DNA of 64,000 bases, taken from positions 28,689,950-28,753,949 of the forward strand of contig OX424569.1 of assembly GCA_949152475.1 (NCBI GenBank). The letters run 5' to 3'. This document shows, in pieces, positions 1 through 64,000 of the stretch; position 1 is the stretch's first letter, and every line of letters begins with the position of its first letter. A program made the position numbers and the translations under genes. The notes under the pieces are model-generated. The model saw nothing but the letters and a program-made list of their open reading frames with translations, was not told the DNA's origin and ran no database searches. The DNA is from Terebella lapidaria. Lineage: Eukaryota; Annelida; Polychaeta; Terebellida; Terebellidae.

Positions 1-900
1 TGTACTCTACGGATGCCGCCGACGATAGTTCGTACAGTTCGTTTGGCGGTTGCACTTGCGATAGCGTAACAGTATCGCTCATCGCCACTGACCTTGGTCG
101 TGAAGTTCGCTGGTTCGACTGGACCGGATTCCTCGTCACCTCATCTTCCGGGCTGGTCCGATCGGGTTCCGAATCGTAGATCGGGTATTCATTGGAAGTT
201 CGTACGTCGGGATAGTTCGTAAGCCGAGAACTGGCCTTCGCTATCCTGGTCACGGCACCAATGTGACGGAATAGCGGAGTTCTTCGGGCGGCTATTACGC
301 CCACTGATCGAATAGTTCGATGTATGTTGTGCGTTGACACACCAACAAGAAGTCCGACGTAGATTTCAACAATATCCGAGTTTATTGGATGATTTAGTCC
401 GATGTATGATCACGGTCACTCACACAATCGTAATCCCCACAATAGTCCGAGGTATTAAATAGTCCGATATGAATTTGATAACTTCTAATGACAATATTTG
501 GCGTAGTACCTCTCAATCCAACTCTCTCTATCCAACTCCTAGAATCAAGTGTGGGAAAGCGCGGGGCTAAGTCTATGATGTGTGTGGGTTTTCCCGCGTA
601 ATGTGGCAGGTGTTCATGTAAATGGCGGGAGAGTGATGTCATGTCTGTGTGGGCGGAGTCATGTGTCTGGAAATGTGGTGATTGGAGGGAATGTTGGAAG
701 TGATAGCGTGAGCGGTGTTGTTTACATGTAGGTGCGGTGCGAGGACGGTGCGTGCCCGGTGACGTAAGGTAAATAAGTATGAAGTCATGTGATGAATCTG
801 TGCCGTGTATGTCGAGTGGGAGAATGTGTCAGGGACGGGTTTCGGGCCATAACAGTCATAAATATTCTACATTATTACACACACTACCGTTATAAAATGA
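1..900. other. Non-coding stretch with scattered TAGTCCGA/TAGTTCG motif
   Basis: I see no gene here. The octamer-like motif TAGTCCGA or TAGTTCG recurs at irregular spacing (near 27, 210, 310, 393, 443 and 459), often followed by a GTATG-like string, which suggests a decayed tandem repeat. The open frames present are short and resemble nothing I recognise. Confidence 0.3.
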
Positions 901-1096
901 TCTATGGATGATGGACATCGCTAGTGGTTACAATGGCTTGTTTACAATGAGCACACCATGTGATATGTTCAAATAGCAGTAATTTTGGGATTCCAAATTC
1001 GATCATAACGTTTGACATAAAGTCCCATTTTGATGTTTCCAGGTCATCGAAGGTCAAGTACAAGGTCACCATACAAGTCATCATTCTCACCCATGG

Positions 1097-1332
1097 CACT
1101 ATTGGAAATTCGGTATTATCGTCCTATTGGTTTTCCCCTAAGATGGCCCCTAACTCAAATATGATCTCCAATATGATCTTACAAAGGTATTCCGTCAGTG
1201 AGCTATGCGTTTGGTAAGTCAATTTTGTTGATTATCTGAGATGAGTACAAGTCATATCCATGGCACTTTGAACAATGCCAAGGCCATGTTTGGGGAAGAC
1301 AACAGGGTGATATTACCTAATTTCCAATAGTG
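1097..1332. repeat. Short inverted-repeat (MITE-like) element
   Basis: The left end reads CACTATTGGAAATT and the right end AATTTCCAATAGTG. The pairing continues imperfectly for about 50 bp on each side (TTGGTTTTCCCC opposite GGGGAAGACAAC). The 236-bp length and absence of coding capacity fit a non-autonomous DNA transposon. I could not make out a target-site duplication. Confidence 0.6.
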
Positions 1333-1549
1333 CAATAGGTGTATATGAATTCCCTTTTGAAAGGGAAAGCATTCTATGGGTACAATATGAACGAGTAGTC
1401 ATATCCGTAGGGCCTACAACACGGTGGCTAGGCGTTGCGAGTTATTCGGGGAGTGCCACGTAGATTCATGAGTATTTCGCGTTATTCATCAGTAAATGAC
1501 AGCCTTTGAGTGACTGATAGCAGTTTCGCTATTTTGCCTGAACATGTCT

Positions 1550-2663
1550 ACCGTATTTATGCGGTTTCAGGCGCATTCGCTCATACGCGAGATATTGCAT
1601 TTTTGGTTTTTTTTTTTTTTTTTCATCTTTCCCGCTTATGAGCACATACTCGAGAATAGACGCACTATATTGTTTCGAGTATAATCACACCCCCATACAA
1701 TTTGAGTTTAGAAACACCGTATTTGTTAAATTATGTATTAATTAATTTCTAAAAAAAATAGTTTAATCATTATATTAATATATATGATCAAAACTATCAT
1801 CAAACTGATATTGGCTGACGTGATATGTATCATTAATGATGGTTGTGCAACGTCTACTAGTATCTGCTGCTGTCTTGAATATCGCAGGTATCAAAAGCAG
1901 TAACTTGACACAATTTAAATCAAATTAAAATTTATCTATCAGTGAAACAGTGAACGCTTTTTGGGCGTAGTTTTGTTTTGGATATTAGGATCAATTTAAA
2001 ATTTTGTGTGTCTGAATCGTGTATCATGCCATGATTTTTCACCAAATCTTAGAATTCTATCTCAAAAAAATGAAAAAGTTGACAATCTAACCGAATGTTG
2101 AATTAAAGTCCAAAATGGGATCAAATAAATTTCAACAAATTCAGGGCGCTAATCTTGTTTATGCCCGTACAAAATGAACCTAATGCGCTGATTTTGGAGT
2201 CTGCAGGCATAGTCGATTTATATCGAGTAGATATGTGTTTTTGTAAGCATTTTATAACTCATACATCGAAAAAAGTTGGGTTTGTGTGCGGACTCTGGAA
2301 TTCCATGTAGGGGTTAAAATTTAACATTAGGTTAGATTGCCAACTTCTTCATATTTTGAAATAGAATTCTGAAATTTGGTGGGAAATTGCGGCATGACAC
2401 CTGATTAAGAAACACAAAACTTCAACTTGATACGATGATCTCAATCAAAACTATAGCCAAAAAACGTGTTTCACTGATAAATGAAGTTGACTTTAGTGCA
2501 TTTGATTTGCACTAACGTGATATGTAGCCCTGGCAATGTAATTACTTGCGCTTATAGTCGGATTATTGTTGACGCTCCCACGAATTTGAAAATTTCCCTC
2601 ATTTAAGCAAATGCTCTTATACACGAGCACACATTCGCCTAAAAGCGCATAAATACGGTGGGC
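1550..2663. repeat. Foldback element with TACCGTATTTATGCG ends
   Basis: The left end reads ACCGTATTTATGCG and the right end CGCATAAATACGGT. Long imperfect inverted arms follow: about 1943-2110 pairs with about 2314-2480, around the shared core TAGAATTCT. A poly-T run lies near 1607-1623. Related sequence recurs at about 7130-7290 and 15090-15250. The left breakpoint of the large tandem duplication (about 2409) cuts the right arm, so copy 2 begins inside this repeat. No coding capacity is visible. Confidence 0.55.
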
Positions 2664-2687
2664 GGACACCGAACGCTTTATGTTATG

Positions 2688-3445
2688 CCTAAAAAATTAA
2701 TTTTCTGTTTCTCTTCCTCCTATTTTTTCAAAACTGGGTAGGGAGGGACTTTTTATTTTTTATTTTTCATTTTTTACTTTCCAAAAAAGACATTCCACAC
2801 CTATGAAAATAAATTTGATTTATTGATTGATTAAAAAAACACTTGCGCACAGACGCATTCAAGCCCAAATAAATCAGGCCTTCTGAATTGAAATCTTGTG
2901 TAACACATGACCTTGTTATTGATTTCATTTCTAGAGGCTTGATTTATTTGGGCTTGAAACCTCTTGGCCGGGCACATTGGCACTACTGGTGTGCCATCAT
3001 TATAGCAGTCAGCTCAGACAGGATGATTCTGTGTACTAGTAGTAGTATTATCAAAAACCGTCAGTTGATTATATATTTCAATGATGAGTAATTGTTGAGA
3101 ACCGTTCTATCAGTTAATATGTCCTTTGAAGTATAACATGAGGAATATACTAAATCAATTCTTGATCACAATTGTATATGTATTATTACATACACGTGAC
3201 CACATAGAATAACTGTTTTTGAAAACTGGTAGCGTCTTTGTCTCATGCGGCGGAGAGTGAAAACAATGAGGTAAGTTAAATATATGCATAAGTTACATGC
3301 TGTGATTCGGTTTCTCGATCATTCACTATCCTCAAAATAGGGGCGGGAACACTTTTTATTTGAGAATCGCAAATAAAAAAATCCGGGAGGATGCTTTTGA
3401 ACACAGGCGGGCGGGGACGAGAAACAGAAAATTAATTTTTTAGGC
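2688..3445. repeat. Nested inverted repeat (copy 2: about 10000-10830)
   Basis: GCCTAAAAAATTAATTTTCT at 2688 is the reverse complement of the sequence ending at 3445. Inside it, AAGCCCAAATAAATCA near 2861 pairs with TGATTTATTTGGGCTT near 2939. The layout is a large stem holding a smaller hairpin, typical of a foldback or composite MITE. The short open frames here overlap the arms and are not convincing genes. Confidence 0.5.
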
Positions 3446-3719
3446 CTTAGATCTTTCCCGTGTATTCTGTAGACATTAAATTTAGTAACGGGAATGGAGG
3501 GAATCGGCTGGTGATGATCTAATTGAGACACGTAGACTCACGCACCTTGTCAGTATCAACGACATTCATTTCCCTTGATGACCTCGGCTTTTACCGCTGT
3601 TCAATTCGAGCAGTCTGCTGCGCTCTGGCTGCGAAGAGATCTAACTCACAAATGACGCAATGCTTCGCAAAATAAAACAAATGAACATCGACACAAACAG
3701 TTTACCCCGCAAAACAAAG

Positions 3720-3850
3720 ATTCGCTTCTCATAGAAAACGTTTGATACGCGAAGCAAACTATTTGCTTCGCATCAAAAGCGTTTGCTTCGCGAAGGAAAC
3801 ATTTGCTCCGCGTAGTAAACTATTTGCTTTGTGTAGAAATTTGTTTCAGA
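3720..3850. repeat. Short remnant of the TTTGCTTCG minisatellite
   Basis: About six degenerate half-units of about 21 bp alternate AAACGTTTGCTTCGCGAAG-like and AAACTATTTGCTTCGC-like forms. Copy 2 of the segmental duplication holds a far longer version at 11115-11690. Copy 1 jumps from this array straight to TTTGTTTCAGACTTACAG, so it has either lost, or never gained, about 940 bp. Confidence 0.6.
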
Positions 3851-4351
3851 CTTACAGTTTTCTGCCAAAACATAGCCAAGAAAAATTATCCTATTATTTT
3901 GTGCTACAATTATTTTGGGCGAAAATTAGCAGATTTATTGTCATTTAACCCCATAATGTACCAAATATTCATTTGTGAAACCGAAAAGAGTTGGTCTACC
4001 TATATTATTGTAACGGAAATTGTCCCCCCCCCCCCCTTATGGCAGTGTTAAATACACTAATTCCATCATATACGGGATCAATTCCCGCTACATTTTGTAA
4101 ACAAGTTATCATGGCACAAATTACCGGGAATTACAAAACAAAGGATTGTGATTTAACATGTGAATGAGGCAGGGAATGGGGTCAGGTCTAAAAGTCTAGT
4201 TAGTCAGTCAGAAATACCACCCTAAAATGTTAAACTGTTACGTTTTGTTTCAACCATCAATTGGGGGTGAGGGAGTAGGTAAAACAAAACAATAGTAGTT
4301 TTGAAAAAAAAAATAAGGTGGATGTCTCTAATCATATGAACATAATAAGCC

Positions 4352-4575
4352 AGTTCGGAAATGTTTCTAGGTCAGGTCAAGTGGTATAAACAAATCTTTT
4401 TTACGCACAACGAGAGTTACGACTCACGCGATAAACTCGAAGTGAACAAAGTACTTTGTATCGTACAGGCGGAATCGAGTAGAGTGTCAGTGACAGTGAC
4501 TCGACAATGGTAGCGTGACAACACGAGGTGACTTTGTTTATACCACTTGACCTGACCTAAAAACATTTCCGAACT
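4352..4575. repeat. MITE-like element, copy 1
   Basis: Terminal inverted repeats of about 40 bp: AGTTCGGAAATGTTTCTAGG at the left, and its imperfect complement ending CATTTCCGAACT at the right. The interior is about 140 bp with no coding potential. The element is repeated at 12667-12890 through the segmental duplication. A clear target-site duplication is not visible. Confidence 0.65.
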
Positions 4576-4579
4576 CGGG

Positions 4580-5145
4580 TATTGTGGTCAATCATGTTCG
4601 GGTGCACGATTGACCAGTGTGGTTTAAGAGTTTTCCAACTGAAAGACGAAAGTGAAAACAGATAGGGGACCCTAAAAAAGCTAACATATAATAATGAGAT
4701 ATATGACATATTTTATTTGCCTGACTTGGAAAAATAGTCCTGTGCTACTTGCAATTATTGTGAGACACAGTGCCAGAGCAAAGTACATGAAATACACAGG
4801 ATTGGTCAGTTGGATATCCCTCGATAATATTCAGTTTAGATTAACATTGATGACATGCGTGGACATGGATAGCACGCCTTTGAAAGCATGCGTGGTGGTT
4901 GTCCTACCGTGTGGTGATGTGTGGAGTATGGTAGGTACCAAACATGAAAAGACAATTCTTCCCTGACTATCACAACTAAATCATTGAAATATTCACACGC
5001 CGTTATTCATATCCTTCTCTTATATCAGCTTGGCAAGTGAATTACTGATAAAATTAGGCCCACTACTTTTTGAGGACTCAGAGACGGTAAATCTACGGTA
5101 GTTTGGACGATATAGTTCATATAATGTGAACAGAAGTTCCCGTCA
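4580..5145. other. No feature recognised
   Basis: A 90-codon plus-strand open frame (4694-4966) is conserved in copy 2 (13009-13281), but the conservation is explained by the recent duplication. The sequence shows no domain, signal peptide or splice context, so I do not call a gene. Confidence 0.3.
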
Positions 5146-5149
5146 TTTG

Positions 5150-5375
5150 CGATCAAATGTGATCGCGCGGCTGCGAAGTAGCGACGCGAATCAACGAGAA
5201 GACGAGGCAAAAAATCGCGTCGCTGTCTCGCTGTTTCACGTCACTGTCTCACTGTTTCGCGTCGCTGTCTCGCTGTTTTGCGTCGCTATCTCGCTGTTTC
5301 GTGTCGCAATCTCGTAACTTCGTGTCGCAACCTCGCAACTTCGCGTCGCAACCTCGCCACGAAATTACGAGGTTG
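5150..5375. repeat. 21-bp minisatellite (copy 2: 13465-13690)
   Basis: Units resemble TCGCGTCGCTGTCTCGCTGTT with period 21, grading into GCAACCTCGCAACTTCGCGTC. A short inverted piece, ACGAGGTTGCGAGATGG, closes the array. Because 21 is a multiple of three, open frames with a seven-residue repeat appear on the plus strand; they are a by-product of the period. Confidence 0.7.
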
Positions 5376-5669
5376 CGAGATGGCCGCCATCGGACATCAT
5401 AGATTTTTTTTTTTTATTATTCCCTAACATTGGCTGCTGGTAAATGATCCGGCCAAATATTGCCCATTTGGGCAACCATTCTCCCCTAAAATTTCCTGCT
5501 GATAACTAACCCGGTCGAATTAGGCCCATTTTCCCAGCCATCACATTTTGCAATGTCAAAGACAATCGGAACCATTTTACTTGATTATTATCTCACCGAA
5601 ATCGGCATACGGGTGTCAATTTACTATTTTAAAAATCGTCTCTCAGAAAGTACGGAGCCGCTGAAAGGG

Positions 5670-5953
5670 CATGGAAGAAATATTTTTTGACATATCGTTA
5701 TTGCGTTCCCTCGCAATAATATTGCGTTCCCTCGCGATCTTATTGGGTTCCCTCAATTTCTGGATCGCGTTCCCTCGCATTGTGCTGACGCCAATGACTT
5801 CTGAGAAGGTTTTTCTACAAGATCGCGAGGGAACGCGATCCGGAATGCGAGGAAAAGCAATAAGATCGCGAGGGAACGCGATAATATCACGAGGGAATGC
5901 GATCCGGATAGCGAGGGAACGCAAAACAATGTGTTAAATATATTTCTTCCATG
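5670..5953. repeat. Small foldback element with GCGTTCCCTCGC units (copy 2: 13985-14268)
   Basis: CATGGAAGAAATATTTTT at the left pairs with ATATTTCTTCCATG at the right. Each arm carries three or four units of GCGTTCCCTCGC on the left, or its complement GCGAGGGAACGC on the right, around a short unique centre (GACGCCAATGACTTCTGAG). The plan is the same as in the larger foldback elements of this window: inverted arms made of minisatellite. Confidence 0.65.
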
Positions 5954-5955
5954 TC

Positions 5956-6560
5956 CCAGTGGCGTGTGAAGCCTTTGAATAGTGAGGGGGGCCATTATGT
6001 CCGGTCTGGGGGTTCGGGGGCGCCGTAAGCCCCCAAGAAAATTTTGGAATTTGGTGTTCTCTCAAAACATTTTTGGCGTGTACCTTGGGCCTAGTTTAGT
6101 GTTATGTTTGTGGGCTATCAAGGGATTTAAGTTTTCTTTAATTGTATATTTATCATCTAAAATAGGCCCAAAGAAATTCAAACCACTCCATCTTTTATGA
6201 TCTTTATGAAAAGTTACTGAGCAGAACAGATGGGCGAGATCTAAAATAGGTAGATTATTATGTGTGTTCTATGTCTGTACTATGACTCAATTCAACTTCA
6301 TCTTCTCTGCAAGGGCGGCATCAGACCCCCCGACATGGTGTCTGAGCTCCCTGTTGGAGGGGATCTGAAATCTATATGTACTCAAATCGCAACCGATCAG
6401 AGGGAGGGAGGAAGCCAGCGTACGGCGTGGGGTCTGGGGCCCGCTTAAGGGCCCCCAGAAGCCAGAGCTTTTTGGTGTTCTGATGTTGATTCTGAACTTC
6501 TCCTGGCTCTTAACTGACCTGGTCTCCATTCCCGCGATTTCATAACTTTTTAGAAATATT
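5956..6560. repeat. G/C-rich interspersed elements (copy 2: 14270-14875)
   Basis: Two related blocks contain CGGTCTGGGGGTTCGGGGGC, CGCCGTAAGCCCCC and GGGGTCTGGGGCCCGCT. The same strings recur at about 59091-59180 and 59455-59500, and a related G-run/C-run block is at 7498-7540. They belong to a dispersed non-coding family often bounded elsewhere by GGCGGATCC. Confidence 0.55.
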
Positions 6561-6599
6561 CTTTTGACTTTATTTTTGATCATTCAGTGATTAAGCCCA

Positions 6600-7900
6600 T
6601 ATCGATCCTGTTTAATGTTGCGTGCTTTCTCCCACCCAAATTGTGTGTGAATTCTTACTTCTTGATTTCATGTAAACGAAATATACTTGTATTTTTAAAC
6701 AGTAAATTTTTTGTAGAATTCAGACGGGGTTCACGATAAAATAATAAGAATACATCGTTTACATGTTTTAACGAGAGTTACACATTTTCCCCAGACGGAG
6801 GTTAAGGTATGTAGCGCCCCTGAGCCCCTTTGCTGTTGGTTTCCCAAAGCTGGCTCAACTAGCAAGTTGCTGGTTGATGCAAGTTGTTAGTTGAGTCAAC
6901 TTTGGAAAACCTCGCGTGACTTTATCTTTTCTCTTATTCTGTTTCACCTGCATAAAAACCGTTTTTATTTGATGTTTGTGTTATGTATTGCTTCAAAATA
7001 AACATTCACTTAATATACACCGACTGTGCTTTCCGAACCCCAATCAATGCAATAGGCTCATTCAGTAAGGGCATAAACATGATAAAAGCCCTGAGTTTGA
7101 TGGAATTTATTTGATCCCGTTATGTACCGGTACTTAAATTTAACATTAGGGTAGATTGCAAACTTTTTTTCTCACTTTTTTTAGATACAATTCTGAAATT
7201 TGGTGGAAATTGCGACATGACACCCAATTAGGACACAAATTTCAAACTGATCCGATTATTTAAAACAAAACTATGGCCTATAAGCGCGTTTCACTGACAG
7301 ATGAACTTAACATTATCCCTAGGGTTTCTGAGACATACGGCTTTATGATTTTGCATTCAAATAAAACAAAATATTTGTTGAAAATGAAAACTATCGAGAG
7401 CCGAAGTCATAGCGTAGAGTATTTGAATAACAAAAAAATTTAATCCGCCTACCAGTTCTAAACAACTTAAATTCAATGGTAGGCCTACTGCTCATAGTGG
7501 GGGGGGCTCGGGCCCCCAGAGCCCCCCCCCCTCCCCCCGGCTCCGACGCCAGGTCATCTCAGATGCTCCATAAGAAAGTGATGCGCGCGATTTTTTTTCG
7601 TTTGAAAAAAAAATTATTCGCAGGGTTTGAAGTGACGCGCGCTCAACCAGAACCATAATACTTTTGTTTTGGCCTAACGTCTATGGTTTTATTCATGAAT
7701 AAATATATATCCTAAATAATTTTATTCGTCAAGTAAAACGTTTTGTGTTGGAGCTGTAGAACTGTATTTCACACAAACAGGAATGTTCTATTCCCGGTAA
7801 AAGAAGAGAACATTTTACTCGTGACTGTAACGTGACATTTGTGGATAGAATCGAATAATCGAATAATTCAACAATATCAGAGGCAGAAAAAATATTACTA
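6600..7900. other. Non-coding; includes a further copy of the 2.3-kb repeat
   Basis: 6645-6996 is present only in copy 1. About 7130-7300 is a diverged copy of the arm seen at 2314-2500 (TAACATTAGGGTAGATTGC and onward). A G-run/C-run inverted block lies at 7498-7540. No gene is seen. Confidence 0.4.
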
Positions 7901-7904
7901 CATA

Positions 7905-8360
7905 TCAATACATGTGTACTTATAACAGTAACATCGGATGTGACAACTTATGATGTGGATTGACAATTCATTCAAAAAACAAAATTTAGATTTTAAATAC
8001 TTAAATAAACACATTTCATGTAATGAGTTCTAAACGTGTATAGATGTTTAATTTCTTAAATGCCCTCTATGTTTAATATCTAAATATCAAAAGCCATTTA
8101 TCTTCTAAATAATATTTAGAAAATAAATGCCTTGTGGTGTGTGAAATCTAAACACATCAATGCCATTTAATGCCATGTAATGAGTTCTAAACGAAGAATG
8201 GCATTTATTACCTGCATGCCAATTAGATTATAAATGGACTGACCAATTAATTGCTAAATACGTAGACACCGTTTATGTTAAGAACTCTGAGTACTACACA
8301 TGGCATTTAAGGATTGATTGCATGGATCGTCATGAACCTGGCATTGACCAGCTGTCCATT
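7905..8360. repeat. AT-rich degenerate repeat of TTCTAAA/CATTTA motifs (copy 2: about 15870-16330)
   Basis: Motifs such as TTCTAAAC, TCTAAATA and GCCATTTA recur every 15-30 bp on both strands, for example twice as AATGAGTTCTAAACG. A similar texture appears at 29060-29370. This looks like decayed inverted minisatellite arms. No gene is seen. Confidence 0.35.
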
Positions 8361-9190
8361 GACTTATAATGTAAACATAAAGGTAACAAATTCATGAATT
8401 TACACACTTCCAATCAACGTGAAACTTTGCCTTTCTGATTGTTAGCCATCAAGGATTACTAACCGAGACTCTGTTTCTCACTAAGCAATGTTAAATTTGT
8501 TAAATTCATCGTTTTCATATGTCATTTTCCGACCTATTTCTCAGTCTACAAAATACACTCCCAACAGGGCGAGCGAAAGGATTATGCTGTGCAGCAAATA
8601 GCTAGTGAGGCCAGTAAAACTCACAAGTGATAATCACTCGGATGCACCGAGGTGTTTGGGATTATGAATGTTCAGCTCATTGTATTCATCTCACAGAAAG
8701 TATAGCCCCAGATATTCTCATTATTTTGACGACAACAAGGAATAAATATATGCAACAGCCAGTGCTTGTCAAACAGAACACTCGAATCTTCGTTTTGGTG
8801 AAACGTATAAAATTATTTATCTAATCATCAAATTGCACAGCTTTCGTGATATCATTTATGAAACCATGTCTCGGTTCATCATCCCTGAGTATACCGTATG
8901 TGTGTGTGCTAGCCAAGTTTTAGGTCAGGGGATTGTACTGTTTGGGTGATTTTGTTACCTTTACTTTCACATTATAAGTCGATGGAAAAGTGCCTCAGTA
9001 CAGTCACCGGTAAGTTACGTGCAATCACACCTTAATAGCCAAATGTTGCTTAGATTATGAGCGCAGACAATCCAAACACATGAATATTTAAGGTTGAGAC
9101 ATTTAATATCTGACTGAATATAAGTAACAATCTATTACCACCAATACAATCAGATATTGCACAAAGATGTAGGCCTATTACTTTGAACAT
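8360..9190. other. No feature recognised (copy 2: about 16330-17150)
   Basis: Single-copy-looking AT-rich DNA within the segmental duplication. A 65-codon plus-strand frame at 8627 is repeated at 16590, but has no recognisable features. Confidence 0.3.
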
Positions 9191-9198
9191 ATGATCAG

Positions 9199-9722
9199 TA
9201 CGGTGGCTCTAATATGACATAATAAATATTTTTTCCTAGAATAATAAAAATTTTGTTGGGGGCCTTGGGAACAAAATATTAAATAATCTAATTGACGGGG
9301 AAAACATTTCTCCCGCGAGGTAAACTATTTTCCCTGCAGGGGAAATGTTTCCCTCGCGAGGAAAACATTTCTCCCGTGAGTTAAAATATTTTCCCTGCAG
9401 GGGAAATATTTTCCTTGCAAGGAAAACATTTCCCCCGCGAGTTAAACTATTTCCCTGCAGGGGAAATGTTTCCCTCGCGAGGGAAACATTCCCCCGCGAG
9501 GTAAACTATTTTCCCTGCAGGGGAAATGTTTCCCTCGCGAGAGAAACATTTACCCCGCGGGTTAAACAATTTTCCCTGCAGGGGAAATGTTTCCCTCGCG
9601 ACAGAAACATTTACCCCGCAGGTTAAACTATTTTCCCTGCAGGGGAAATGTTTCCCTCGCAAGGGAAACATTCCCCCGCGAGGTAAACTATTTTCCCTGC
9701 AGGGGAAATGTTTCCCTCACGA
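9199..9722. mobile_element. Foldback element, left part only (truncated by the duplication junction)
   Basis: The left end TACGGTGGCTC starts right after GATCAG (9193-9198), as in the whole copy at 17157. Next come the AT-rich terminal region and the minisatellite of TTTCCCTGCAGGGGAAAT, TCCCTCGCGAGGGA and CCCCGCGAGG units. At about 9722 the array switches in mid-unit to sequence belonging to position 2409, so the right arm is missing. It is a by-product of the tandem duplication rather than a separate insertion. Confidence 0.8.
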
Positions 9723-11114
9723 GAAACACAAAACTTCAACTTGATACGATGATCTCAATCAAAACTATAGCCAAAAAGCGTGTTTCACTGATAAATGAAG
9801 TTGACTTTAGTGCATTTGATTTGCACTAACGTGATATGTAGCCCTGGCAATGTAATTACCTGCTCTTATAGTCGGATTATTGTTGACGCTCCCACGAATT
9901 TGAAAATTTCCCTCATTTAAGCACATGCGCTTATACACGCGCACATATTTGCCTAAAAGCGCATAAATACGGTGGGCGGACACCGAACGCTTTATGTTAG
10001 GCCTAAAAAAAATTCTGTTTCTCGTCCTCCTATTTTTTTCAAAACTGGGTAATGAGGGACTTTTTATTTTTTATTTTTCATTTTTTACTTTGCAAAAAAT
10101 ACCGTCCTCAGCTCACGAGAAAATTGGGTAGGGAGGCACTTTATATTTTTTATTTTTGGTGGGATGACATTTCACACCTATGAAAATAAATTTGATTTAT
10201 TGATTGATTAAAAAACACTTGCGCACAGACGCATTCTAGCCCAAATAAATCAAGCCTTCTGAATTGAAATCTTGTGTAACACATGACTTTAATGATTTCA
10301 TTTCTAGAGGCTTGATTTATTTGGGCTTGAAATCTCTTGGCCGGGCACATTGGCACTACTGGTGTGTCATCATTATAACAGTCAGCACAGACAGGATGAT
10401 TCTGTGTACTAGTAGTAGTATTATCAAAAACCGTCAGTTGATTATATATTTCAATGATGAGTAATTGTTCAGAACCGTTCTATCAGTTAATATGTCCTTT
10501 GAAGTATAACATGAGGTATATAATAAATCAATTCTTGATCACAATTGTATATGTATTATTACATACACGTAACCACATAGAATAACTGTTTTTGAAAACT
10601 GGTAGCGTCTTTGTCTCATTTGGCGGAGAGTGAAAACAAGGAGGTAAGTTAAATATATGCATAAGTTACATGCTGTGATTCGGTTTCTCGATCATTCACT
10701 ATCCTCAAAATAGGGGTGGGAACACTTTTTATTTTTGATTGGAGAATCGCAAATAAAAAAATCCGGGAGGATGCTTTTGAACACAGGCGGGCGGGGACGA
10801 GAAACAGAAAATTAATTTCGTAGGCCTTAGATCTTCCCCGTGTATTCTGTAGACATTAAATTTAGGGGCGGGAATAGAGGGACCCGGCTGGTGATGATCT
10901 AATTGAGACACGTAGATTCAACAAAAGTTCAAAATCTAAGACTCACGCACCTTGTCAGTGTCAACGACATTCATTTCCCTTGATGACCTCGGCTTTTACC
11001 GCTGTTCAATTCGAGCAGTCTGCTGCGCTCTGGCTGCGAAAAGATCTAACTCACAAATGACGCAATGCTTCGCAAAATAAAACAAATGAACATCGACACA
11101 AAGAATTTACCCGG

Positions 11115-11690
11115 CAAAACAGAGATTCGCTTCTCATAGAAAACGTTTGATACGTGAAGCAAACTATTTGCTTCGCATAAAAAACGTTTGCTTCTCAAAG
11201 GAAACATTTGCTCCGCGTAGTAAACTATTTGCTTTGTGTAGAAAACGTTTGCTTTGTGAAGAAAACATTTGCTCCGTGTAGGAAACAATTTGCTTCGTGT
11301 AGGAAACGTTTGCTTCGCGAAGGAAACATTTGTTACGCAAAGCAAACTATTTGCTTCGTGAAAAAAAACATTTACTCCACGAAGGAAACATTTACTCTGT
11401 GTAGGTAACTATTTGCTTGGCGTAGGAAACGTTTGCTTCGTGGAGGAAACGTTTGCTTCGCGAAGGAAACATTTGCTACACAAACAAACTATTTGCTTTG
11501 TGAATAAAGCGTTTGCTTCGTGAAGGAAACATTTGCTACGCAAAGCAAACTATTTGCCTCGTGAAGAAAGCGGTTGCTCTGTGAAGGAAACGTTTGCTGC
11601 GTGAAGGAAACATTTGCTCCGCGTAGGAAACTATTTACTTTTTGTAGGAAATGTTTACATCGCGAGGGAAACATTTGCTTCGTGTGTAAT
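11115..11690. repeat. TTTGCTTCGTGAAG minisatellite, long form
   Basis: About 26 half-units of about 21 bp alternate AAACATTTGCTNCGCGAAGG-like and AAACTATTTGCTTCGTG-like forms. The A-A-A-C/A-T-T-T frame is shared with the minisatellites of the foldback elements at 17260-17960 and 56310-56940, so the three arrays look like diverged relatives. Frames on both strands stay open by chance of period and composition. Confidence 0.7.
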
Positions 11691-12160
11691 TAAAATATTT
11701 ATATCTGAAAAAAATTTTTTTAACGAAAATAATATAATTGTGGCAGAAATAAGCCACCGTAGTAATGTAATTGGCTTTTACCCAATTATCGCATTCCTAT
11801 ACCCGATCGGTCATCGATCGAACTTTCGTTCATTGTAACAAGAGACGAAGAATACGGCTAGCATTAACGTCGACATCTCATTCGACTCACCATGACAAAG
11901 AACAGGCTCATTGCCGCAAGACTGACTGCGTACCTTTTACCTTTATCAATGTATGTATCAACCTGCTGTTGATCAAATTTGGATGATGACAATAAAAAAC
12001 CTGATGTCAAAAACTTTCAGAATAGAAACAAAGCCCAACCAAACATTCATATCTGAAGCCACACTGGCGTCCTCAGGGGCAGACAGTGTGTCCAGATGAA
12101 ATTAGTGTAAAACTGTTTTTCATATTTAAATCCATATGTCATTGATGATTTGCCGTAATT
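11690..12160. other. Unique to copy 2; no gene seen
   Basis: This stretch lies between the minisatellite and the resumption of similarity with copy 1 at TTACAGACTTACAG. Nothing coding is recognised. It is either an insertion in copy 2 or a deletion in copy 1. Confidence 0.4.
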
Positions 12161-12666
12161 TGTTACAGACTTACAGTTTTCTGCCAAAACATAGCCAAGA
12201 AAAATTATCCTATTATTTTGTGCTACGATTATTTTGGGCGAAAATTAGCAGATTTATTGTCATTTAACCGCATAATGTACCAAATATTCATTTGTGAAAC
12301 CGAAAAGAGTTGGTCTACCTATATTATTGTAACGGAAATTGGTTCCACCCCCTTATGGCAGTGTTAAATACACTAATTCCATCATATACGGGATCAATTC
12401 CCGCTACATTTTGTAAACAAGTTATCATGGCACAAATTACCGGGAATTACAAAACAAAGGATTGTGATTTAACATGTGAATGAGGCAGGGAATGGGGTCA
12501 GGTCTAAAAGTCTAGTTAGTCAGTCGGAAATACCACCCTAAAATGTTAAACTGTTACGTTTTGTTTCAACCATCAATTGGGGGTGAGGGAGTAGGTAAAA
12601 CAAAACAATAGTAGTTTTGAAAAAAAAATAAGGTGGATGTCTCTAATCATATGAACATAATAAGCC

Positions 12667-12890
12667 AGTTCGGAAATGTTTCTAGGTCAGGTCAAGTGGT
12701 ATAAACAAATCGTTTTTACGCACAACGAGAGTTACGACTCAAGCGATAAACTCGAAGTGAACAAAGTACTTAGTATCGTACAGGCGGAATCGAGTAGAGT
12801 GTCAGTGACAGTGACTCGACAATGGTAGCGTGACAACACGAGGTGACTTTGTTTATACCACTTGACCTGACCTAAAAACATTTCCGAACT
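12667..12890. repeat. MITE-like element, copy 2
   Basis: Same 224-bp inverted-repeat element as at 4352-4575, carried by the tandem duplication. Confidence 0.65.
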
Positions 12891-15800
12891 CGGGTATTGT
12901 GGTCAATCATGTTCGGGTGCACGATTGACCAGTGTGGTTTAAGAGTTTTCCAACTGAAAGACGAAAGTGAAAACAGATAGGGGACCCTAAAAAAGCTAAC
13001 ATATAATAATGAGATATATGACATATTTTATTTGCCTGACTTGGAAAAATAGTCCTGTGCTACTTGCAATTATTGTGAGACACAGTGCCAGAGCAAAGTA
13101 CATGAAATACACAGGATTGGTCAGTTGGATATCCCTCGATAATATTCAGTTTAGATTAACATTGATGACATGCGTGGACATGGATAGCACGCCTTTGAAA
13201 GCATGCGTGGTGGTTGTCCTACCGTGTGGTGATGTGTGGAGTATGGTAGGTACCAAACATGAAAAGACAATTCTTCCCTGACTATCACAACTAAATCATT
13301 GAAATATTCACACGCCGTTATTCATATCCTTCTCTTATATCAGCTTGGCAAGTGAATTACTGATAAAATTAGGCCCACTACTTTTTGAGGACTCAGAGAC
13401 GGTAAACCTACGGTAGTTTGGACGATATAGTTCATATAATGTGAACAGAAGTTCCCGTCATTTGCGATCAAATGTGATTGCGCGGCTGCGAAGTAGCGAC
13501 GCGAATCAACGAGAAGACGAGGCAAAAAATCGCGTCGCTGTCTCGCTGTTTCACGTCACTGTCTCACTGTTTCGCGTCGCTGTCTCGCTGTTTTGCGTCG
13601 CTATCTCGCTGTTTCGTGTCGCAATCTCGTAACTTCGTGTCGCAACCTCGCAACTTCGCGTCGCAACCTCGCCACGAAATTACGAGGTTGCGAGATGGCC
13701 GCCATCGGACATCATAGATTTTTTTTTTTTATTATTCCCTAACATTGGCTGCTGGTAAATGATCCGGCCAAATATTGCCCATTTGGGCAACCATTCTCCC
13801 CTAAAATTTCCTGCTGATAACTAACCCGGTCGAATTAGGCCCATTTTCCCAGCCATCACATTTTGCAATGTCAAAGACAATCGGAACCATTTTACTTGAT
13901 TATTATCTCACCGAAATCGGCATACGGGTGTCAATTTACTATTTTAAAAATCGTCTCTCAGAAAGTACGGAGCCGCTGAAAGGGCATGGAAGAAATATTT
14001 TTTGACATATCGTTATTGCGTTCCCTCGCAATAATATTGCGTTCCCTCGCGATCTTATTGGGTTCCCTCGATTTCTGGATCGCGTTCCCTCGCATTGTGC
14101 TGACGCCAATGACTTCTGAGAAGGTTTTTCTACAAGATCGCGAGGGAACGCGATCCGGAATGCGAGGAAAAGCAATAAGATCGCAAGGGAACGCGATAAT
14201 ATCACGAGGGAATGCGATCCGGATAGCGAGGGAACGCAAAACAATGTGTTAAATATATTTCTTCCATGTCCCAGTGGCGTGTGAAGCCTTTGAATAGTGA
14301 GGGGGCCATTATGTCCGGTCTGGGGGTTCGGGGGCGCCGTAAGCCCCCAAGAAAATTTTGGAATTTGGTGTTCTCTCAAAACATTTTTGGCGTGTACCTT
14401 GGGCCTAGTTTAGTGTTATGTTTGTGGGCTATCAAGGGATTTAAGTTTTCTTTAATTGTATATTTATCATCTAAAATAGGCCCAAAGAAATTCAAACCAC
14501 TCCATCTTTTATGATCTTTATGAAAAGTTACTGAGCAGAACAGATGGGCGAGATCTAAAATAGGTAGATTATTATGTGTGTTCTATGTCTGTACTATGAC
14601 TCAATTCAACTTCATCTTCTCTGCAAGGGCGGCATCAGACCCCCCGACATGGTGTCTGAGCTCCCTGTTGGAGGGGATCTGAAATCTATATGTACTCAAA
14701 TCGCAACCGATCAGAGGGAGGGAGGAAGCCAGCGTACGGCGTGGGGTCTGGGGCCCGCTTAAGGGCCCCCAGAAGCCAGAGCTTTTTGGTGTTCTGATGT
14801 TGATTCTGAACTTCTCCTGGCTCTTAACTGACCTGGTTTCCATTCCCGCGATTTCATAACTTTTTAGAAATATTCTTTTGACTTTATTTTTGATCATTCA
14901 GTGATTAAGCCCATATCGATCCTGTTTAATGTTGCGTGCTTTTCTCCCACCCAAAAATAAACATTCACTTAATATACACCGACTGTGCTTTCCGAACCCC
15001 AATCAATGCAATAGGCTCATTCAGTAAGGGCATAAACATGATAAAAGCCCTGAGTTTGATGGAATTTATTTGATCCCGTTATGTACCGGTACTTAAATTT
15101 AACATTAGGGTAGATTGCAAACTTTTTTTCTCACTTTTTTTAGATACAATTCTGAAATTTGGTGGAAATTGCGACATGACACCCAATTAGGACACAAATT
15201 TCAAATTGATCCGATTATTTAAAACAAAACTATGGCCTATAAGCGCGTTTCACTGACAGATGAACTTAACATTATCCCTAGGGTTTCTGAGACATACGGC
15301 TTTATGATTTTGCATTCAAATAAAACAAAATATCTGTTGAAAATGAAAACTATCGAGAGCCGAAGTCATAGCGTAGAGTATTTGAATAACAAAAAAATTT
15401 AATCCGCCTACCAGTTCTAAACAACTTAAATTCAATGGTAGGCCTACTGCTCATAGTGGGGGGGGGCTCGGGCCCCCAGAGCCCCCCCCCCCCCTCCCCC
15501 CGGCTCCGACGCCAGGTCATCTCAGATGCTCCATAAGAAAGTGATGCGCTCGATTTTTTTTCGTTTGAAAAAAAAATTATTCGCAGGGTTTGAAGTGACG
15601 CGCGCTCAACCAGAACCATAATACTTTTGTTTTGGCCTAACGTCTATGGTTTTATTCATGAATAAATATATATCCTAAATAATTTTATTCGTCAAGTAAA
15701 ACGTTTTGTGTTGGAGCTGTAGAACTGTATTTCACACAAACAGGAATGTTCTATTCCCGGTAAAAGAAGAGAACATTTTACTCGTGACTGTAACGTGACA

Positions 15801-17156
15801 TTTGTGGATAGAATCGAATAATCGAATAATTCAACAATATCAGAGGCAGAAAAAATATTACTACATATCAATACATGTGTACTTATAACAGTAACATCGG
15901 ATGTGACAACTTATGATGTGGATTGACAATTCATTCAAAAAACAAAATTTAGATTTTAAATACTTAAATAAACACATTTCATGTAATGAGTTCTAAACGT
16001 GTATAGATGTTTAATTTCTTAAATGCCCTCTATGTTTAATATCTAAATATCAAAAGCCATTTATCTTCTAAATAATATTTAGAAAATAAATGCCTTGTGG
16101 TGTGTGAAATCTAAACACATCAATGCCATTTAATGCCATGTAATGAGTTCTAAACGAAGAATGGCATTTATTACCTGCATGCCAATTAGATTATAAATGG
16201 ACTGACCAATTAATTGCTAAATACGTAGACACCGTTTATGTTAAGAACTCTGAGTACTACACATGGCATTTAAGGATTGATTGCATGGATCGTCATGAAC
16301 CTGGCATTGACCAGCTGTCCATTGACTTATAATGTAAACATAAAGGTAACAAATTCATGAATTTACACACTTCCAATCAACGTGAAACTTTGCCTTTCTG
16401 ATTGTTAGCCATCAAGGATTACTAACCGAGACTCTGTTTCTCACTAAGCAATGTTAAATTTGTTAAATTCATCGTTTTCATATGTCATTTTCCGACCTAT
16501 TTCTCAGTCTACAAAATACACTCCCAACAGGGCGAGCGAAAGGATTATGCTGTGCAGCAAATAGCTAGTGAGGCCAGTAAAACTCACAAGTGATAATCAC
16601 TCGGATGCACCGAGGTGTTTGGGATTATGAATGTTCAGCTCATTGTATTCATCTCACAGAAAGTATAGCCCCAGATATTCTCATTATTTTGACGACAACA
16701 AGGAATAAATATATGCAACAGCCAGTGCTTGTCAAACAGAACACTCGAATCTTCGTTTTGGTGAAACGTATAAAATTATTTATCTAATCATCAAATTGCA
16801 CAGCTTTCGTGATATCATTTATGAAACCATGTCTCGGTTCATCATCCCTGAGTATATGTGTGTGTGCTAGCCAAGTTTTAGGTCAGGGGATTGTACTGTT
16901 TGGGTGATTTTGTTACCTTTACTTTCACATTATAAGTCGATGGAAAAGTGCCTCAGTACAGTCACCGGTAAGTTACGTGCAATCACACCTTAATAGCCAA
17001 ATGTTGCTTAGATTATGAGCGCAGACAATCCAAACACATGAATATTTAAGGTTGAGACATTTAATATCTGACTGAATATAAGTAACAATCTATTACCACC
17101 AATACAATCAGATATTGCACAAAGATGTAGGCCTATTACTTTGAACATATGATCAG

Positions 17157-18051
17157 TACGGTGGCTCTAATATGACATAATAAATATTTTTTCCTAGAAT
17201 AATAAAAATTTTGTTGGGGGCCTTGGGAACAAAATATTAAATAATCTAATTGACGGGGAAAACATTTCTCCCGCGAGGTAAACTATTTTCCCTGCAGGGG
17301 AAATGTTTCCCTCGCGAGGAAAACATTTCTCCCGTGAGTTAAAATATTTTCCCTGCAGGGGAAATATTTTCCTTGCAAGGAAAACATTTCCCCGCGAGTT
17401 AAACTATTTCCCTGCAGGGGAAATGTTTCCCTCGCGAGGGAAACATTCCCCCGCGAGGTAAACTATTTTCCCTGCAGGGGAAATGTTTCCCTCGCGAGAG
17501 AAACATTTACCCCGTGGGTTAAACAATTTTCCCTGCAGGGGAAATGTTTCCCTCGCGACAGAAACATTTACCCCGCAGGTTAAACTATTTTCCCTGCAGG
17601 GGAAATGTTTCCCTCACGAGGGAAACATTTCCCCCGTGGGTTAAACTATTTTCCCTGCAGGGGAAATGTTCCCTTCACGAGGGAAACATTCCCCCGCGAG
17701 GTAAACTATTGTCCCTGCAGGGGAAATGTTTCCCTCACGAGGGAAACATTCCCCCGCGAGGTAAACTATTTTCCCTGCAGGGAAACTATTTTCCCTGCAT
17801 AGTTTTTGTCGCGGGTAAAACGTTTTCCTCGTGAGGGAAACATTTTCCTCGCAGAGAAATTAGTTTACCTCATGGGGAATACATTTTCCTCGCAAGGAAA
17901 ACATTCCCCTCACGGGGAAAATAGTTTTTCTCGTGGGCTAAACGTTTCCCCCGCAAATTAGATTATTTTAAACCTTCTCGGTAAAGTCCCCCAGAAAATT
18001 TTTATTATCGTAAATAAAAAAAAATTATTATGTCATATTGGAGCCACCGTA
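17157..18051. mobile_element. Complete foldback element (TACGG ends, 6-bp target duplication)
   Basis: The ends are TACGGTGGCTC at the left and GAGCCACCGTA at the right. They are flanked by the direct repeat GATCAG (17151-17156 and 18052-18057), which I read as the target-site duplication. The first and last 70-100 bp are AT-rich and mutually inverted (ATATGACATAATAAAT opposite ATTATTATGTCATAT). The interior, about 17260-17960, is a minisatellite of about 21-bp half-units whose cores are palindromes (CTGCAG, CTCGCGAG, CCGCGG). Toward the right end the units appear in the opposite orientation. No transposase is encoded, so it must have been mobilised in trans. Known foldback elements share the plan, but I cannot assign a superfamily. 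Confidence 0.8.
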
Positions 18052-18059
18052 GATCAGCA

Positions 18060-18205
18060 AATATTATCAATAACAACGGTGTAACAGTGGTCCGTGGTAT
18101 TCCGGGACATCCATGATTACTCCGGGACAGTCTATAGTATTTTCTTGCCGTTCTGGAGTGATCCGATTGATCCGGACAGTTTATCAAATTCTTTCATATC
18201 TCTGG
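18060..18205. other. Left flank of the large minisatellite
   Basis: Contains CCGGGACA, TTCTGGAGTGATCCG and TGATCCGGACAG, which loosely resemble strings just right of the array near 23965-24010 (CAGTCCGGGAGTGATC). The array may have grown inside an older repeat. Confidence 0.3.
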
Positions 18206-18209
18206 TGAA

Positions 18210-21200
18210 AGTATCCGGGGTATCCCTGGCCTTCACTTGTTTGTTGCTGATGTGTGGGAGAATCCGGGGCATCCCTCGCCTTCACTTGTTTGTTGCTGAT
18301 TTGTGGGAGAATCCGGAGCATCCCTGGCCTTCACTTGTTTGTTGCTGATGTGTGGGAGAATCCGGGGCATCCCTCGCCTTCACTTGTTTGTTGCTGATTT
18401 GTGGGAGAATCCAGAGCATCCCTGGCCTTCACTTGTTTGTTGCTGATGTGTGGGAGAATCCGGGGCATCCCTCGCCTTCACCTGTTTTGTTTGTTGCTGA
18501 TTTGTGGGAGAATCCGGGGTATCCCTGGCCTTCACTTGTTTGTTGCTGATTTATGGGAGAATCCGGAGCATCCCTGGCCTTCACTCGTTTGTTGCTGATT
18601 TGTGGGAGAATCCGGGGCATCCCTCGCCTTCACTTGTTTGTTGCTGATTTGTGGGAGAGTCCAGGGCATCCCTGGCCTTCACTTGTTTGTTGCTGATTTG
18701 TCGGAGAATCCGGAGCATCCCTGGCCTTCACTCGTTTGTTGCTGATTTGTGCGAGAATCCGGGGCATCCCTCGCCTTCACTTGTTTGTTGCTGATTTGTG
18801 GGAGAATCCGGAGCATCCCTGGCCTTCACTTGTTTGTTGCTGATGTGTGGGAGAATCCAGGGAATCCCTCGCCTTCACTTGTTTGTTTCTGATTTGTGGT
18901 AGAATCCGGGGCATCCCTGGTCTTCACTTGTTTGTTGCTGATGTGTGGGAAAATCCGGAGCATCCCTGGCCTTCACCTGTTTGTTGCTGATTTGTGAGAG
19001 AATCGGGGGCATCCATGGCCTTCACTTGTTTGCTGCTGATGTGTGGGAGAATCCGGAGCTTCCCTGGCCTTCACTTGTTTGTTGCTGTTGTGTGGGAGAG
19101 TCCGGGGCATCCCTTGCCTTCACCTGTTTTGTGTGTTGCTGATGTGTGGGAGAATCCGGGGCATCCCTCGCCTTCACCGATTTTGTTTGTTGCTGATGTG
19201 TGGGAGAACCCGGGGCATCCCTCGCCTTCACCTGTTTTGTTTGTTGCTGATGTGTGGGAGAATCCGGGGCATCCCTCACCTTCACTTGTTTGTTGCTGAT
19301 TTGTGGGAGAATCCGGAGCATCCCTGGCCTTCACTTGTTTGTTGCTGATTTGTGGGAGAATCCGGAGCATCCCTGGCCTTCACTTGTTTGTTGCTGATTT
19401 GTGGGAGAATCCGGAGCATCCTTGGCCTTCACTTTTTTGTTGCTGATTTGTGGGAGAATCCGGAGCATCCCTTGCCTTCACTTCTTTGTTGCTGATGTGT
19501 GGGAGAATCCAGGGTATCCCTCGCCTTCACTCGTTTGTTGCTAATTTGTGGGAGAATCTGGAGCATCCCTGGCCTTCACTTGTTTGTTGTTGATTTGTGG
19601 GAGAATCCGGAGCATCGCTGGCCTTCACTCGTTTGATGCTGATGTGTGGGAGAATCCGGGGCATCCCTCGCCTTCACTTGTTTGTTGCTGATGTGTGGGT
19701 GAATCCGGAGCATCCCTGGCCTTCACTCGTTTGTTGCTGATATCTGGGAGAATCCGGGGCATCATTCGCCTTCACTTGTTTGTTGCTGATTTGTGAGAGA
19801 ATCCGGGGCACCCCTCACCTTCACTTGTTTGTTGCTGATGTGTGGGAGAATCCGGGGCATCCCTGGCCTTCACTTGTTTGTTGCTGATGTGTGGGAGAAT
19901 CCGGGGCATCCCTCACCTTCACTTGTTTGTTGCTGATTTGTGGGAGATTCTGGAGCATCCCTGGCCTTCACTTGTTTGTTGCTGATTTGTGGAAGAATCC
20001 GGGGCATCCCTGGCCTTCACTCGTTTGTTGCTGATGTGTGGGAGAATCCGGAGCATCCCTCGCCTTCACTTGTTTGTTGCTGATGTGTGGGAGAATCCGG
20101 AGCATCTTTCGCCTTCACTTGTTTGTTGCTGATTTGTGGGAGAATCCGGAGCATCCCTCGCCTTCACTTGTTTGTTGCTGATGTGTGGGAGAATCCGGAG
20201 CATCCCTTGCCTTCACTTGTTTGTTGGTGATGTGTGGGAGAATCCGGAGCATCCCTCGCATTCACTTGCTTGTTGCTGATTTGTGGGAGAATCCGGAGCA
20301 TCCCTTGCCTTCACTTGTTTGTTGCTGAATTGTGGGAGATTCTGGAGCATCCCTGGCCTTCACTTGTTTGTTGCTGATTTGTGGGAGATTCTGGAGCATC
20401 CCTGGCCTTCACTTGTTTATTGCTGATGTGTGTGAGAATCCGGAGCATCCCTGACCTTCACTTGTTTGTTGCCGATGTGTGGGAGAATCCGGAGCATCCC
20501 TCGCCTTCATTTGTTTGTTGCTGATTTGTGGGAGATTCTGGAGCATCCCTGGCCTTCACTTAATTGTTGCTGATGTGTGGGAGAATCCGGAGCATCCCTG
20601 GCCTTCACTTGTTTGTTGCTGATGTGCGGGAGAATCCGGAGCATCCCTGGCCTTCACTCGTTTGTTGCTGATGTGTGGGAGAATCCGGGGCATCATTCGC
20701 CTTCACTTGTTTGTTGCTGATTTGTGAGAGAATCCGGGGCATCCCTGGCCTTCACTTGTTTGTTGCTGAATTGTCGGAGAGTCCGGGGCATCCCTGGCCT
20801 TCACTTGTTTGTTGCTGATTTGTGGGAGAATCCGAAGCATCCCTGGCTTTCACTCGTTTGTTGCTGATTTGTGGGAGAATCCGGGGCATCCCTCGCCTTC
20901 ACTCGTTTGTTACTGATGTGTGGGAGAATCCGGAGCATCATTCGCCTTCACTTGTTTGTTGCTGATTTGTGAGAGCATCGGGGGCATCCCTGGCCTTCAC
21001 TTGTTTGATGCTGATGTGTGGGAGAATCCGGAGCTTCCCTGGCCTTCACTCGTTTGTTGCTGATGTGTGGGAGAATCCGGGGCATCCCTTGCCTTCACCT
21101 GTTTTGTTTGTTGCTGATGTGTGGGAGAATCCGGGGCATCCCTTGCCTTCACCTGTTTTGTTTGTTGCTGATGTGCGGGAGAATCCGGGGCATCCCTCGC

Positions 21201-23935
21201 CTTCACCAGTTTTGTTTGTTGCTGATGTGTGGGAGAACCCGGGGCATCCCTCGCCTTCACTTGTTTGTTGCTGATTTGTGGGAGAATCCGGAGCATCCCT
21301 GGCCTTCACTCGTTTGTTGCTGATGTGTGGGAGAATCCGGGGCATCCCTCGCCTTCACTTGTTTGTAGCTGATGTGTGGGAGAATCCGGAGCATCCCTGG
21401 CCTTCACTTGTTTGTTGCTGATGTGTGGGAGAATCCTGGCCTTCACTTGTTTGTTGCTGATGTGTGGGAGAATCCGGAGCATCCCTCGCCTTCACTTGTT
21501 TGTTGCTGATTTGTGGGAGAATCTGGAGCATCCCTGGCCTTCACTTGTTTGTTGCTGATTTGTGGGAGAATCCGGGGCATTCCTGGCGTTCACTGGTTTG
21601 TTTCTGATGTGTGGGAGAATCCGGGGCATCCCTCGCCTTCACTTGTTTGTTGCTGATGTGTGGGAGAATCCGGGGCATCCCTCGCCTTCACCTGTTTTGT
21701 TTGTTGCTGATGTGTGGGAGAATCCGGGGCATCCCTCGCCTTCACTTGTTTGTTGCTGATTTGTGGGAGAATCCGGGGCATCCGTGGCCTTCACTTGTTT
21801 GTTGCTGATGTGTGGGAGAATCCGGGCCATCCCTCGCCTTCACCTGTTTTGTTTGTTGCTGATGTGTGGGAGAATCCGGGGCATCCCTGGCCTTCAACTG
21901 TTTTGTTTGTGGCTGATGTGTGGGAGAATCCGGGGCATCCCTGGCCTTCACCTGTTTGTTTGTTGCTGATGTGTGGATGAATCTGGGGCATCCCTCGCCT
22001 TCACCTGTTTTGTTTGTTGCTGATGTGTGGGAGAATCCGGGGCATCCCTGGCCTTCACCTATTTTGTTTGTTGCTGATGTGTGGAAGAATCCGGGGCATC
22101 CCTTGCCTTCACCTGTTTTGTTTGTTGCTGATGTGTGGGAGAATCCGGGGCATCCCTTGCCTTCACCTGTTTTGTTTGTTGCTGATGTGCGGGAGAATCC
22201 GGGGCATCCCTCGCCTTCACCAGTTTTGTTTGTTGCTGATGTGTGGGAGAACCCGGGGCATCCCTCGCCTTCACTTGTTTGTTGCTGATTTGTGGGAGAA
22301 TCCGGAGCATCCCTGGCCTTCACTCGTTTGTTGCTGATGTGTGGGAGAATCCGGGGCATCCCTCGCCTTCACTTGTTTGTAGCTGATGTGTGGGAGAATC
22401 CTGGCCTTCACTTGTTTGTTGCTGATGTGTGGGAGAATCCGGGGCATCCCTCGCCTTCACTTGTTTGTAGCTGATGTGTGGGAGAATCCTGGCCTTCACT
22501 TGTTTGTTGCTGATGTGTGGGAGAATCCGGAGCATCCCTCGCCTTCACTTGTTTGTTGCTGATTTGTGGGAGAATCTGGAGCATCCCTGGCCTTCACTTG
22601 TTTGTTGCTGATTTGTGGGAGAATCCGGGGCATTCCTGGCGTTCACTGGTTTGTTTCTGATGTGTGGGAGAATCCGGGGCATCCCTCGCCTTCACTTGTT
22701 TGTTGCTGATGTGTGGGAGAATCCGGGGCATCCCTCGCCTTCACCTGTTTTGTTTGTTGCTGATGTGTGGGAGAATCCGGGGCATCCCTCGCCTTCACTT
22801 GTTTGTTGCTGATTTGTGGGAGAATCCGGGGCATCCGTGGCCTTCACTTGTTTGTTGCTGATGTGTGGGAGAATCCGGGCCATCCCTCGCCTTCACCTGT
22901 TTTGTTTGTTGCTGATGTGTGGGAGAATCCGGGGCATCCCTGGCCTTCAACTGTTTTGTTTGTGGCTGATGTGTGGGAGAATCCGGGGCATCCCTGGCCT
23001 TCACCTGTTTGTTTGTTGCTGATGTGTGGATGAATCTGGGGCATCCCTCGCCTTCACCCGTTTTGTTTGTTGCTGATGTGTGGGAGAATCCGGGGCATCC
23101 CTGGCCTTCACCTATTTTGTTTGTTGCTGATGTGTGGAAGAATCCGGGGCATCCCTCGCCTTCACCTGTTTTGTTTGTTGCTAATGTGTGGGAGAATCCG
23201 GGGCATCCCTCGCCTTCACCTGTTTTGTTTGTTGCTGATGTGTGGGAGAATCCGGGGCATCCCTCGCCTTCACCTGTTTTGTTTGTGGCTGATGTGTGGG
23301 AGAATCCGGGGCATCCCTCGCCTTCACATGTTTTGTTTGTTGCTGATGTGTGGGAGAATCCGGGGCATCTCTGGCCTTCACTTGTTTGTGGCTGATGTGT
23401 GGGAGAATCCGGGGCATCCCTCGCCTTCACATGTTTTGTTTGTTGCTGATGTGTGGGAGAATCCGGGGCATCTCTGGCCTTCACTTGTTTGTTGCTGATG
23501 TGTGGGAGAATCCGGGGAATCCCTGGCTTTCACCTGTTTTGTTTTGTTGCTGATGTGTGGGAGAATCCGGTGCATCCATCGCCTTCACCTGTTCTGTTTG
23601 TTGCTGATGTGTGGGAGAATCCGGGGCAACCCTGGCCTTCACTTGTTTTGTTTTGTTGCTGATGTGTGGGAGAATCCGGAGCATCCCTGGCCTTCACCTG
23701 TTTTGTTTGTTGCTTTTGTGTGGAAGAATCCGGGCCATCCCTGGCCTTCAATTGTTTGTTGCTGATGTGTGGGAGAATCCGGGGCATACCTGGTCTTCAC
23801 CTGTTTTGTTTGTTGCTGATGTGTGGAAGAATCCGGGGCATCCCTGGCCTTCACCTGTTTTGTTTGCTGCTGATTTGTGGGAGAATCCGGGCCATCCCTG
23901 GCCTTCACTCGTTTGTTGCAGATTTGTGGGAGAAT
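18210..23935. repeat. Large 49/54-bp minisatellite array
   Basis: More than 110 head-to-tail units read TCCGGGGCATCCCTCGCCTT, then CACTTGTTTGTTGCTGATG and TGTGGGAGAA (49 bp). A 54-bp variant has CACCTGTTTTGTTTGTTGCT in the middle (five extra bases); it is rare on the left and dominant from about 21.05 kb on. A higher-order duplication of about 1.05 kb is visible: 21.05-22.05 kb matches 22.06-23.10 kb, with offset 1,014 bp at the left and 1,053 bp at the right. Long frames on both strands are explained by unit length: 54 is divisible by three, giving an 18-residue repeat, and three 49-bp units give 147 bp. Confidence 0.92.
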
Positions 23936-24519
23936 CCGACTCCGCACCGTGCTTTATCCTTGGCTCATCCAGGCAGTCCGGGAGTGATCGGTGAATATTC
24001 CATACTCTCCCTTGGCACGTCCGGTCGAGGCTGTTCTGTATTGTGTCATGTGGCTTATCTTTGGGGCCCGTACACCAACTGTGTATCAGTAACCAAGGTT
24101 CATCCTGGCAGTCCTGGAGTCGTCTGCAAGCAATTCTTTGGAATGTTTGTGGAACACATACTATCCGTGGCTGCACTGTAGTTCATCCAGGAAACTATGA
24201 CTGCAACATTGTAGATTCGTTATTTTGGACTTTTGATTAAGTCCAGTGTGGTTCGGGGAATTGTTCGTCGAGTGAGTCGATATGCCTGAGCACAGACACG
24301 GACATTACAGAATTGGGTCTCACGCTTGGACAACGGCATATGCTTCAAAAAGCAAGGGACCAACTCGTCATTGTCGATGAACGTCGATCAAATGTAACCC
24401 AACGAGAGAGTGAACCGACCACATCGGAGTGACAGCCTCTTCTCCCAAACATCACGACACGCAATATTCGTCATCAAGCCGCAGCACTTACAAGCGCAGG
24501 TGAGCAGTTTGATAGCCTG

Positions 24520-25266
24520 TTGGGGGAAGCAAGAAACAATGACATTGCAATGCCCCAAAGTGATTTCCCAGGAACAATAGCCAACTCTAGTCTACCCGGG
24601 GTTTCTGCTAGTGTAATCACGGCCCTCGACCCACGGGCCTCTCTGACGGTCAAATCACACTGCAAAAAGGTCGTGCATATCACAGACTTTTTGAGTGCCA
24701 AGGCGAAAAAGAAGATACAAAGCCGGAAACGGGACGTCCTCCTGGCTCGGGAACACGAGGGTGTGGAACGCCTCGTCCTCCAAGAAGACAACCGACACCC
24801 CTACGCTGGAATATCCGTTGATGATTGGTCTGCAGCAAATACTCGAGTATTGAACAGGCTGCTAGCAACAGGCGATTTGAGCAGATCACAAATCGAGTAT
24901 TACCTGACGTATACTGCAACTGTCATGGATTTTGTGCCGAACTATGAATGGAACTCCATTCTGGACTTTGATTACCAGTACCGTGAACAACAGGCGGCTC
25001 AAGGATTCCAGTGGGGCTTCATAAGTCCATTGATGGAGCTACAAATACTGACCCCAAAACAGCGCCAACAACACCCAGCCCACCATAACACAGTACGGCA
25101 GAATCGCTCCCCAGTCGCTGAAGAGTGTCGTCAATGGAAGGCGAATAACCGCTTCTGTCGTTTTGGAAGCAATTGCCGCTACCAACATCCACAGTTACCC
25201 ACACTATTGGACAGGTCAGACAACCAGAGACGCTTCACTCACGTACCGCAGTCAAAAAACTTATAG
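24520..25266 (+). CDS. gag-like protein region of the DIRS/Ngaro element
   Basis: About 248 residues. The middle is helical and acidic/aromatic (DWSAANTRVLNRLLATG onward). Near the C-terminus is a zinc-knuckle-like cluster with spacing C-x9-C-x5-C-x3-H (about residues 200-222), similar to the CCCH-type fingers found in DIRS-group gag proteins. It is followed by overlapping RT-region sequence, as expected for this group. Treated as part of a fossil element. Confidence 0.65.
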   Translation: MGEARNNDIAMPQSDFPGTIANSSLPGVSASVITALDPRASLTVKSHCKKVVHITDFLSAKAKKKIQSRKRDVLLAREHEGVERLVLQEDNRHPYAGISVDDWSAANTRVLNRLLATGDLSRSQIEYYLTYTATVMDFVPNYEWNSILDFDYQYREQQAAQGFQWGFISPLMELQILTPKQRQQHPAHHNTVRQNRSPVAEECRQWKANNRFCRFGSNCRYQHPQLPTLLDRSDNQRRFTHVPQSKNL

Positions 25267-26852
25267 TCGGGCAGGCTGTCAACTCGCCTGCCAGGGACGG
25301 ATCCCTCGTCTACAGTGCATGGGAACGGGAACTGCCAGCAGATGATCCCAAACGTGAATTCACCCTGAATGGGGTCAGGGATGGTTTCCACATTATGAAC
25401 CATAATGACATTGAGGAAACTGTGTTCATGGACAATTACACCTCAGCGACAGGTCCCAATAAACAGTTAGTTGAAAAACAAATTCTGAATGAACTGTGTA
25501 ATAATAGATATCAAGTTGTGCCAACACCTGTACATATCACATCCGCGTTGGGGGCCATACCCAAAAAGCAATAGAACCAGGTCCGACTTATCCACGATTG
25601 CAGTCGACAAGCCCTCAATGATTATGCCATGAATAATCATTTCCACTACCAGAACATCCAGGACGCAGTGCGTTTGTTATGCCCGGGCTACTTCAAGGCA
25701 AGGTTGGATCTGGAAAGTGCATACAGATCCGTCAAGATCCATCCCTCCAACCACGCCGGCACAAGCCTCCACTGGACATTCACCAGGCATAGCCAGCCGA
25801 CCTACATGATCGACACGAGACTCCCTTTTGGCGCCAGGTTATCCCCTGAAATCTTCCATGGACTGGGTCAAGCAGTGTGCAGGATTATGAAGAACAAAGG
25901 CTTCGTCAACAATGTGGTCGTCTACCACGACGATTTTCTGGTGGTCGGATTTACTATGTCGGAATGCCAGCAGGTCCTGAGCGAACTGATGAAGTTGTTA
26001 CGGCACCTGGGTTTTGCCATCAACTATAACAAACTGGAAAGTCCACGCCAACGCCTCACGTTCCTGGGGATCGTCTTGGACACCACCGACATGATGCTGA
26101 GTCTCCCCGACAGCCGAGTACACGAGCTTCAGGACACACTCTCCGCCATGTACAAGAGACGCAAGGCCACAAAACGCCAGCTCATGTCCCTCGCAGGCAA
26201 ACTCAACTGGGCTTCACAGGTGATCTATGGGGGCAGATTCCATCTCCGCCGGCTGTTGGACAGTATAAACTTACTCCGCCTGCCAGGACATCAACACCGT
26301 GTGACCACGGAAATGCGCAAAGATATGGGCTGGTGTTTGAGTTACCTCGCGGTTTTCAATGGTCATACACCCATGTCGAACACTCAAGACACGACGTCGG
26401 TGTGCATCGACGCTTGCCTGGTCGCGGCCGGGGCGTTCTGTGAAGGTGAAATTGTGTACACTCCATGGTCCATGTGGCCCAAAACTCAAGATCTGCCCAT
26501 TAACTACAAAGAGGCCCTTGCTCTTGAACCAGCTGTGTCGATGTGGGCTCATAAGTGGCGCAACAAAACTGTGTACTTTCATTGTGATAATTTAGCTGCA
26601 GTTCATATTATCAACAAAGGTTCGTGTAAATGCCCGATTGTCATGGACTGTTTGCGCAGGGTGTTTTGGTGGTCCGCTGTATATAACTTCCGTGTAAAGG
26701 CCACTTACATTCCTGGCGTTCACAATCAAATAGCAAATAGTGTTTCACGCTTACATGAACCAAATACAGCTGAGAGACTAACAGTGTTGATGAACTCTAT
26801 GTTAAACTCACCCAGATACTCTACATACGGCGCTGGAAGCAGCTCTGGATAG
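25173..26852 (+). pseudogene. Reverse transcriptase and RNase H region of the DIRS/Ngaro element
   Basis: RT fingers and palm are recognisable: LDLESAYRSVKIHPS, then LPFGARLSPEIFHGL and the YHDD catalytic box (VVYHDDFLVVG). LTFLGIVLDT follows. The RNase H part starts at about TTSVCIDACLVAAGAF and continues through YFHCDNLAAVHIINKG to YIPGVHNQIANSVSR, which matches the DIRS-type RNase H with its D-E-D-D pattern. The region is broken in about one or two places. Confidence 0.8.
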
Positions 26853-26856
26853 TGAT

Positions 26857-27801
26857 GTGGACCTGTTCCGGCTCCAGACCTACGCAGCATCAACATCCCG
26901 GACGTACAAGTCTCAACGTGAGTGCTACCTGTCGTTCTGTACATTCATGGGATATTCGCCAATACCAGCATCTACCAACGTACTGTGTCGCTATGCAGCA
27001 CTGCTATCCAGAACACTCAAGTACAATAGCATCAAGCAGTATCTGAACGTCATACGAATTCTCCACCTCGAATGGGAACTCCCGAACCCTCTTCAGAATA
27101 ACTACAGTTTAACTTCTCTCCTGAGGGGCATTCGTCGTGAGCTCGGAGATACAGTGACGCGGAAGCTTCCGATCACTCCAGCCCTCCTCACCGACATTCT
27201 GGCATATCTGGACATGTCAGATCCACTCCACTGTAACATCTGGGCAGCAGCGCTGGTGATGTTTTATGCCATGTTGCGTCGATCCAACATAATGTCAGTG
27301 TCCGCCGCCAGCTTCAGTAAACAACGCCAACTTCGGAGAGGGGATGTGGCCTTCACCAGGACAGGCCTCATCATTACAGTTCGGTGGTCCGAGACTATAC
27401 AGTTCCAGCAGCGCGTCCTACGGCTCCCGCTGCCACGTCGTCAGGGTCACCCACTGTGTCCGCTGCAAGCAGTGTTCAGAGCCTTCAGTCTGACACCCAA
27501 CTCCCCGCCCGATGGACCAGCATTCAGAGTTGCCGACAATGGACCTCCTTTGACAGTGGACCGTTTCCTGGGTGTGGTGAAAAGTGCCTTGAAGGTGGCG
27601 GGTCACAATCCAGGAGACTACTGGGGCCACAGCTTCCGTCGGGGCGGAGCCTCCTGGGCCCATCAGTGTGGGGTTCCCATGGACACCATCCGCCAGTTGG
27701 GCGACTGGCGCTCAAACTGCTACATCAAATACATCTTTGAATCACCAGAATCCTTGTTGAACTCTGTTACTCTCATGACGTCTAAGTTGCCTAACATGTA
27801 A
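26857..27801 (+). CDS. Tyrosine recombinase of the DIRS/Ngaro element
   Basis: About 314 residues. The N-terminal half is a SAM-like core-binding domain (KYNSIKQYLNVIRILHLEW). The catalytic half shows the R (AMLRRSNIMSV), H-x-x-R (GHSFRRGGASW) and nucleophile Y (GDWRSNCYIKYIF) of tyrosine recombinases. It would integrate a circular cDNA intermediate at a matching target, which is why this group leaves no target-site duplication. The frame looks open throughout. Confidence 0.85.
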   Translation: MDLFRLQTYAASTSRTYKSQRECYLSFCTFMGYSPIPASTNVLCRYAALLSRTLKYNSIKQYLNVIRILHLEWELPNPLQNNYSLTSLLRGIRRELGDTVTRKLPITPALLTDILAYLDMSDPLHCNIWAAALVMFYAMLRRSNIMSVSAASFSKQRQLRRGDVAFTRTGLIITVRWSETIQFQQRVLRLPLPRRQGHPLCPLQAVFRAFSLTPNSPPDGPAFRVADNGPPLTVDRFLGVVKSALKVAGHNPGDYWGHSFRRGGASWAHQCGVPMDTIRQLGDWRSNCYIKYIFESPESLLNSVTLMTSKLPNM

Positions 27802-27831
27802 ATTTATTCACTACTCCTACTCTTGGATTTG

Positions 27832-28625
27832 GGTCAGTACATATATGTAATATGTATATTAGTGGTAAATTGTATTTCAGTATTTTAACTATGTGTCGCG
27901 CGCATTATGGTGTTTAGTTAGTTTGTAGTATGTCCATGCCAATAAATGCCACTATTTCATATACTGTATCATTTGTCTGACTTAAGATAAATTAACGGTC
28001 CCGTTAATGATGAAAGTCTGACACAAGGCTTGCTCCCTCGATCCTGGCTTGACCAGTAGCAGTGACCAGTGAAGCATAGCGAGGTCAGCTAGCTTTTTGT
28101 ATCCGCATTCATTTTTAATATGTTGTCCAAGCGCTCGCACGGGTTTACGTGTTCACCCACCCACCCTTACCCAGGGTCAGTACATGTATGTAATATGTAT
28201 TTTAGTGGTAAATTGTATTTCAGTATTTTAACTATGTGTCGCGCGCATTATGGTGTGTAGTTAGTTTGTAGTGGGTCAGTACATATATGTAATATGTATT
28301 TTAGAGGTGAATTGTATTTCAGTATTTTAACTATGTGTCGCGCGCATTATGGTGTGTAGTTAGTTTGTAGTGGGTAAGTACATATATGTAATATGTATTT
28401 TAGTGGTAAATTGTATTTCAGTATTTTAACTATGTGTCGCGCGCATTATGGTGTGTAGTTAGTTTGTAGTAGGTCAGTACATATATGTAATATGTATTTT
28501 AGTGGTAAATTGTATTTCAGTATTTTAACTATGTGTCGCGCGCATTATGGTGTGTAGTTAGTTTGTAGTATGTCCATGCCAATAAATGCCACTATTTCAT
28601 ATACTGTATCATTTGTCTGACTTAA
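27832..28625 (+). repeat. Split direct repeats at the 3' end of the DIRS/Ngaro element
   Basis: A unit of about 98 bp (GGTCAGTACATATATGTAAT to GTGTAGTTAGTTTGTAGT) occurs once at 27832-27929, followed by a 57-bp tail containing CCAATAAATGCCACT. About 190 bp of other sequence comes next. Then the 98-bp unit occurs four times in tandem (from about 28174, 28272, 28370 and 28468), followed by the same 57-bp tail ending GTCTGACTTAA at about 28625. Two tails around an inner segment match the B1-A2-B2 layout of Ngaro-type elements. AATAAA lies in both tails and may serve as poly(A) signal. Confidence 0.7.
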
Positions 28626-29540
28626 ATGTCTAGATACTGTGGCAACCGGCAATGTAGAAAGGCCGATCATTCTCTATCCACTGTTTTCATGCACGATTAA
28701 CGGCAATTTTCTAAGTATCTGTTGTCGAACTATGCATATTTCTTATACATTCCTGACTATCTCGAGATGCACTTTCATGTTTGCGTGACAAACAAGAATG
28801 CTAAATTTGGCTGATTCTAAAATTGATTCCAACTTTAACAAAAGAAACACGTTTTGTTGATATTTTGGTATTTATTATGTAATCCTCGCAAAATTAAAAA
28901 AAAAGTCTTGTGCCGCAAACCAGCAACCATCAATTGGTTGGGCCGACAGATGTGGAGGACACTCTCAGCAGTGTTTCGAAGCCACCTGGTCTATGGATTC
29001 AAATAATCAAAAATAGGCCCAGAGATGTTTATCAGATCGGTCCAAGAAAAACGAAGATTTAGAACAAAGAGTTTATTTCTAATTATGAAACACCATCTAA
29101 ATGGTCTGATTAAATATCCATTTAGAAACTACATAGCGTCTAAACGGTTGTGCTTAAATAACTAAACATCATATATTAATTTCCCATCTAACTATTTATT
29201 TGGCGCAACTTTTAATCACTCGTGTTAGAAAACTATTACAATGGATTGTTAAATACTGCCGTTTATGCATTTGTGTTTAGAGACTAAACAAGTAATATAT
29301 TCAAAATAAACACGTGGAGTTATTTTCTAAACATCTAGATACCTAGTTTCTAATTGAGCTCTACATCCAGTTTTTTCATTGTGTCACACAACAATGGAGA
29401 CGTAAAGGTTCACCAATAATACACAACTATGAAGCGTTCTGATTTCGAATTAGATGTGACCAACTTTTGTACCTAGATCGCTTTAGGTGAATATCATCAT
29501 CGCGACAACTCACTTTCATTAAACCAACAACAAAACACTC
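28626..29540. other. Intergenic; CTAAAC/TTTAGA-rich block at 29060-29370
   Basis: No gene. The block around 29060-29370 repeats TCTAAAC, CATTTAGA and GTTTAGA on both strands, much like 7905-8360. Minus-strand poly(A) signals for the adjacent cyclase gene could be the complements of TTTATT at 29069 or 29195. Confidence 0.35.
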
Positions 29541-29542
29541 TA

Positions 29543-30212
29543 TCAAAACTGAAGGCCACAGACCACACTGATAGTAACGATCGTAAACAGTCCAACACTG
29601 ATCGAGCTTGCCCGGTTTGTTTCGGTGTCCCACGTGGCCAGAATCCGGACGGGGGCGCCACTGGCTCCAGCGATCTTCATGGGCATCACATACACGGTAG
29701 CGCCACCTGGCGGCAACTCGCAAGTGTCTTTGACGCTCTCCAAAACGAACACGTTCCTCGGTGCGGTGTAGCGGTGAACTGGGAACTGGCGCGACTGTCC
29801 GTAGTCTAAGCTCGGTGTATCAACGCCGAGACCGACGATATTCCGCTCCGTTACCAGCCACTCGGCCGCATCCAAGCTGAACGACGGAAAGTGAAAATCA
29901 CTTGCGTCGTCCCGATCATTCCCGAAGACTGCCGATTTGTTTGGATATCGATCACTCCATCCAGCACATTGGAATATTACCGCCCTGTCCGGAATCCGGC
30001 CATGCTGCGTTTCCCACGACTGTACGTCATCCAGCGTGACGTTAACGTCTGGGTCGAGTGCTGCCCTCTGGCGAATATCGATGGCGACTGCGGGTGCGAT
30101 GAGATTGGCAAGTGGGATCTCGTCTACAGCGTGACCTTGTTCGTAGAAGTGAATGGGTGCGTCCATGTGTGTTCCCAGGTGTGTCCCGCTTTGGTACTCA
30201 TCAGAGAACACA
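29543..30212 (-). CDS. Cyclase-family gene, exon 2 (terminal)
   Basis: The acceptor is TTATTTTTCAG just right of 30212. The exon starts with VFSDEYQSGTHLGTHMDAP, carries all metal ligands, and stops at 29543 after a hydrophobic tail (SVGLFTIVTISVVCGLQF). Confidence 0.88.
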
Positions 30213-33200
30213 CTGAAAAATAACGAAAACAATGAAATAAAGTAAGAGTGACAATGATTCCCTGACTTCACCGGTACATGGCTCGCACATGTATGGCGTA
30301 TTCCGACTAAAATAAGTCGACCTGCTTCAGTATGTAAGTGTCAATCTATTACCACCAAGACAACTAGATTTTGACAAAAGCAAACGTAAAATACAACATT
30401 TCGCAATAGAAACAAACCCCGACCAACTTATCCAAAGACATAATGGTAGCTCGTGATATCTCGTGAGTATATCGTGAACCAAGCGATGGAACGAACACTA
30501 TCTAGGATATTGTACATTTCACATCCCACACACTTGTGCAAAACATCTTGTATGAGAACACAACATCTATAACATTAAGCCTACATCACACATTCAAAAT
30601 CATGGAAAAATGTACACCTTGGAGCGCATAAAGGATGGAAATAAAATTCATAAAAATCCAATTTATACTCTTTAATATGTTTAGACAACTACAACTTTTC
30701 GTGCGACAACAACTTGAATGTATTGTCTACTAAACTTTGAGATGTATGGTTTAAAATTACATGTATAAGTATGTTGTTTTGTTCGGTGGATATCACGAAT
30801 GAATACTTCAAAGTGTTTCGTATTGAATGGACATGAAAAATGTTATCATGGTATAAAATATACATATACCGATATGCATGATAAAACATTTGAATAAAAG
30901 TCAGTTTGATAAAGAGGATTCAAAACCCAAATAAAGTACAAGATCGAGTTGAGACAAGTAGACGGAGGCATTACTTTGACTGAACCACACAACACACACA
31001 ATCGTACTGTTTCAACAGATTTAGGACACATACTAGTACTCAAAATTAATATGTTTCGATCCCGGTGATCGAGAACATTGAACAGGTGAATTTTCAGTTG
31101 TTTTTTAAACTTGAAACGCAGAGATCGAGGCCAAAGATTACCCGCTGGCGAAATCGTGGAAGACATCCTACACGAGCACGTTTCACGAGACAGCCGGGTG
31201 ATATAGTTCCCGAAACTATGATGTACAACGGCGGCCATTATTGGATCTCGTGTTTTCGCCTTAAAAAGTAGGGCGAGAACGCGAAGCGAAAACGCGAAAG
31301 TAGGAAGCAAATGTTTCTTGTCCAGTACCTTTTACCGTGAACTCGCGCAAGCAAGGCAAGTCAAGCCATTGGCAAGGTGTATGACGATTGAATGCCTTGA
31401 ATTGTAAGGCCAGAAAGGTCAGAATTTCATATTCCGGTCTTTTCGAAATAAAAACATCAATAATTAGGACATTTCGACACGAACTTGAAAATGTACCACG
31501 TATCGGACGTCATATATGGCCGATCTTTGTCACATGTAAGGATCTTCTGATGACATTAAACTTCGTCTACGATGACCTTGGGTGTCCTTGTTCGATATAA
31601 TGCCGTTAAGGCTCTCTACAAAATCTGTAAAATTGTCTTTGGGGGAAGAAATTTTGGAAGAGATTGCTATCTTAATATGAACAGATGAGTATGGGTTAGA
31701 AGATTTGACTGTGTGTATAATACACTGTGTTTTAGTTCATAGACTGTGTGCCTTAATCTTGTTTTTTCATGTGCACGTTGTAATCACAAAGATATCAGAA
31801 TTTCCACCAATTTAGCCATCAATCAACAGCGTCATGGGACATTTAGCTCCCGGGTCATATCTGACCCCATGCAGTCACGTCCAGACCGGGTGTTAATGAC
31901 TTACCAGAGGGCAGCAACCTCCACCTGGACTTTAAACAGCTGTAAAAATTTCAAACTTTGTATTGTATATTTTACGTCAGTTTAGGATTAGGCATCAAAC
32001 CCTTCAGAACAAATCTCCAGCAAATCACAAATGTCAAATTGCAGAACCCAAATCGGCCCAAGTAGCGCACCTTACTCTGTTGATACTACTCACCCACTGA
32101 ATGTATACCATATTTAATCCGTCTGGCACATTTTAAATCTTCATTGAATTTAGAAGAAGTAAATAGTAAGCTGTGCTACATGGGCCCGCAAACCTCAGAT
32201 CTCAAATCTCTAACTAGCTGTTTCTCAACTCACATCTATTAAAGCTGCTGCCTTCGAATGTATGCAATATTGTTTTCAAAACCATTTTTTGTTAAACACA
32301 TCTAATGCAATATAACGAAAGGTGTGCTCAGTGATTTTGATGATTACAGTCCGTCCGAGTTGTCTTTTCATCCGTTTTAGTGCCCATTTTGTACCAGTTT
32401 TGTAAAAAACAAACGAAGTGTATCCATCAAACCCTAATGTAAACAAAGCCTACCACCGATGTCCCGACATTGATCGCCGACCTGTGCAAATGTGACCCAG
32501 GCATAAGTGAAAAAAATGACAAAAATGCGCCACATCATCATGATCATAGAAGTTTTGTGTCGGTTCATGGCTAAGTGCATATTGGCGACCTGTGCAAATG
32601 TGACCCAGGCATAAGTGAAAAAAATGACAAAAATGCGCCACATCATCATGATCATAGAAGTTCTGTGTCGGTTCACGGCTAAGTGCATATGTTTTGCTTT
32701 TGTATCTGAACAATCTCTTTAGAATTCCATGTTTGTATGAACTACCTATCAATGTGTCTTCTGGGCCAAAATAACAAGAACTCAATTCCCGGTGGATGTA
32801 AACACGACCAAATATCCATATGCTCTGATTTCTGAGATACACGTTGGGCTGTACATTAGAGTATATTGCTAATTTGCTAAATTTTGGGGATATAAGTCTC
32901 GTATTTGGTAGGAAATTACCGATTGACTCCCATGTGAAGTACAAGTACCCGATACTCAGTATTATTGTGATATAGTATCACTTTAATATGAGCATAAAAC
33001 AATGTAAAATGTATATAGAGAGGAATGTGCAATGAGAACGGGCCTATGATTCAATTTTTCAAAAATATTAGTGAGTTTATAAGGTGTTTTCATAATAAAT
33101 GATTTGCTGGTCTTATTCTGAAAAAACTCCCGCCGATTTTGTTCCCCTTTGAACAGCTTTTTGTCGAACCATGGTTTGCTGTTTTGACGTCATGATCTTA

Positions 33201-36200
33201 TATTTGAGTAGTGGCCTTGTATCCGAATACAGTGACTTCGTATCAGAATATAAGGTCATGTGCTTATATGTGAACGAAAATGATTTGACAATTCGACATT
33301 CAATGCGGAAATATTATTTAGTATATCGACCTTACGGTGGCTCATTACCGCCAATTACGTTCGTGTATTTCTCACCCCATTTATAATTACCACCTCACAA
33401 TATTCACCGCGTTTATAATTTCCACCCCGTTCATAATTATCACCTCAGAATTATCACCGCGTTCATAATCTCCATCCCGTCTATAATTATCACCTCACAA
33501 TTTTCACCCCGTTTATAATTTCAACCCCGTTTATATTTATCACCTCACAATATTCACCGCGTTTATAATTTCCACCCCGTCTATAATTATCACCTCAGAA
33601 TTATCACCGCGTTTATAATTTACACCCCGTTCATAATTATCACCTCAGAATTATCACCACGTTTATAATTTCCACCCCGTCTATAATTATCACCTCACAA
33701 TTTTCACCCCGTTTATAATTTCAACCCCGTTTATATTTATCACCTCACAATATTCACCGCGTTTATAATTTCCACCCGTTTATAATTACCACCTCAGAAT
33801 TATCACTGAGTTTATAATATCCAACCCATCTATAATTATCACCTCACGATATTCACCGAGTTTATAATTTCCACCCCGTCTATATTTATCACCTCAGAAT
33901 TATCACCGCGTTTATAATTTACACCCCGTTCATAATTATCACCTCAGAATTATCACCGCGTTTATAATTTCCATCCCGTTTATAATTATCACCTCACAAT
34001 TTTCACCCCATTTATAATTTACATCCCGTTCATAATTATCACCTCAGAATTATCACCGCGTTTATAATTTCCACCCCGTTTATAATTATCACCTCACAAT
34101 TTTCACCCCATTCATAATTTCCACCCCGTCTATAATTAACACCTCAGAATTATCACCGAGTTTATAATTATGATTTGATCACAATCATTACTAGGTACAG
34201 AATACTAATTGGTGCATTGAGTTTTAGTATGAACACTCTTGGTATTCTTTGTACCGTATTGACGCGCATATAAGGACATGTCCTCATATATGAGCACTTC
34301 CTTATATCCGGACATAAGAACATGTCCTTATATGAGAACTTTCTTCAGAAACTGCCTGTAAAACATCTGACCCACATATAAGGACATTTTGCATGTCGAT
34401 GATTATAAGTTGTGAAAAATGATGCAACTAGAACACATGTAGCACGTACCACTACGTATACCATGTTCAGCATATTAATCTCGAATATTCTTGTGGTCTT
34501 GAAATTAAATTGTATTCATGTTGAATGTATGTGTTATAGACCTACAGGGAATTGTGTGTCACTCAAAGGGACAAAATTAATTGCGCCAATAATTTAATTA
34601 AGCCCCAATCCTTCAGTTTATAGTAGTGTATATAGTGTCCTTATATATGAATAAACGGGGTGTTCTATGTCTGGATAAAAGTCGTCTCCTTATAAGTGAA
34701 CATGTTTTGAATTTTCGATATATTCTGAAAATGCACAAATCCACATATAAGGACCTGTCCTTATATGCGCTTCAATGCGGTAGCTATAGAGGCGTTTTCC
34801 ATAAGCATCTTGTTGCTCTTGGGCTGCATATGTTCATGAAGTGAGGTGATAATTATAAACGGGGTGGAAATTCTAAACGCGGTGATAATTATAGATGGGG
34901 TGGATATTTTGAACTCGGTGAATATAGTGAGGTGATAATTATAGATGGGGTGGGAATTATAAACGCGGTGAATATTGTGAGGTGATAATTATAGATGGGG
35001 TGGAAATTATAAACTCGGTGAATATTGTGAGGTGATAATTATAGATGGGGTGGATATTTTAAACTCGGAGAATATTGTGAGGTGATAATTATAGATGGGG
35101 TGGAAAATATAAATGCGGTGAATATTGTGAGGTGATAATTATAGATGGGGTGGAAATTATAAACTCGGTGAATATTGTGAGGTGATAATTATAGATGGGG
35201 TGGATATTTTAAACTCGGTGAATATTGTGAGGTGATAATTATAGATGGGGTGGATATTTTGAACTCGGTGAATATTGTGAGGTGATAATTATAGATGGGG
35301 TGGAAATTATAAACTCGGTGAATATTGTGAGGTGATAATTATAGATGGGGTGGATATTTTAAACTCGGTGAATATTGTGAGGTGATAAATATAGATGGGT
35401 TGGAAATTATAAACGTGGTGAATATTGTGAGGTGATAATTATAGATGGGGTGGAAATTATAAACTCGGTGAATATTGTGAGGTGATAATTATAGATGGGG
35501 TGGATATTTTAAACTCGGTGAATATTGTGAGGTGATAATTATAGATGGGGTGGATATTATAAACTCGGTGAATATTGTGAGGTGATAATTATAGATGGGG
35601 TGGAAATTATAAACGCGGTGAATATTGTGAGGTGATAATTATAGATGGGGTGGAAATTATAAACGCGGTGAATATTGTGAGGGGATAATTATGGACGGGG
35701 TGAGAATACACGAACGTAATTGGCGGTAATGAGCCACCGTACGACCTAGACCAATTTGAGCCTACATGTACATATTCCCCAATCCCAGTGAAAAAAAATT
35801 CGAACATGCATGAGATCGTGGGCGTAGGGGTTGGGCTGCATCGTCATTGCTAGTATACTTGGAGTGACGAGTGGCCTTAGAGTGTGGACTTATATATAAG
35901 AGTGTGGACTTATATCCGAATATAAGGCAATGACCGTACATGTATATCTATGAAATTTCAAAGGATGTTGTTATTTCGCACATAAGGTCATTATGACCTT
36001 ATATGCGCTTCAGGGCTCCGTTTCACTAAGATAGCGAGCTCGTTATATAAAGTCCTCCTTGAAGTTTTACCAATGGAAATAAAAACACAAAAATAACTAT
36101 GACAACATATTGTTAACGATGGATACAGCGAACATTTTTAACGATGGAAATCTTAGTGATTGATAAACCGTCGTTATTAACGAGGATTCTTTAATTTAAC

Positions 36201-38013
36201 GAGAATTCTGTTGCTAACGAGCTCTTTATGATCTTAGTGAAACGGGTCCCAGTACAGTATACTTCCGCGGGCACTTGCAGTGTGTTGGTGAGAACTATTC
36301 AGCTAACCAGCCCAAGCGACGCGGAGCGCGTCCAAGATGGCCCACATTGGTGCTCGGGACGAAAACAATCAAATCACGATTATGACCGATTTACGGGCTG
36401 ACACACAAACTGTTATTATTACACATCTAACTGATATTGGAGCGTAACGTGCACGGTTCAACGAATCCGATATTATACAAATATTGGATGTTGAGGAGTT
36501 CAATATACGGATTACGGGATGAAGAAATGTCATATTGGCCGAGGCGTCAGCCGAGGTCAATATGAAATTTCTGAATCCCGTAAACTGTATATTGGACGAC
36601 TCTCAACATCCAACATTTACTATATTATTTACCAATGAATGTAGGAGAAACCAGGAGTGGGGAAGACCCACATGTAAAACGCGCTCTGATTGGCTGATAA
36701 GCACATGATCGTCCAATATACATTTTTGCCGTCCAATATAGACTTTCGCCGTCCAACATTGAGTATGTAGGATTGTCACGTGGTACAAATCGTCAAATCA
36801 GGAATGCCTTTCAATGAGAATACCACCGAGTGAATAATATTGCCGTATGTCTACCAAACGATATCAGCCCACCCGGTCCGAGATGTGCTCGGCTGGTCCG
36901 ATATGAGTTCGCAATGACGTTTCTATAATAAACTGAATAACAGACCGATGCCGCGTCATACGCTCCTAGCATGCACAATGACTTCGTATATACCAAACTA
37001 AAATATTTTTCTTCCAAACAATAGACTGAAAGATGAAATGTCATGTTGAAACAAATTTCCCAAGAATTAAAAATCTAATGATTTCTAGTCTATTTTTACT
37101 GGCAGTTGAATTCAGATATGATGTGTAATAAGCAAATTAATACATGGTTAGTTTCAAAACAGACCGGCTATCGGGACCGTGTCATAACAGACCTCGCTGC
37201 CGCTCCATCCGTTATTCGCCACTTGGTCCCGATAACCGGTCCGTTATGAAATTAACCATGTGTTAATAGGTACGTAAATACCTCGATGTATTGCTAAAAA
37301 TCCCCTCCAAACATCGCTAATCCTTCCTGGTAAAATTTGTGATCGGTGACTGCGAAAGCTAAAGTCAATGTTTGGAAGGGATTTTCAGTAGTATTTCGGG
37401 GTATTTAAGTGCGTTGTCATAAATAATTGTGGTCCTCTCGTGTATCTGAGTGAATACAATAAGAGAATTTGTGGTGTCAACCCAGATAACTGTCATAATC
37501 GTGATTTATTTGTTTTCGTCCCGAGCACCAATTGCCATCTTGGACGCGTTCCGCGTCGCTTGGGCTGGCCATGTGCATATACGGTGATTTACCAGATTCA
37601 AACGAAAGCGGGACCCACGGGGGAAATAAACAATACTTCTCTAGCTGAGTCAGATGGGAAGCCGTGTCCTCCCAGATATATGTTATGTTACATGCCCTTT
37701 TAGTACCGTAATACACGCCCAATGAAAACACCCTATTTATCTCATCTAGCACATTTAAAATCCGTATTGAACATAGACGACCAAGCAGCATAACCTATCT
37801 AGGCCGGAAGGTCAATAGGATGACCAGCATTACTTACAAGTATCCTTGACCACTATCTCCTTTAAACAAGACATCCAAACTGAAAGACTTCTGTCCACTT
37901 GGCCAGTAGATGCTTTCGTTATCAAATTTGTGAGTCATATCCAGTCGAATAATTTCAGCAAAAACCAGCTGAATAATTACTACCAAGTAGAAAAAAACTC
38001 GTGGAAGGCCCAT
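29543..38013 (-). CDS. Secreted cyclase-family metal hydrolase (kynurenine-formamidase-like), two exons
   Basis: Joining exon 1 (38013-37838) to exon 2 (30212-29543) gives about 281 residues, the usual length for the cyclase family (PF04199). These enzymes are amidohydrolases such as bacterial kynurenine formamidase and isatin hydrolase. The join is phase 2 with GTAAGT and TTTTTCAG sites, and it completes the family core around DMTHKFDNESIYWP and GTHLGTHMDAPIHF. The metal-binding H-x3-H-x-D is present, and a later His (VHRYTAPRN) and Glu (VLESV) are spaced 12 residues apart as in formamidases. GLGVDTPSLDYG and LPMKI-like (MPMKIAGASGAPVRI) family blocks also match. The N-terminus is a clear signal peptide (MGLPRVFFYLVVIIQLVFA), and the C-terminus is hydrophobic, so a lipid-anchored or membrane-tethered extracellular enzyme is possible. 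The substrate is unknown. The start is the first ATG after a TATA box. Confidence 0.85.
30220..32430. other. Intron of the cyclase gene; no exon firmly recognised
   Basis: Mostly single-copy-looking AT-rich DNA. A 35-bp minus-strand stretch near 31900-31935 is bounded by TTTTTACAG and GTAAGTC and could be a micro-exon, but it fits no known neighbour in frame. Confidence 0.3.
32434..32693 (-). other. Tandemly duplicated signal-peptide-like coding stretch
   Basis: A 108-bp unit is repeated twice (period from CGACCTGTGCAAATG at 32478 and 32586). On the minus strand each unit reads MMMWRIFVIFFTYAWVTFAQ, a textbook secretory signal with an A-x-A-like cleavage site (TFA|Q). Because 108 is divisible by three, both copies stay in one frame. 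The last copy runs into GDQCRDIGGRLCLH. A weak donor (GTAGGC) follows the first G of this glycine pair. It could be exon 1 of a small cysteine-rich secreted protein nested in the cyclase intron, but I could not find the next exon, so I do not call a gene. Confidence 0.35.
32700..33326. other. No gene; scattered TTATAT/ATAAGG motifs
   Basis: Between 33190 and 33280 the strings CTTATATTTGAG, GAATATAAGGTCATGTGC and TTATATGTGAACG recur. They recall the ATAAGGACATGTCC motifs inside the nested element at 34252-34782 and the strings at 35880-36005. Confidence 0.3.
33333..35741. mobile_element. Large foldback element in the cyclase intron
   Basis: The left end TACGGTGGCTCATTACCGCC and the right end GGCGGTAATGAGCCACCGTA are perfect complements, flanked by the direct repeat CGACCT (33327-33332 and 35742-35747). 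The left arm (about 33370-34165) is about 16 units of a 50-bp minisatellite (TTATAATTTCCACCCCGT plus ATAATTATCACCTCACAAT). The right arm (about 34843-35700) is about 17 units of the inverted form (GGTGATAATTATAGATGGGG plus TGGAAATTATAAACTCGG). The arms surround a unique centre that holds a second inverted-repeat element. No transposase is encoded. It shares terminal sequence and 6-bp target duplication with the elements at 17157 and 56213. Confidence 0.85.
34252..34782. mobile_element. Inverted-repeat element nested in the foldback element
   Basis: The left end reads TACCGTATTGACGCGCATAT and the right end ATATGCGCTTCAATGCGGTA, imperfect complements over about 33 bp, both continuing into ATAAGGACATGTCCT-like palindromes. 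The first 15 bases match the end of the 1550-2663 element (TACCGTATTTATGCG) at 13 positions. No clear target duplication is seen. Confidence 0.6.
35750..36010. other. No gene; ATAAGGTCA palindrome remnant
   Basis: Contains ACTTATATCCGAATATAAGG and CATAAGGTCATTATGACCTTATATG, remnants of the same palindromic motif family as in the nested element. Confidence 0.35.
36013..36250. repeat. MITE-like element with GTTTCACTAAGAT ends
   Basis: The left end GGGCTCCGTTTCACTAAGAT pairs with the right end ATCTTAGTGAAACGGGTCCC in about 18 of 20 positions. Pairing continues to GAGCTCGTTA. The interior repeats TTAACGATGGA. No coding capacity and no clear target duplication are seen. Confidence 0.65.
36481..36616. 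repeat. Palindromic MITE
   Basis: TTGGATGTTGAG with CAATATAC and ATTACGGGAT at the left mirrors ATCCCGTAA, GTATATTG and CTCAACATCCAA at the right, around GGCCGAGGCGTCAGCCGAGG. A single hairpin could span the whole. Confidence 0.6.
37139..37265. repeat. Palindromic MITE
   Basis: AATACATGGTTAGTTTC with GACCGGCTATCGGGACC mirrors GGTCCCGATAACCGGTC and GAAATTAACCATGTGTT. Confidence 0.6.
37275..37407. repeat. Palindromic MITE
   Basis: AAATACCTCGATGTATTGCT with AATCCCCTCCAAACAT mirrors ATGTTTGGAAGGGATT and AGTAGTATTTCGGGGTATTT. Confidence 0.6.
37838..38013 (-). CDS. Cyclase-family gene, exon 1
   Basis: Encodes the signal peptide and the first strand of the fold (58 codons plus two bases). The donor at 37837 reads TT|GTAAGTAAT. 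It lies nearly 8 kb from exon 2, so it is easily missed by gene finders. Confidence 0.8.
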
Positions 38014-38066
38014 GGTGTTTGCTAGATTTAAATGCGAGTCAAATGTACATGAGCCTGCATTTGTGC

Positions 38067-38074
38067 TATATATA
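38067..38074 (-). promoter_or_regulatory. TATA box of the cyclase-family gene
   Basis: On the minus strand GGGTATATATAGCAC lies about 55 bp upstream of the start codon at 38013. That would place transcription start near 38040 and leave a 5' leader of about 30 bases. Confidence 0.55.
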
Positions 38075-38164
38075 CCCTTCTCAGGGTTCTTTTCACGACC
38101 GATTCCAGTTTTCACGGCGGTTGAGCGTGCTTCAATGCATTAGTTGACTACGCCCAGCGGTTTA

Positions 38165-39200
38165 TTCACTGTCACTGTGGCTTGAGAAGATTTTTACCGG
38201 AAATTGCCCTTGATTCTCCCGGGGATGCCCGCGATTCTTCCCGGTGGTACACAGCACGCTGATTTATAGGCATGGTAAATATGTATTTCTCATTCATTAT
38301 TTCAATTTGGTAGACGCATTGAAACAACCATTTACCTGTGAACATTGAAAAATTTATCCTGATGTAGATACACTGTGCAGTGCCTGTTTTCCATTTTTAT
38401 CAAAAGCCCATGATTTTTACCTGGGTGTCCAGGATTTTTCCCGGCGTTTTAAACAGGGCCCATGATTCTTTCCGGTAGTTCATGTGTATAAAAACACGTG
38501 TAAAAATGTTATAACTTCATGGATGACCTCACATGTGTGTAATTGAATAACATTATGTATTGTATATGTCCACGATCATTATCGCTGTTACCACTACAAA
38601 GCAAAATATGAAGATGCCGAAAAAACAATTCAACAATGTATCGAAAGCCACAAGGATGAACCAAGTACAGGTATTTATATTTTAACATTGACGGTGATGA
38701 TGATGTGAAGTGCAATCCTTCCAAAGGGACATTATAATATTGGATCTGGCGCGATTACTGTGCCCAGCGATATGCTCCTTCACAACCCAACAATGAAGAC
38801 AATGAAAGTTGGAGGAGCTAACGGAAAATTTTAAGATTTGTTCGCAGTGAGATTTGTTGAGCCTATTAAACAAAATTGATCGTTAGTGGAACATTTCAAC
38901 CTGAGATATATCTTTATGATTTTGCCTGTGTTCTTTCTATTCCTCCTAATTTAGTCTATGCTAATTTTTTTTTACCTTCAATCGTTTTGGGTTTTGCGAT
39001 TATTAAGTTCAGAATGACCGAATGGAATATGGATAAAAATTTCTCCATTTCTCCAGTATATAAAGCATATGACACATTCTTGTTTGTACCTACTGGGGTT
39101 CATGAGGACGGATTCAAGGTTGATCTCTGGACTTCAAAGTCATAATTCGAGAAATCTTCAGGCAATGGATATGGAAGTTTGCATTAAGGTTCAAACTAGG
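38165..39200 (+). repeat. Dispersed repeat family X, copy a
   Basis: Starts with CACTGTGGCTTGAGAAGATT and TTTTACCGGAAATTGCCC, then CCCGCGATTCTTCCCGG and TACACAGCACGCTG. The block GGATCTGGCGCGATTACTGT near 38741 and the downstream 400 bp match copy c (41112-41800) with moderate divergence. Not coding. Confidence 0.6.
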
Positions 39201-40845
39201 GAAGAATCCTATTGATTTTGGGATTGATGCTTCACATTACCAGCATTTCTGCTGAGTCATCATTGAGCCTTCCTGTATATCTTGAGAAATGTGCATCGTA
39301 GAGGATAACATACGTTATTTTCGGACCCCCGGCCCCAGGCAAACATGTCTTACTCTAGTGAACTTTGCCCCCAACCTAAAACTTTTTGCTGAATCACCAT
39401 TTTGGTATTTTCGTCCATATTCCTCCTCTGGTTGTCGTCATCACCAGCTTGAGCGGTGGCCATCTGGGAGCCAAATGAAAACGCGTGTTTGCCAAAATTA
39501 GTAACGTAATCAAAGATAAAACATACGCTGCAATCGTTGCAAAACTTGGGTGGACAACAACAAAAACACGTAACATTCGCAATTTTTTCCATCCGTCAAA
39601 ATATCATGAAAAAAAAATCAATAAAAACTGGTGTTCCCATCGAGTACTTCACAATAGTGCCAATATTTTTCGTGTTGTCCCTACGGTATTGAAGCAGAAC
39701 TTATTTTTTATAATATAATATTATATTACTTTTTGGAGGAGCATGTTGTCCGTCTTGGATGGACAAGAGATAATTTAATGTGCACTTTTAAATTGACAGT
39801 ACAGAAGTTACTCTTGTCTAGGAAACATGTACTTATATGAACATATCGGGAAATGTGTCCGTCCTAAGTCCGTTACTTTCTGACGATTTATGAGCACAAT
39901 AATGAATAATTTTTTACCGATTAGGCCGTGTTGTTCTTTTTTCTTTGTTTCCCGTCAGCGGGCGGGTGAAAATAGCAATTATTTTGAGAAAAAAACACAA
40001 ACCTTTTTTTCCCCTCAAAAATGATGTATTTCTAGCCACAAAAACACAGAACTTCGTGAAGGATAGTAAATGGTTTCCATTTTGCTGTTTCCCTCTCTGT
40101 TATTATCAATCAAGTATTCAATAGCTTAGCAAACGGTCAAATGCCATTTATTTTACATTTTTGGCATGAGTTACTTTGTGAAAAAAGATGCTATCGTGAT
40201 GATAAACGTCTGGGTTTTTTTTCTGTGTTTGTTTTTTTCCCAGGCTGGCTGGCGGGTACTTTTCGAAAAAAAAGTTGACGGGAAACAAAGAAAAAACACA
40301 ACATGGCCTTACAAACAGACTGTTTCTCGTATATTCGATCGATCACGGGGCAACAAGATATAGAAACTGTGACCAATATTTAAAAAAAACTACAGACCAT
40401 CTTTAAAATTCGAAACAAAATTTCTTGATCGTGAAATCCGCCATATATAATGTAAATTAAATATGCTACTCGTACGTAACAATTCTCTGCCATATTACAG
40501 TAGCGTTCACGTTTGATTTTACAGGTTAACATGTTTGAAACGGCAGCATCTTATGATTAGTAATGGGAAAATGTTTGATATTCACCGGTGAAAATCCTGG
40601 GCGCTTCGGTGAAAATCCTGGGCATGCCTAAGCGAGCCGGAAAAAATCAGGGTCTTCTGGTTTTATCCCACTAGCTTGAACGTTGCAATAAATACCCTCC
40701 AGTTTGTTTTCTTGTGATGCAATTATTATATACATACTGACGAAGGGTTGTGCACATTGTTGAGCGAAAATATGCAATAATCATTCAACAATTTGTAATG
40801 TTTCCAGCCTGCCCCGAATTTGCCGTTCAAATAACAGTTGTATCA
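39200..40845. other. Non-coding; inverted pair 39924/40306
   Basis: GGCCGTGTTGTTCTTTTTTC plus TTTGTTTCCCGTCA (from 39924) is mirrored by TGACGGGAAACAAAG and AAAAAACACAACATGGCC (to 40306), a MITE-like pair about 380 bp apart. At 40585-40665 GGTGAAAATCCTGGGC repeats as in family X ends. No gene is seen. Confidence 0.45.
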
Positions 40846-40847
40846 TT

Positions 40848-41095
40848 GTGAATTACCGCTCAACTCCAGTTCTCTTCGCAATACCACCAACAGCCATTTA
40901 TCTAACCATTTTTACCACATTTATCATTGAAACATCGGTAATCACTATCTTTACTCCACATTCAAAAAATACATGCTTATTGAATTTACCTCCCGGAAAG
41001 AGTCACGGGCTTCCCGGTGAGAATCGTGGGCTTCCCGGGTAAAATCAAGGGCATTTTCCGGTAAAAATCTCCTCACGTAGGGGCAAGCTCCGCCA
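40848..41095 (-). repeat. Dispersed repeat family X, copy b (inverted)
   Basis: Matches 48616-48850 (TTCGCAATACCACCAACAG and onward, then TCCCGGAAAGA). It ends GGTAAAAATCTCCTCACG, the reverse complement of the start of copies a and c. It faces copy c head to head across ACAGTGACTGTGGCG. Confidence 0.55.
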
Positions 41096-41111
41096 CAGTC
41101 AAGCTCCGCCA

Positions 41112-41830
41112 CAGTGACTGTGGCGAAGCTTGCTCATGCGTGAGCAGATTTTTACCCGAAATTGCACTTGATTTTTCCCGGGAAGCCCGTGATTCTTTCC
41201 GGCGGTACACAACACGCTGGTGTAAAGGCATAGTGGATGTATTTTCTCATTTATTGTGTCTATTTGATTGATGCATTGAAACGAACATTTATCAGCAATA
41301 TTTAAACATATTTCTACATTGACGGTAACAATATGAAGTGCATTCCTCCCAAAGTAGCATATGATGTTGGATCTGGCGCGATTACTGTGCCCGATAGGCT
41401 TCATCATAGCCCAACTAAGAAGACAGTGAAGGTTGATGGTGCTAACAAAAGTCTCTTCAAAGCAATTACCCAGTAAGAGTTATTGAGTCTATGGAACACG
41501 ATTGATCGCTAGACGTGCATCTCATCCCGAAATATGCCCTTATGATTGTGTCTGTGTTATCATCCCCCTTGTTTTGCCTTCCTCCGTTTTGGTTTGTGAT
41601 CAATAACTCGTGAATGTCTGAATGGATTTTGACCACATTTTCACCATTGGTTCAGCATATAATGCAGATGACCCTCAATTGTTTTGTAACTGGCTCCGCG
41701 GCCGATTAGGCTGGGTTTGATATTGTATTCTGGACTTTATTTCCAATCAATAATTCAGAAAGTCTTCATACAATGGAGAAAGTTTGCATAGAGGTTCATA
41801 TAAATCCCGAGATCATGATAACAAAATAAC
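41112..41830 (+). repeat. Dispersed repeat family X, copy c
   Basis: Begins ACAGTGACTGTGGCGAAGC and runs through GATTTTTACCCGAAATTGC and GGATCTGGCGCGATTACTGT to about 41830, parallel to copy a. Not coding. Confidence 0.55.
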
Positions 41831-42029
41831 TAGTGATTTTAACGGCGATTATGTCAGATAGCACACCCCCAGGGGTTCATAACGAGAAGATTACCGAGTG
41901 TGAAGTCATACATGTACTCTAGGCTGCTTGTACCAAGGGTTATGTATACATTGAAAAGGCCACAGTTTGGCCTGTTGTTGAAGGTGTCACACTGTGGAAC
42001 AGTTATTATTATTAATGATACAAATTGTA

Positions 42030-42735
42030 AAATCGATAATAAGTGAGATATTAGCCATTTTGTCCTGTGACTTTGAAAATGAGGTCAAAGGTCAAATTCA
42101 AGGTCATGGCAATAATCTGCATATATCATTTCCTATATGTCCATAACTGATTCCTAAGCTGTAAAGTCGATAACAAGCAAGATATTAGCCATTTTGTCCT
42201 ATGACCTTGAAAATGCCGTCAAAGGTCAATTCAAGGTCATCAGAATATTCAGCATATATCATTTCCTATATGTCCACAATTGATTCCTAAGCTGTAGAGT
42301 CGATAATAAGTGAGATATTAGCCATTTTGTCCTGCGACCTTGAAAATAATGACAAAGGTCAAATTCAAGGTCATGACAATAATCCACATATATCATTTCC
42401 TATATGTTCATAACTGATTCATAAGCTATAAAGTCGATAACAAGCGAGATATTAGCCATTTTGTCCTATGACCTTGAAAATGGGGTCAAAGGTCAAATTC
42501 AAGGTCATCAGAATATTCAGCATATATCATTTCCTATATGTCTACAATTGATTCCTAAGCTGTAGAGTCGATAATAAGCGAGATATCAGCCATTTTGTGC
42601 TCTCACCTTGAAATTGAGGTCAGAGGTCAAATTCAAGGTCACGAGAATATTCAGCATATATCATTTCCTATATGTCCACAATTGATTCCTAGTCTCTAAT
42701 CTCAATATTAAGTGAGATATTAGGCATAATGTGTC
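42030..42735. repeat. Tandem repeat of about 134 bp, five to six copies
   Basis: Units start TCGATAATAAGTGAGATATT at about 42032, 42169, 42300, 42434, 42568 and 42703. Each contains two ACCTTGAAA/AAGGTCA blocks and TATATCATTTCCTATATGT. Confidence 0.8.
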
Positions 42736-42754
42736 CCATTATAAAGCATAGGAG

Positions 42755-43125
42755 AATTTAACATGGCCCACTTCGAGCGATTCAAGCGCAACGAAATTTA
42801 TAGACATCATAGGAGTACATATGAGGAGTGTTATGTATCAAAAAGAAAAAAAAGTTACCGAACAGATTTTGAGAAAATGGCCACCAAAGTCCAAAATCAG
42901 GCATTTTTCGTCGAAAACGGCCGCCATTTCGAAAAAAAATGCGAAAATCAAAAAACTAAAAAATACCTCCTTCTTGAATAATTTTAAAGTATTTTTGTGC
43001 AAAATTTCAGAAGAATTCGCCGGTAAACAAAAAAGATAAAAACGTGGACGACGACGGACGACGACGGACGACGGACGCAACGCCATGCCAATAGGTTATT
43101 GGACCATAGGTCCGGTAACCTAAAA
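42755..43125 (+). repeat. Interspersed element ending in a hairpin
   Basis: The repeat block ends with GGACGACGACGGACGACGAC, then the hairpin AGGTTATTGGACC-ATA-GGTCCGGTAACCT and a short A-run (about 43092-43125). The 134-bp tandem units lie directly upstream, as the 256-bp units do in the element at 46269-48112, so both look like one class of element with tandem bodies and a terminal hairpin. Confidence 0.5.
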
Positions 43126-43129
43126 ATAC

Positions 43130-44005
43130 GAAAATTATTCCGAGGGCTTGAAAGGTTACCGGACAGACTTTAGCTAAAAAGTGTAAGTGGTAAGCCACAG
43201 TCACAAACATGATGGGTTACATGTTAAGTTTAGTGGGCAATTTCATTCCCAGTTGATTTAATAGTTAAGATCCGGAATGACAAAACTTCACATTCCGAAA
43301 TTTACTCAACTCCGACTATACTCTGATTTTTCTAACTTGATTACACCGGTTTTTGAGATCGTTCTACAACTTGGTATAATTCATCTGAGATTCAAACGGC
43401 AGTCAAAGTCGTGTCCACGGGGGAGTCGTTAGGGAGGGGATGTTACGACCCCTGGGTCCTCGAATTCATGAGGGGGTGACAATTGTTGTCAATGACTGAT
43501 CATCAAACATGAACGATCGATGGTATGTCATGCACCTCACACACAAACAGGAAAATCGAGAACGAATTAAATTATAAGCAATGTCAGTGATGCGGATCAT
43601 ATCAAACAGGGATTTTACTGCACAATATTGTGGAAACAACGCCTACTGGATGACTATTCAATTTGAAGGTGTGAAAGTGTCGGTCACACTGAACATACCT
43701 CTGCTCAACATTGAATCCCTAAAAAATCGTGGTTATAGCATATTATTCTTCATAATATCATGTATACAATGGACAAATTTCATCGTCATGATTATTTGTG
43801 GCTATTACATATTGCATGTATCAAACATTATAATTTCGTTTTTTCCTTTTTTTTCAGGAATAGCAGTCCAAAATGACTTTGTTTTGTTCATCACTCGTCA
43901 ATATATCAGAGTAGTTGATTGTAAGAGATACACGTAAGAGTAAGAGATACACAATTATGTCAGTATAATTTTGACAGCACATATATCTTTTTGTTGTTAT
44001 CGGTC
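43130..44005. other. No gene recognised
   Basis: A plus-strand frame (43581-43937) is interrupted by a strong acceptor-like tract (TTTTTTCCTTTTTTTTCAG near 43858), but neither side resembles a known domain and no matching donor exon was found. Confidence 0.3.
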
Positions 44006-44012
44006 TGGTTTC

Positions 44013-45078
44013 TACGGAAGCGTATTGCTATCAAGGGTGTAAAAAATATTATCTCGTACGTACGACTTATATCTCGTACGTACGACTTAATAACTCATAC
44101 GTACGACTTATTAACTCGTACGTATGACTTGTTATCCCGTACGTACGACTTAGTAACTCGTACATACGACCTATTAACTCCTACGTATGACTTATTAACC
44201 CGTACGTACGACTTATTAACTCATACGTACGAGTTAGTAACTCGTACTTATGAGATACTAAGTCATACGTATGAGTTAGTAAGTCGTACATACGACTTAA
44301 TAAGTCGTACATACGACCTAATAAGTCGTATGTATGAGATATAACTCATACGTACGAGATAAGAAATTTTACGCACATGATAATAATAATTAATTGCAAG
44401 CTTTTATATAGCGCTTCTCCATGTACAACATGCTCAAAGCGCTTTACAATTATTACCCCTGGCAGACCTGTTCATTCCGACACATTTTCAACCTCCCGGG
44501 AGGCATACAGCTGTAACTTAGGCAACCATCTCTGGTGCACATACAGTATTCATACACATTGCCATCTCTGTCTATAGCCAGGTACCCATTTTACTGATGG
44601 GTGAAACAGATCCCCCAATGAAAGTCTTTCAGCGCCGGCGCCAAGGATTGAACCCGGTACCTCCCGCACTCAACCCTGACGCCTTAACCAATTGATAGCA
44701 ATACGCTTCCGTAGTGAAACGTATTGCTATCAAGTGTGTAAAAAAAATGTATCTCGTACGTATGACTTATATCTCTTATGTACGACTTATTAACTCGTAC
44801 GTACGACTTATCAACTCGTATGTACGACTTAATAACTCGTACGTATGACTTAGTATCTCATTAGTACGACTTACTAACTCGTACGTACGAGTTAGTAAGT
44901 CGTACGTACGAGTTAACAAGTCGTACGTACGAGTTAATAAGTCGTACGTATGACTTAGTAAGTCGTACGTATGACTTAATAAGTCGTACATACGAGTTAA
45001 TAAGTCAAACGTACGAGTTAGTACGTCGTACGTACGAGATACAAATTTTTACACACTTGATAGCAATACGCTTCCGTA
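44013..45078. mobile_element. CGTACG-palindrome foldback element with three end sequences
   Basis: The ends are TACGGAAGCGTATTGCTATC and GATAGCAATACGCTTCCGTA, flanked by the direct repeat GGTTTC (44007-44012 and 45079-45084). Two array blocks (about 44045-44360 and 44750-45050) are made of about 21-bp units of CTCGTACGTACGACTTATTA, turning into the inverted form GTACGAGTTAATAAGTCGT half-way through each block. At about 44700-44730 an inner right end abuts an inner left end (GCTTCCGTAGTGAAACG), so the structure looks like a dimer or one element inserted in another. A SINE lies in the first half. No transposase. The tyrosine/aspartate-rich open frames across it follow from the repeat. Confidence 0.8.
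44380..44693 (-). mobile_element. tRNA-derived SINE
   Basis: On the minus strand it starts TGGTTAAGGCGTCAGGG (A-box-like, about 44675-44691), followed by GGTACCGGGTTCAATCC (B-box, about 44644-44660). That spacing matches a class-II tRNA such as Leu or Ser. The body contains AAAGCGCTTTGAGCATG and AGCGCTATATAAAAGC, a string seen in many marine-animal SINEs, and it ends in a TTATTATTATCA-type tail. It lies within the right terminal repeat of the first half of the foldback element. Confidence 0.6.
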
Positions 45079-45084
45079 GGTTTC

Positions 45085-46265
45085 CTATTGTGACAATAAA
45101 ATTGAGTGAAACACTGACTGAACACTGACTGAAGTTTGATCAGCAAAGAACACGGTTTCATCTAACAAAAAATGAGCCTATTTGACATGGGGAGGTTTTA
45201 TTTTGTTCAACATGTTCACTGTACAATTCGGCATGAATGGATTTACCTATAAAGTAATGGGTGTTTAATTTTCTTCCTTATACTAGAATAACTGTGTGTA
45301 TCGCCAAGTGTATGTCAGGCTCCAGTCTTTTGTGGATATCGAACAGTTTCTGACGCATTCAAATAAATCTGCTAACATGTGTAAAATACCTATAGCCGTG
45401 GTAAGGGAAAATATATATGTTTTAGTATGAATGTTCAAGAATTGAATTCTTTAATCAGCAGAGATATGTCATTGTACCAGTTCAATGTTTGGAAGAAAAT
45501 AACGTTGGGCAATATTTATTCAGTATTTTATCTGTGCTTGCAAGCAGTAATTTCAGCGAAAATTGCATAATTTGAACTATTCACCATCCAGCATCAGGCA
45601 TTCAAAAACCCTTTGCGTTTTGGAACAGAAGGGGCCAAAGTTCTATAATATACGCACGAATACGGCATAACTCACCATTGCTTGTTGTCTCACCATATAC
45701 ACCATAACTCACCATATACTCACAACAGTAGTAGGCATACATCAGTATACTGGTAGGTAGGTTATTTTTGAAAAGGACAAAAATACTAATACATTCGATT
45801 ATATTAATGAAGTAATGTACGATTCGAGGTTGGCGCCGAAGACATGAGCCCGTGGCTTGTGGCACAAGCTGGTGCCAACCTTTATATTTGTAGATGATAA
45901 TTGTTTAAACTTAGTGAGAAAAAAAAAAAATAAATAAATAAAAAAAGAAAAAAGAAAGAAAGAAAAGAAAAAAAAAACTGAAAAGGAAAAAAATAAGAAA
46001 CGAGAAAACGCTGCAAGCAGCCTTGGCGAAATGCAGCGTCTTTTTTGCGTTTTAGATTTTAGCATTTTGACAGATTTGATGATATCTGCCATAAAACTAG
46101 ATAACAGCATTACAATGATATTACATCAGCGCTGTTCACAATTGTCTGAGCTGAGTTGCTCAAATACTTGAAGATTGAGCTGGACACACTTCAGATTTGA
46201 TGACTTCTTGAGCGATACTTCAGACATTAATTGCAATATACAGTGGTTGTTTTCTATCACTGCTC
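45085..46265. other. No gene; A-rich tract at 45918-45990
   Basis: Contains an A-rich (AAAG/AAAT) low-complexity run and, near 46021, CCTTGGCGAAATG, which resembles the ends of the next element. Nothing coding is recognised. Confidence 0.3.
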
Positions 46266-46268
46266 TGC

Positions 46269-48112
46269 AGTGACACTTGGCGAAATCCAACTGTGAAAAA
46301 CTAATTGAATTTTTAATTTTGAAATGTCATTGAGGAGCAGTTTGTGTTATAAACAAAAACTGTATTGGTGGGACAATTGCACTTACTAAATGCGTTATTG
46401 GTGTCTGATAGATGTAGTTTAATCATGACAGTTACAATAGTATTGACACTTTGAAAAAATCTGACACGTTAACATTGATTGGATTTTTTGATTTTGTAGT
46501 TACTACCTGTAACGTTGGTGGCAATTGTGTAATTCAACTGTGCCAATAACTCAAAAGTATTCACAGCATCTCAACTTGATAGAAGTATATGTTTGTTTTT
46601 TTTTACACTAAAACGGCCTGAGAACTGAACAATGGGCATCCTGAGCCTATTCGCTTCAAAATATGTCTACTTTTGGTTTTGTGTAATATGACACCACAGC
46701 TGTATTTTGATACCAAACCTCACCTCTTATATTGCAAATTAGCCCTCCGGGTGAGAAAATAACGTTCTTTTTGCTCTACGATCAATATTTAATGAGATGT
46801 GGAGGTTTTTATGGAAAGTGGGTGATAATAAGAGAAAGTATCATTTTTGGGCCTTGAAAGACACCAAACTGGAAAAATAACTGATCCTTGGGCATCCTGA
46901 GCCCATTTGCTTGAAAAATAATTCTACTTCCGGTTTGGTGTAATTTGACACCACAGGTGTAATCTGATAACAAATAACACTTAGTTTAATGCCAAATAGC
47001 CCTTCGGGTCCAAAAATAACGTCTTTTTCCTCTACGATCAATATTTACTGAGTTAAGGAGGTTTTTATGGAAAGTGGGTGATAATAGGGGAAAGTATCAT
47101 TTTTGGGCCTTGAAAGACACCAAAATGGAAAAATAACTGATCCCTGGGCATCCTGAGCCCATTTGCTTGAAAAATAATTCTACTTCCGGTTTGGTGTAAT
47201 TTGACACCACAGGTGTAATCTGATAACAAACCACACTTAGTTTAATGCCAATTAGCCCTTTGGGTCCCAAAATAACGTCCTTTTTACTCTACGATCAATA
47301 TTTACTGAGATATGGAGGTTTTTATGGGAGGTGAGTGATAATAGGGGAAAGTATCACTTTTGGGCATTGAGAGACACCAAATTGGCTTAATAACTTATCC
47401 TTGGGCATCCTGAGCCCATTTGCTTGAAAAATAATTCTACTTCCGGTTTGGTGTAATTTGACACAACAGCTGTAATCTGATACCAAACCACACCTAGTAT
47501 ATTGCCAATTAGCCCTATGAGTCCGAAAATAGCGTCCTTTTTGCTCTATGATCAATATTTATTGAGATATGGAGGTTTTTATGGAAAGTGGGTGATAATA
47601 GGGGAAAGTATCAATTTTTGGCCTTGAAACACACCAAAACGGCCTAATAACTGATCCTTGGGCATCCTGGGCCCATTTGCTTGAAAAATAATTCTACTTC
47701 CGGTTTGGTGTGAGATGACGTCATCATAGTGAAATGTATGCTAATTTGCATAATCCATGCTTTTTATATATTAAACCTATGTGACTGATCCGAAAATAAC
47801 GATATTTTTGCTCTATCTGCAATAGTTTTTGAGATATGGACGTTTTAAGTTTATCATTGGCTTAAATGGCAAACGATTTTTAAAACGTTCGTGTGACCTT
47901 GACCTTTGACCTACGACCTTGAAAAACAATGCGGGATCTAAGAATTTGGATGTGCATGTGTGGTCAAAATTTCAGAAAAATCAGATGAAAATTGTGCCCT
48001 CTAGAGGGCGAACAGACAAACAAACAAACAAACAAACAAACAAACAAAATTACAAACACACATCCAAACCGATCAACATACTTGGCAAAATCGAAGATTT
48101 CGCCAAGTAAAA
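46269..48112 (+). repeat. Interspersed element with 256-bp tandem body and terminal hairpin
   Basis: About four units of about 256 bp start at TGATCCTTGGGCATCCTGAG (46884, 47139, 47397, 47653). A unique 3' part follows with TGACCTTGACCTTTGACC, the palindrome GCCCTCTAGAGGGC, an (AAAC)n run at about 48015-48048, and the hairpin ACTTGGCAAAATC-GAA-GATTTCGCCAAGT with an A-tail. ACTTGGCGAAATC near 46269 mirrors the hairpin and may mark the left end. Not coding. Confidence 0.55.
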
Positions 48113-48119
48113 AATGTAA

Positions 48120-48610
48120 ATGTACATGTATGCATGTTCGCGTGACGCTATACAGAAATCTGAGTATCCTGTTTACGTGAAATTACGGTACCGGGCGGCC
48201 GTTGTCATGGAGTCGCGTTGTGATATCTCACAGATCCAGTCTCGTTGTTTGAATCTCATCCACGATACAAAAAGACTGATAAATGTCATCTAGTTGCCGT
48301 GTCCATGTTACATACTCGAATAAAAATTGCAATAATCGATTGAAGAACGCTCGCGAAACCATATTGCGAAACGGTGCTTCGCAAAAAAAAAAAAATCACT
48401 GAGCGGAAAATTTGCTCCCAGGTCGCTAGGGGTTTCCTGTCTGAAAAAAAAAACTTCCGGTCGAAACTCGCAGAGATGAAAATTATGATCATAGCTAGTT
48501 GGTACTATCTTTAGTTTCTGCTGCTCTGGTGTTAATTTCTCGGACATACAATACCATTAGACGCAGTTCGGCGGGCTTCGCGCGCCTCGCTGCGTTAATA
48601 ATTGTGTCAT
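48120..48610. other. No feature recognised
   Basis: Mixed AT-rich sequence without a convincing frame or repeat structure. Confidence 0.3.
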
Positions 48611-48615
48611 TATTA

Positions 48616-48850
48616 ATTGCTGCTCTACTTCAGATCTTTTCGCAATACCACCAACAGTCATTTCTCCAACTATTTCGGCCACATTTATCATATGAATCAT
48701 AGGTGATCACTATTTTTCTCCATATTCACAACACACCTGCTTCTTGATGTTACCTTCCCTAAAAAATCAAGGGCTTCCCGGAAAGAATCAGTGGCTTTCC
48801 GGAAAGAATCAAGGACAATTCACGGTAAAAATCTCCTCACGCATGGGCAA
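48616..48850 (-). repeat. Dispersed repeat family X, copy d (inverted)
   Basis: Parallel to copy b: TTCGCAATACCACCAACAG, CCACATTTATCAT, CCCGGAAAGAATCA and the end GGTAAAAATCTCCTCACGCA. Confidence 0.55.
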
Positions 48851-48998
48851 GCTTCTCGTCCTCAGTGTTTTTGTATGTCGCTTTGCACCGATGTTCAAGT
48901 AAACAAGCAACACAAAATCATTCGACCTACAGTTAGAGAGTACGTCAAAATACCCAGATAAGAGTGCAAAAATAATGACATGTGAGATGACAAGTAGG

Positions 48999-49472
48999 TG
49001 TAGGATTCGGCGACCCCACGATAAATAGGTATACCCCATTACTGGAGTGTCGCCGAATGTCTTATAAACCTGTCCGCACGTTCACGCTACAACCATGGTG
49101 TCACTACTAGGTAGCCACCACGTCATAACGCTACAGTGCTTTCCCCTTTCGGAGAGACCTCGTCCCCGAGGTCAGCTATATCCCACTGCCCAGTCACATC
49201 ACAGCACTGAAGATCAAGGGCACCGCAGCTACCCGATTATGTACACATACTTGGCTGCGATGTGAATCTCAGTGAGGGGCTGACCCCAGGAATGACGCCG
49301 AGAAGCCCCAGTGGTTCGAAAGGTACGGTACCAATGTAGGGTTCGGCGACCCGAACCCGAATTAGGTATACCCCATTACTGGAGTGTCGCCGAATGTCTT
49401 ATAAACCTGTCCGCACGTTCACGCTATAACCGTGGTGTCACTACTAGGTAGCCACCACGTCATAACGCTACA
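48999..49472. mobile_element. Small direct-repeat-bounded (TRIM-like) element, fossil
   Basis: Two near-identical direct repeats of about 137 bp (48999-49135 and 49335-49472) begin TGTAGG and end GCTACA, the TG...CA form of LTRs, and surround about 200 bp of non-coding interior. The flanks show a 4-bp direct repeat, TAGG, just outside each end. I did not recognise a primer-binding site or polypurine tract, so the TRIM assignment is provisional. It encodes nothing. Confidence 0.5.
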
Positions 49473-49474
49473 TA

Positions 49475-49985
49475 GGCGTTAATAGCAGTGCAAATATCCA
49501 TTCTCTAAACAGTCGGACGAGCATCGCCCTGGAAGGCAAAAACGAGCGTTCACCCTTGGTTTTGCACTTGTATCGTTGCACAAAAGATTCTGAAAAAAAA
49601 TGCAGGCCTACTCGTGGCCGAATGCACTGACTGCGTGTTTCGTGAAGTGGCAAGAGCGAAGCCGGAAACGTGCGATTTGTCACAGGCACCGTGGTACCGT
49701 GGCCGGTTTATCAATCTTCAACTTTCATTTGCTACTTCATTCTTCAACTTCGTGATACAATGAGGAGCATACCTTCTGACTACATTAAATTATAGTGCGG
49801 CAGGCCAAGGCCATACAATTAGCAAGGTTTTTTTTTATTTGGCCAAAATAATATTTAACTCAAAATTCACTATTTATTCCACACTAAGTGCAATTGTGTC
49901 ACGTATATTATATTATTACTTAATATTTCTCTAATGGCTTGGGATTCCTACCGTATACAGTCATAACTAACTACAGTATTTCTTT
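49475..49985. other. No feature recognised
   Basis: No frame, repeat or splice-flanked segment that I can support. Confidence 0.3.
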
Positions 49986-49989
49986 AAAA

Positions 49990-50640
49990 GTGATCCCCTT
50001 AATCAAATAAAGATTTAATTGAATCAATAATTCTTACCTACAATACATAAATTTAGTGTAGGTTCTCAATTTTGCTCTCGAAGTATGAATTTACCTTCAC
50101 AGAACACTTTTCACAGTCAGACGTTTCTTTGTTATACTTTGAAAGATGAACCCAGAATCCCCTGATCTACACTTTTAGATTCTCAATTTTGGTTTATACA
50201 AATTCAGAAGCTTTCCATTCTTGCTCGTCCATTTGTAGCAATTTTTTTCTGACAAATATCAATTTCACAACATGTTTTGTTATCATATACATTGTTCATA
50301 CCAATTGAATAAAGTTTGTGTTTGACATCTTCACAGCAGCTATGGTCATGTGATTGGTATCCATACAAAAAGAATTTTCGGCAGTCTATCCTTTCCCATC
50401 TTGATTAAATGATTCCAGAATCTTAACACATTCAAATATGTTCTGAATTTACACGGTAACCACCCAATTTCCCCTTGTGGTGCAGGTACTGCTGGTAAAT
50501 TGTGAACCCAAAAATAGTGACGAATTGCTTTGTTTTGAACCATTTCTGCATGATTTAATTTGTTGAACACCCGAATACTACTCCCATAATCTAACACTGA
50601 AATAACACCAAAACTGTACAAGTTGTGAAATGTCTTTCAA
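49990..50640 (-). pseudogene. Decayed non-LTR retrotransposon (LINE) fragment, 3' part of the RT ORF
   Basis: The 91-codon minus-strand frame at 50346-50621 reads ISVLDYGSSIRVFNKLNHAE, then VQNKAIRHYFWVHNLPAVP and GEIGWLPCKFRTYLNVLRFW with MGKDRLPK. This is the region after the RT palm in CR1/Jockey-like LINEs (the Y-G-S, Q-N-K-A, G-W-L-P and R-L-P blocks). Similarity continues downstream in another frame (LYSIGMNNVYDN), with stops and at least one frame change, so it is a fragment of a dead copy. The upstream catalytic RT domain is not seen. Confidence 0.65.
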
Positions 50641-50649
50641 CATTTTTGA

Positions 50650-53600
50650 CAGTTTTGACATCATGTTTGACATCGTGTTCACGAGTTCTGACGTGTGAAC
50701 ACTTCAAATAAGAGTTCATCTCATTACACGAAATTAAAATCGTTTCTAATAATACCATAGGCCAATACTGGGGCCTTGATTCTCCGCAAGACAGAACACG
50801 CTGCTAGCGAGAGCTTTTTTCTCGATGGTTTAAATACATATACATTATTACAAGACCATTTATGTGGCTCCACCCAGTGCATCCACCTGGAACATATCTG
50901 TTGAATATATCATATTATAAATGTTATTGGAAGGTATGGCCTTGGGAAATATGCACCTATGATATGCACCTATGAGGATGTGATTGTGCTTCAATGCACC
51001 CAATGGCGAATTGAAGCCTTTTGGGAGAGCCTGCAATATAATTTGAAGAAAGTGTTTCGGTTGGGTAAACCCACGACCCAAACAAAGATGTTTGGATGTG
51101 GGACATAGTTATAATGTAAGGCCCCATGCAGAAGCCTTACATTTACCTGTGATGCGGTGAATTCTGAGTTAGACTGTCGTGGATTGGGAATGTAATGTGA
51201 AAATGTCATTACAAGAGTTAAGAATATAGTGTTCGGCTGATGCGAGCTTGTGCAGCGAAAGAAAACTTGGCAAACATGAAAGCCTCCATAGATCTACATA
51301 TGTATTACAAACATAGTATTATGTCATTTTCATATGTGCATAGCTCATGTTATATGTATACTACACATGTGTACCATGTATGTTAACATTTACACAAATT
51401 ATATGAGCCTAGGCTGTAAACTGTATGAATTATATGTAAGGGTCTACAACAGGGCCGCTGGGGACACTATTGAGTCACTTTTTTTTATTTTTTACCCTAG
51501 CTCTTCCAACATCAGTCATATTTTATGGAAGCTCTGTACAAATATGTTACTTTTCAAACTCTTTAGACGATGCATTTCAGTTGTCACTTTTTCGTCGCAT
51601 GTCAGAGCTGTGAATCTTTGGTATCAATCGTCAATTTGAAATTCACAAGAATTAATATGATATCATTTTCACAAGCACAGTACAGGGTGTTATAGTCGGT
51701 TTACTCCGATGTTTTTCAAGGCAGATATATGAAAGAGCTTAGCTCACGGCTCAACTGTTGGTCTGTTGGTATCGTTTTCAATAACGATCCAACCACTAAC
51801 CAATGTCTGTGAAGTTATACAATATATTATACTCTGATTTTCCTAACTTCTGAAATGCTTTTTCATTTAATTGTTGTTGCATCAGAAAAAAAGTAAAGAG
51901 AAGAGCCATTTGTTATTGCTTTGCTAGTTAATTAAGTAGGCCTACATGTACGCTTGTGATTAAAAAAGTGGCTGTACATATCTATAGGTCATAACGTACC
52001 CAAAATATCGTTATGATGTGGTCAAATATTGCACACAAAAAAACAATACCATAAACCAAGTAATGCCTCCACGGCCTAAACATTACATTTGTTGTGTACA
52101 TGTGTCAATCCAAGTAACAATTCCCACGGAGTGAAGTGCTGAGAAAACATCTGCTGACGTCACCAGACATAACGGGATCCCGGAGGGAGAGCGCCGACTA
52201 CGTCAGAAGGCACGAAGATGTATCTATATACATCTATAGATATGTTCTTCTTTGTTTGTTATATGGAGAATAATGAGCAATTTAATCCAATGAATTATGG
52301 TAATGAAATGAAATATACGTTATGATATCAATACACCCATTATGAGAAGAGGGGATGAAAGTCCAAAATATTTTTTTCAGGGAAGAGGTTTGGGGGAGGT
52401 TGGAAATGGTTGGAAACCGTTAAACCCTTCGAAATAATAATATGATGATAGGAACACTATCGTTGAGCATGTTTGATGGGTCACAACTCTTGACGTGTTG
52501 TATTCAAAGCCTGAAACCAAAGAGTTTACCATACCAATGCTCAGCGGAATGAAATACCATGGTAATGAAGATCATTATATCGGAATAATTCATTTCCCGA
52601 CATGATTAGTAAACATCGTACACCTTTTTGAGAAACCTTGGCTTTAGCTTGAGGGTGTTACGAAGTTAATATAATTCACTGAACGACCATCTTGTATGTA
52701 GATCTATAAACATTGTATTACTTAGTAATAAAATATGAATCAGAGCAAGTCGCGCTAGTGCATATATGTGTATGTACATGCGCGACTTGCTGGGGTTTAC
52801 AGTTTGTGCATATTACATGAAAGACGGATGTATGGAAACAATAGAAAAAAACTGTGTTTTAAAGATCACTTAACTTGGCGATATAATTGTAGATATTTCG
52901 GTACCAGGATGAAGTCATGTACACATGTAATATATGATGATAATGTGTATGCTATATAAGGTAAACACCTGTCACATCGCGTGAAATCCTACAATACAGA
53001 GACATATGTATTTATTGTCGCTCAATATGGTATAAACTATTCCCATTCCATAAACATATCAACACAAAATATAAACATCAAACAGCTGGCTACATGTATC
53101 ATACATCAAACGTTTCCATAACCATACAAATTTAGGAACAATCTGCCAATCTGCCAATTGATCTCTGGGCAAGGCATGCATTGAATCGCGTGCGAGTTTT
53201 GACATCATAAGCCATCAATGATATGGATTTCAATATTAAATATCGCACATTCCTACAAGTTCATATCGTTTTGATGATTACAATCCCAACTTAATGTCAT
53301 CTGTGTGCAATAATTTCACGAGAAACAAAAAAAGCGCCGTGGCTCAGTTGCAATGCGACATACGCTGTGCTGGGCTGCAGTTAAAATACAATAATTTGAT
53401 TTTCGATTCTACATCTGTAGATTTTTATTCGAAGCAGACCCGCGGGGCTCTTGAAACAAGCTGTTCCAACACAGCTGTACAGGAATGATTCCCCCCTTGT
53501 TTGCCTTTTGAATAATATTTCTGCCAACTGCTGCAAAGCGGCTCGGACGGTAGGTCGGTATGCCACTATCCAATATATCCAACTTCAGGGAGCCATATGA

Positions 53601-53815
53601 CATGTGTTGGCTTCCATGCATTCAGCTGACAATGATCTGATGATAGACCTATATTGGATATAATGCACATGATGTTCAGAACAGTGCATATTTCAAAAAC
53701 ACTGCGGCAGCAGCTCTGCTCATCAGCACTGAATTTGATCGTTAATATTCATTCTTTGGGCATTGGTCTAAATTGAACTGGATACCTTCTTGAGTTGTAA
53801 ACTTACTTTTAATTA
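50650..53815. other. Repeat-poor stretch, probably 5' part or upstream intron of the membrane-protein gene
   Basis: Upstream exons of the gene at 53820-57179 should lie here or beyond the window's recognisable exons, but none could be identified. A perfect 11-bp-stem hairpin (GCAAGTCGCGC...GCGCGACTTGC) lies at about 52746-52789. Confidence 0.3.
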
Positions 53816-53819
53816 TTAG

Positions 53820-54134
53820 TTCGAAATTCCACACGAGCGAACGAATGACGCTGTCGTTGCCTTGGAGATGGTTATGATAGAACATTTACAGACAATAGAA
53901 GTGAAGCCAGCGAAGGAAAACTTGGACTCTATTCCTGAAATGGATTCGCTCATCGATGATTGCAGCATGGAGCTCCGGAGGTATGACTGGAAGCAACAAT
54001 TTGGCTGGTGTCACCGCATGACGCCGGTACTGGTCACGCAATCACTTCTCGTGCTTCATGTCTTAAAAACCGGAGACGTTTTCTTCGATGTCACGGGAAT
54101 TGTCAACTTCAATCTCGTGCTTCTTCTGTGTGTG
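53820..54134 (+). CDS. Membrane-protein gene, internal exon A
   Basis: Acceptor TTACTTTTAATTATTAG, donor TGTGTG|GTACGT. 105 codons, phase 0 at both sides. An ATG at 53868 could instead be a start if no upstream exon exists. Confidence 0.55.
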
Positions 54135-57100
54135 GTACGTATGGAAACAGGCCACAACTATACTTATCCTGAATAAATAAACATACAGGAAAGATAAATG
54201 CCTATTGTACTATAAACCAACTTATTGAATGACCCCAACCCCCGTGCGGTAAATTAACGCTTATTACACGTTTATATCAGGCTACGTCATTATTCTGTCA
54301 GTAGATGTAATGTATTTTATTCGATTTGGGAATAACGGTCTATAATAACAAAAACGGACAACATCAGAAACTATTCATATAGTGGCATATGTAGACCATA
54401 GGCGGATCCATGTCACATCTCCCCCCCCCCCCCCCATATTCATGACTCATCAGAGCCAGGATGCTAGCACGGTGCATGGAGAAGGGTTCTGGCACTCCCC
54501 CGCCCCCCCCCCCCCCTCCCTTCTCCCCCATGTTCCTGGATCCGCCCATGTAGCCTAGAATAGTCTATGCAATAAAGTTATAACGTTACCTGACGCCACC
54601 TTCAGTAACATAGGCACTCGGACTTTGAAATCAATAAGAATCCAGCGCTCATCTTTGAATAGATAATCAATTTCGTGTTCACTACCATGACATGACGATG
54701 AGTTTTATTATAATAGATAATTACGTTACCTGCAATCAATATAAATGTGTGATATTTTCATATTCCAATATCATATGAGATTCAACAACCATTTCGTTCA
54801 ACCGTTGACAATACGCACGTCGCAATGCGAGAAAAAAATGCACGCAAAGTATGAAGCTACATGAAATAACCCACAATGCACCAGTTGATAACTTGATATT
54901 GCGTCAATATTGCATTTATAGACTGTAATGTGTACTGATTCTCATACCGAATTCAATTATAATACTTGATAGCTGCTCACAAGTACAATTCACAGTATAC
55001 AATATAGCCTATGATATAATTAGACCTACTATATACTAATGCGTGGGCATTCGTATCGGATTTACCTTAGCACGGAACTGGCAAAAAGTAATTGCAAAAA
55101 GTTCACCGAGTGACATCAGTGGTTAGATAAATCGATGACGTACAATTTAATCAAATTAGCCTATATGTTTTTTTTTCCATGGCGAACAGTAAAATCAGAG
55201 GCTCACTCGGGCGTACTTTTTTTCTTTTACTATTCTCAAATTATTCTTCCCATACTATAGTCTCCAACTGTCAATAAATGATCCATCCATCATATCAGCT
55301 TGAAAGTAACCAATATCTATTCATTCATTTCAGACGTCCGCGCATCTCCTGATCTGGGAGATAATATGCGCAGCAAGAAACACAGCTCGTGAGAAATTGA
55401 ACGCCCTCGATGGGTACAATAACCAGATTCTTCAAGATATGACACAGATGACAAGAATATGCATATCCGACTTGAAAACTGGTCTGCAAAAATCGAAGAA
55501 CGGCCAACGAAATCTTGAGACAGATGTGGAAAAAGCTGCCGGTCTGAAACGTAAGACGTCTGTGGGTACACAAACGCCGACATCGCCCCCTGTCAGCAAG
55601 GAAGAAAACCTAGAGAGAGGACTTTCTTCGTTTTCACTGTCGTCATCGTCGTCGTCGATTTGTGTGATACCTGACGCATCCTCAAGTGATTCGACATCTT
55701 ATTGTGTATTGTCGTCCTGTTCGTCTCTAGGATCGTTATATTCGTCATCGTTTTCAGGAACTTTCAGTGATTCTTGCTCTAGCGCAGCCGACACGGACGA
55801 TAGTTATTCGCCGTTGCCAGACGACAGACAATTATCGACATTTGCACCTTCAATTTCAAGCGGGACAGATGACTTAGGATTAGGACTAGACACGGCACAA
55901 AAATCGATTAAATACTTCGACGGTGGCAATGAATCGATTAATTCGAATCGATTTCCCGGCATTCCTATGGCTGCGGCAGACGGCCACGTGCAGCGAACGG
56001 ACGAAGTATCAATGGTGCCACGTGCGCCGAATGTAAACAATAGACTCAGGCTGTTACAGGATGTCTACATCGTCGTTGATATATTCAAATCGCTCGTCTG
56101 TTTGGATGCACTGCGACATTTGTGGTTTTATTACAGTTTATACTATTGGAGGATAACCGTATTCCAAATGGCAAGCGGTTTCAATATTATATTATCACAT
56201 CTTCACTAGATCTACTGCGGCTCATCTATGACATAATTTAGATTTTTATTCAGGATATTAAAAAAAATATATTTGTGGTCCCCAGAAGAATATACTAAAT
56301 AATGTATTTCACGGGGTAAACTATTTCCCCCATGAGGAAAGCTATTTCCCCTGCGAGGAAAACGTTTCTCCCACGAAGAAAACATTTCCCCTGCGAGGAA
56401 AACGTTTCCCCCATGAGGAAAACTATTTCCCTCACGGGGAACACATTTCCCCGCAAGAGGAACGTTTTCCCCGTGCGAGAAACTATTTCCTGTGGAGGAA
56501 ATGTTTCTCCTGCAAGGAAAACGTTTTCCTCGCGAGGAAAAGGCTTCCCCACGAAGAAAACATTCCCTCCTGTGAGGGAAACTATTTTCCCCGTAAGGGA
56601 AATATTTCCCCTGTGAATAAAACGTTTCCCCCTCGAGGAAAACATTTCAGGGTAAGCTATTTTTTTCCCTCACAACAGAAACGTTTTTTCTCGCAGGGGA
56701 AACGTTACCCCAACAGGGAAATAGTTTCCATCACGGGGAAAGCGTTTCCCTCATGAGCGAAACGTTTTCCCCGTGAGGTAAATAGTTTTCTCGCAGGGGA
56801 AACGTTTTCGACGCAGGGAAAACATTTCCCCCGTGTTTCCTTTATGGGGAAATCCTTTTCCCTGCCAGGTAAATAGTTTTCCTCGCGAAGGAAATAGTTT
56901 TCCCCGTAGGGAGAACATTTCCCTCGCATTTAGTGTATTCTTCTGGAAACCACCAAAAATATTTTCATTGTCCTAAATAAAAATCTAGATTATGTCATAT
57001 GAGCGACCGTAGAGATCTACCATATTTTCAAAAAGTTTGAATGATTTATTTCCAATGAATGCGTTTCATCAATGAGTTAACTGTTTTCTCTTTTTATCTC

Positions 57101-57179
57101 GCAGATGCAAGTTTTCCTGGTTCCGTCATTGGTCGTATTTTGCGAAGTCAGCCTGACTATTGTGTTCTACATTCCTTGA
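53820..57179 (+). CDS. Multi-pass membrane protein with serine-rich loop, last three exons (5' end missing)
   Basis: Three phase-0 exons (53820-54134, 55334-56158, 57105-57179) join to about 404 residues plus stop. Joining exons A and B builds one clean transmembrane helix, NFNLVLLLCV|TSAHLLIWEI, which supports the splice. Order: soluble acidic stretch, a helix near HRMTPVLVTQSLLVLHVL, the split helix, a 170-residue hydrophilic loop very rich in Ser and Asp (FSLSSSSSSICVIPD onward), a helix at DVYIVVDIFKSLVCLDALRH to FYYSLYY, and a last helix MQVFLVPSLVVFCEV. The C-terminal phase-0 introns and the helix-loop-two-helix end recall animal gustatory-receptor-like proteins, but their TY..QF signature is not evident, so the family is open. 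Exon A is preceded by an in-frame stop within its acceptor, so further 5' exons must exist. A foldback element lies in the last intron. Confidence 0.6.
54400..54547. repeat. Small GGCGGATCC element in the membrane-protein intron
   Basis: The ends AGGCGGATCCA and TGGATCCGCCC are imperfect complements, with runs of 13-18 C inside. It belongs to the same dispersed G/C-run family as 59098-60403. Confidence 0.55.
54550..55333. other. Intron of the membrane-protein gene; nothing else seen
   Basis: A 38-codon minus-strand open stretch near 54593-54705 ends at a donor-like GTAACG, but has no acceptor or partner exon. Confidence 0.3.
55334..56158 (+). CDS. Membrane-protein gene, exon B
   Basis: Acceptor TTCATTCATTTCAG. 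The frame is open from here to a stop at 56207-56209, which lies in the target duplication of the foldback element. The donor ACC|GTATTC at 56159 is modest; I chose it because it gives phase 0 to the last exon and a continuous helix. Without splicing the protein would end in FQMASGFNIILSHLH. Confidence 0.6.
56213..57011. mobile_element. Foldback element in the last intron of the membrane-protein gene
   Basis: The left end TACTGCGGCTCAT and the right end ATGAGCGACCGTA resemble the TACGGTGGCTC ends of the elements at 17157 and 33333. The flanks TAGATC (56207-56212) and GAGATC (57012-57017) agree at five of six bases. The AT-rich terminal parts (ATGACATAATTTAGATTTTT opposite AATCTAGATTATGTCAT, then GAAGAATATACTAAAT opposite TTTAGTGTATTCTTC) enclose a minisatellite of about 21-bp half-units (AAACGTTTCCCCCGCGAGG-like) at 56310-56940. 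It is more diverged than the 17157 copy, so probably older. Confidence 0.75.
57105..57179 (+). CDS. Membrane-protein gene, terminal exon C
   Basis: A strong acceptor (TTTTCTCTTTTTATCTCGCAG) is followed by 24 hydrophobic codons and TGA. A poly(A) signal AATAAA lies 165 bp downstream at 57344. Confidence 0.55.
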   Translation: MQVFLVPSLVVFCEVSLTIVFYIP

Positions 57180-57343
57180 TCCGAAACCTGGGATCGATAC
57201 CTAATGGACTTTGAATGGAGATTGAAGTTGTTCTGTTCGCTCTATATTTTGAACTAGTGTTATGTGTAAAAGGTATTACTCAAGGCACGGAGAAAGTTTT
57301 GCTGTATATACTAGTATTGTGTCGATAATAATTAGTACGAGTG

Positions 57344-57349
57344 AATAAA
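57344..57349 (+). terminator. Poly(A) signal of the membrane-protein gene
   Basis: AATAAA in GAGTGAATAAAAAAAATAT, at a plausible distance after the stop at 57179. Confidence 0.45.
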
Positions 57350-57359
57350 AAAAATATAT

Positions 57360-58340
57360 TTCAATACCAGTAATATCTCGGCGCGTTATGATTGGGTGGT
57401 TTATTCACTGACAATTCCCAAGACTGTATTCGTGCGGTGTAGCATCGTTTACAGTTGTTACACAAGAAAAACTAGCATCCAGACTCCGGCGAGGTTTTCA
57501 ATTTTCAGCGATATGGAACCACATTCTTTGGCTACGGCGATCATCGGACTCTTATCTAAAAAATCTATTTTTTGTATCATAGTACTACGAAACCCCTAAT
57601 AGGACATGGCAAGAATAAAGTAAACCGTTCGCTCAATAAATAAACTCATTCCATTTCAAAAATGTTTACTCACTATACTGTAAACCTGTTATTGTTCGCT
57701 GCCCTTTAATTCCGTTCTTTGAACAAAACCACAAACTTTAATGGATGCAAACATTAAAAATTCCATTGAAACTGACGAAAAGGAACACCACACAAATTGA
57801 ATAGTTAGCGAACAATCGGTTTTTCTTTTCAAAAATGTGACAGTAGGGTTTATAGTAATAAATGGTTCGTTCAATATAATATAACGTTCACATGGTTTGG
57901 GAAACTATTCACTCGGTATACTTGGCAACTTGAACTGAATGGTTCGATGCAGCGAAAGACGCACTTTTTTCTCATGTCATGTCGTATTAGGGGCTCCGTA
58001 CGCAAAAGAATAGAATTCCTAAATCCAAAATCAAACAAGTAAACGTCAGGGATCCAGAGTAGCAAAAGTGGTCGCCGCATGAAACAAATGCGTTGGCCAA
58101 AATTCTTGCTGTGAGATCGTCAGTCAAATAAACTGATAAAATTGAATGATGTTTGTGCTAGAATATCAGTTCGTGCGCTGAGCGGCAGGTGGAAAAATGT
58201 GCACTGTGCTAAGCGGCACCGGAAGTTAAAGTAACTTTGTATTTGATATAGGCCGCCGCTGATGCGGCGACCAATAACTAGTTGACAACTATTTGCAAAT
58301 CCTTACAGACACCGTGTGGTGACAACAAACTGGTGGACAT
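57360..58340. other. No gene recognised
   Basis: Short open frames only. TTCGCTCAATAAATAAACTC near 57628 and GGTTCGTTCAATATAATATA near 57863 hint at an old repeat pair. Confidence 0.3.
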
Positions 58341-58343
58341 TCA

Positions 58344-58857
58344 GCATTCACTACCGACAATTAGCAAATAAAGTATGGCTTTACTTTATACTGTATATCG
58401 AAAAATTAGCACTTGAGGCGTAAAGTATGGATATACTTTCTGCTTGTACGTTCAGTTGTGTATATAATATAATCATAGATGAAAATATATAAAATTAATG
58501 GGGCGTGTACAAAGCTCATTCAATAAGCTAATTCCACATTACAAGAGCGCACGTGTAAAAACGTAAATTTGGTGGATAAACAAAGGCATGTGACATTGTT
58601 GCATTCACTACCGACAATTAGCAAATAAAGTATGGCTTTACTTTATACTGTATATCGAAAAATTAGCACTTGAGGCGTAAAGTATGGATATACTTTCTGC
58701 TTGTACGTTCAGTTGTGTATATAATATAATCATAGATGAAAATATATAAAATTAATGGGGCGTGTACAAAGCTCATTCAATAAGCTAATTCCACATTACA
58801 AGAGCGCACGTGTAAAAACATAAATTTGGTGGATAAACAAAGGCATGTGACATTGTA
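58344..58857. repeat. Recent tandem duplication of a 257-bp unit
   Basis: GCATTCACTACCGACAATTA starts at 58344 and again at 58601. The two units differ at essentially one or two bases (AACGTAAATTT versus AACATAAATTT), so the event is recent. The unit's TGGTGGATAAACAAAGGCAT is mirrored by TGCTTTTGTTTATCCACCA at about 58934-58952, so it began as part of an inverted-repeat element. Confidence 0.85.
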
Positions 58858-59097
58858 GTCTAAAGAAAAAAAAGGTCAAACTTCGCAGAGATAATCCCAT
58901 TGTTTCAGATTTGATTCTGAGTAAAATCAACATGTGCTTTTGTTTATCCACCAATCTCTGGAATGCTGATTTCGCCTATAAGTGGCAGCACTGTGATAGT
59001 GGTAATTTTGGTGCCAAATCACTAAGGAATATCGTCTGTTGTGATGTGTGCAGTTGACATTTAGCGCGAAAAGTCCGTGTGTTTGGAGTAATACCAG

Positions 59098-60403
59098 AGG
59101 CGGATCCAGGAATGTTGATTAGGGGGGGCGCAAACAAAGTACACGCGGTCTGGGGGTTGGGGGGGCGCCGTAAGCCCCCCGAGAAAAATTAGCCTTTTTT
59201 TGTTTTATGAGAGCATTTGGGGTGGTTTCTGGAGACGTTTCTGGGACTATTGGATGCCTATTTAGTGTACTAATCAGGGACGAGTAAAAGGTGCTTGGTT
59301 CCAGGTTGTGTGTGTGTGGGGGGGTGGGGGGGGGGGGTTGCTTCGTAAGCCCCCTTTAGTAATTGAAGTAGTACGGATGTATATCATACTAAATGAAGAG
59401 AGTAGTGCATCCAGGGGAAGATCCAGGATTTAAGGGAGTGGACCAATGCGAGCCCGGCAAGCACCTCGCGGCCGGGGGTCTGGGGTCCGCTGAAAGGCCC
59501 CAGAAGACCGTGCCCTTTTCCTGTTCTGTAGTAGCCTCCTGGCCTCTCCTGAGTATAAATTTCACACAAACTCACTAAAACCACCTTTTTTTAATCAAGC
59601 AACTGTTATTAAATCCAGACTAATTATTTTTAACACCATCGATACCAAATAATGCCAATGCCAAATTTATTATATATCAAAGCATTTGGTGACAAAAATG
59701 CATCAGAACTAATATTATATTCCCGATAGATGTGCGCCATATCGCAATCAAGTATTTTGACATTTCTGTACCGACACTACCCCCTAAATTTTCGATATTA
59801 ATTTTGTGTGGGGGGGGGGGGGGGAGGGGGAGCGGGAGGGGTGGACAAGGCCCGCTTCCGTCCCCCACCCCCTGGATCTGCCTTGGGCACTTATGGTAGC
59901 AGAAATACATGTTTTTCTGATAGTAGTTACTTTTTTTAATCATCAGTAGATACAGGAGAAGTAGCACCAATTTAAGTCAAATCCCTGGGCCAAATTTGGA
60001 ACTTGCACGGGAACTGTCAATCATGCTAAATGAGAGGGTTCCAGTGGAAGAAAAAGGCAGAACCAGAACCCTTGGACACCCCCTCCCCCCAAATCCACTC
60101 TTGTGGCCGACCATCGATGGGGATATAACGGGATATTTTATGCTTGAAACTGACTCTTTTGCTGTTGGATCAGTTGGGTTTTAGCCTGGAATTTCAGGTG
60201 AAAAGGGGGGTTCGAACCCCAGAACCCCCCCCCCCCCCCCCCCTATCTACGCCCATGATTTATTCTTATCAGCTCTTAGATATTATATTTATAGTATCTA
60301 TATTAAATTTAGGGCCTTTTTCTCTCTCTCTGTCTCTCTCTTTCTTTTTCTCTCTCTCTTTTTCTCATTTTCGCACCCGGCGCGCGCCCCCCCTGGATCC
60401 GCC
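59098..60403. repeat. Cluster of G/C-run interspersed elements
   Basis: Bounded by AGGCGGATCCAGG at the left and CCTGGATCCGCCT at the right, with internal partial ends (GAAGATCCAGG near 59417, CCTGGATCTGCC near 59870). It contains many G-runs and C-runs, including 17 C near 60226, and a TC-rich microsatellite at about 60318-60366. Several short elements appear inserted into one another. Not coding. Confidence 0.5.
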
Positions 60404-60409
60404 TATGAA

Positions 60410-61390
60410 TACCATGGTATCGTCATAATAACTACGTTATGATGTCATATTACCTCTGAAACAGTGCTACCATCTGGCGATTAGGGCTTTTCTGAACATG
60501 CCCCATCATGTTGTAATGTTAGCCCTCGGCCGTTGTTAACATGTTTATTCGCCGTACACTTATATTTTCTGGTAATATGACATAATTACTTACTTCGACA
60601 GTCGCTTTGAAACCACAAATTGATGTACAAATTTTTGTTTACTGCGTCAATTCAAGAAGAAACAAAACACGGGAGAAACACACATGTGTAGCTTACATGC
60701 ATATATATATACTTTATTCTGAATGTTTATACTTGGGTAATTTATCGTTCTTTTGATGTTTTTGGGGGTTTTTTTGCTTATTTTATCATGATGCAAAATG
60801 GTGTCTTGTTATAACTTGACATTCATCGTGTACCATCCGCGAATACTAGTAGCCCGGTTGCAAACCGGTAATACAAATGAAACACATTCGATACAAATAT
60901 ACTGTGACTAACTTCAGTCACCAATCAACTGATCTACTATTGCCCACTGACAATTTGTTTCCGGATACTAGTTTATTAGATTGATAACACATGTACATCA
61001 GTGCAAAAATGCAAGGAGGAAGTTTCAGTAATATTTACTTTGTTGAATGAGTGGTCGAACTTTCCTTCACTATCTGGTTGTGGAATACACATCTAGGTGA
61101 GGCTGGTTGTTATCTTCAAACTCAATATGAAACAATAATACTGGAAATATGCTGGTTGTGTGACCGTTCAAGACAAGGAATTCGTTCAAAACGTTCTACT
61201 GAGTACAGTGTATATATGTAATGAGCACGACATTAACATCAGTACAACCTCTACCAGTAGCTCACACTGGAAACTCAATATGCTAGATATATTAAACTTA
61301 TAAAAACAATAACACACACGACAACGACAATAACATGCGAACGTCATACTGGCGTTATGCTCGGTATGTATACTTCAAAATGAACTCATT
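60410..61390. other. No gene; 3' flank of the ML-domain gene
   Basis: Candidate minus-strand poly(A) signals (complements of TTTATT) lie at about 60713 and 60972. Nothing else is recognised. Confidence 0.3.
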
Positions 61391-61397
61391 CCAAATG

Positions 61398-61487
61398 TTA
61401 TGCGTAGCGAACATGTAAAACTCCTCGGAGACAGAACACCAGCTCATCCGCCTCGTTCTTCAAAGTCGCATTCACCCGAAAGTCGCC
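61398..61487 (-). CDS. ML-domain gene, exon 5 (terminal)
   Basis: Acceptor TTGAAACTTTAG, then 29 codons and TAA at 61398-61400. Encodes the last strand pair and the final Cys. Confidence 0.8.
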   Translation of the reverse strand, partial: GDFRVNATLKNEADELVFCLRGVLHVRYA

Positions 61488-61765
61488 CTAAAGTTTCAAG
61501 GATGAAAACAGTTGGAGAAGGTCATATCATTTCTATCTTTCAGAGAAATTGATTCTCATTTTCAATAAACAGAGAACAGAAAACTCAGAACAGTGTACTA
61601 TAGTATTGCATGGATGTTCACTTTGACCAAACTAGTCTGTTTTAACTTATGCGTGATTTGCGGCAGAAATACGTGAGACCAAACCAGAAACCCATAAGAG
61701 AGTGTCTCTGTTATGGGTGTCTGATAACATAGTGGTTTTGCCGCGTGTAGCAAACCTGAAGTTGG

Positions 61766-61833
<68 letters not shown>

Positions 61834-63484
61834 CAATAATATAAATGTAATAAAGCTTACGGCAGGCAGGCTCCGACTAGGATTGATCGAGAATGGTATC
61901 GTTTGGTTGATGGCTCCTTTGTAGTGAAGTAAATAAAACAAAAATAGTTCTAAATGAACACAGAAATTTATAGTAGCAATAGCAATTAACAGTTCGCATA
62001 ATAATCATTTGATGACAGATACTAGTAACAATTTAGATCAGATAAATCAAATTTCACTCACTTCCGGCCTTGACAGGGCATAATTCTTCAATTTCGCATG
62101 TTATGTTGATTGTCTTCGACAGTATGACGATGTCGTCTGCAGGTAACTTCACCTCAACCGCCATCGAGCCCTCGGTAAAATCAACTGCTGTCGGCAAAAT
62201 ATCGCATTAACATCAAATATCTTGATTTGCAAGCTATCGTACATGTGTATATGCAAATGTGCGTTGCCAAATCTCGACGTCTTTATTCAGCAATACCACA
62301 AAATCATAACGTAAAGAGTTATGCAGTACTTCTCATAGGTCCCATGTCATAGCATTTGTATTTTTTAATAACATCATTACACTAGTTAAAGGGGAGAAGA
62401 TACTTCATTTATGATGTACACTAGTATGTAGTCGTGTATATTTCACATTAATAGCTATTCAGACACATCTTGTTTCCACTGATACACCCTACCTGGAGAC
62501 TAGAAACACAATCTTACTTGGTTGCATCTTCAAAGTGATGTTAAGAGTTTCATAGACTTTGATGAACTTTGGTGTCCACGAGAGGATGGCACATGGGTCT
62601 CCCTCAGCTGAGTGTGGGGGGGGGGGGGGCACAAATCACGAGAACAGTTTTAGAAGATGTACAAGCTAGGCTTTATTCATTTTCTAACTCCAGTTTGAAC
62701 CTAGCTGCCAAACACACGTGTAAAGCTGTACATATAACATTTCTCGATATGTTATACTGGTCATATATTAGGCAAATTTAGAGACTTATGGATATAGACC
62801 AAGCACGTCTTTCGGAGATACCCAGAAAAACGTGCTTTGTCCATTATGTATAGCGTTTTCCCAAGATCACTTGAGTATTGGGCTATGACCTGTTCATACA
62901 AGAAATATTGTACACATCACAGGTTTTTTCAGATCATTTGTTGTGTTTAAATTAAGGTACAACCTGTTTGTGATTCCTCGTGTGAACTGTTCAATAGCAG
63001 GCGGTCACAACAATTTTAAATAGCAACCACAAATTTGTGTGAAATTGTATGATTTCGAAAGTAAACGAGTTACAATACGAGTAGAGCTTAAACGTGCAGA
63101 AATATAGGCATGTTATAATATAGCGTTCAAATTTAAAAACATTTCATTTTAGTCTTCCTTGCCATGTTATTGAATCTATAAACAATTCGTTCTTGATAGG
63201 TTTTGGGGTTATGTTCAAACTTGTATCCAGAAGGATATATCGGTTATGTATAATAAATGGTGATTTCCTAATATTTCAAATTCCACCAACAAATTGTATC
63301 ACTTTGCAATACGACCTAATTACTTACAGCAAGGGACAAACTGCCCGGTGTTGTTGAGTGTTGGCGGATGTTCACAGTGCCCAGTGTTTTCTTCATCATG
63401 ACTTTGTTCCATATGTTGTACTTGGCTAGTCGAGATAACACCGACAATAACCAGTAGCAAATGAAATTTTCGAGTTGGCAACAT
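61398..63484 (-). CDS. Secreted ML-domain (MD-2/NPC2-like) lipid-binding protein, five exons
   Basis: Exons 63484-63328, 62607-62518, 62187-62062, 61916-61861 and 61487-61398 join in consistent phases (1, 1, 1, 0) to 172 residues. A signal peptide comes first (RKFHLLLVIVGVISTS). The mature part follows the ML plan: a Cys (GHCEH), then the disulphide pair in FVPCSEGDPC, the strand IKVYETLNITLKM, a second strand FTEGSMAVEVKLP, the Cys pair in NITCEIEELCPVKAG, and the end AGDFRVNATL with LVFCLRGVLHV. Six Cys in the spacing of NPC2 (C1-C6, C2-C3, C4-C5) and the C-P-x-K-x-G block are diagnostic. ML proteins carry sterols, glycolipids or lipopolysaccharide in a beta-sandwich pocket, so a lipid-transfer or immune-recognition role is inferred. 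Several N-glycosylation sequons are present (NNT, NIT twice, NQT, NAT). Confidence 0.85.
61767..61831. repeat. (TAA)n microsatellite
   Basis: About 21 perfect TAA units in the last intron of the ML-domain gene, about 30 bp beyond the donor of exon 4. They cause a poly-leucine open frame on the minus strand. Confidence 0.95.
61861..61916 (-). CDS. ML-domain gene, exon 4
   Basis: 56 bp between CTACAAAG and GTAAGCTTT. Encodes AINQTIPFSINPSRSLPA. An alternative acceptor three bases on (GGAG) also keeps frame. Confidence 0.75.
62062..62187 (-). CDS. ML-domain gene, exon 3
   Basis: Acceptor GCCGACAG|CAG is a tandem NAGNAG site, so a form one residue shorter is possible. Donor GGAA|GTGAGTG. Confidence 0.82.
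62518..62607 (-). CDS. ML-domain gene, exon 2
   Basis: Acceptor: a C-run followed by ACACTCAG. Donor CAACCAA|GTAAGATT. It supplies EGDPCAILSWTPKFIKVYE, which completes the second Cys pair. Confidence 0.8.
63328..63484 (-). CDS. ML-domain gene, exon 1
   Basis: The start is the ATG at 63484, chosen because a signal peptide follows at once. Donor GCT|GTAAGTAAT at 63327. Confidence 0.8.
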
Positions 63485-63546
63485 TGCTTCAAATTGAACA
63501 AACGCAACCACAATACTAGTATTAGTTATACGTATATCTGGAAACG

Positions 63547-63555
63547 TATATTTAT
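63547..63555 (-). promoter_or_regulatory. Possible TATA-like box of the ML-domain gene
   Basis: The minus strand reads ACCATAAATATACG about 65 bp upstream of the start codon, a fair but not strong match in position and sequence. Confidence 0.3.
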
Positions 63556-63559
63556 GGTG

Positions 63560-64000
63560 AATCCGTCCTCACAAAATGATCTGCTCGTGGATTTTACAGA
63601 AATTAAACAGGTTAACCATTATCTCCAGGGCAGAACCATAAGTACTTGTTAATTTCCTGTTCGAGCACTGAACGTTTCCTTCGATATGGGCATTGATTTC
63701 CGTGTCATGATTTGTGGACATCCACCAGGAAATATGTCTGGTTTATTATTTGACTTATTTTACTTTAGATTATTTTAACAACACTCGTCAATATTGATCT
63801 CTGCATGATATGATCGAACCTATCAAAATATAACATTCCGCCTTGACATGATTGTCCAATAAATATGGTGCCTATTGTGCCGCTGCCTTTTTAGAACATA
63901 AACTGGGTTTAGATTACAGACTGGTTTCTGTTATTGTGAGGCGTTAGCCGTACTATATCTGTTAGTGTAATTTTGACCCCATGGTACTACTGGTGAGGAG
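63560..64000. other. No feature recognised
   Basis: Upstream flank of the ML-domain gene. No frame or repeat that I can support. Confidence 0.3.

Follow-up and report, generated by a model that had tools for sequence, protein, structure and literature searches.

Foldback elements with inverted minisatellite arms in Terebella lapidaria as probable non-autonomous relatives of IS3EU/GingerRoot-type DNA transposons

A 64,000-bp stretch of Terebella lapidaria DNA (the window) contains four foldback elements, E1 to E4, that are very probably non-autonomous derivatives of IS3EU/GingerRoot-type DNA transposons, because transposase-coding relatives share their kind of end, their 6-bp target site duplication (TSD), and their arms of inverted minisatellite. 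The superfamily name is a putative assignment based on the ends, the duplication length, and the integrase-type domain. An earlier interpretation from sequence alone (the sequence-only reading) had proposed real foldback elements with shared TACGG ends, and this was borne out: three of them (E1, E2, and E3) are complete elements with inverted repeats, E4 is decayed, and none is able to move alone. Its further suggestion of an orphan family of unknown source was overstated, as coding relatives with matching architecture are present in the same genome.

Foldback elements in the window

E1 (17157..18051; no strand is assigned to E1–E4 or to the arrays of E1 and E3) has ends TACGGTGGCTC, lies between copies of GATCAG (17151-17156 and 18052-18057), and contains a minisatellite array at 17260..17799 with periods of ~20 and 61 bp and near-palindromic units, as determined by TRF and self-alignment. 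A truncated twin on the plus strand (9199..9723), which retains just the left end and the array and is preceded by GATCAG, is the product of a regional tandem duplication. E5 is a minus-strand remnant (11129..11761) with a 20/61-bp array and a single end, TACGGTGGCTTATTTCTGCC in minus-strand reading, at 11761; a left end was not recognised in this remnant. E2 (33333..35741) has ends TACGGTGGCTCATTACCGCC, is flanked on both sides by CGACCT, and consists of a plus-strand left arm of 50-bp units (33367..34169) and a right arm in which these units are inverted (34881..35707, minus strand). E3 (44013..45078) has the end TACGGAAGCGTATTGCTATCAAG, is flanked on both sides by GGTTTC, and carries a left array (44053..44357) and a right array (44753..45037). 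An additional internal end occurs in E3 near 44714. Finally, E4 (56213..57011) has ends TACTGCGGCTC and TACGGTCGCTC and is flanked by TAGATC and GAGATC. The arm periods reported by TRF are ~20/61 bp for E1, 50 bp for E2, 21 bp for E3, and 20/40 bp for E4.

The claim that three of the elements share a longer end is true only loosely, because the exact 11-bp end TACGGTGGCTC is limited to E1 and E2, where it is present at both termini; E4 has two mismatches to it at the left end and one at the right, and the E3 end is different. TA..TA termini, in the form TAC...GTA, are found in E1–E4 and in both complete coding families described below, and TAYGG..CCRTA ends are found in E1, E2, E3, and the same two families. 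Departures from TACGG are the left end of E4 (TACTG), loci L065 and L066 (TACAG), and, by eye, L039 (TAGGG). The proposed 6-bp flanking duplications, both read directly and measured, are exact at E1, E2, and E3, and match at five of six bases at E4. Consistent with the proposed lack of a transposase in E1–E4, no rva_4 transposase was found inside the window among the matches listed (150 of 246 candidates scored).

Target site duplications and empty sites

If the direct repeats were due to chance, the structures could be palindromic minisatellites formed in place, and the arm units are indeed near-palindromic in self-alignments, such that local rearrangement could yield inverted arms. The host genome (761.6 Mb) was searched for the ends, with exact counts on the forward and reverse strands and each pattern read backwards as a control. 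TACGGTGGCTC was found 767+784 = 1551 times, compared to 55+52 = 107 for its control, and the E3-type (271+307), E2-type (126+108), and E1-type (70+67) ends were each compared to 0. Conserved ends of 23-30 bp (E1-, E2-, and E3-type) are present on dispersed copies, which argues against formation in place.

The sequence-only reading had staked its claim on 6-bp duplications at other copies, and these were observed at most of the copies examined. Among the 100 TACGGTGGCTC matches listed, 15 facing pairs lie within 5 kb, and the 6-bp TSD is exact in 10 and matches at five of six bases in 3. Similarly, an exact 6-bp TSD flanks 15 of 20 chosen pairs of E3-type ends, as opposed to 0 of 380 mismatched pairs, and no exact duplication of 7-10 bp was found among the same 20 pairs. 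The TSD is absent for no evident reason in 2 of the 15 TACGGTGGCTC pairs and 2 of the 20 E3-type pairs. Additionally, 52 plus-strand E1-type ends are present among the 100 matches listed, of which 37 have a minus-strand end facing them at a distance of up to 1.1 kb; back-to-back ends within 5 kb were found for none of these 52. Empty sites, which had also been proposed as a check, were identified for E1 (C9:33452953), E3 (at least 39 places), and two other copies.

The window itself was scanned for chance occurrences, defined as TAC/TAT-ended inverted pairs (at least 12 of 15 bases matching) with an exact flanking duplication of length k. There were 34 such pairs at k=6, one at k=4, and none at k=5, 7, 8, or 9; the figure of 34 is inflated because pairs internal to the E2 and E3 arms were counted, with the 12 listed comprising E1, E2, E3, and 9 pairs inside these arms. 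E4 was missed because its duplication is imperfect. The TSDs and empty sites show that insertion duplicates 6 bp of the target. Chance direct repeats were rejected on the mismatched-pair control and the empty sites, and formation in place, which the exact TSDs and the empty sites likewise contradict, has practically no probability.

Transposase-coding relatives

A search for autonomous elements, as the sequence-only reading had suggested, yielded two 10.3-kb copies and one 19.9-kb element with rva_4. The two copies (10,348 bp at C12:16210198-16220545 and 10,319 bp at C1:52942706-52953024) are 99.4% identical, and their mutual match ends at TACGGTGGCTGATATATGCCATA, with AGAACC and CTATGG, respectively, duplicated on both sides. 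Just within these ends are inverted ~20-bp minisatellite arrays, and an integrase-type DDE transposase (rva_4 at 1.3e-35) is encoded inside the mapped ends. The 19,902-bp element (C1:12384421-12404322) is bounded by exact copies of TACGGTGGCTC, with ATTCGC duplicated around it, has arms built of a 21-bp unit, and by its coordinates contains the stop-free rva_4 match at C1:12400268. Both ends were mapped for these two coding families only. Further transposase loci have the ends TACGGTGGCTCCGAATTGCC, TACGGTGGCTTAGATCTGCC, TACGGTGGCTGTTATCTGCC, and TACAGTGGCTTATTTGTGCC, and another has TACGGAAGCGTATTAGGGCC, which agrees with E3 over its first 14 bases. Overall, the large coding elements have TACGG ends (mostly TACGGTGGCT), a 6-bp TSD, and inverted ~20-bp minisatellite arms. 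In an alignment of 14 transposases, D222 and E264 are invariant and D163 is nearly so; all 14 frames match the Pfam domain rva_4, and 8 also match rve. When this alignment was used as a profile against PDB sequences, nothing matched at E up to 1. Searches for rva_4, HECT, and PF03175 matched 0 of 14 control genomes, a result given no weight because the controls are probably prokaryotic.

Two reports (PMC10045372, PMC12730594) describe IS3EU/GingerRoot elements as having TA..TA termini and usually a 6-bp TSD, and as lacking an HHCC zinc motif ahead of the catalytic core; rust-fungus members have TAYGG..CCRTA ends, and fungal members carry TET/JBP and alpha-kinase genes. The elements studied here are similar in their TA..TA termini (mostly TACGG), 6-bp TSD, and integrase-type DDE transposase, in keeping with the earlier naming of IS3EU as a candidate. 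They are unlike IS3EU, as described there, in having inverted ~20-bp minisatellite arms (in coding copies also) and a HECT-type gene, neither of which appears in the parts of the IS3EU literature examined. A literature search on foldback or tandem repeats with IS3EU returned PMC8268682, where two oyster satellites are classed as IS3EU-like and foldbacks are cited just in the references.

The source of the transposase, which had been left as an open question, is thus largely answered by the 10.3-kb and 19.9-kb elements, except that the analysis turned up no coding copy whose end is exactly that of E1, E2, or E4; among the matches listed, the E1-type end closest to an rva_4 match is 29.5 kb away. 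L009 (4.66 kb) has repetitive frames only, with no rva_4 among the matches listed. None of the 14 transposases matched a 10.6-kb E2-ended element (C1:97680324-97690940) across 10,000 bases of its interior, which contains a gag-like frame that includes a zinc knuckle, a frame that recurs further on, which we read as retrotransposon-like, and a 147-bp tandem repeat. C2:40787812-40821596 has E2-type ends without a matching duplication, and is therefore probably two unrelated ends.

Arm units and a proposed mechanism

The arms had been described as freely replaced, which does not appear to be so, because the unit also varies among the transposase-coding lineages, each of which carries its own (mostly ~20 bp or multiples). 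Array length and sequence may shift through slippage and exchange between arms, by which every lineage would acquire its own unit. Possibly, the ~20-bp unit (two helical turns) diverges fast between lineages with the TACGG end being kept, as a putative co-evolving transposase-binding array. The transposase would bind the TACGG end, and probably the subterminal repeat units too, pair both ends, and join these to the target strands at a 6-bp offset, with gap repair after joining then giving the 6-bp duplication. Small elements that retain the ends and repeat array would be mobilised in trans. This reading links foldback elements with minisatellite arms to one particular transposase of the integrase type and supplies a source for many of the dispersed ~20-bp minisatellites of this genome. 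With a specific transposase and defined ends, questions about foldback arms become testable, such as whether they are binding arrays and how both arms change in concert.

Comparison with other element types

Polinton/Maverick elements have an integrase related to retroviral integrase, produce 6-bp duplications, carry a protein-primed DNA polymerase B within the element, and have ends of a different type; Dada elements produce 6-7 bp duplications. In duplication length, either could move the window elements, with the likeness to rva_4 elements being convergence, and the integrase-type enzyme is a further similarity to Polinton/Maverick. However, the TACGGTGGCT end, an equal TSD length, and the same arm design are all found in the rva_4 elements, making this alternative very improbable. 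The genome does contain polymerase B (PF03175), but among the positions compared none lies closer than 50 kb to rva_4; the closest of 65 PF03175 positions is 54 kb from the closest of 110 rva_4 positions, on which basis Polinton was rejected. Dada elements are marked by a Dada-type transposase, and the enzyme encoded between such ends here is instead of the integrase type.

Sea urchin TU elements are likewise marine invertebrate foldbacks with long inverted repeats, and have 8-bp duplications and ~15-bp units. Drosophila FB, Galileo, and Tetris also resemble the window elements, with long inverted repeats built from tandem repeats and most copies lacking a transposase (PMC4079207). According to that paper, most described foldback elements are placed in the Mutator group and Galileo in P, and thus the present elements might be expected in Mutator. 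However, in Tetris, one of those so assigned, the duplications span 8-10 bp and the units ~220 bp (PMC4079207), in contrast to the 6-bp TSD here and the lack of exact 7-10 bp duplications in 20 pairs. Mutator was rejected on this duplication length, and as the ends match an integrase-type element instead, membership is extremely improbable.

A HECT-type gene beside the transposase

A HECT-type gene is often located next to the transposase and probably represents cargo that would help the element in its host. A 449-aa frame, possibly a HECT N-lobe from its motif, gave no significant Pfam match. The convergent HECT E3 ubiquitin-ligase gene may act on host defence or transposase stability. A ubiquitin-ligase gene that recurs next to an animal transposase would be a counterpart to the TET/JBP and alpha-kinase genes carried by fungal IS3EU, and would suggest counter-defence or regulation; a literature search on HECT or ubiquitin genes with transposons returned nothing on the subject, as judged by title. 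There is about an even chance that these elements represent an animal IS3EU lineage with ~20-bp inverted subterminal arrays, in coding and derived copies, and a HECT gene that is convergent across many families.

Alternatively, HECT could belong to the host's own genes or be an independent repeat that is merely near transposons. For instance, 34 of 60 HECT loci are without a nearby rva_4, and most of 113 rva_4 loci have no HECT match. Additionally, one family's copies are counted repeatedly, and the cases near rva_4 form ~16 groups by near-equal scores (counted by eye). This bystander explanation is nevertheless unlikely, since 26 of the 60 HECT loci are within 10 kb of an rva_4 transposase, compared to 0.18 expected under random placement (the copies not being independent). 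In 25 of these 26, the genes are tail to tail, with HECT 1.4-7.9 kb downstream of the transposase, and in both 10.3-kb copies the HECT exon lies within the element ends.

Foldback elements and 6-bp target duplications

Base-by-base inspection of the four foldback elements of the window (E1-E4) located perfect 6-bp duplications at E1 (17157-18051, GATCAG), E2 (33333-35741, CGACCT) and E3 (44013-45078, GGTTTC), with 19-20 of the 20 outermost bases agreeing between the inverted ends of each. E4 (56213-57011) is worn, its ends matching at 12 of 20 bases; the 6-bp direct repeats that the sequence-only reading had described for all four elements are thus exact at three and imperfect (TAGATC/GAGATC) at the fourth. 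The E3 end begins with the common TACGG and continues with its own sequence, without TACGGTGGCTC. When the window was scanned for TAC- or TAT-ended inverted pairs flanked by exact direct duplications, 34 pairs were found at length 6, one at length 4 and none at lengths 5, 7, 8 or 9; the 12 length-6 pairs listed are E1, E2, E3 and nine arm-internal pairs.

The window was placed at C16:28689950-28753949 of the 761.6-Mb genome, in which TACGGTGGCTC occurs 767+784 times versus 55+52 for a reversed-pattern control. For four longer end patterns the control count was 0: the 23-bp E3 end was found 271+307 times, a 30-bp pattern of the E2-type end 126+108 times, a 25-bp pattern of the E1-type end 70+67 times, and a 23-bp end belonging to a 10.3-kb coding family 164+152 times. 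The 6-bp duplication proposed by the sequence-only reading recurs at other copies. Among 15 facing TACGGTGGCTC pairs no more than 5 kb apart, drawn from 100 places listed, it is exact in 10 and agrees at 5/6 bases in three, and two (L013 and L017) have no flanking duplication. Similarly, 15 of 20 E3-type pairs picked on C1, a subset of those listed, have exact 6-bp duplications and none has exact duplications of 7-10 bp; mismatched left/right pairs gave 0/380. In three of the five failing pairs, the end had been taken at an internal junction also present in E3. Duplications are exact at larger E2-ended pairs of 14.6 and 10.6 kb, and a 33.8-kb pair is without one. The interior of the 10.6-kb element (L118, C1:97680395-97690394; duplication GAACAA) contains a gag-like frame carrying a CCHC knuckle, a 131-aa frame occurring nearly unchanged 4.5 kb further on, and a 147-bp tandem repeat.

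Transposase-coding relatives

With 150 of 246 candidates scored, the Pfam integrase core rva_4, which we take to be tied to the IS3EU transposons, is matched at least 133 times in the genome, at best with 1.1e-69. The transposase search was guided by published IS3EU termini and duplication lengths: in the relevant passages, complete families are described as always having TA..TA termini and usually 6-bp duplications (PMC10045372), and those of rust fungi as ending in TAYGG..CCRTA (PMC12730594). Copies at C12:16219143 and C1:52943566 sit in elements of 10,348 and 10,319 bp, both with termini at TACGGTGGCTGATATATGCCATA, duplications on both sides (AGAACC and CTATGG, respectively) and inverted ~20-bp minisatellites directly inside the ends; their 99.4% end-to-end identity suggests recent movement. 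A second coding family is represented by 19,902 bp at C1:12384421-12404322, where both ends are exactly TACGGTGGCTC, ATTCGC flanks each side and the arm unit is ~21 bp; by coordinates, an rva_4 match whose open frame is 337 aa long falls inside this element.

Conserved ends, 6-bp duplication upon insertion and an integrase-type enzyme within such ends are shown directly. The classification of E1-E4 is largely resolved: they are non-autonomous IS3EU-type foldbacks, a genuine case of a known kind. The foldback family recognised earlier is real, and its supposed novelty gives way to the known IS3EU type, with transposase-coding relatives in the same genome. E1-E4 would be mobilised in trans by the integrase-type enzyme, presumably by cut-and-paste rather than copy-out transposition, and the transposase may bind the minisatellite arms.

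For further families, a single end was mapped beside each transposase: TACGGTGGCTCCGAATTGCC (L064), TACAGTGGCTTATTTGTGCC (L065 and L066), TACGGTGGCTTAGATCTGCC (L040), TACGGTGGCTGTTATCTGCC (L071), TACGGAAGCGTATTAGGGCC (L070, its first 14 bases the same as in E3) and, by eye, TACGGAAGAGGATTAGGGCC (L068) and TAGGGAAGCTTATTAGGGAC (L039). No end was recognised at L067, L069 or many of 30 rva_4 loci examined over 1.5 kb on each side. Inside the ends listed above are arrays whose periods are 20, 21, 22 or 41 bp; L071 is the exception, with none detected in the stretch examined. Therefore, arm sequence varies by lineage, with a period of about 20 bp or a multiple, from which the 50-bp E2 unit (sub-units of about 17 bp) departs. 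Partners of the window elements are traceable to lineage level, E3 being closest to the L070 and L068 families.

Across 14 aligned transposase frames, all with rva_4 matches and eight also with rve, D222 and E264 are invariant and D163 nearly so; we read these as the predicted catalytic residues. L030 (C5:20699110) and L031 (C2:51160381) rank among the strongest rva_4 matches, yet their identity to the transposon sequence that heads the alignment is only 22-23%, and they may represent either host genes or a separate lineage.

A HECT gene beside the transposase

Downstream of the transposase, the 10.3-kb element has a frame on the minus strand that matches the HECT domain end (Pfam 2.8e-7), with a weak PDB match to UFD4 (E 0.04). 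Across the genome, the 99 HECT matches group into 60 loci, and at 26 of them an rva_4 locus (113 in all) is no more than 10 kb away (0.18 expected under random placement); these 26 are not independent, falling into roughly 16 groups by near-equal scores, counted by eye. HECT is downstream and on the opposite strand in 25, and upstream on the same strand in the remaining one. Because most rva_4 loci have no HECT match, many are fragmentary and exons are short, this probable cargo is not claimed for all families. The gene may have a role in the element. Judged from titles, no account of a HECT or ubiquitin gene with such transposons was found, nor, in the literature searched, any description of HECT cargo or of minisatellite arms common to coding copies.

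Empty sites

For 16 elements, the two flanks were fused around a single duplication copy and matched against the genome, with 40/3928 and 40/178 first-look candidates scored. Insertion-free matches over 120 bases were obtained for L009 (up to 100%, C12:19596301) and likewise L011 (100%, C15:10376573). The E3 junction is spanned at no fewer than 39 listed places (85-98% identity), and that of E1 at one place among the matches listed (C9:33452953, 94%). The empty sites looked for are thus seen for four elements, as paralogous sites within repeated DNA rather than alleles. Among the candidates scored, none was found for the other 12 (E2, E4 and ten more), ten of which were searched in one round only. 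By eye, a 134-bp tandem repeat at 42026-42691 resembles the DNA hosting the 4.66-kb L009 insertion.

Segmental duplication and other minisatellites

The window also contains a tandem segmental duplication (2408-9723 and 9722-17681), the longest parts of which are 99.2% identical. Its junction at 9722 falls within the E1 minisatellite, with GAAACA common at the breakpoint, and the foldback arm seems to have acted as a breakpoint. Positions 11245-12156, present in the second copy and absent from the first, include the right end of E5, a one-ended remnant, and one breakpoint of this difference falls in the E5 minisatellite. Conversely, 6641-6994 (~354 bp) is present in the first copy only, and by eye the first 40 bases at either end have no inverted repeat. 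Additionally, 18213-23938 is a minisatellite of ~114 copies of a 49-bp unit with strong A/T strand asymmetry.
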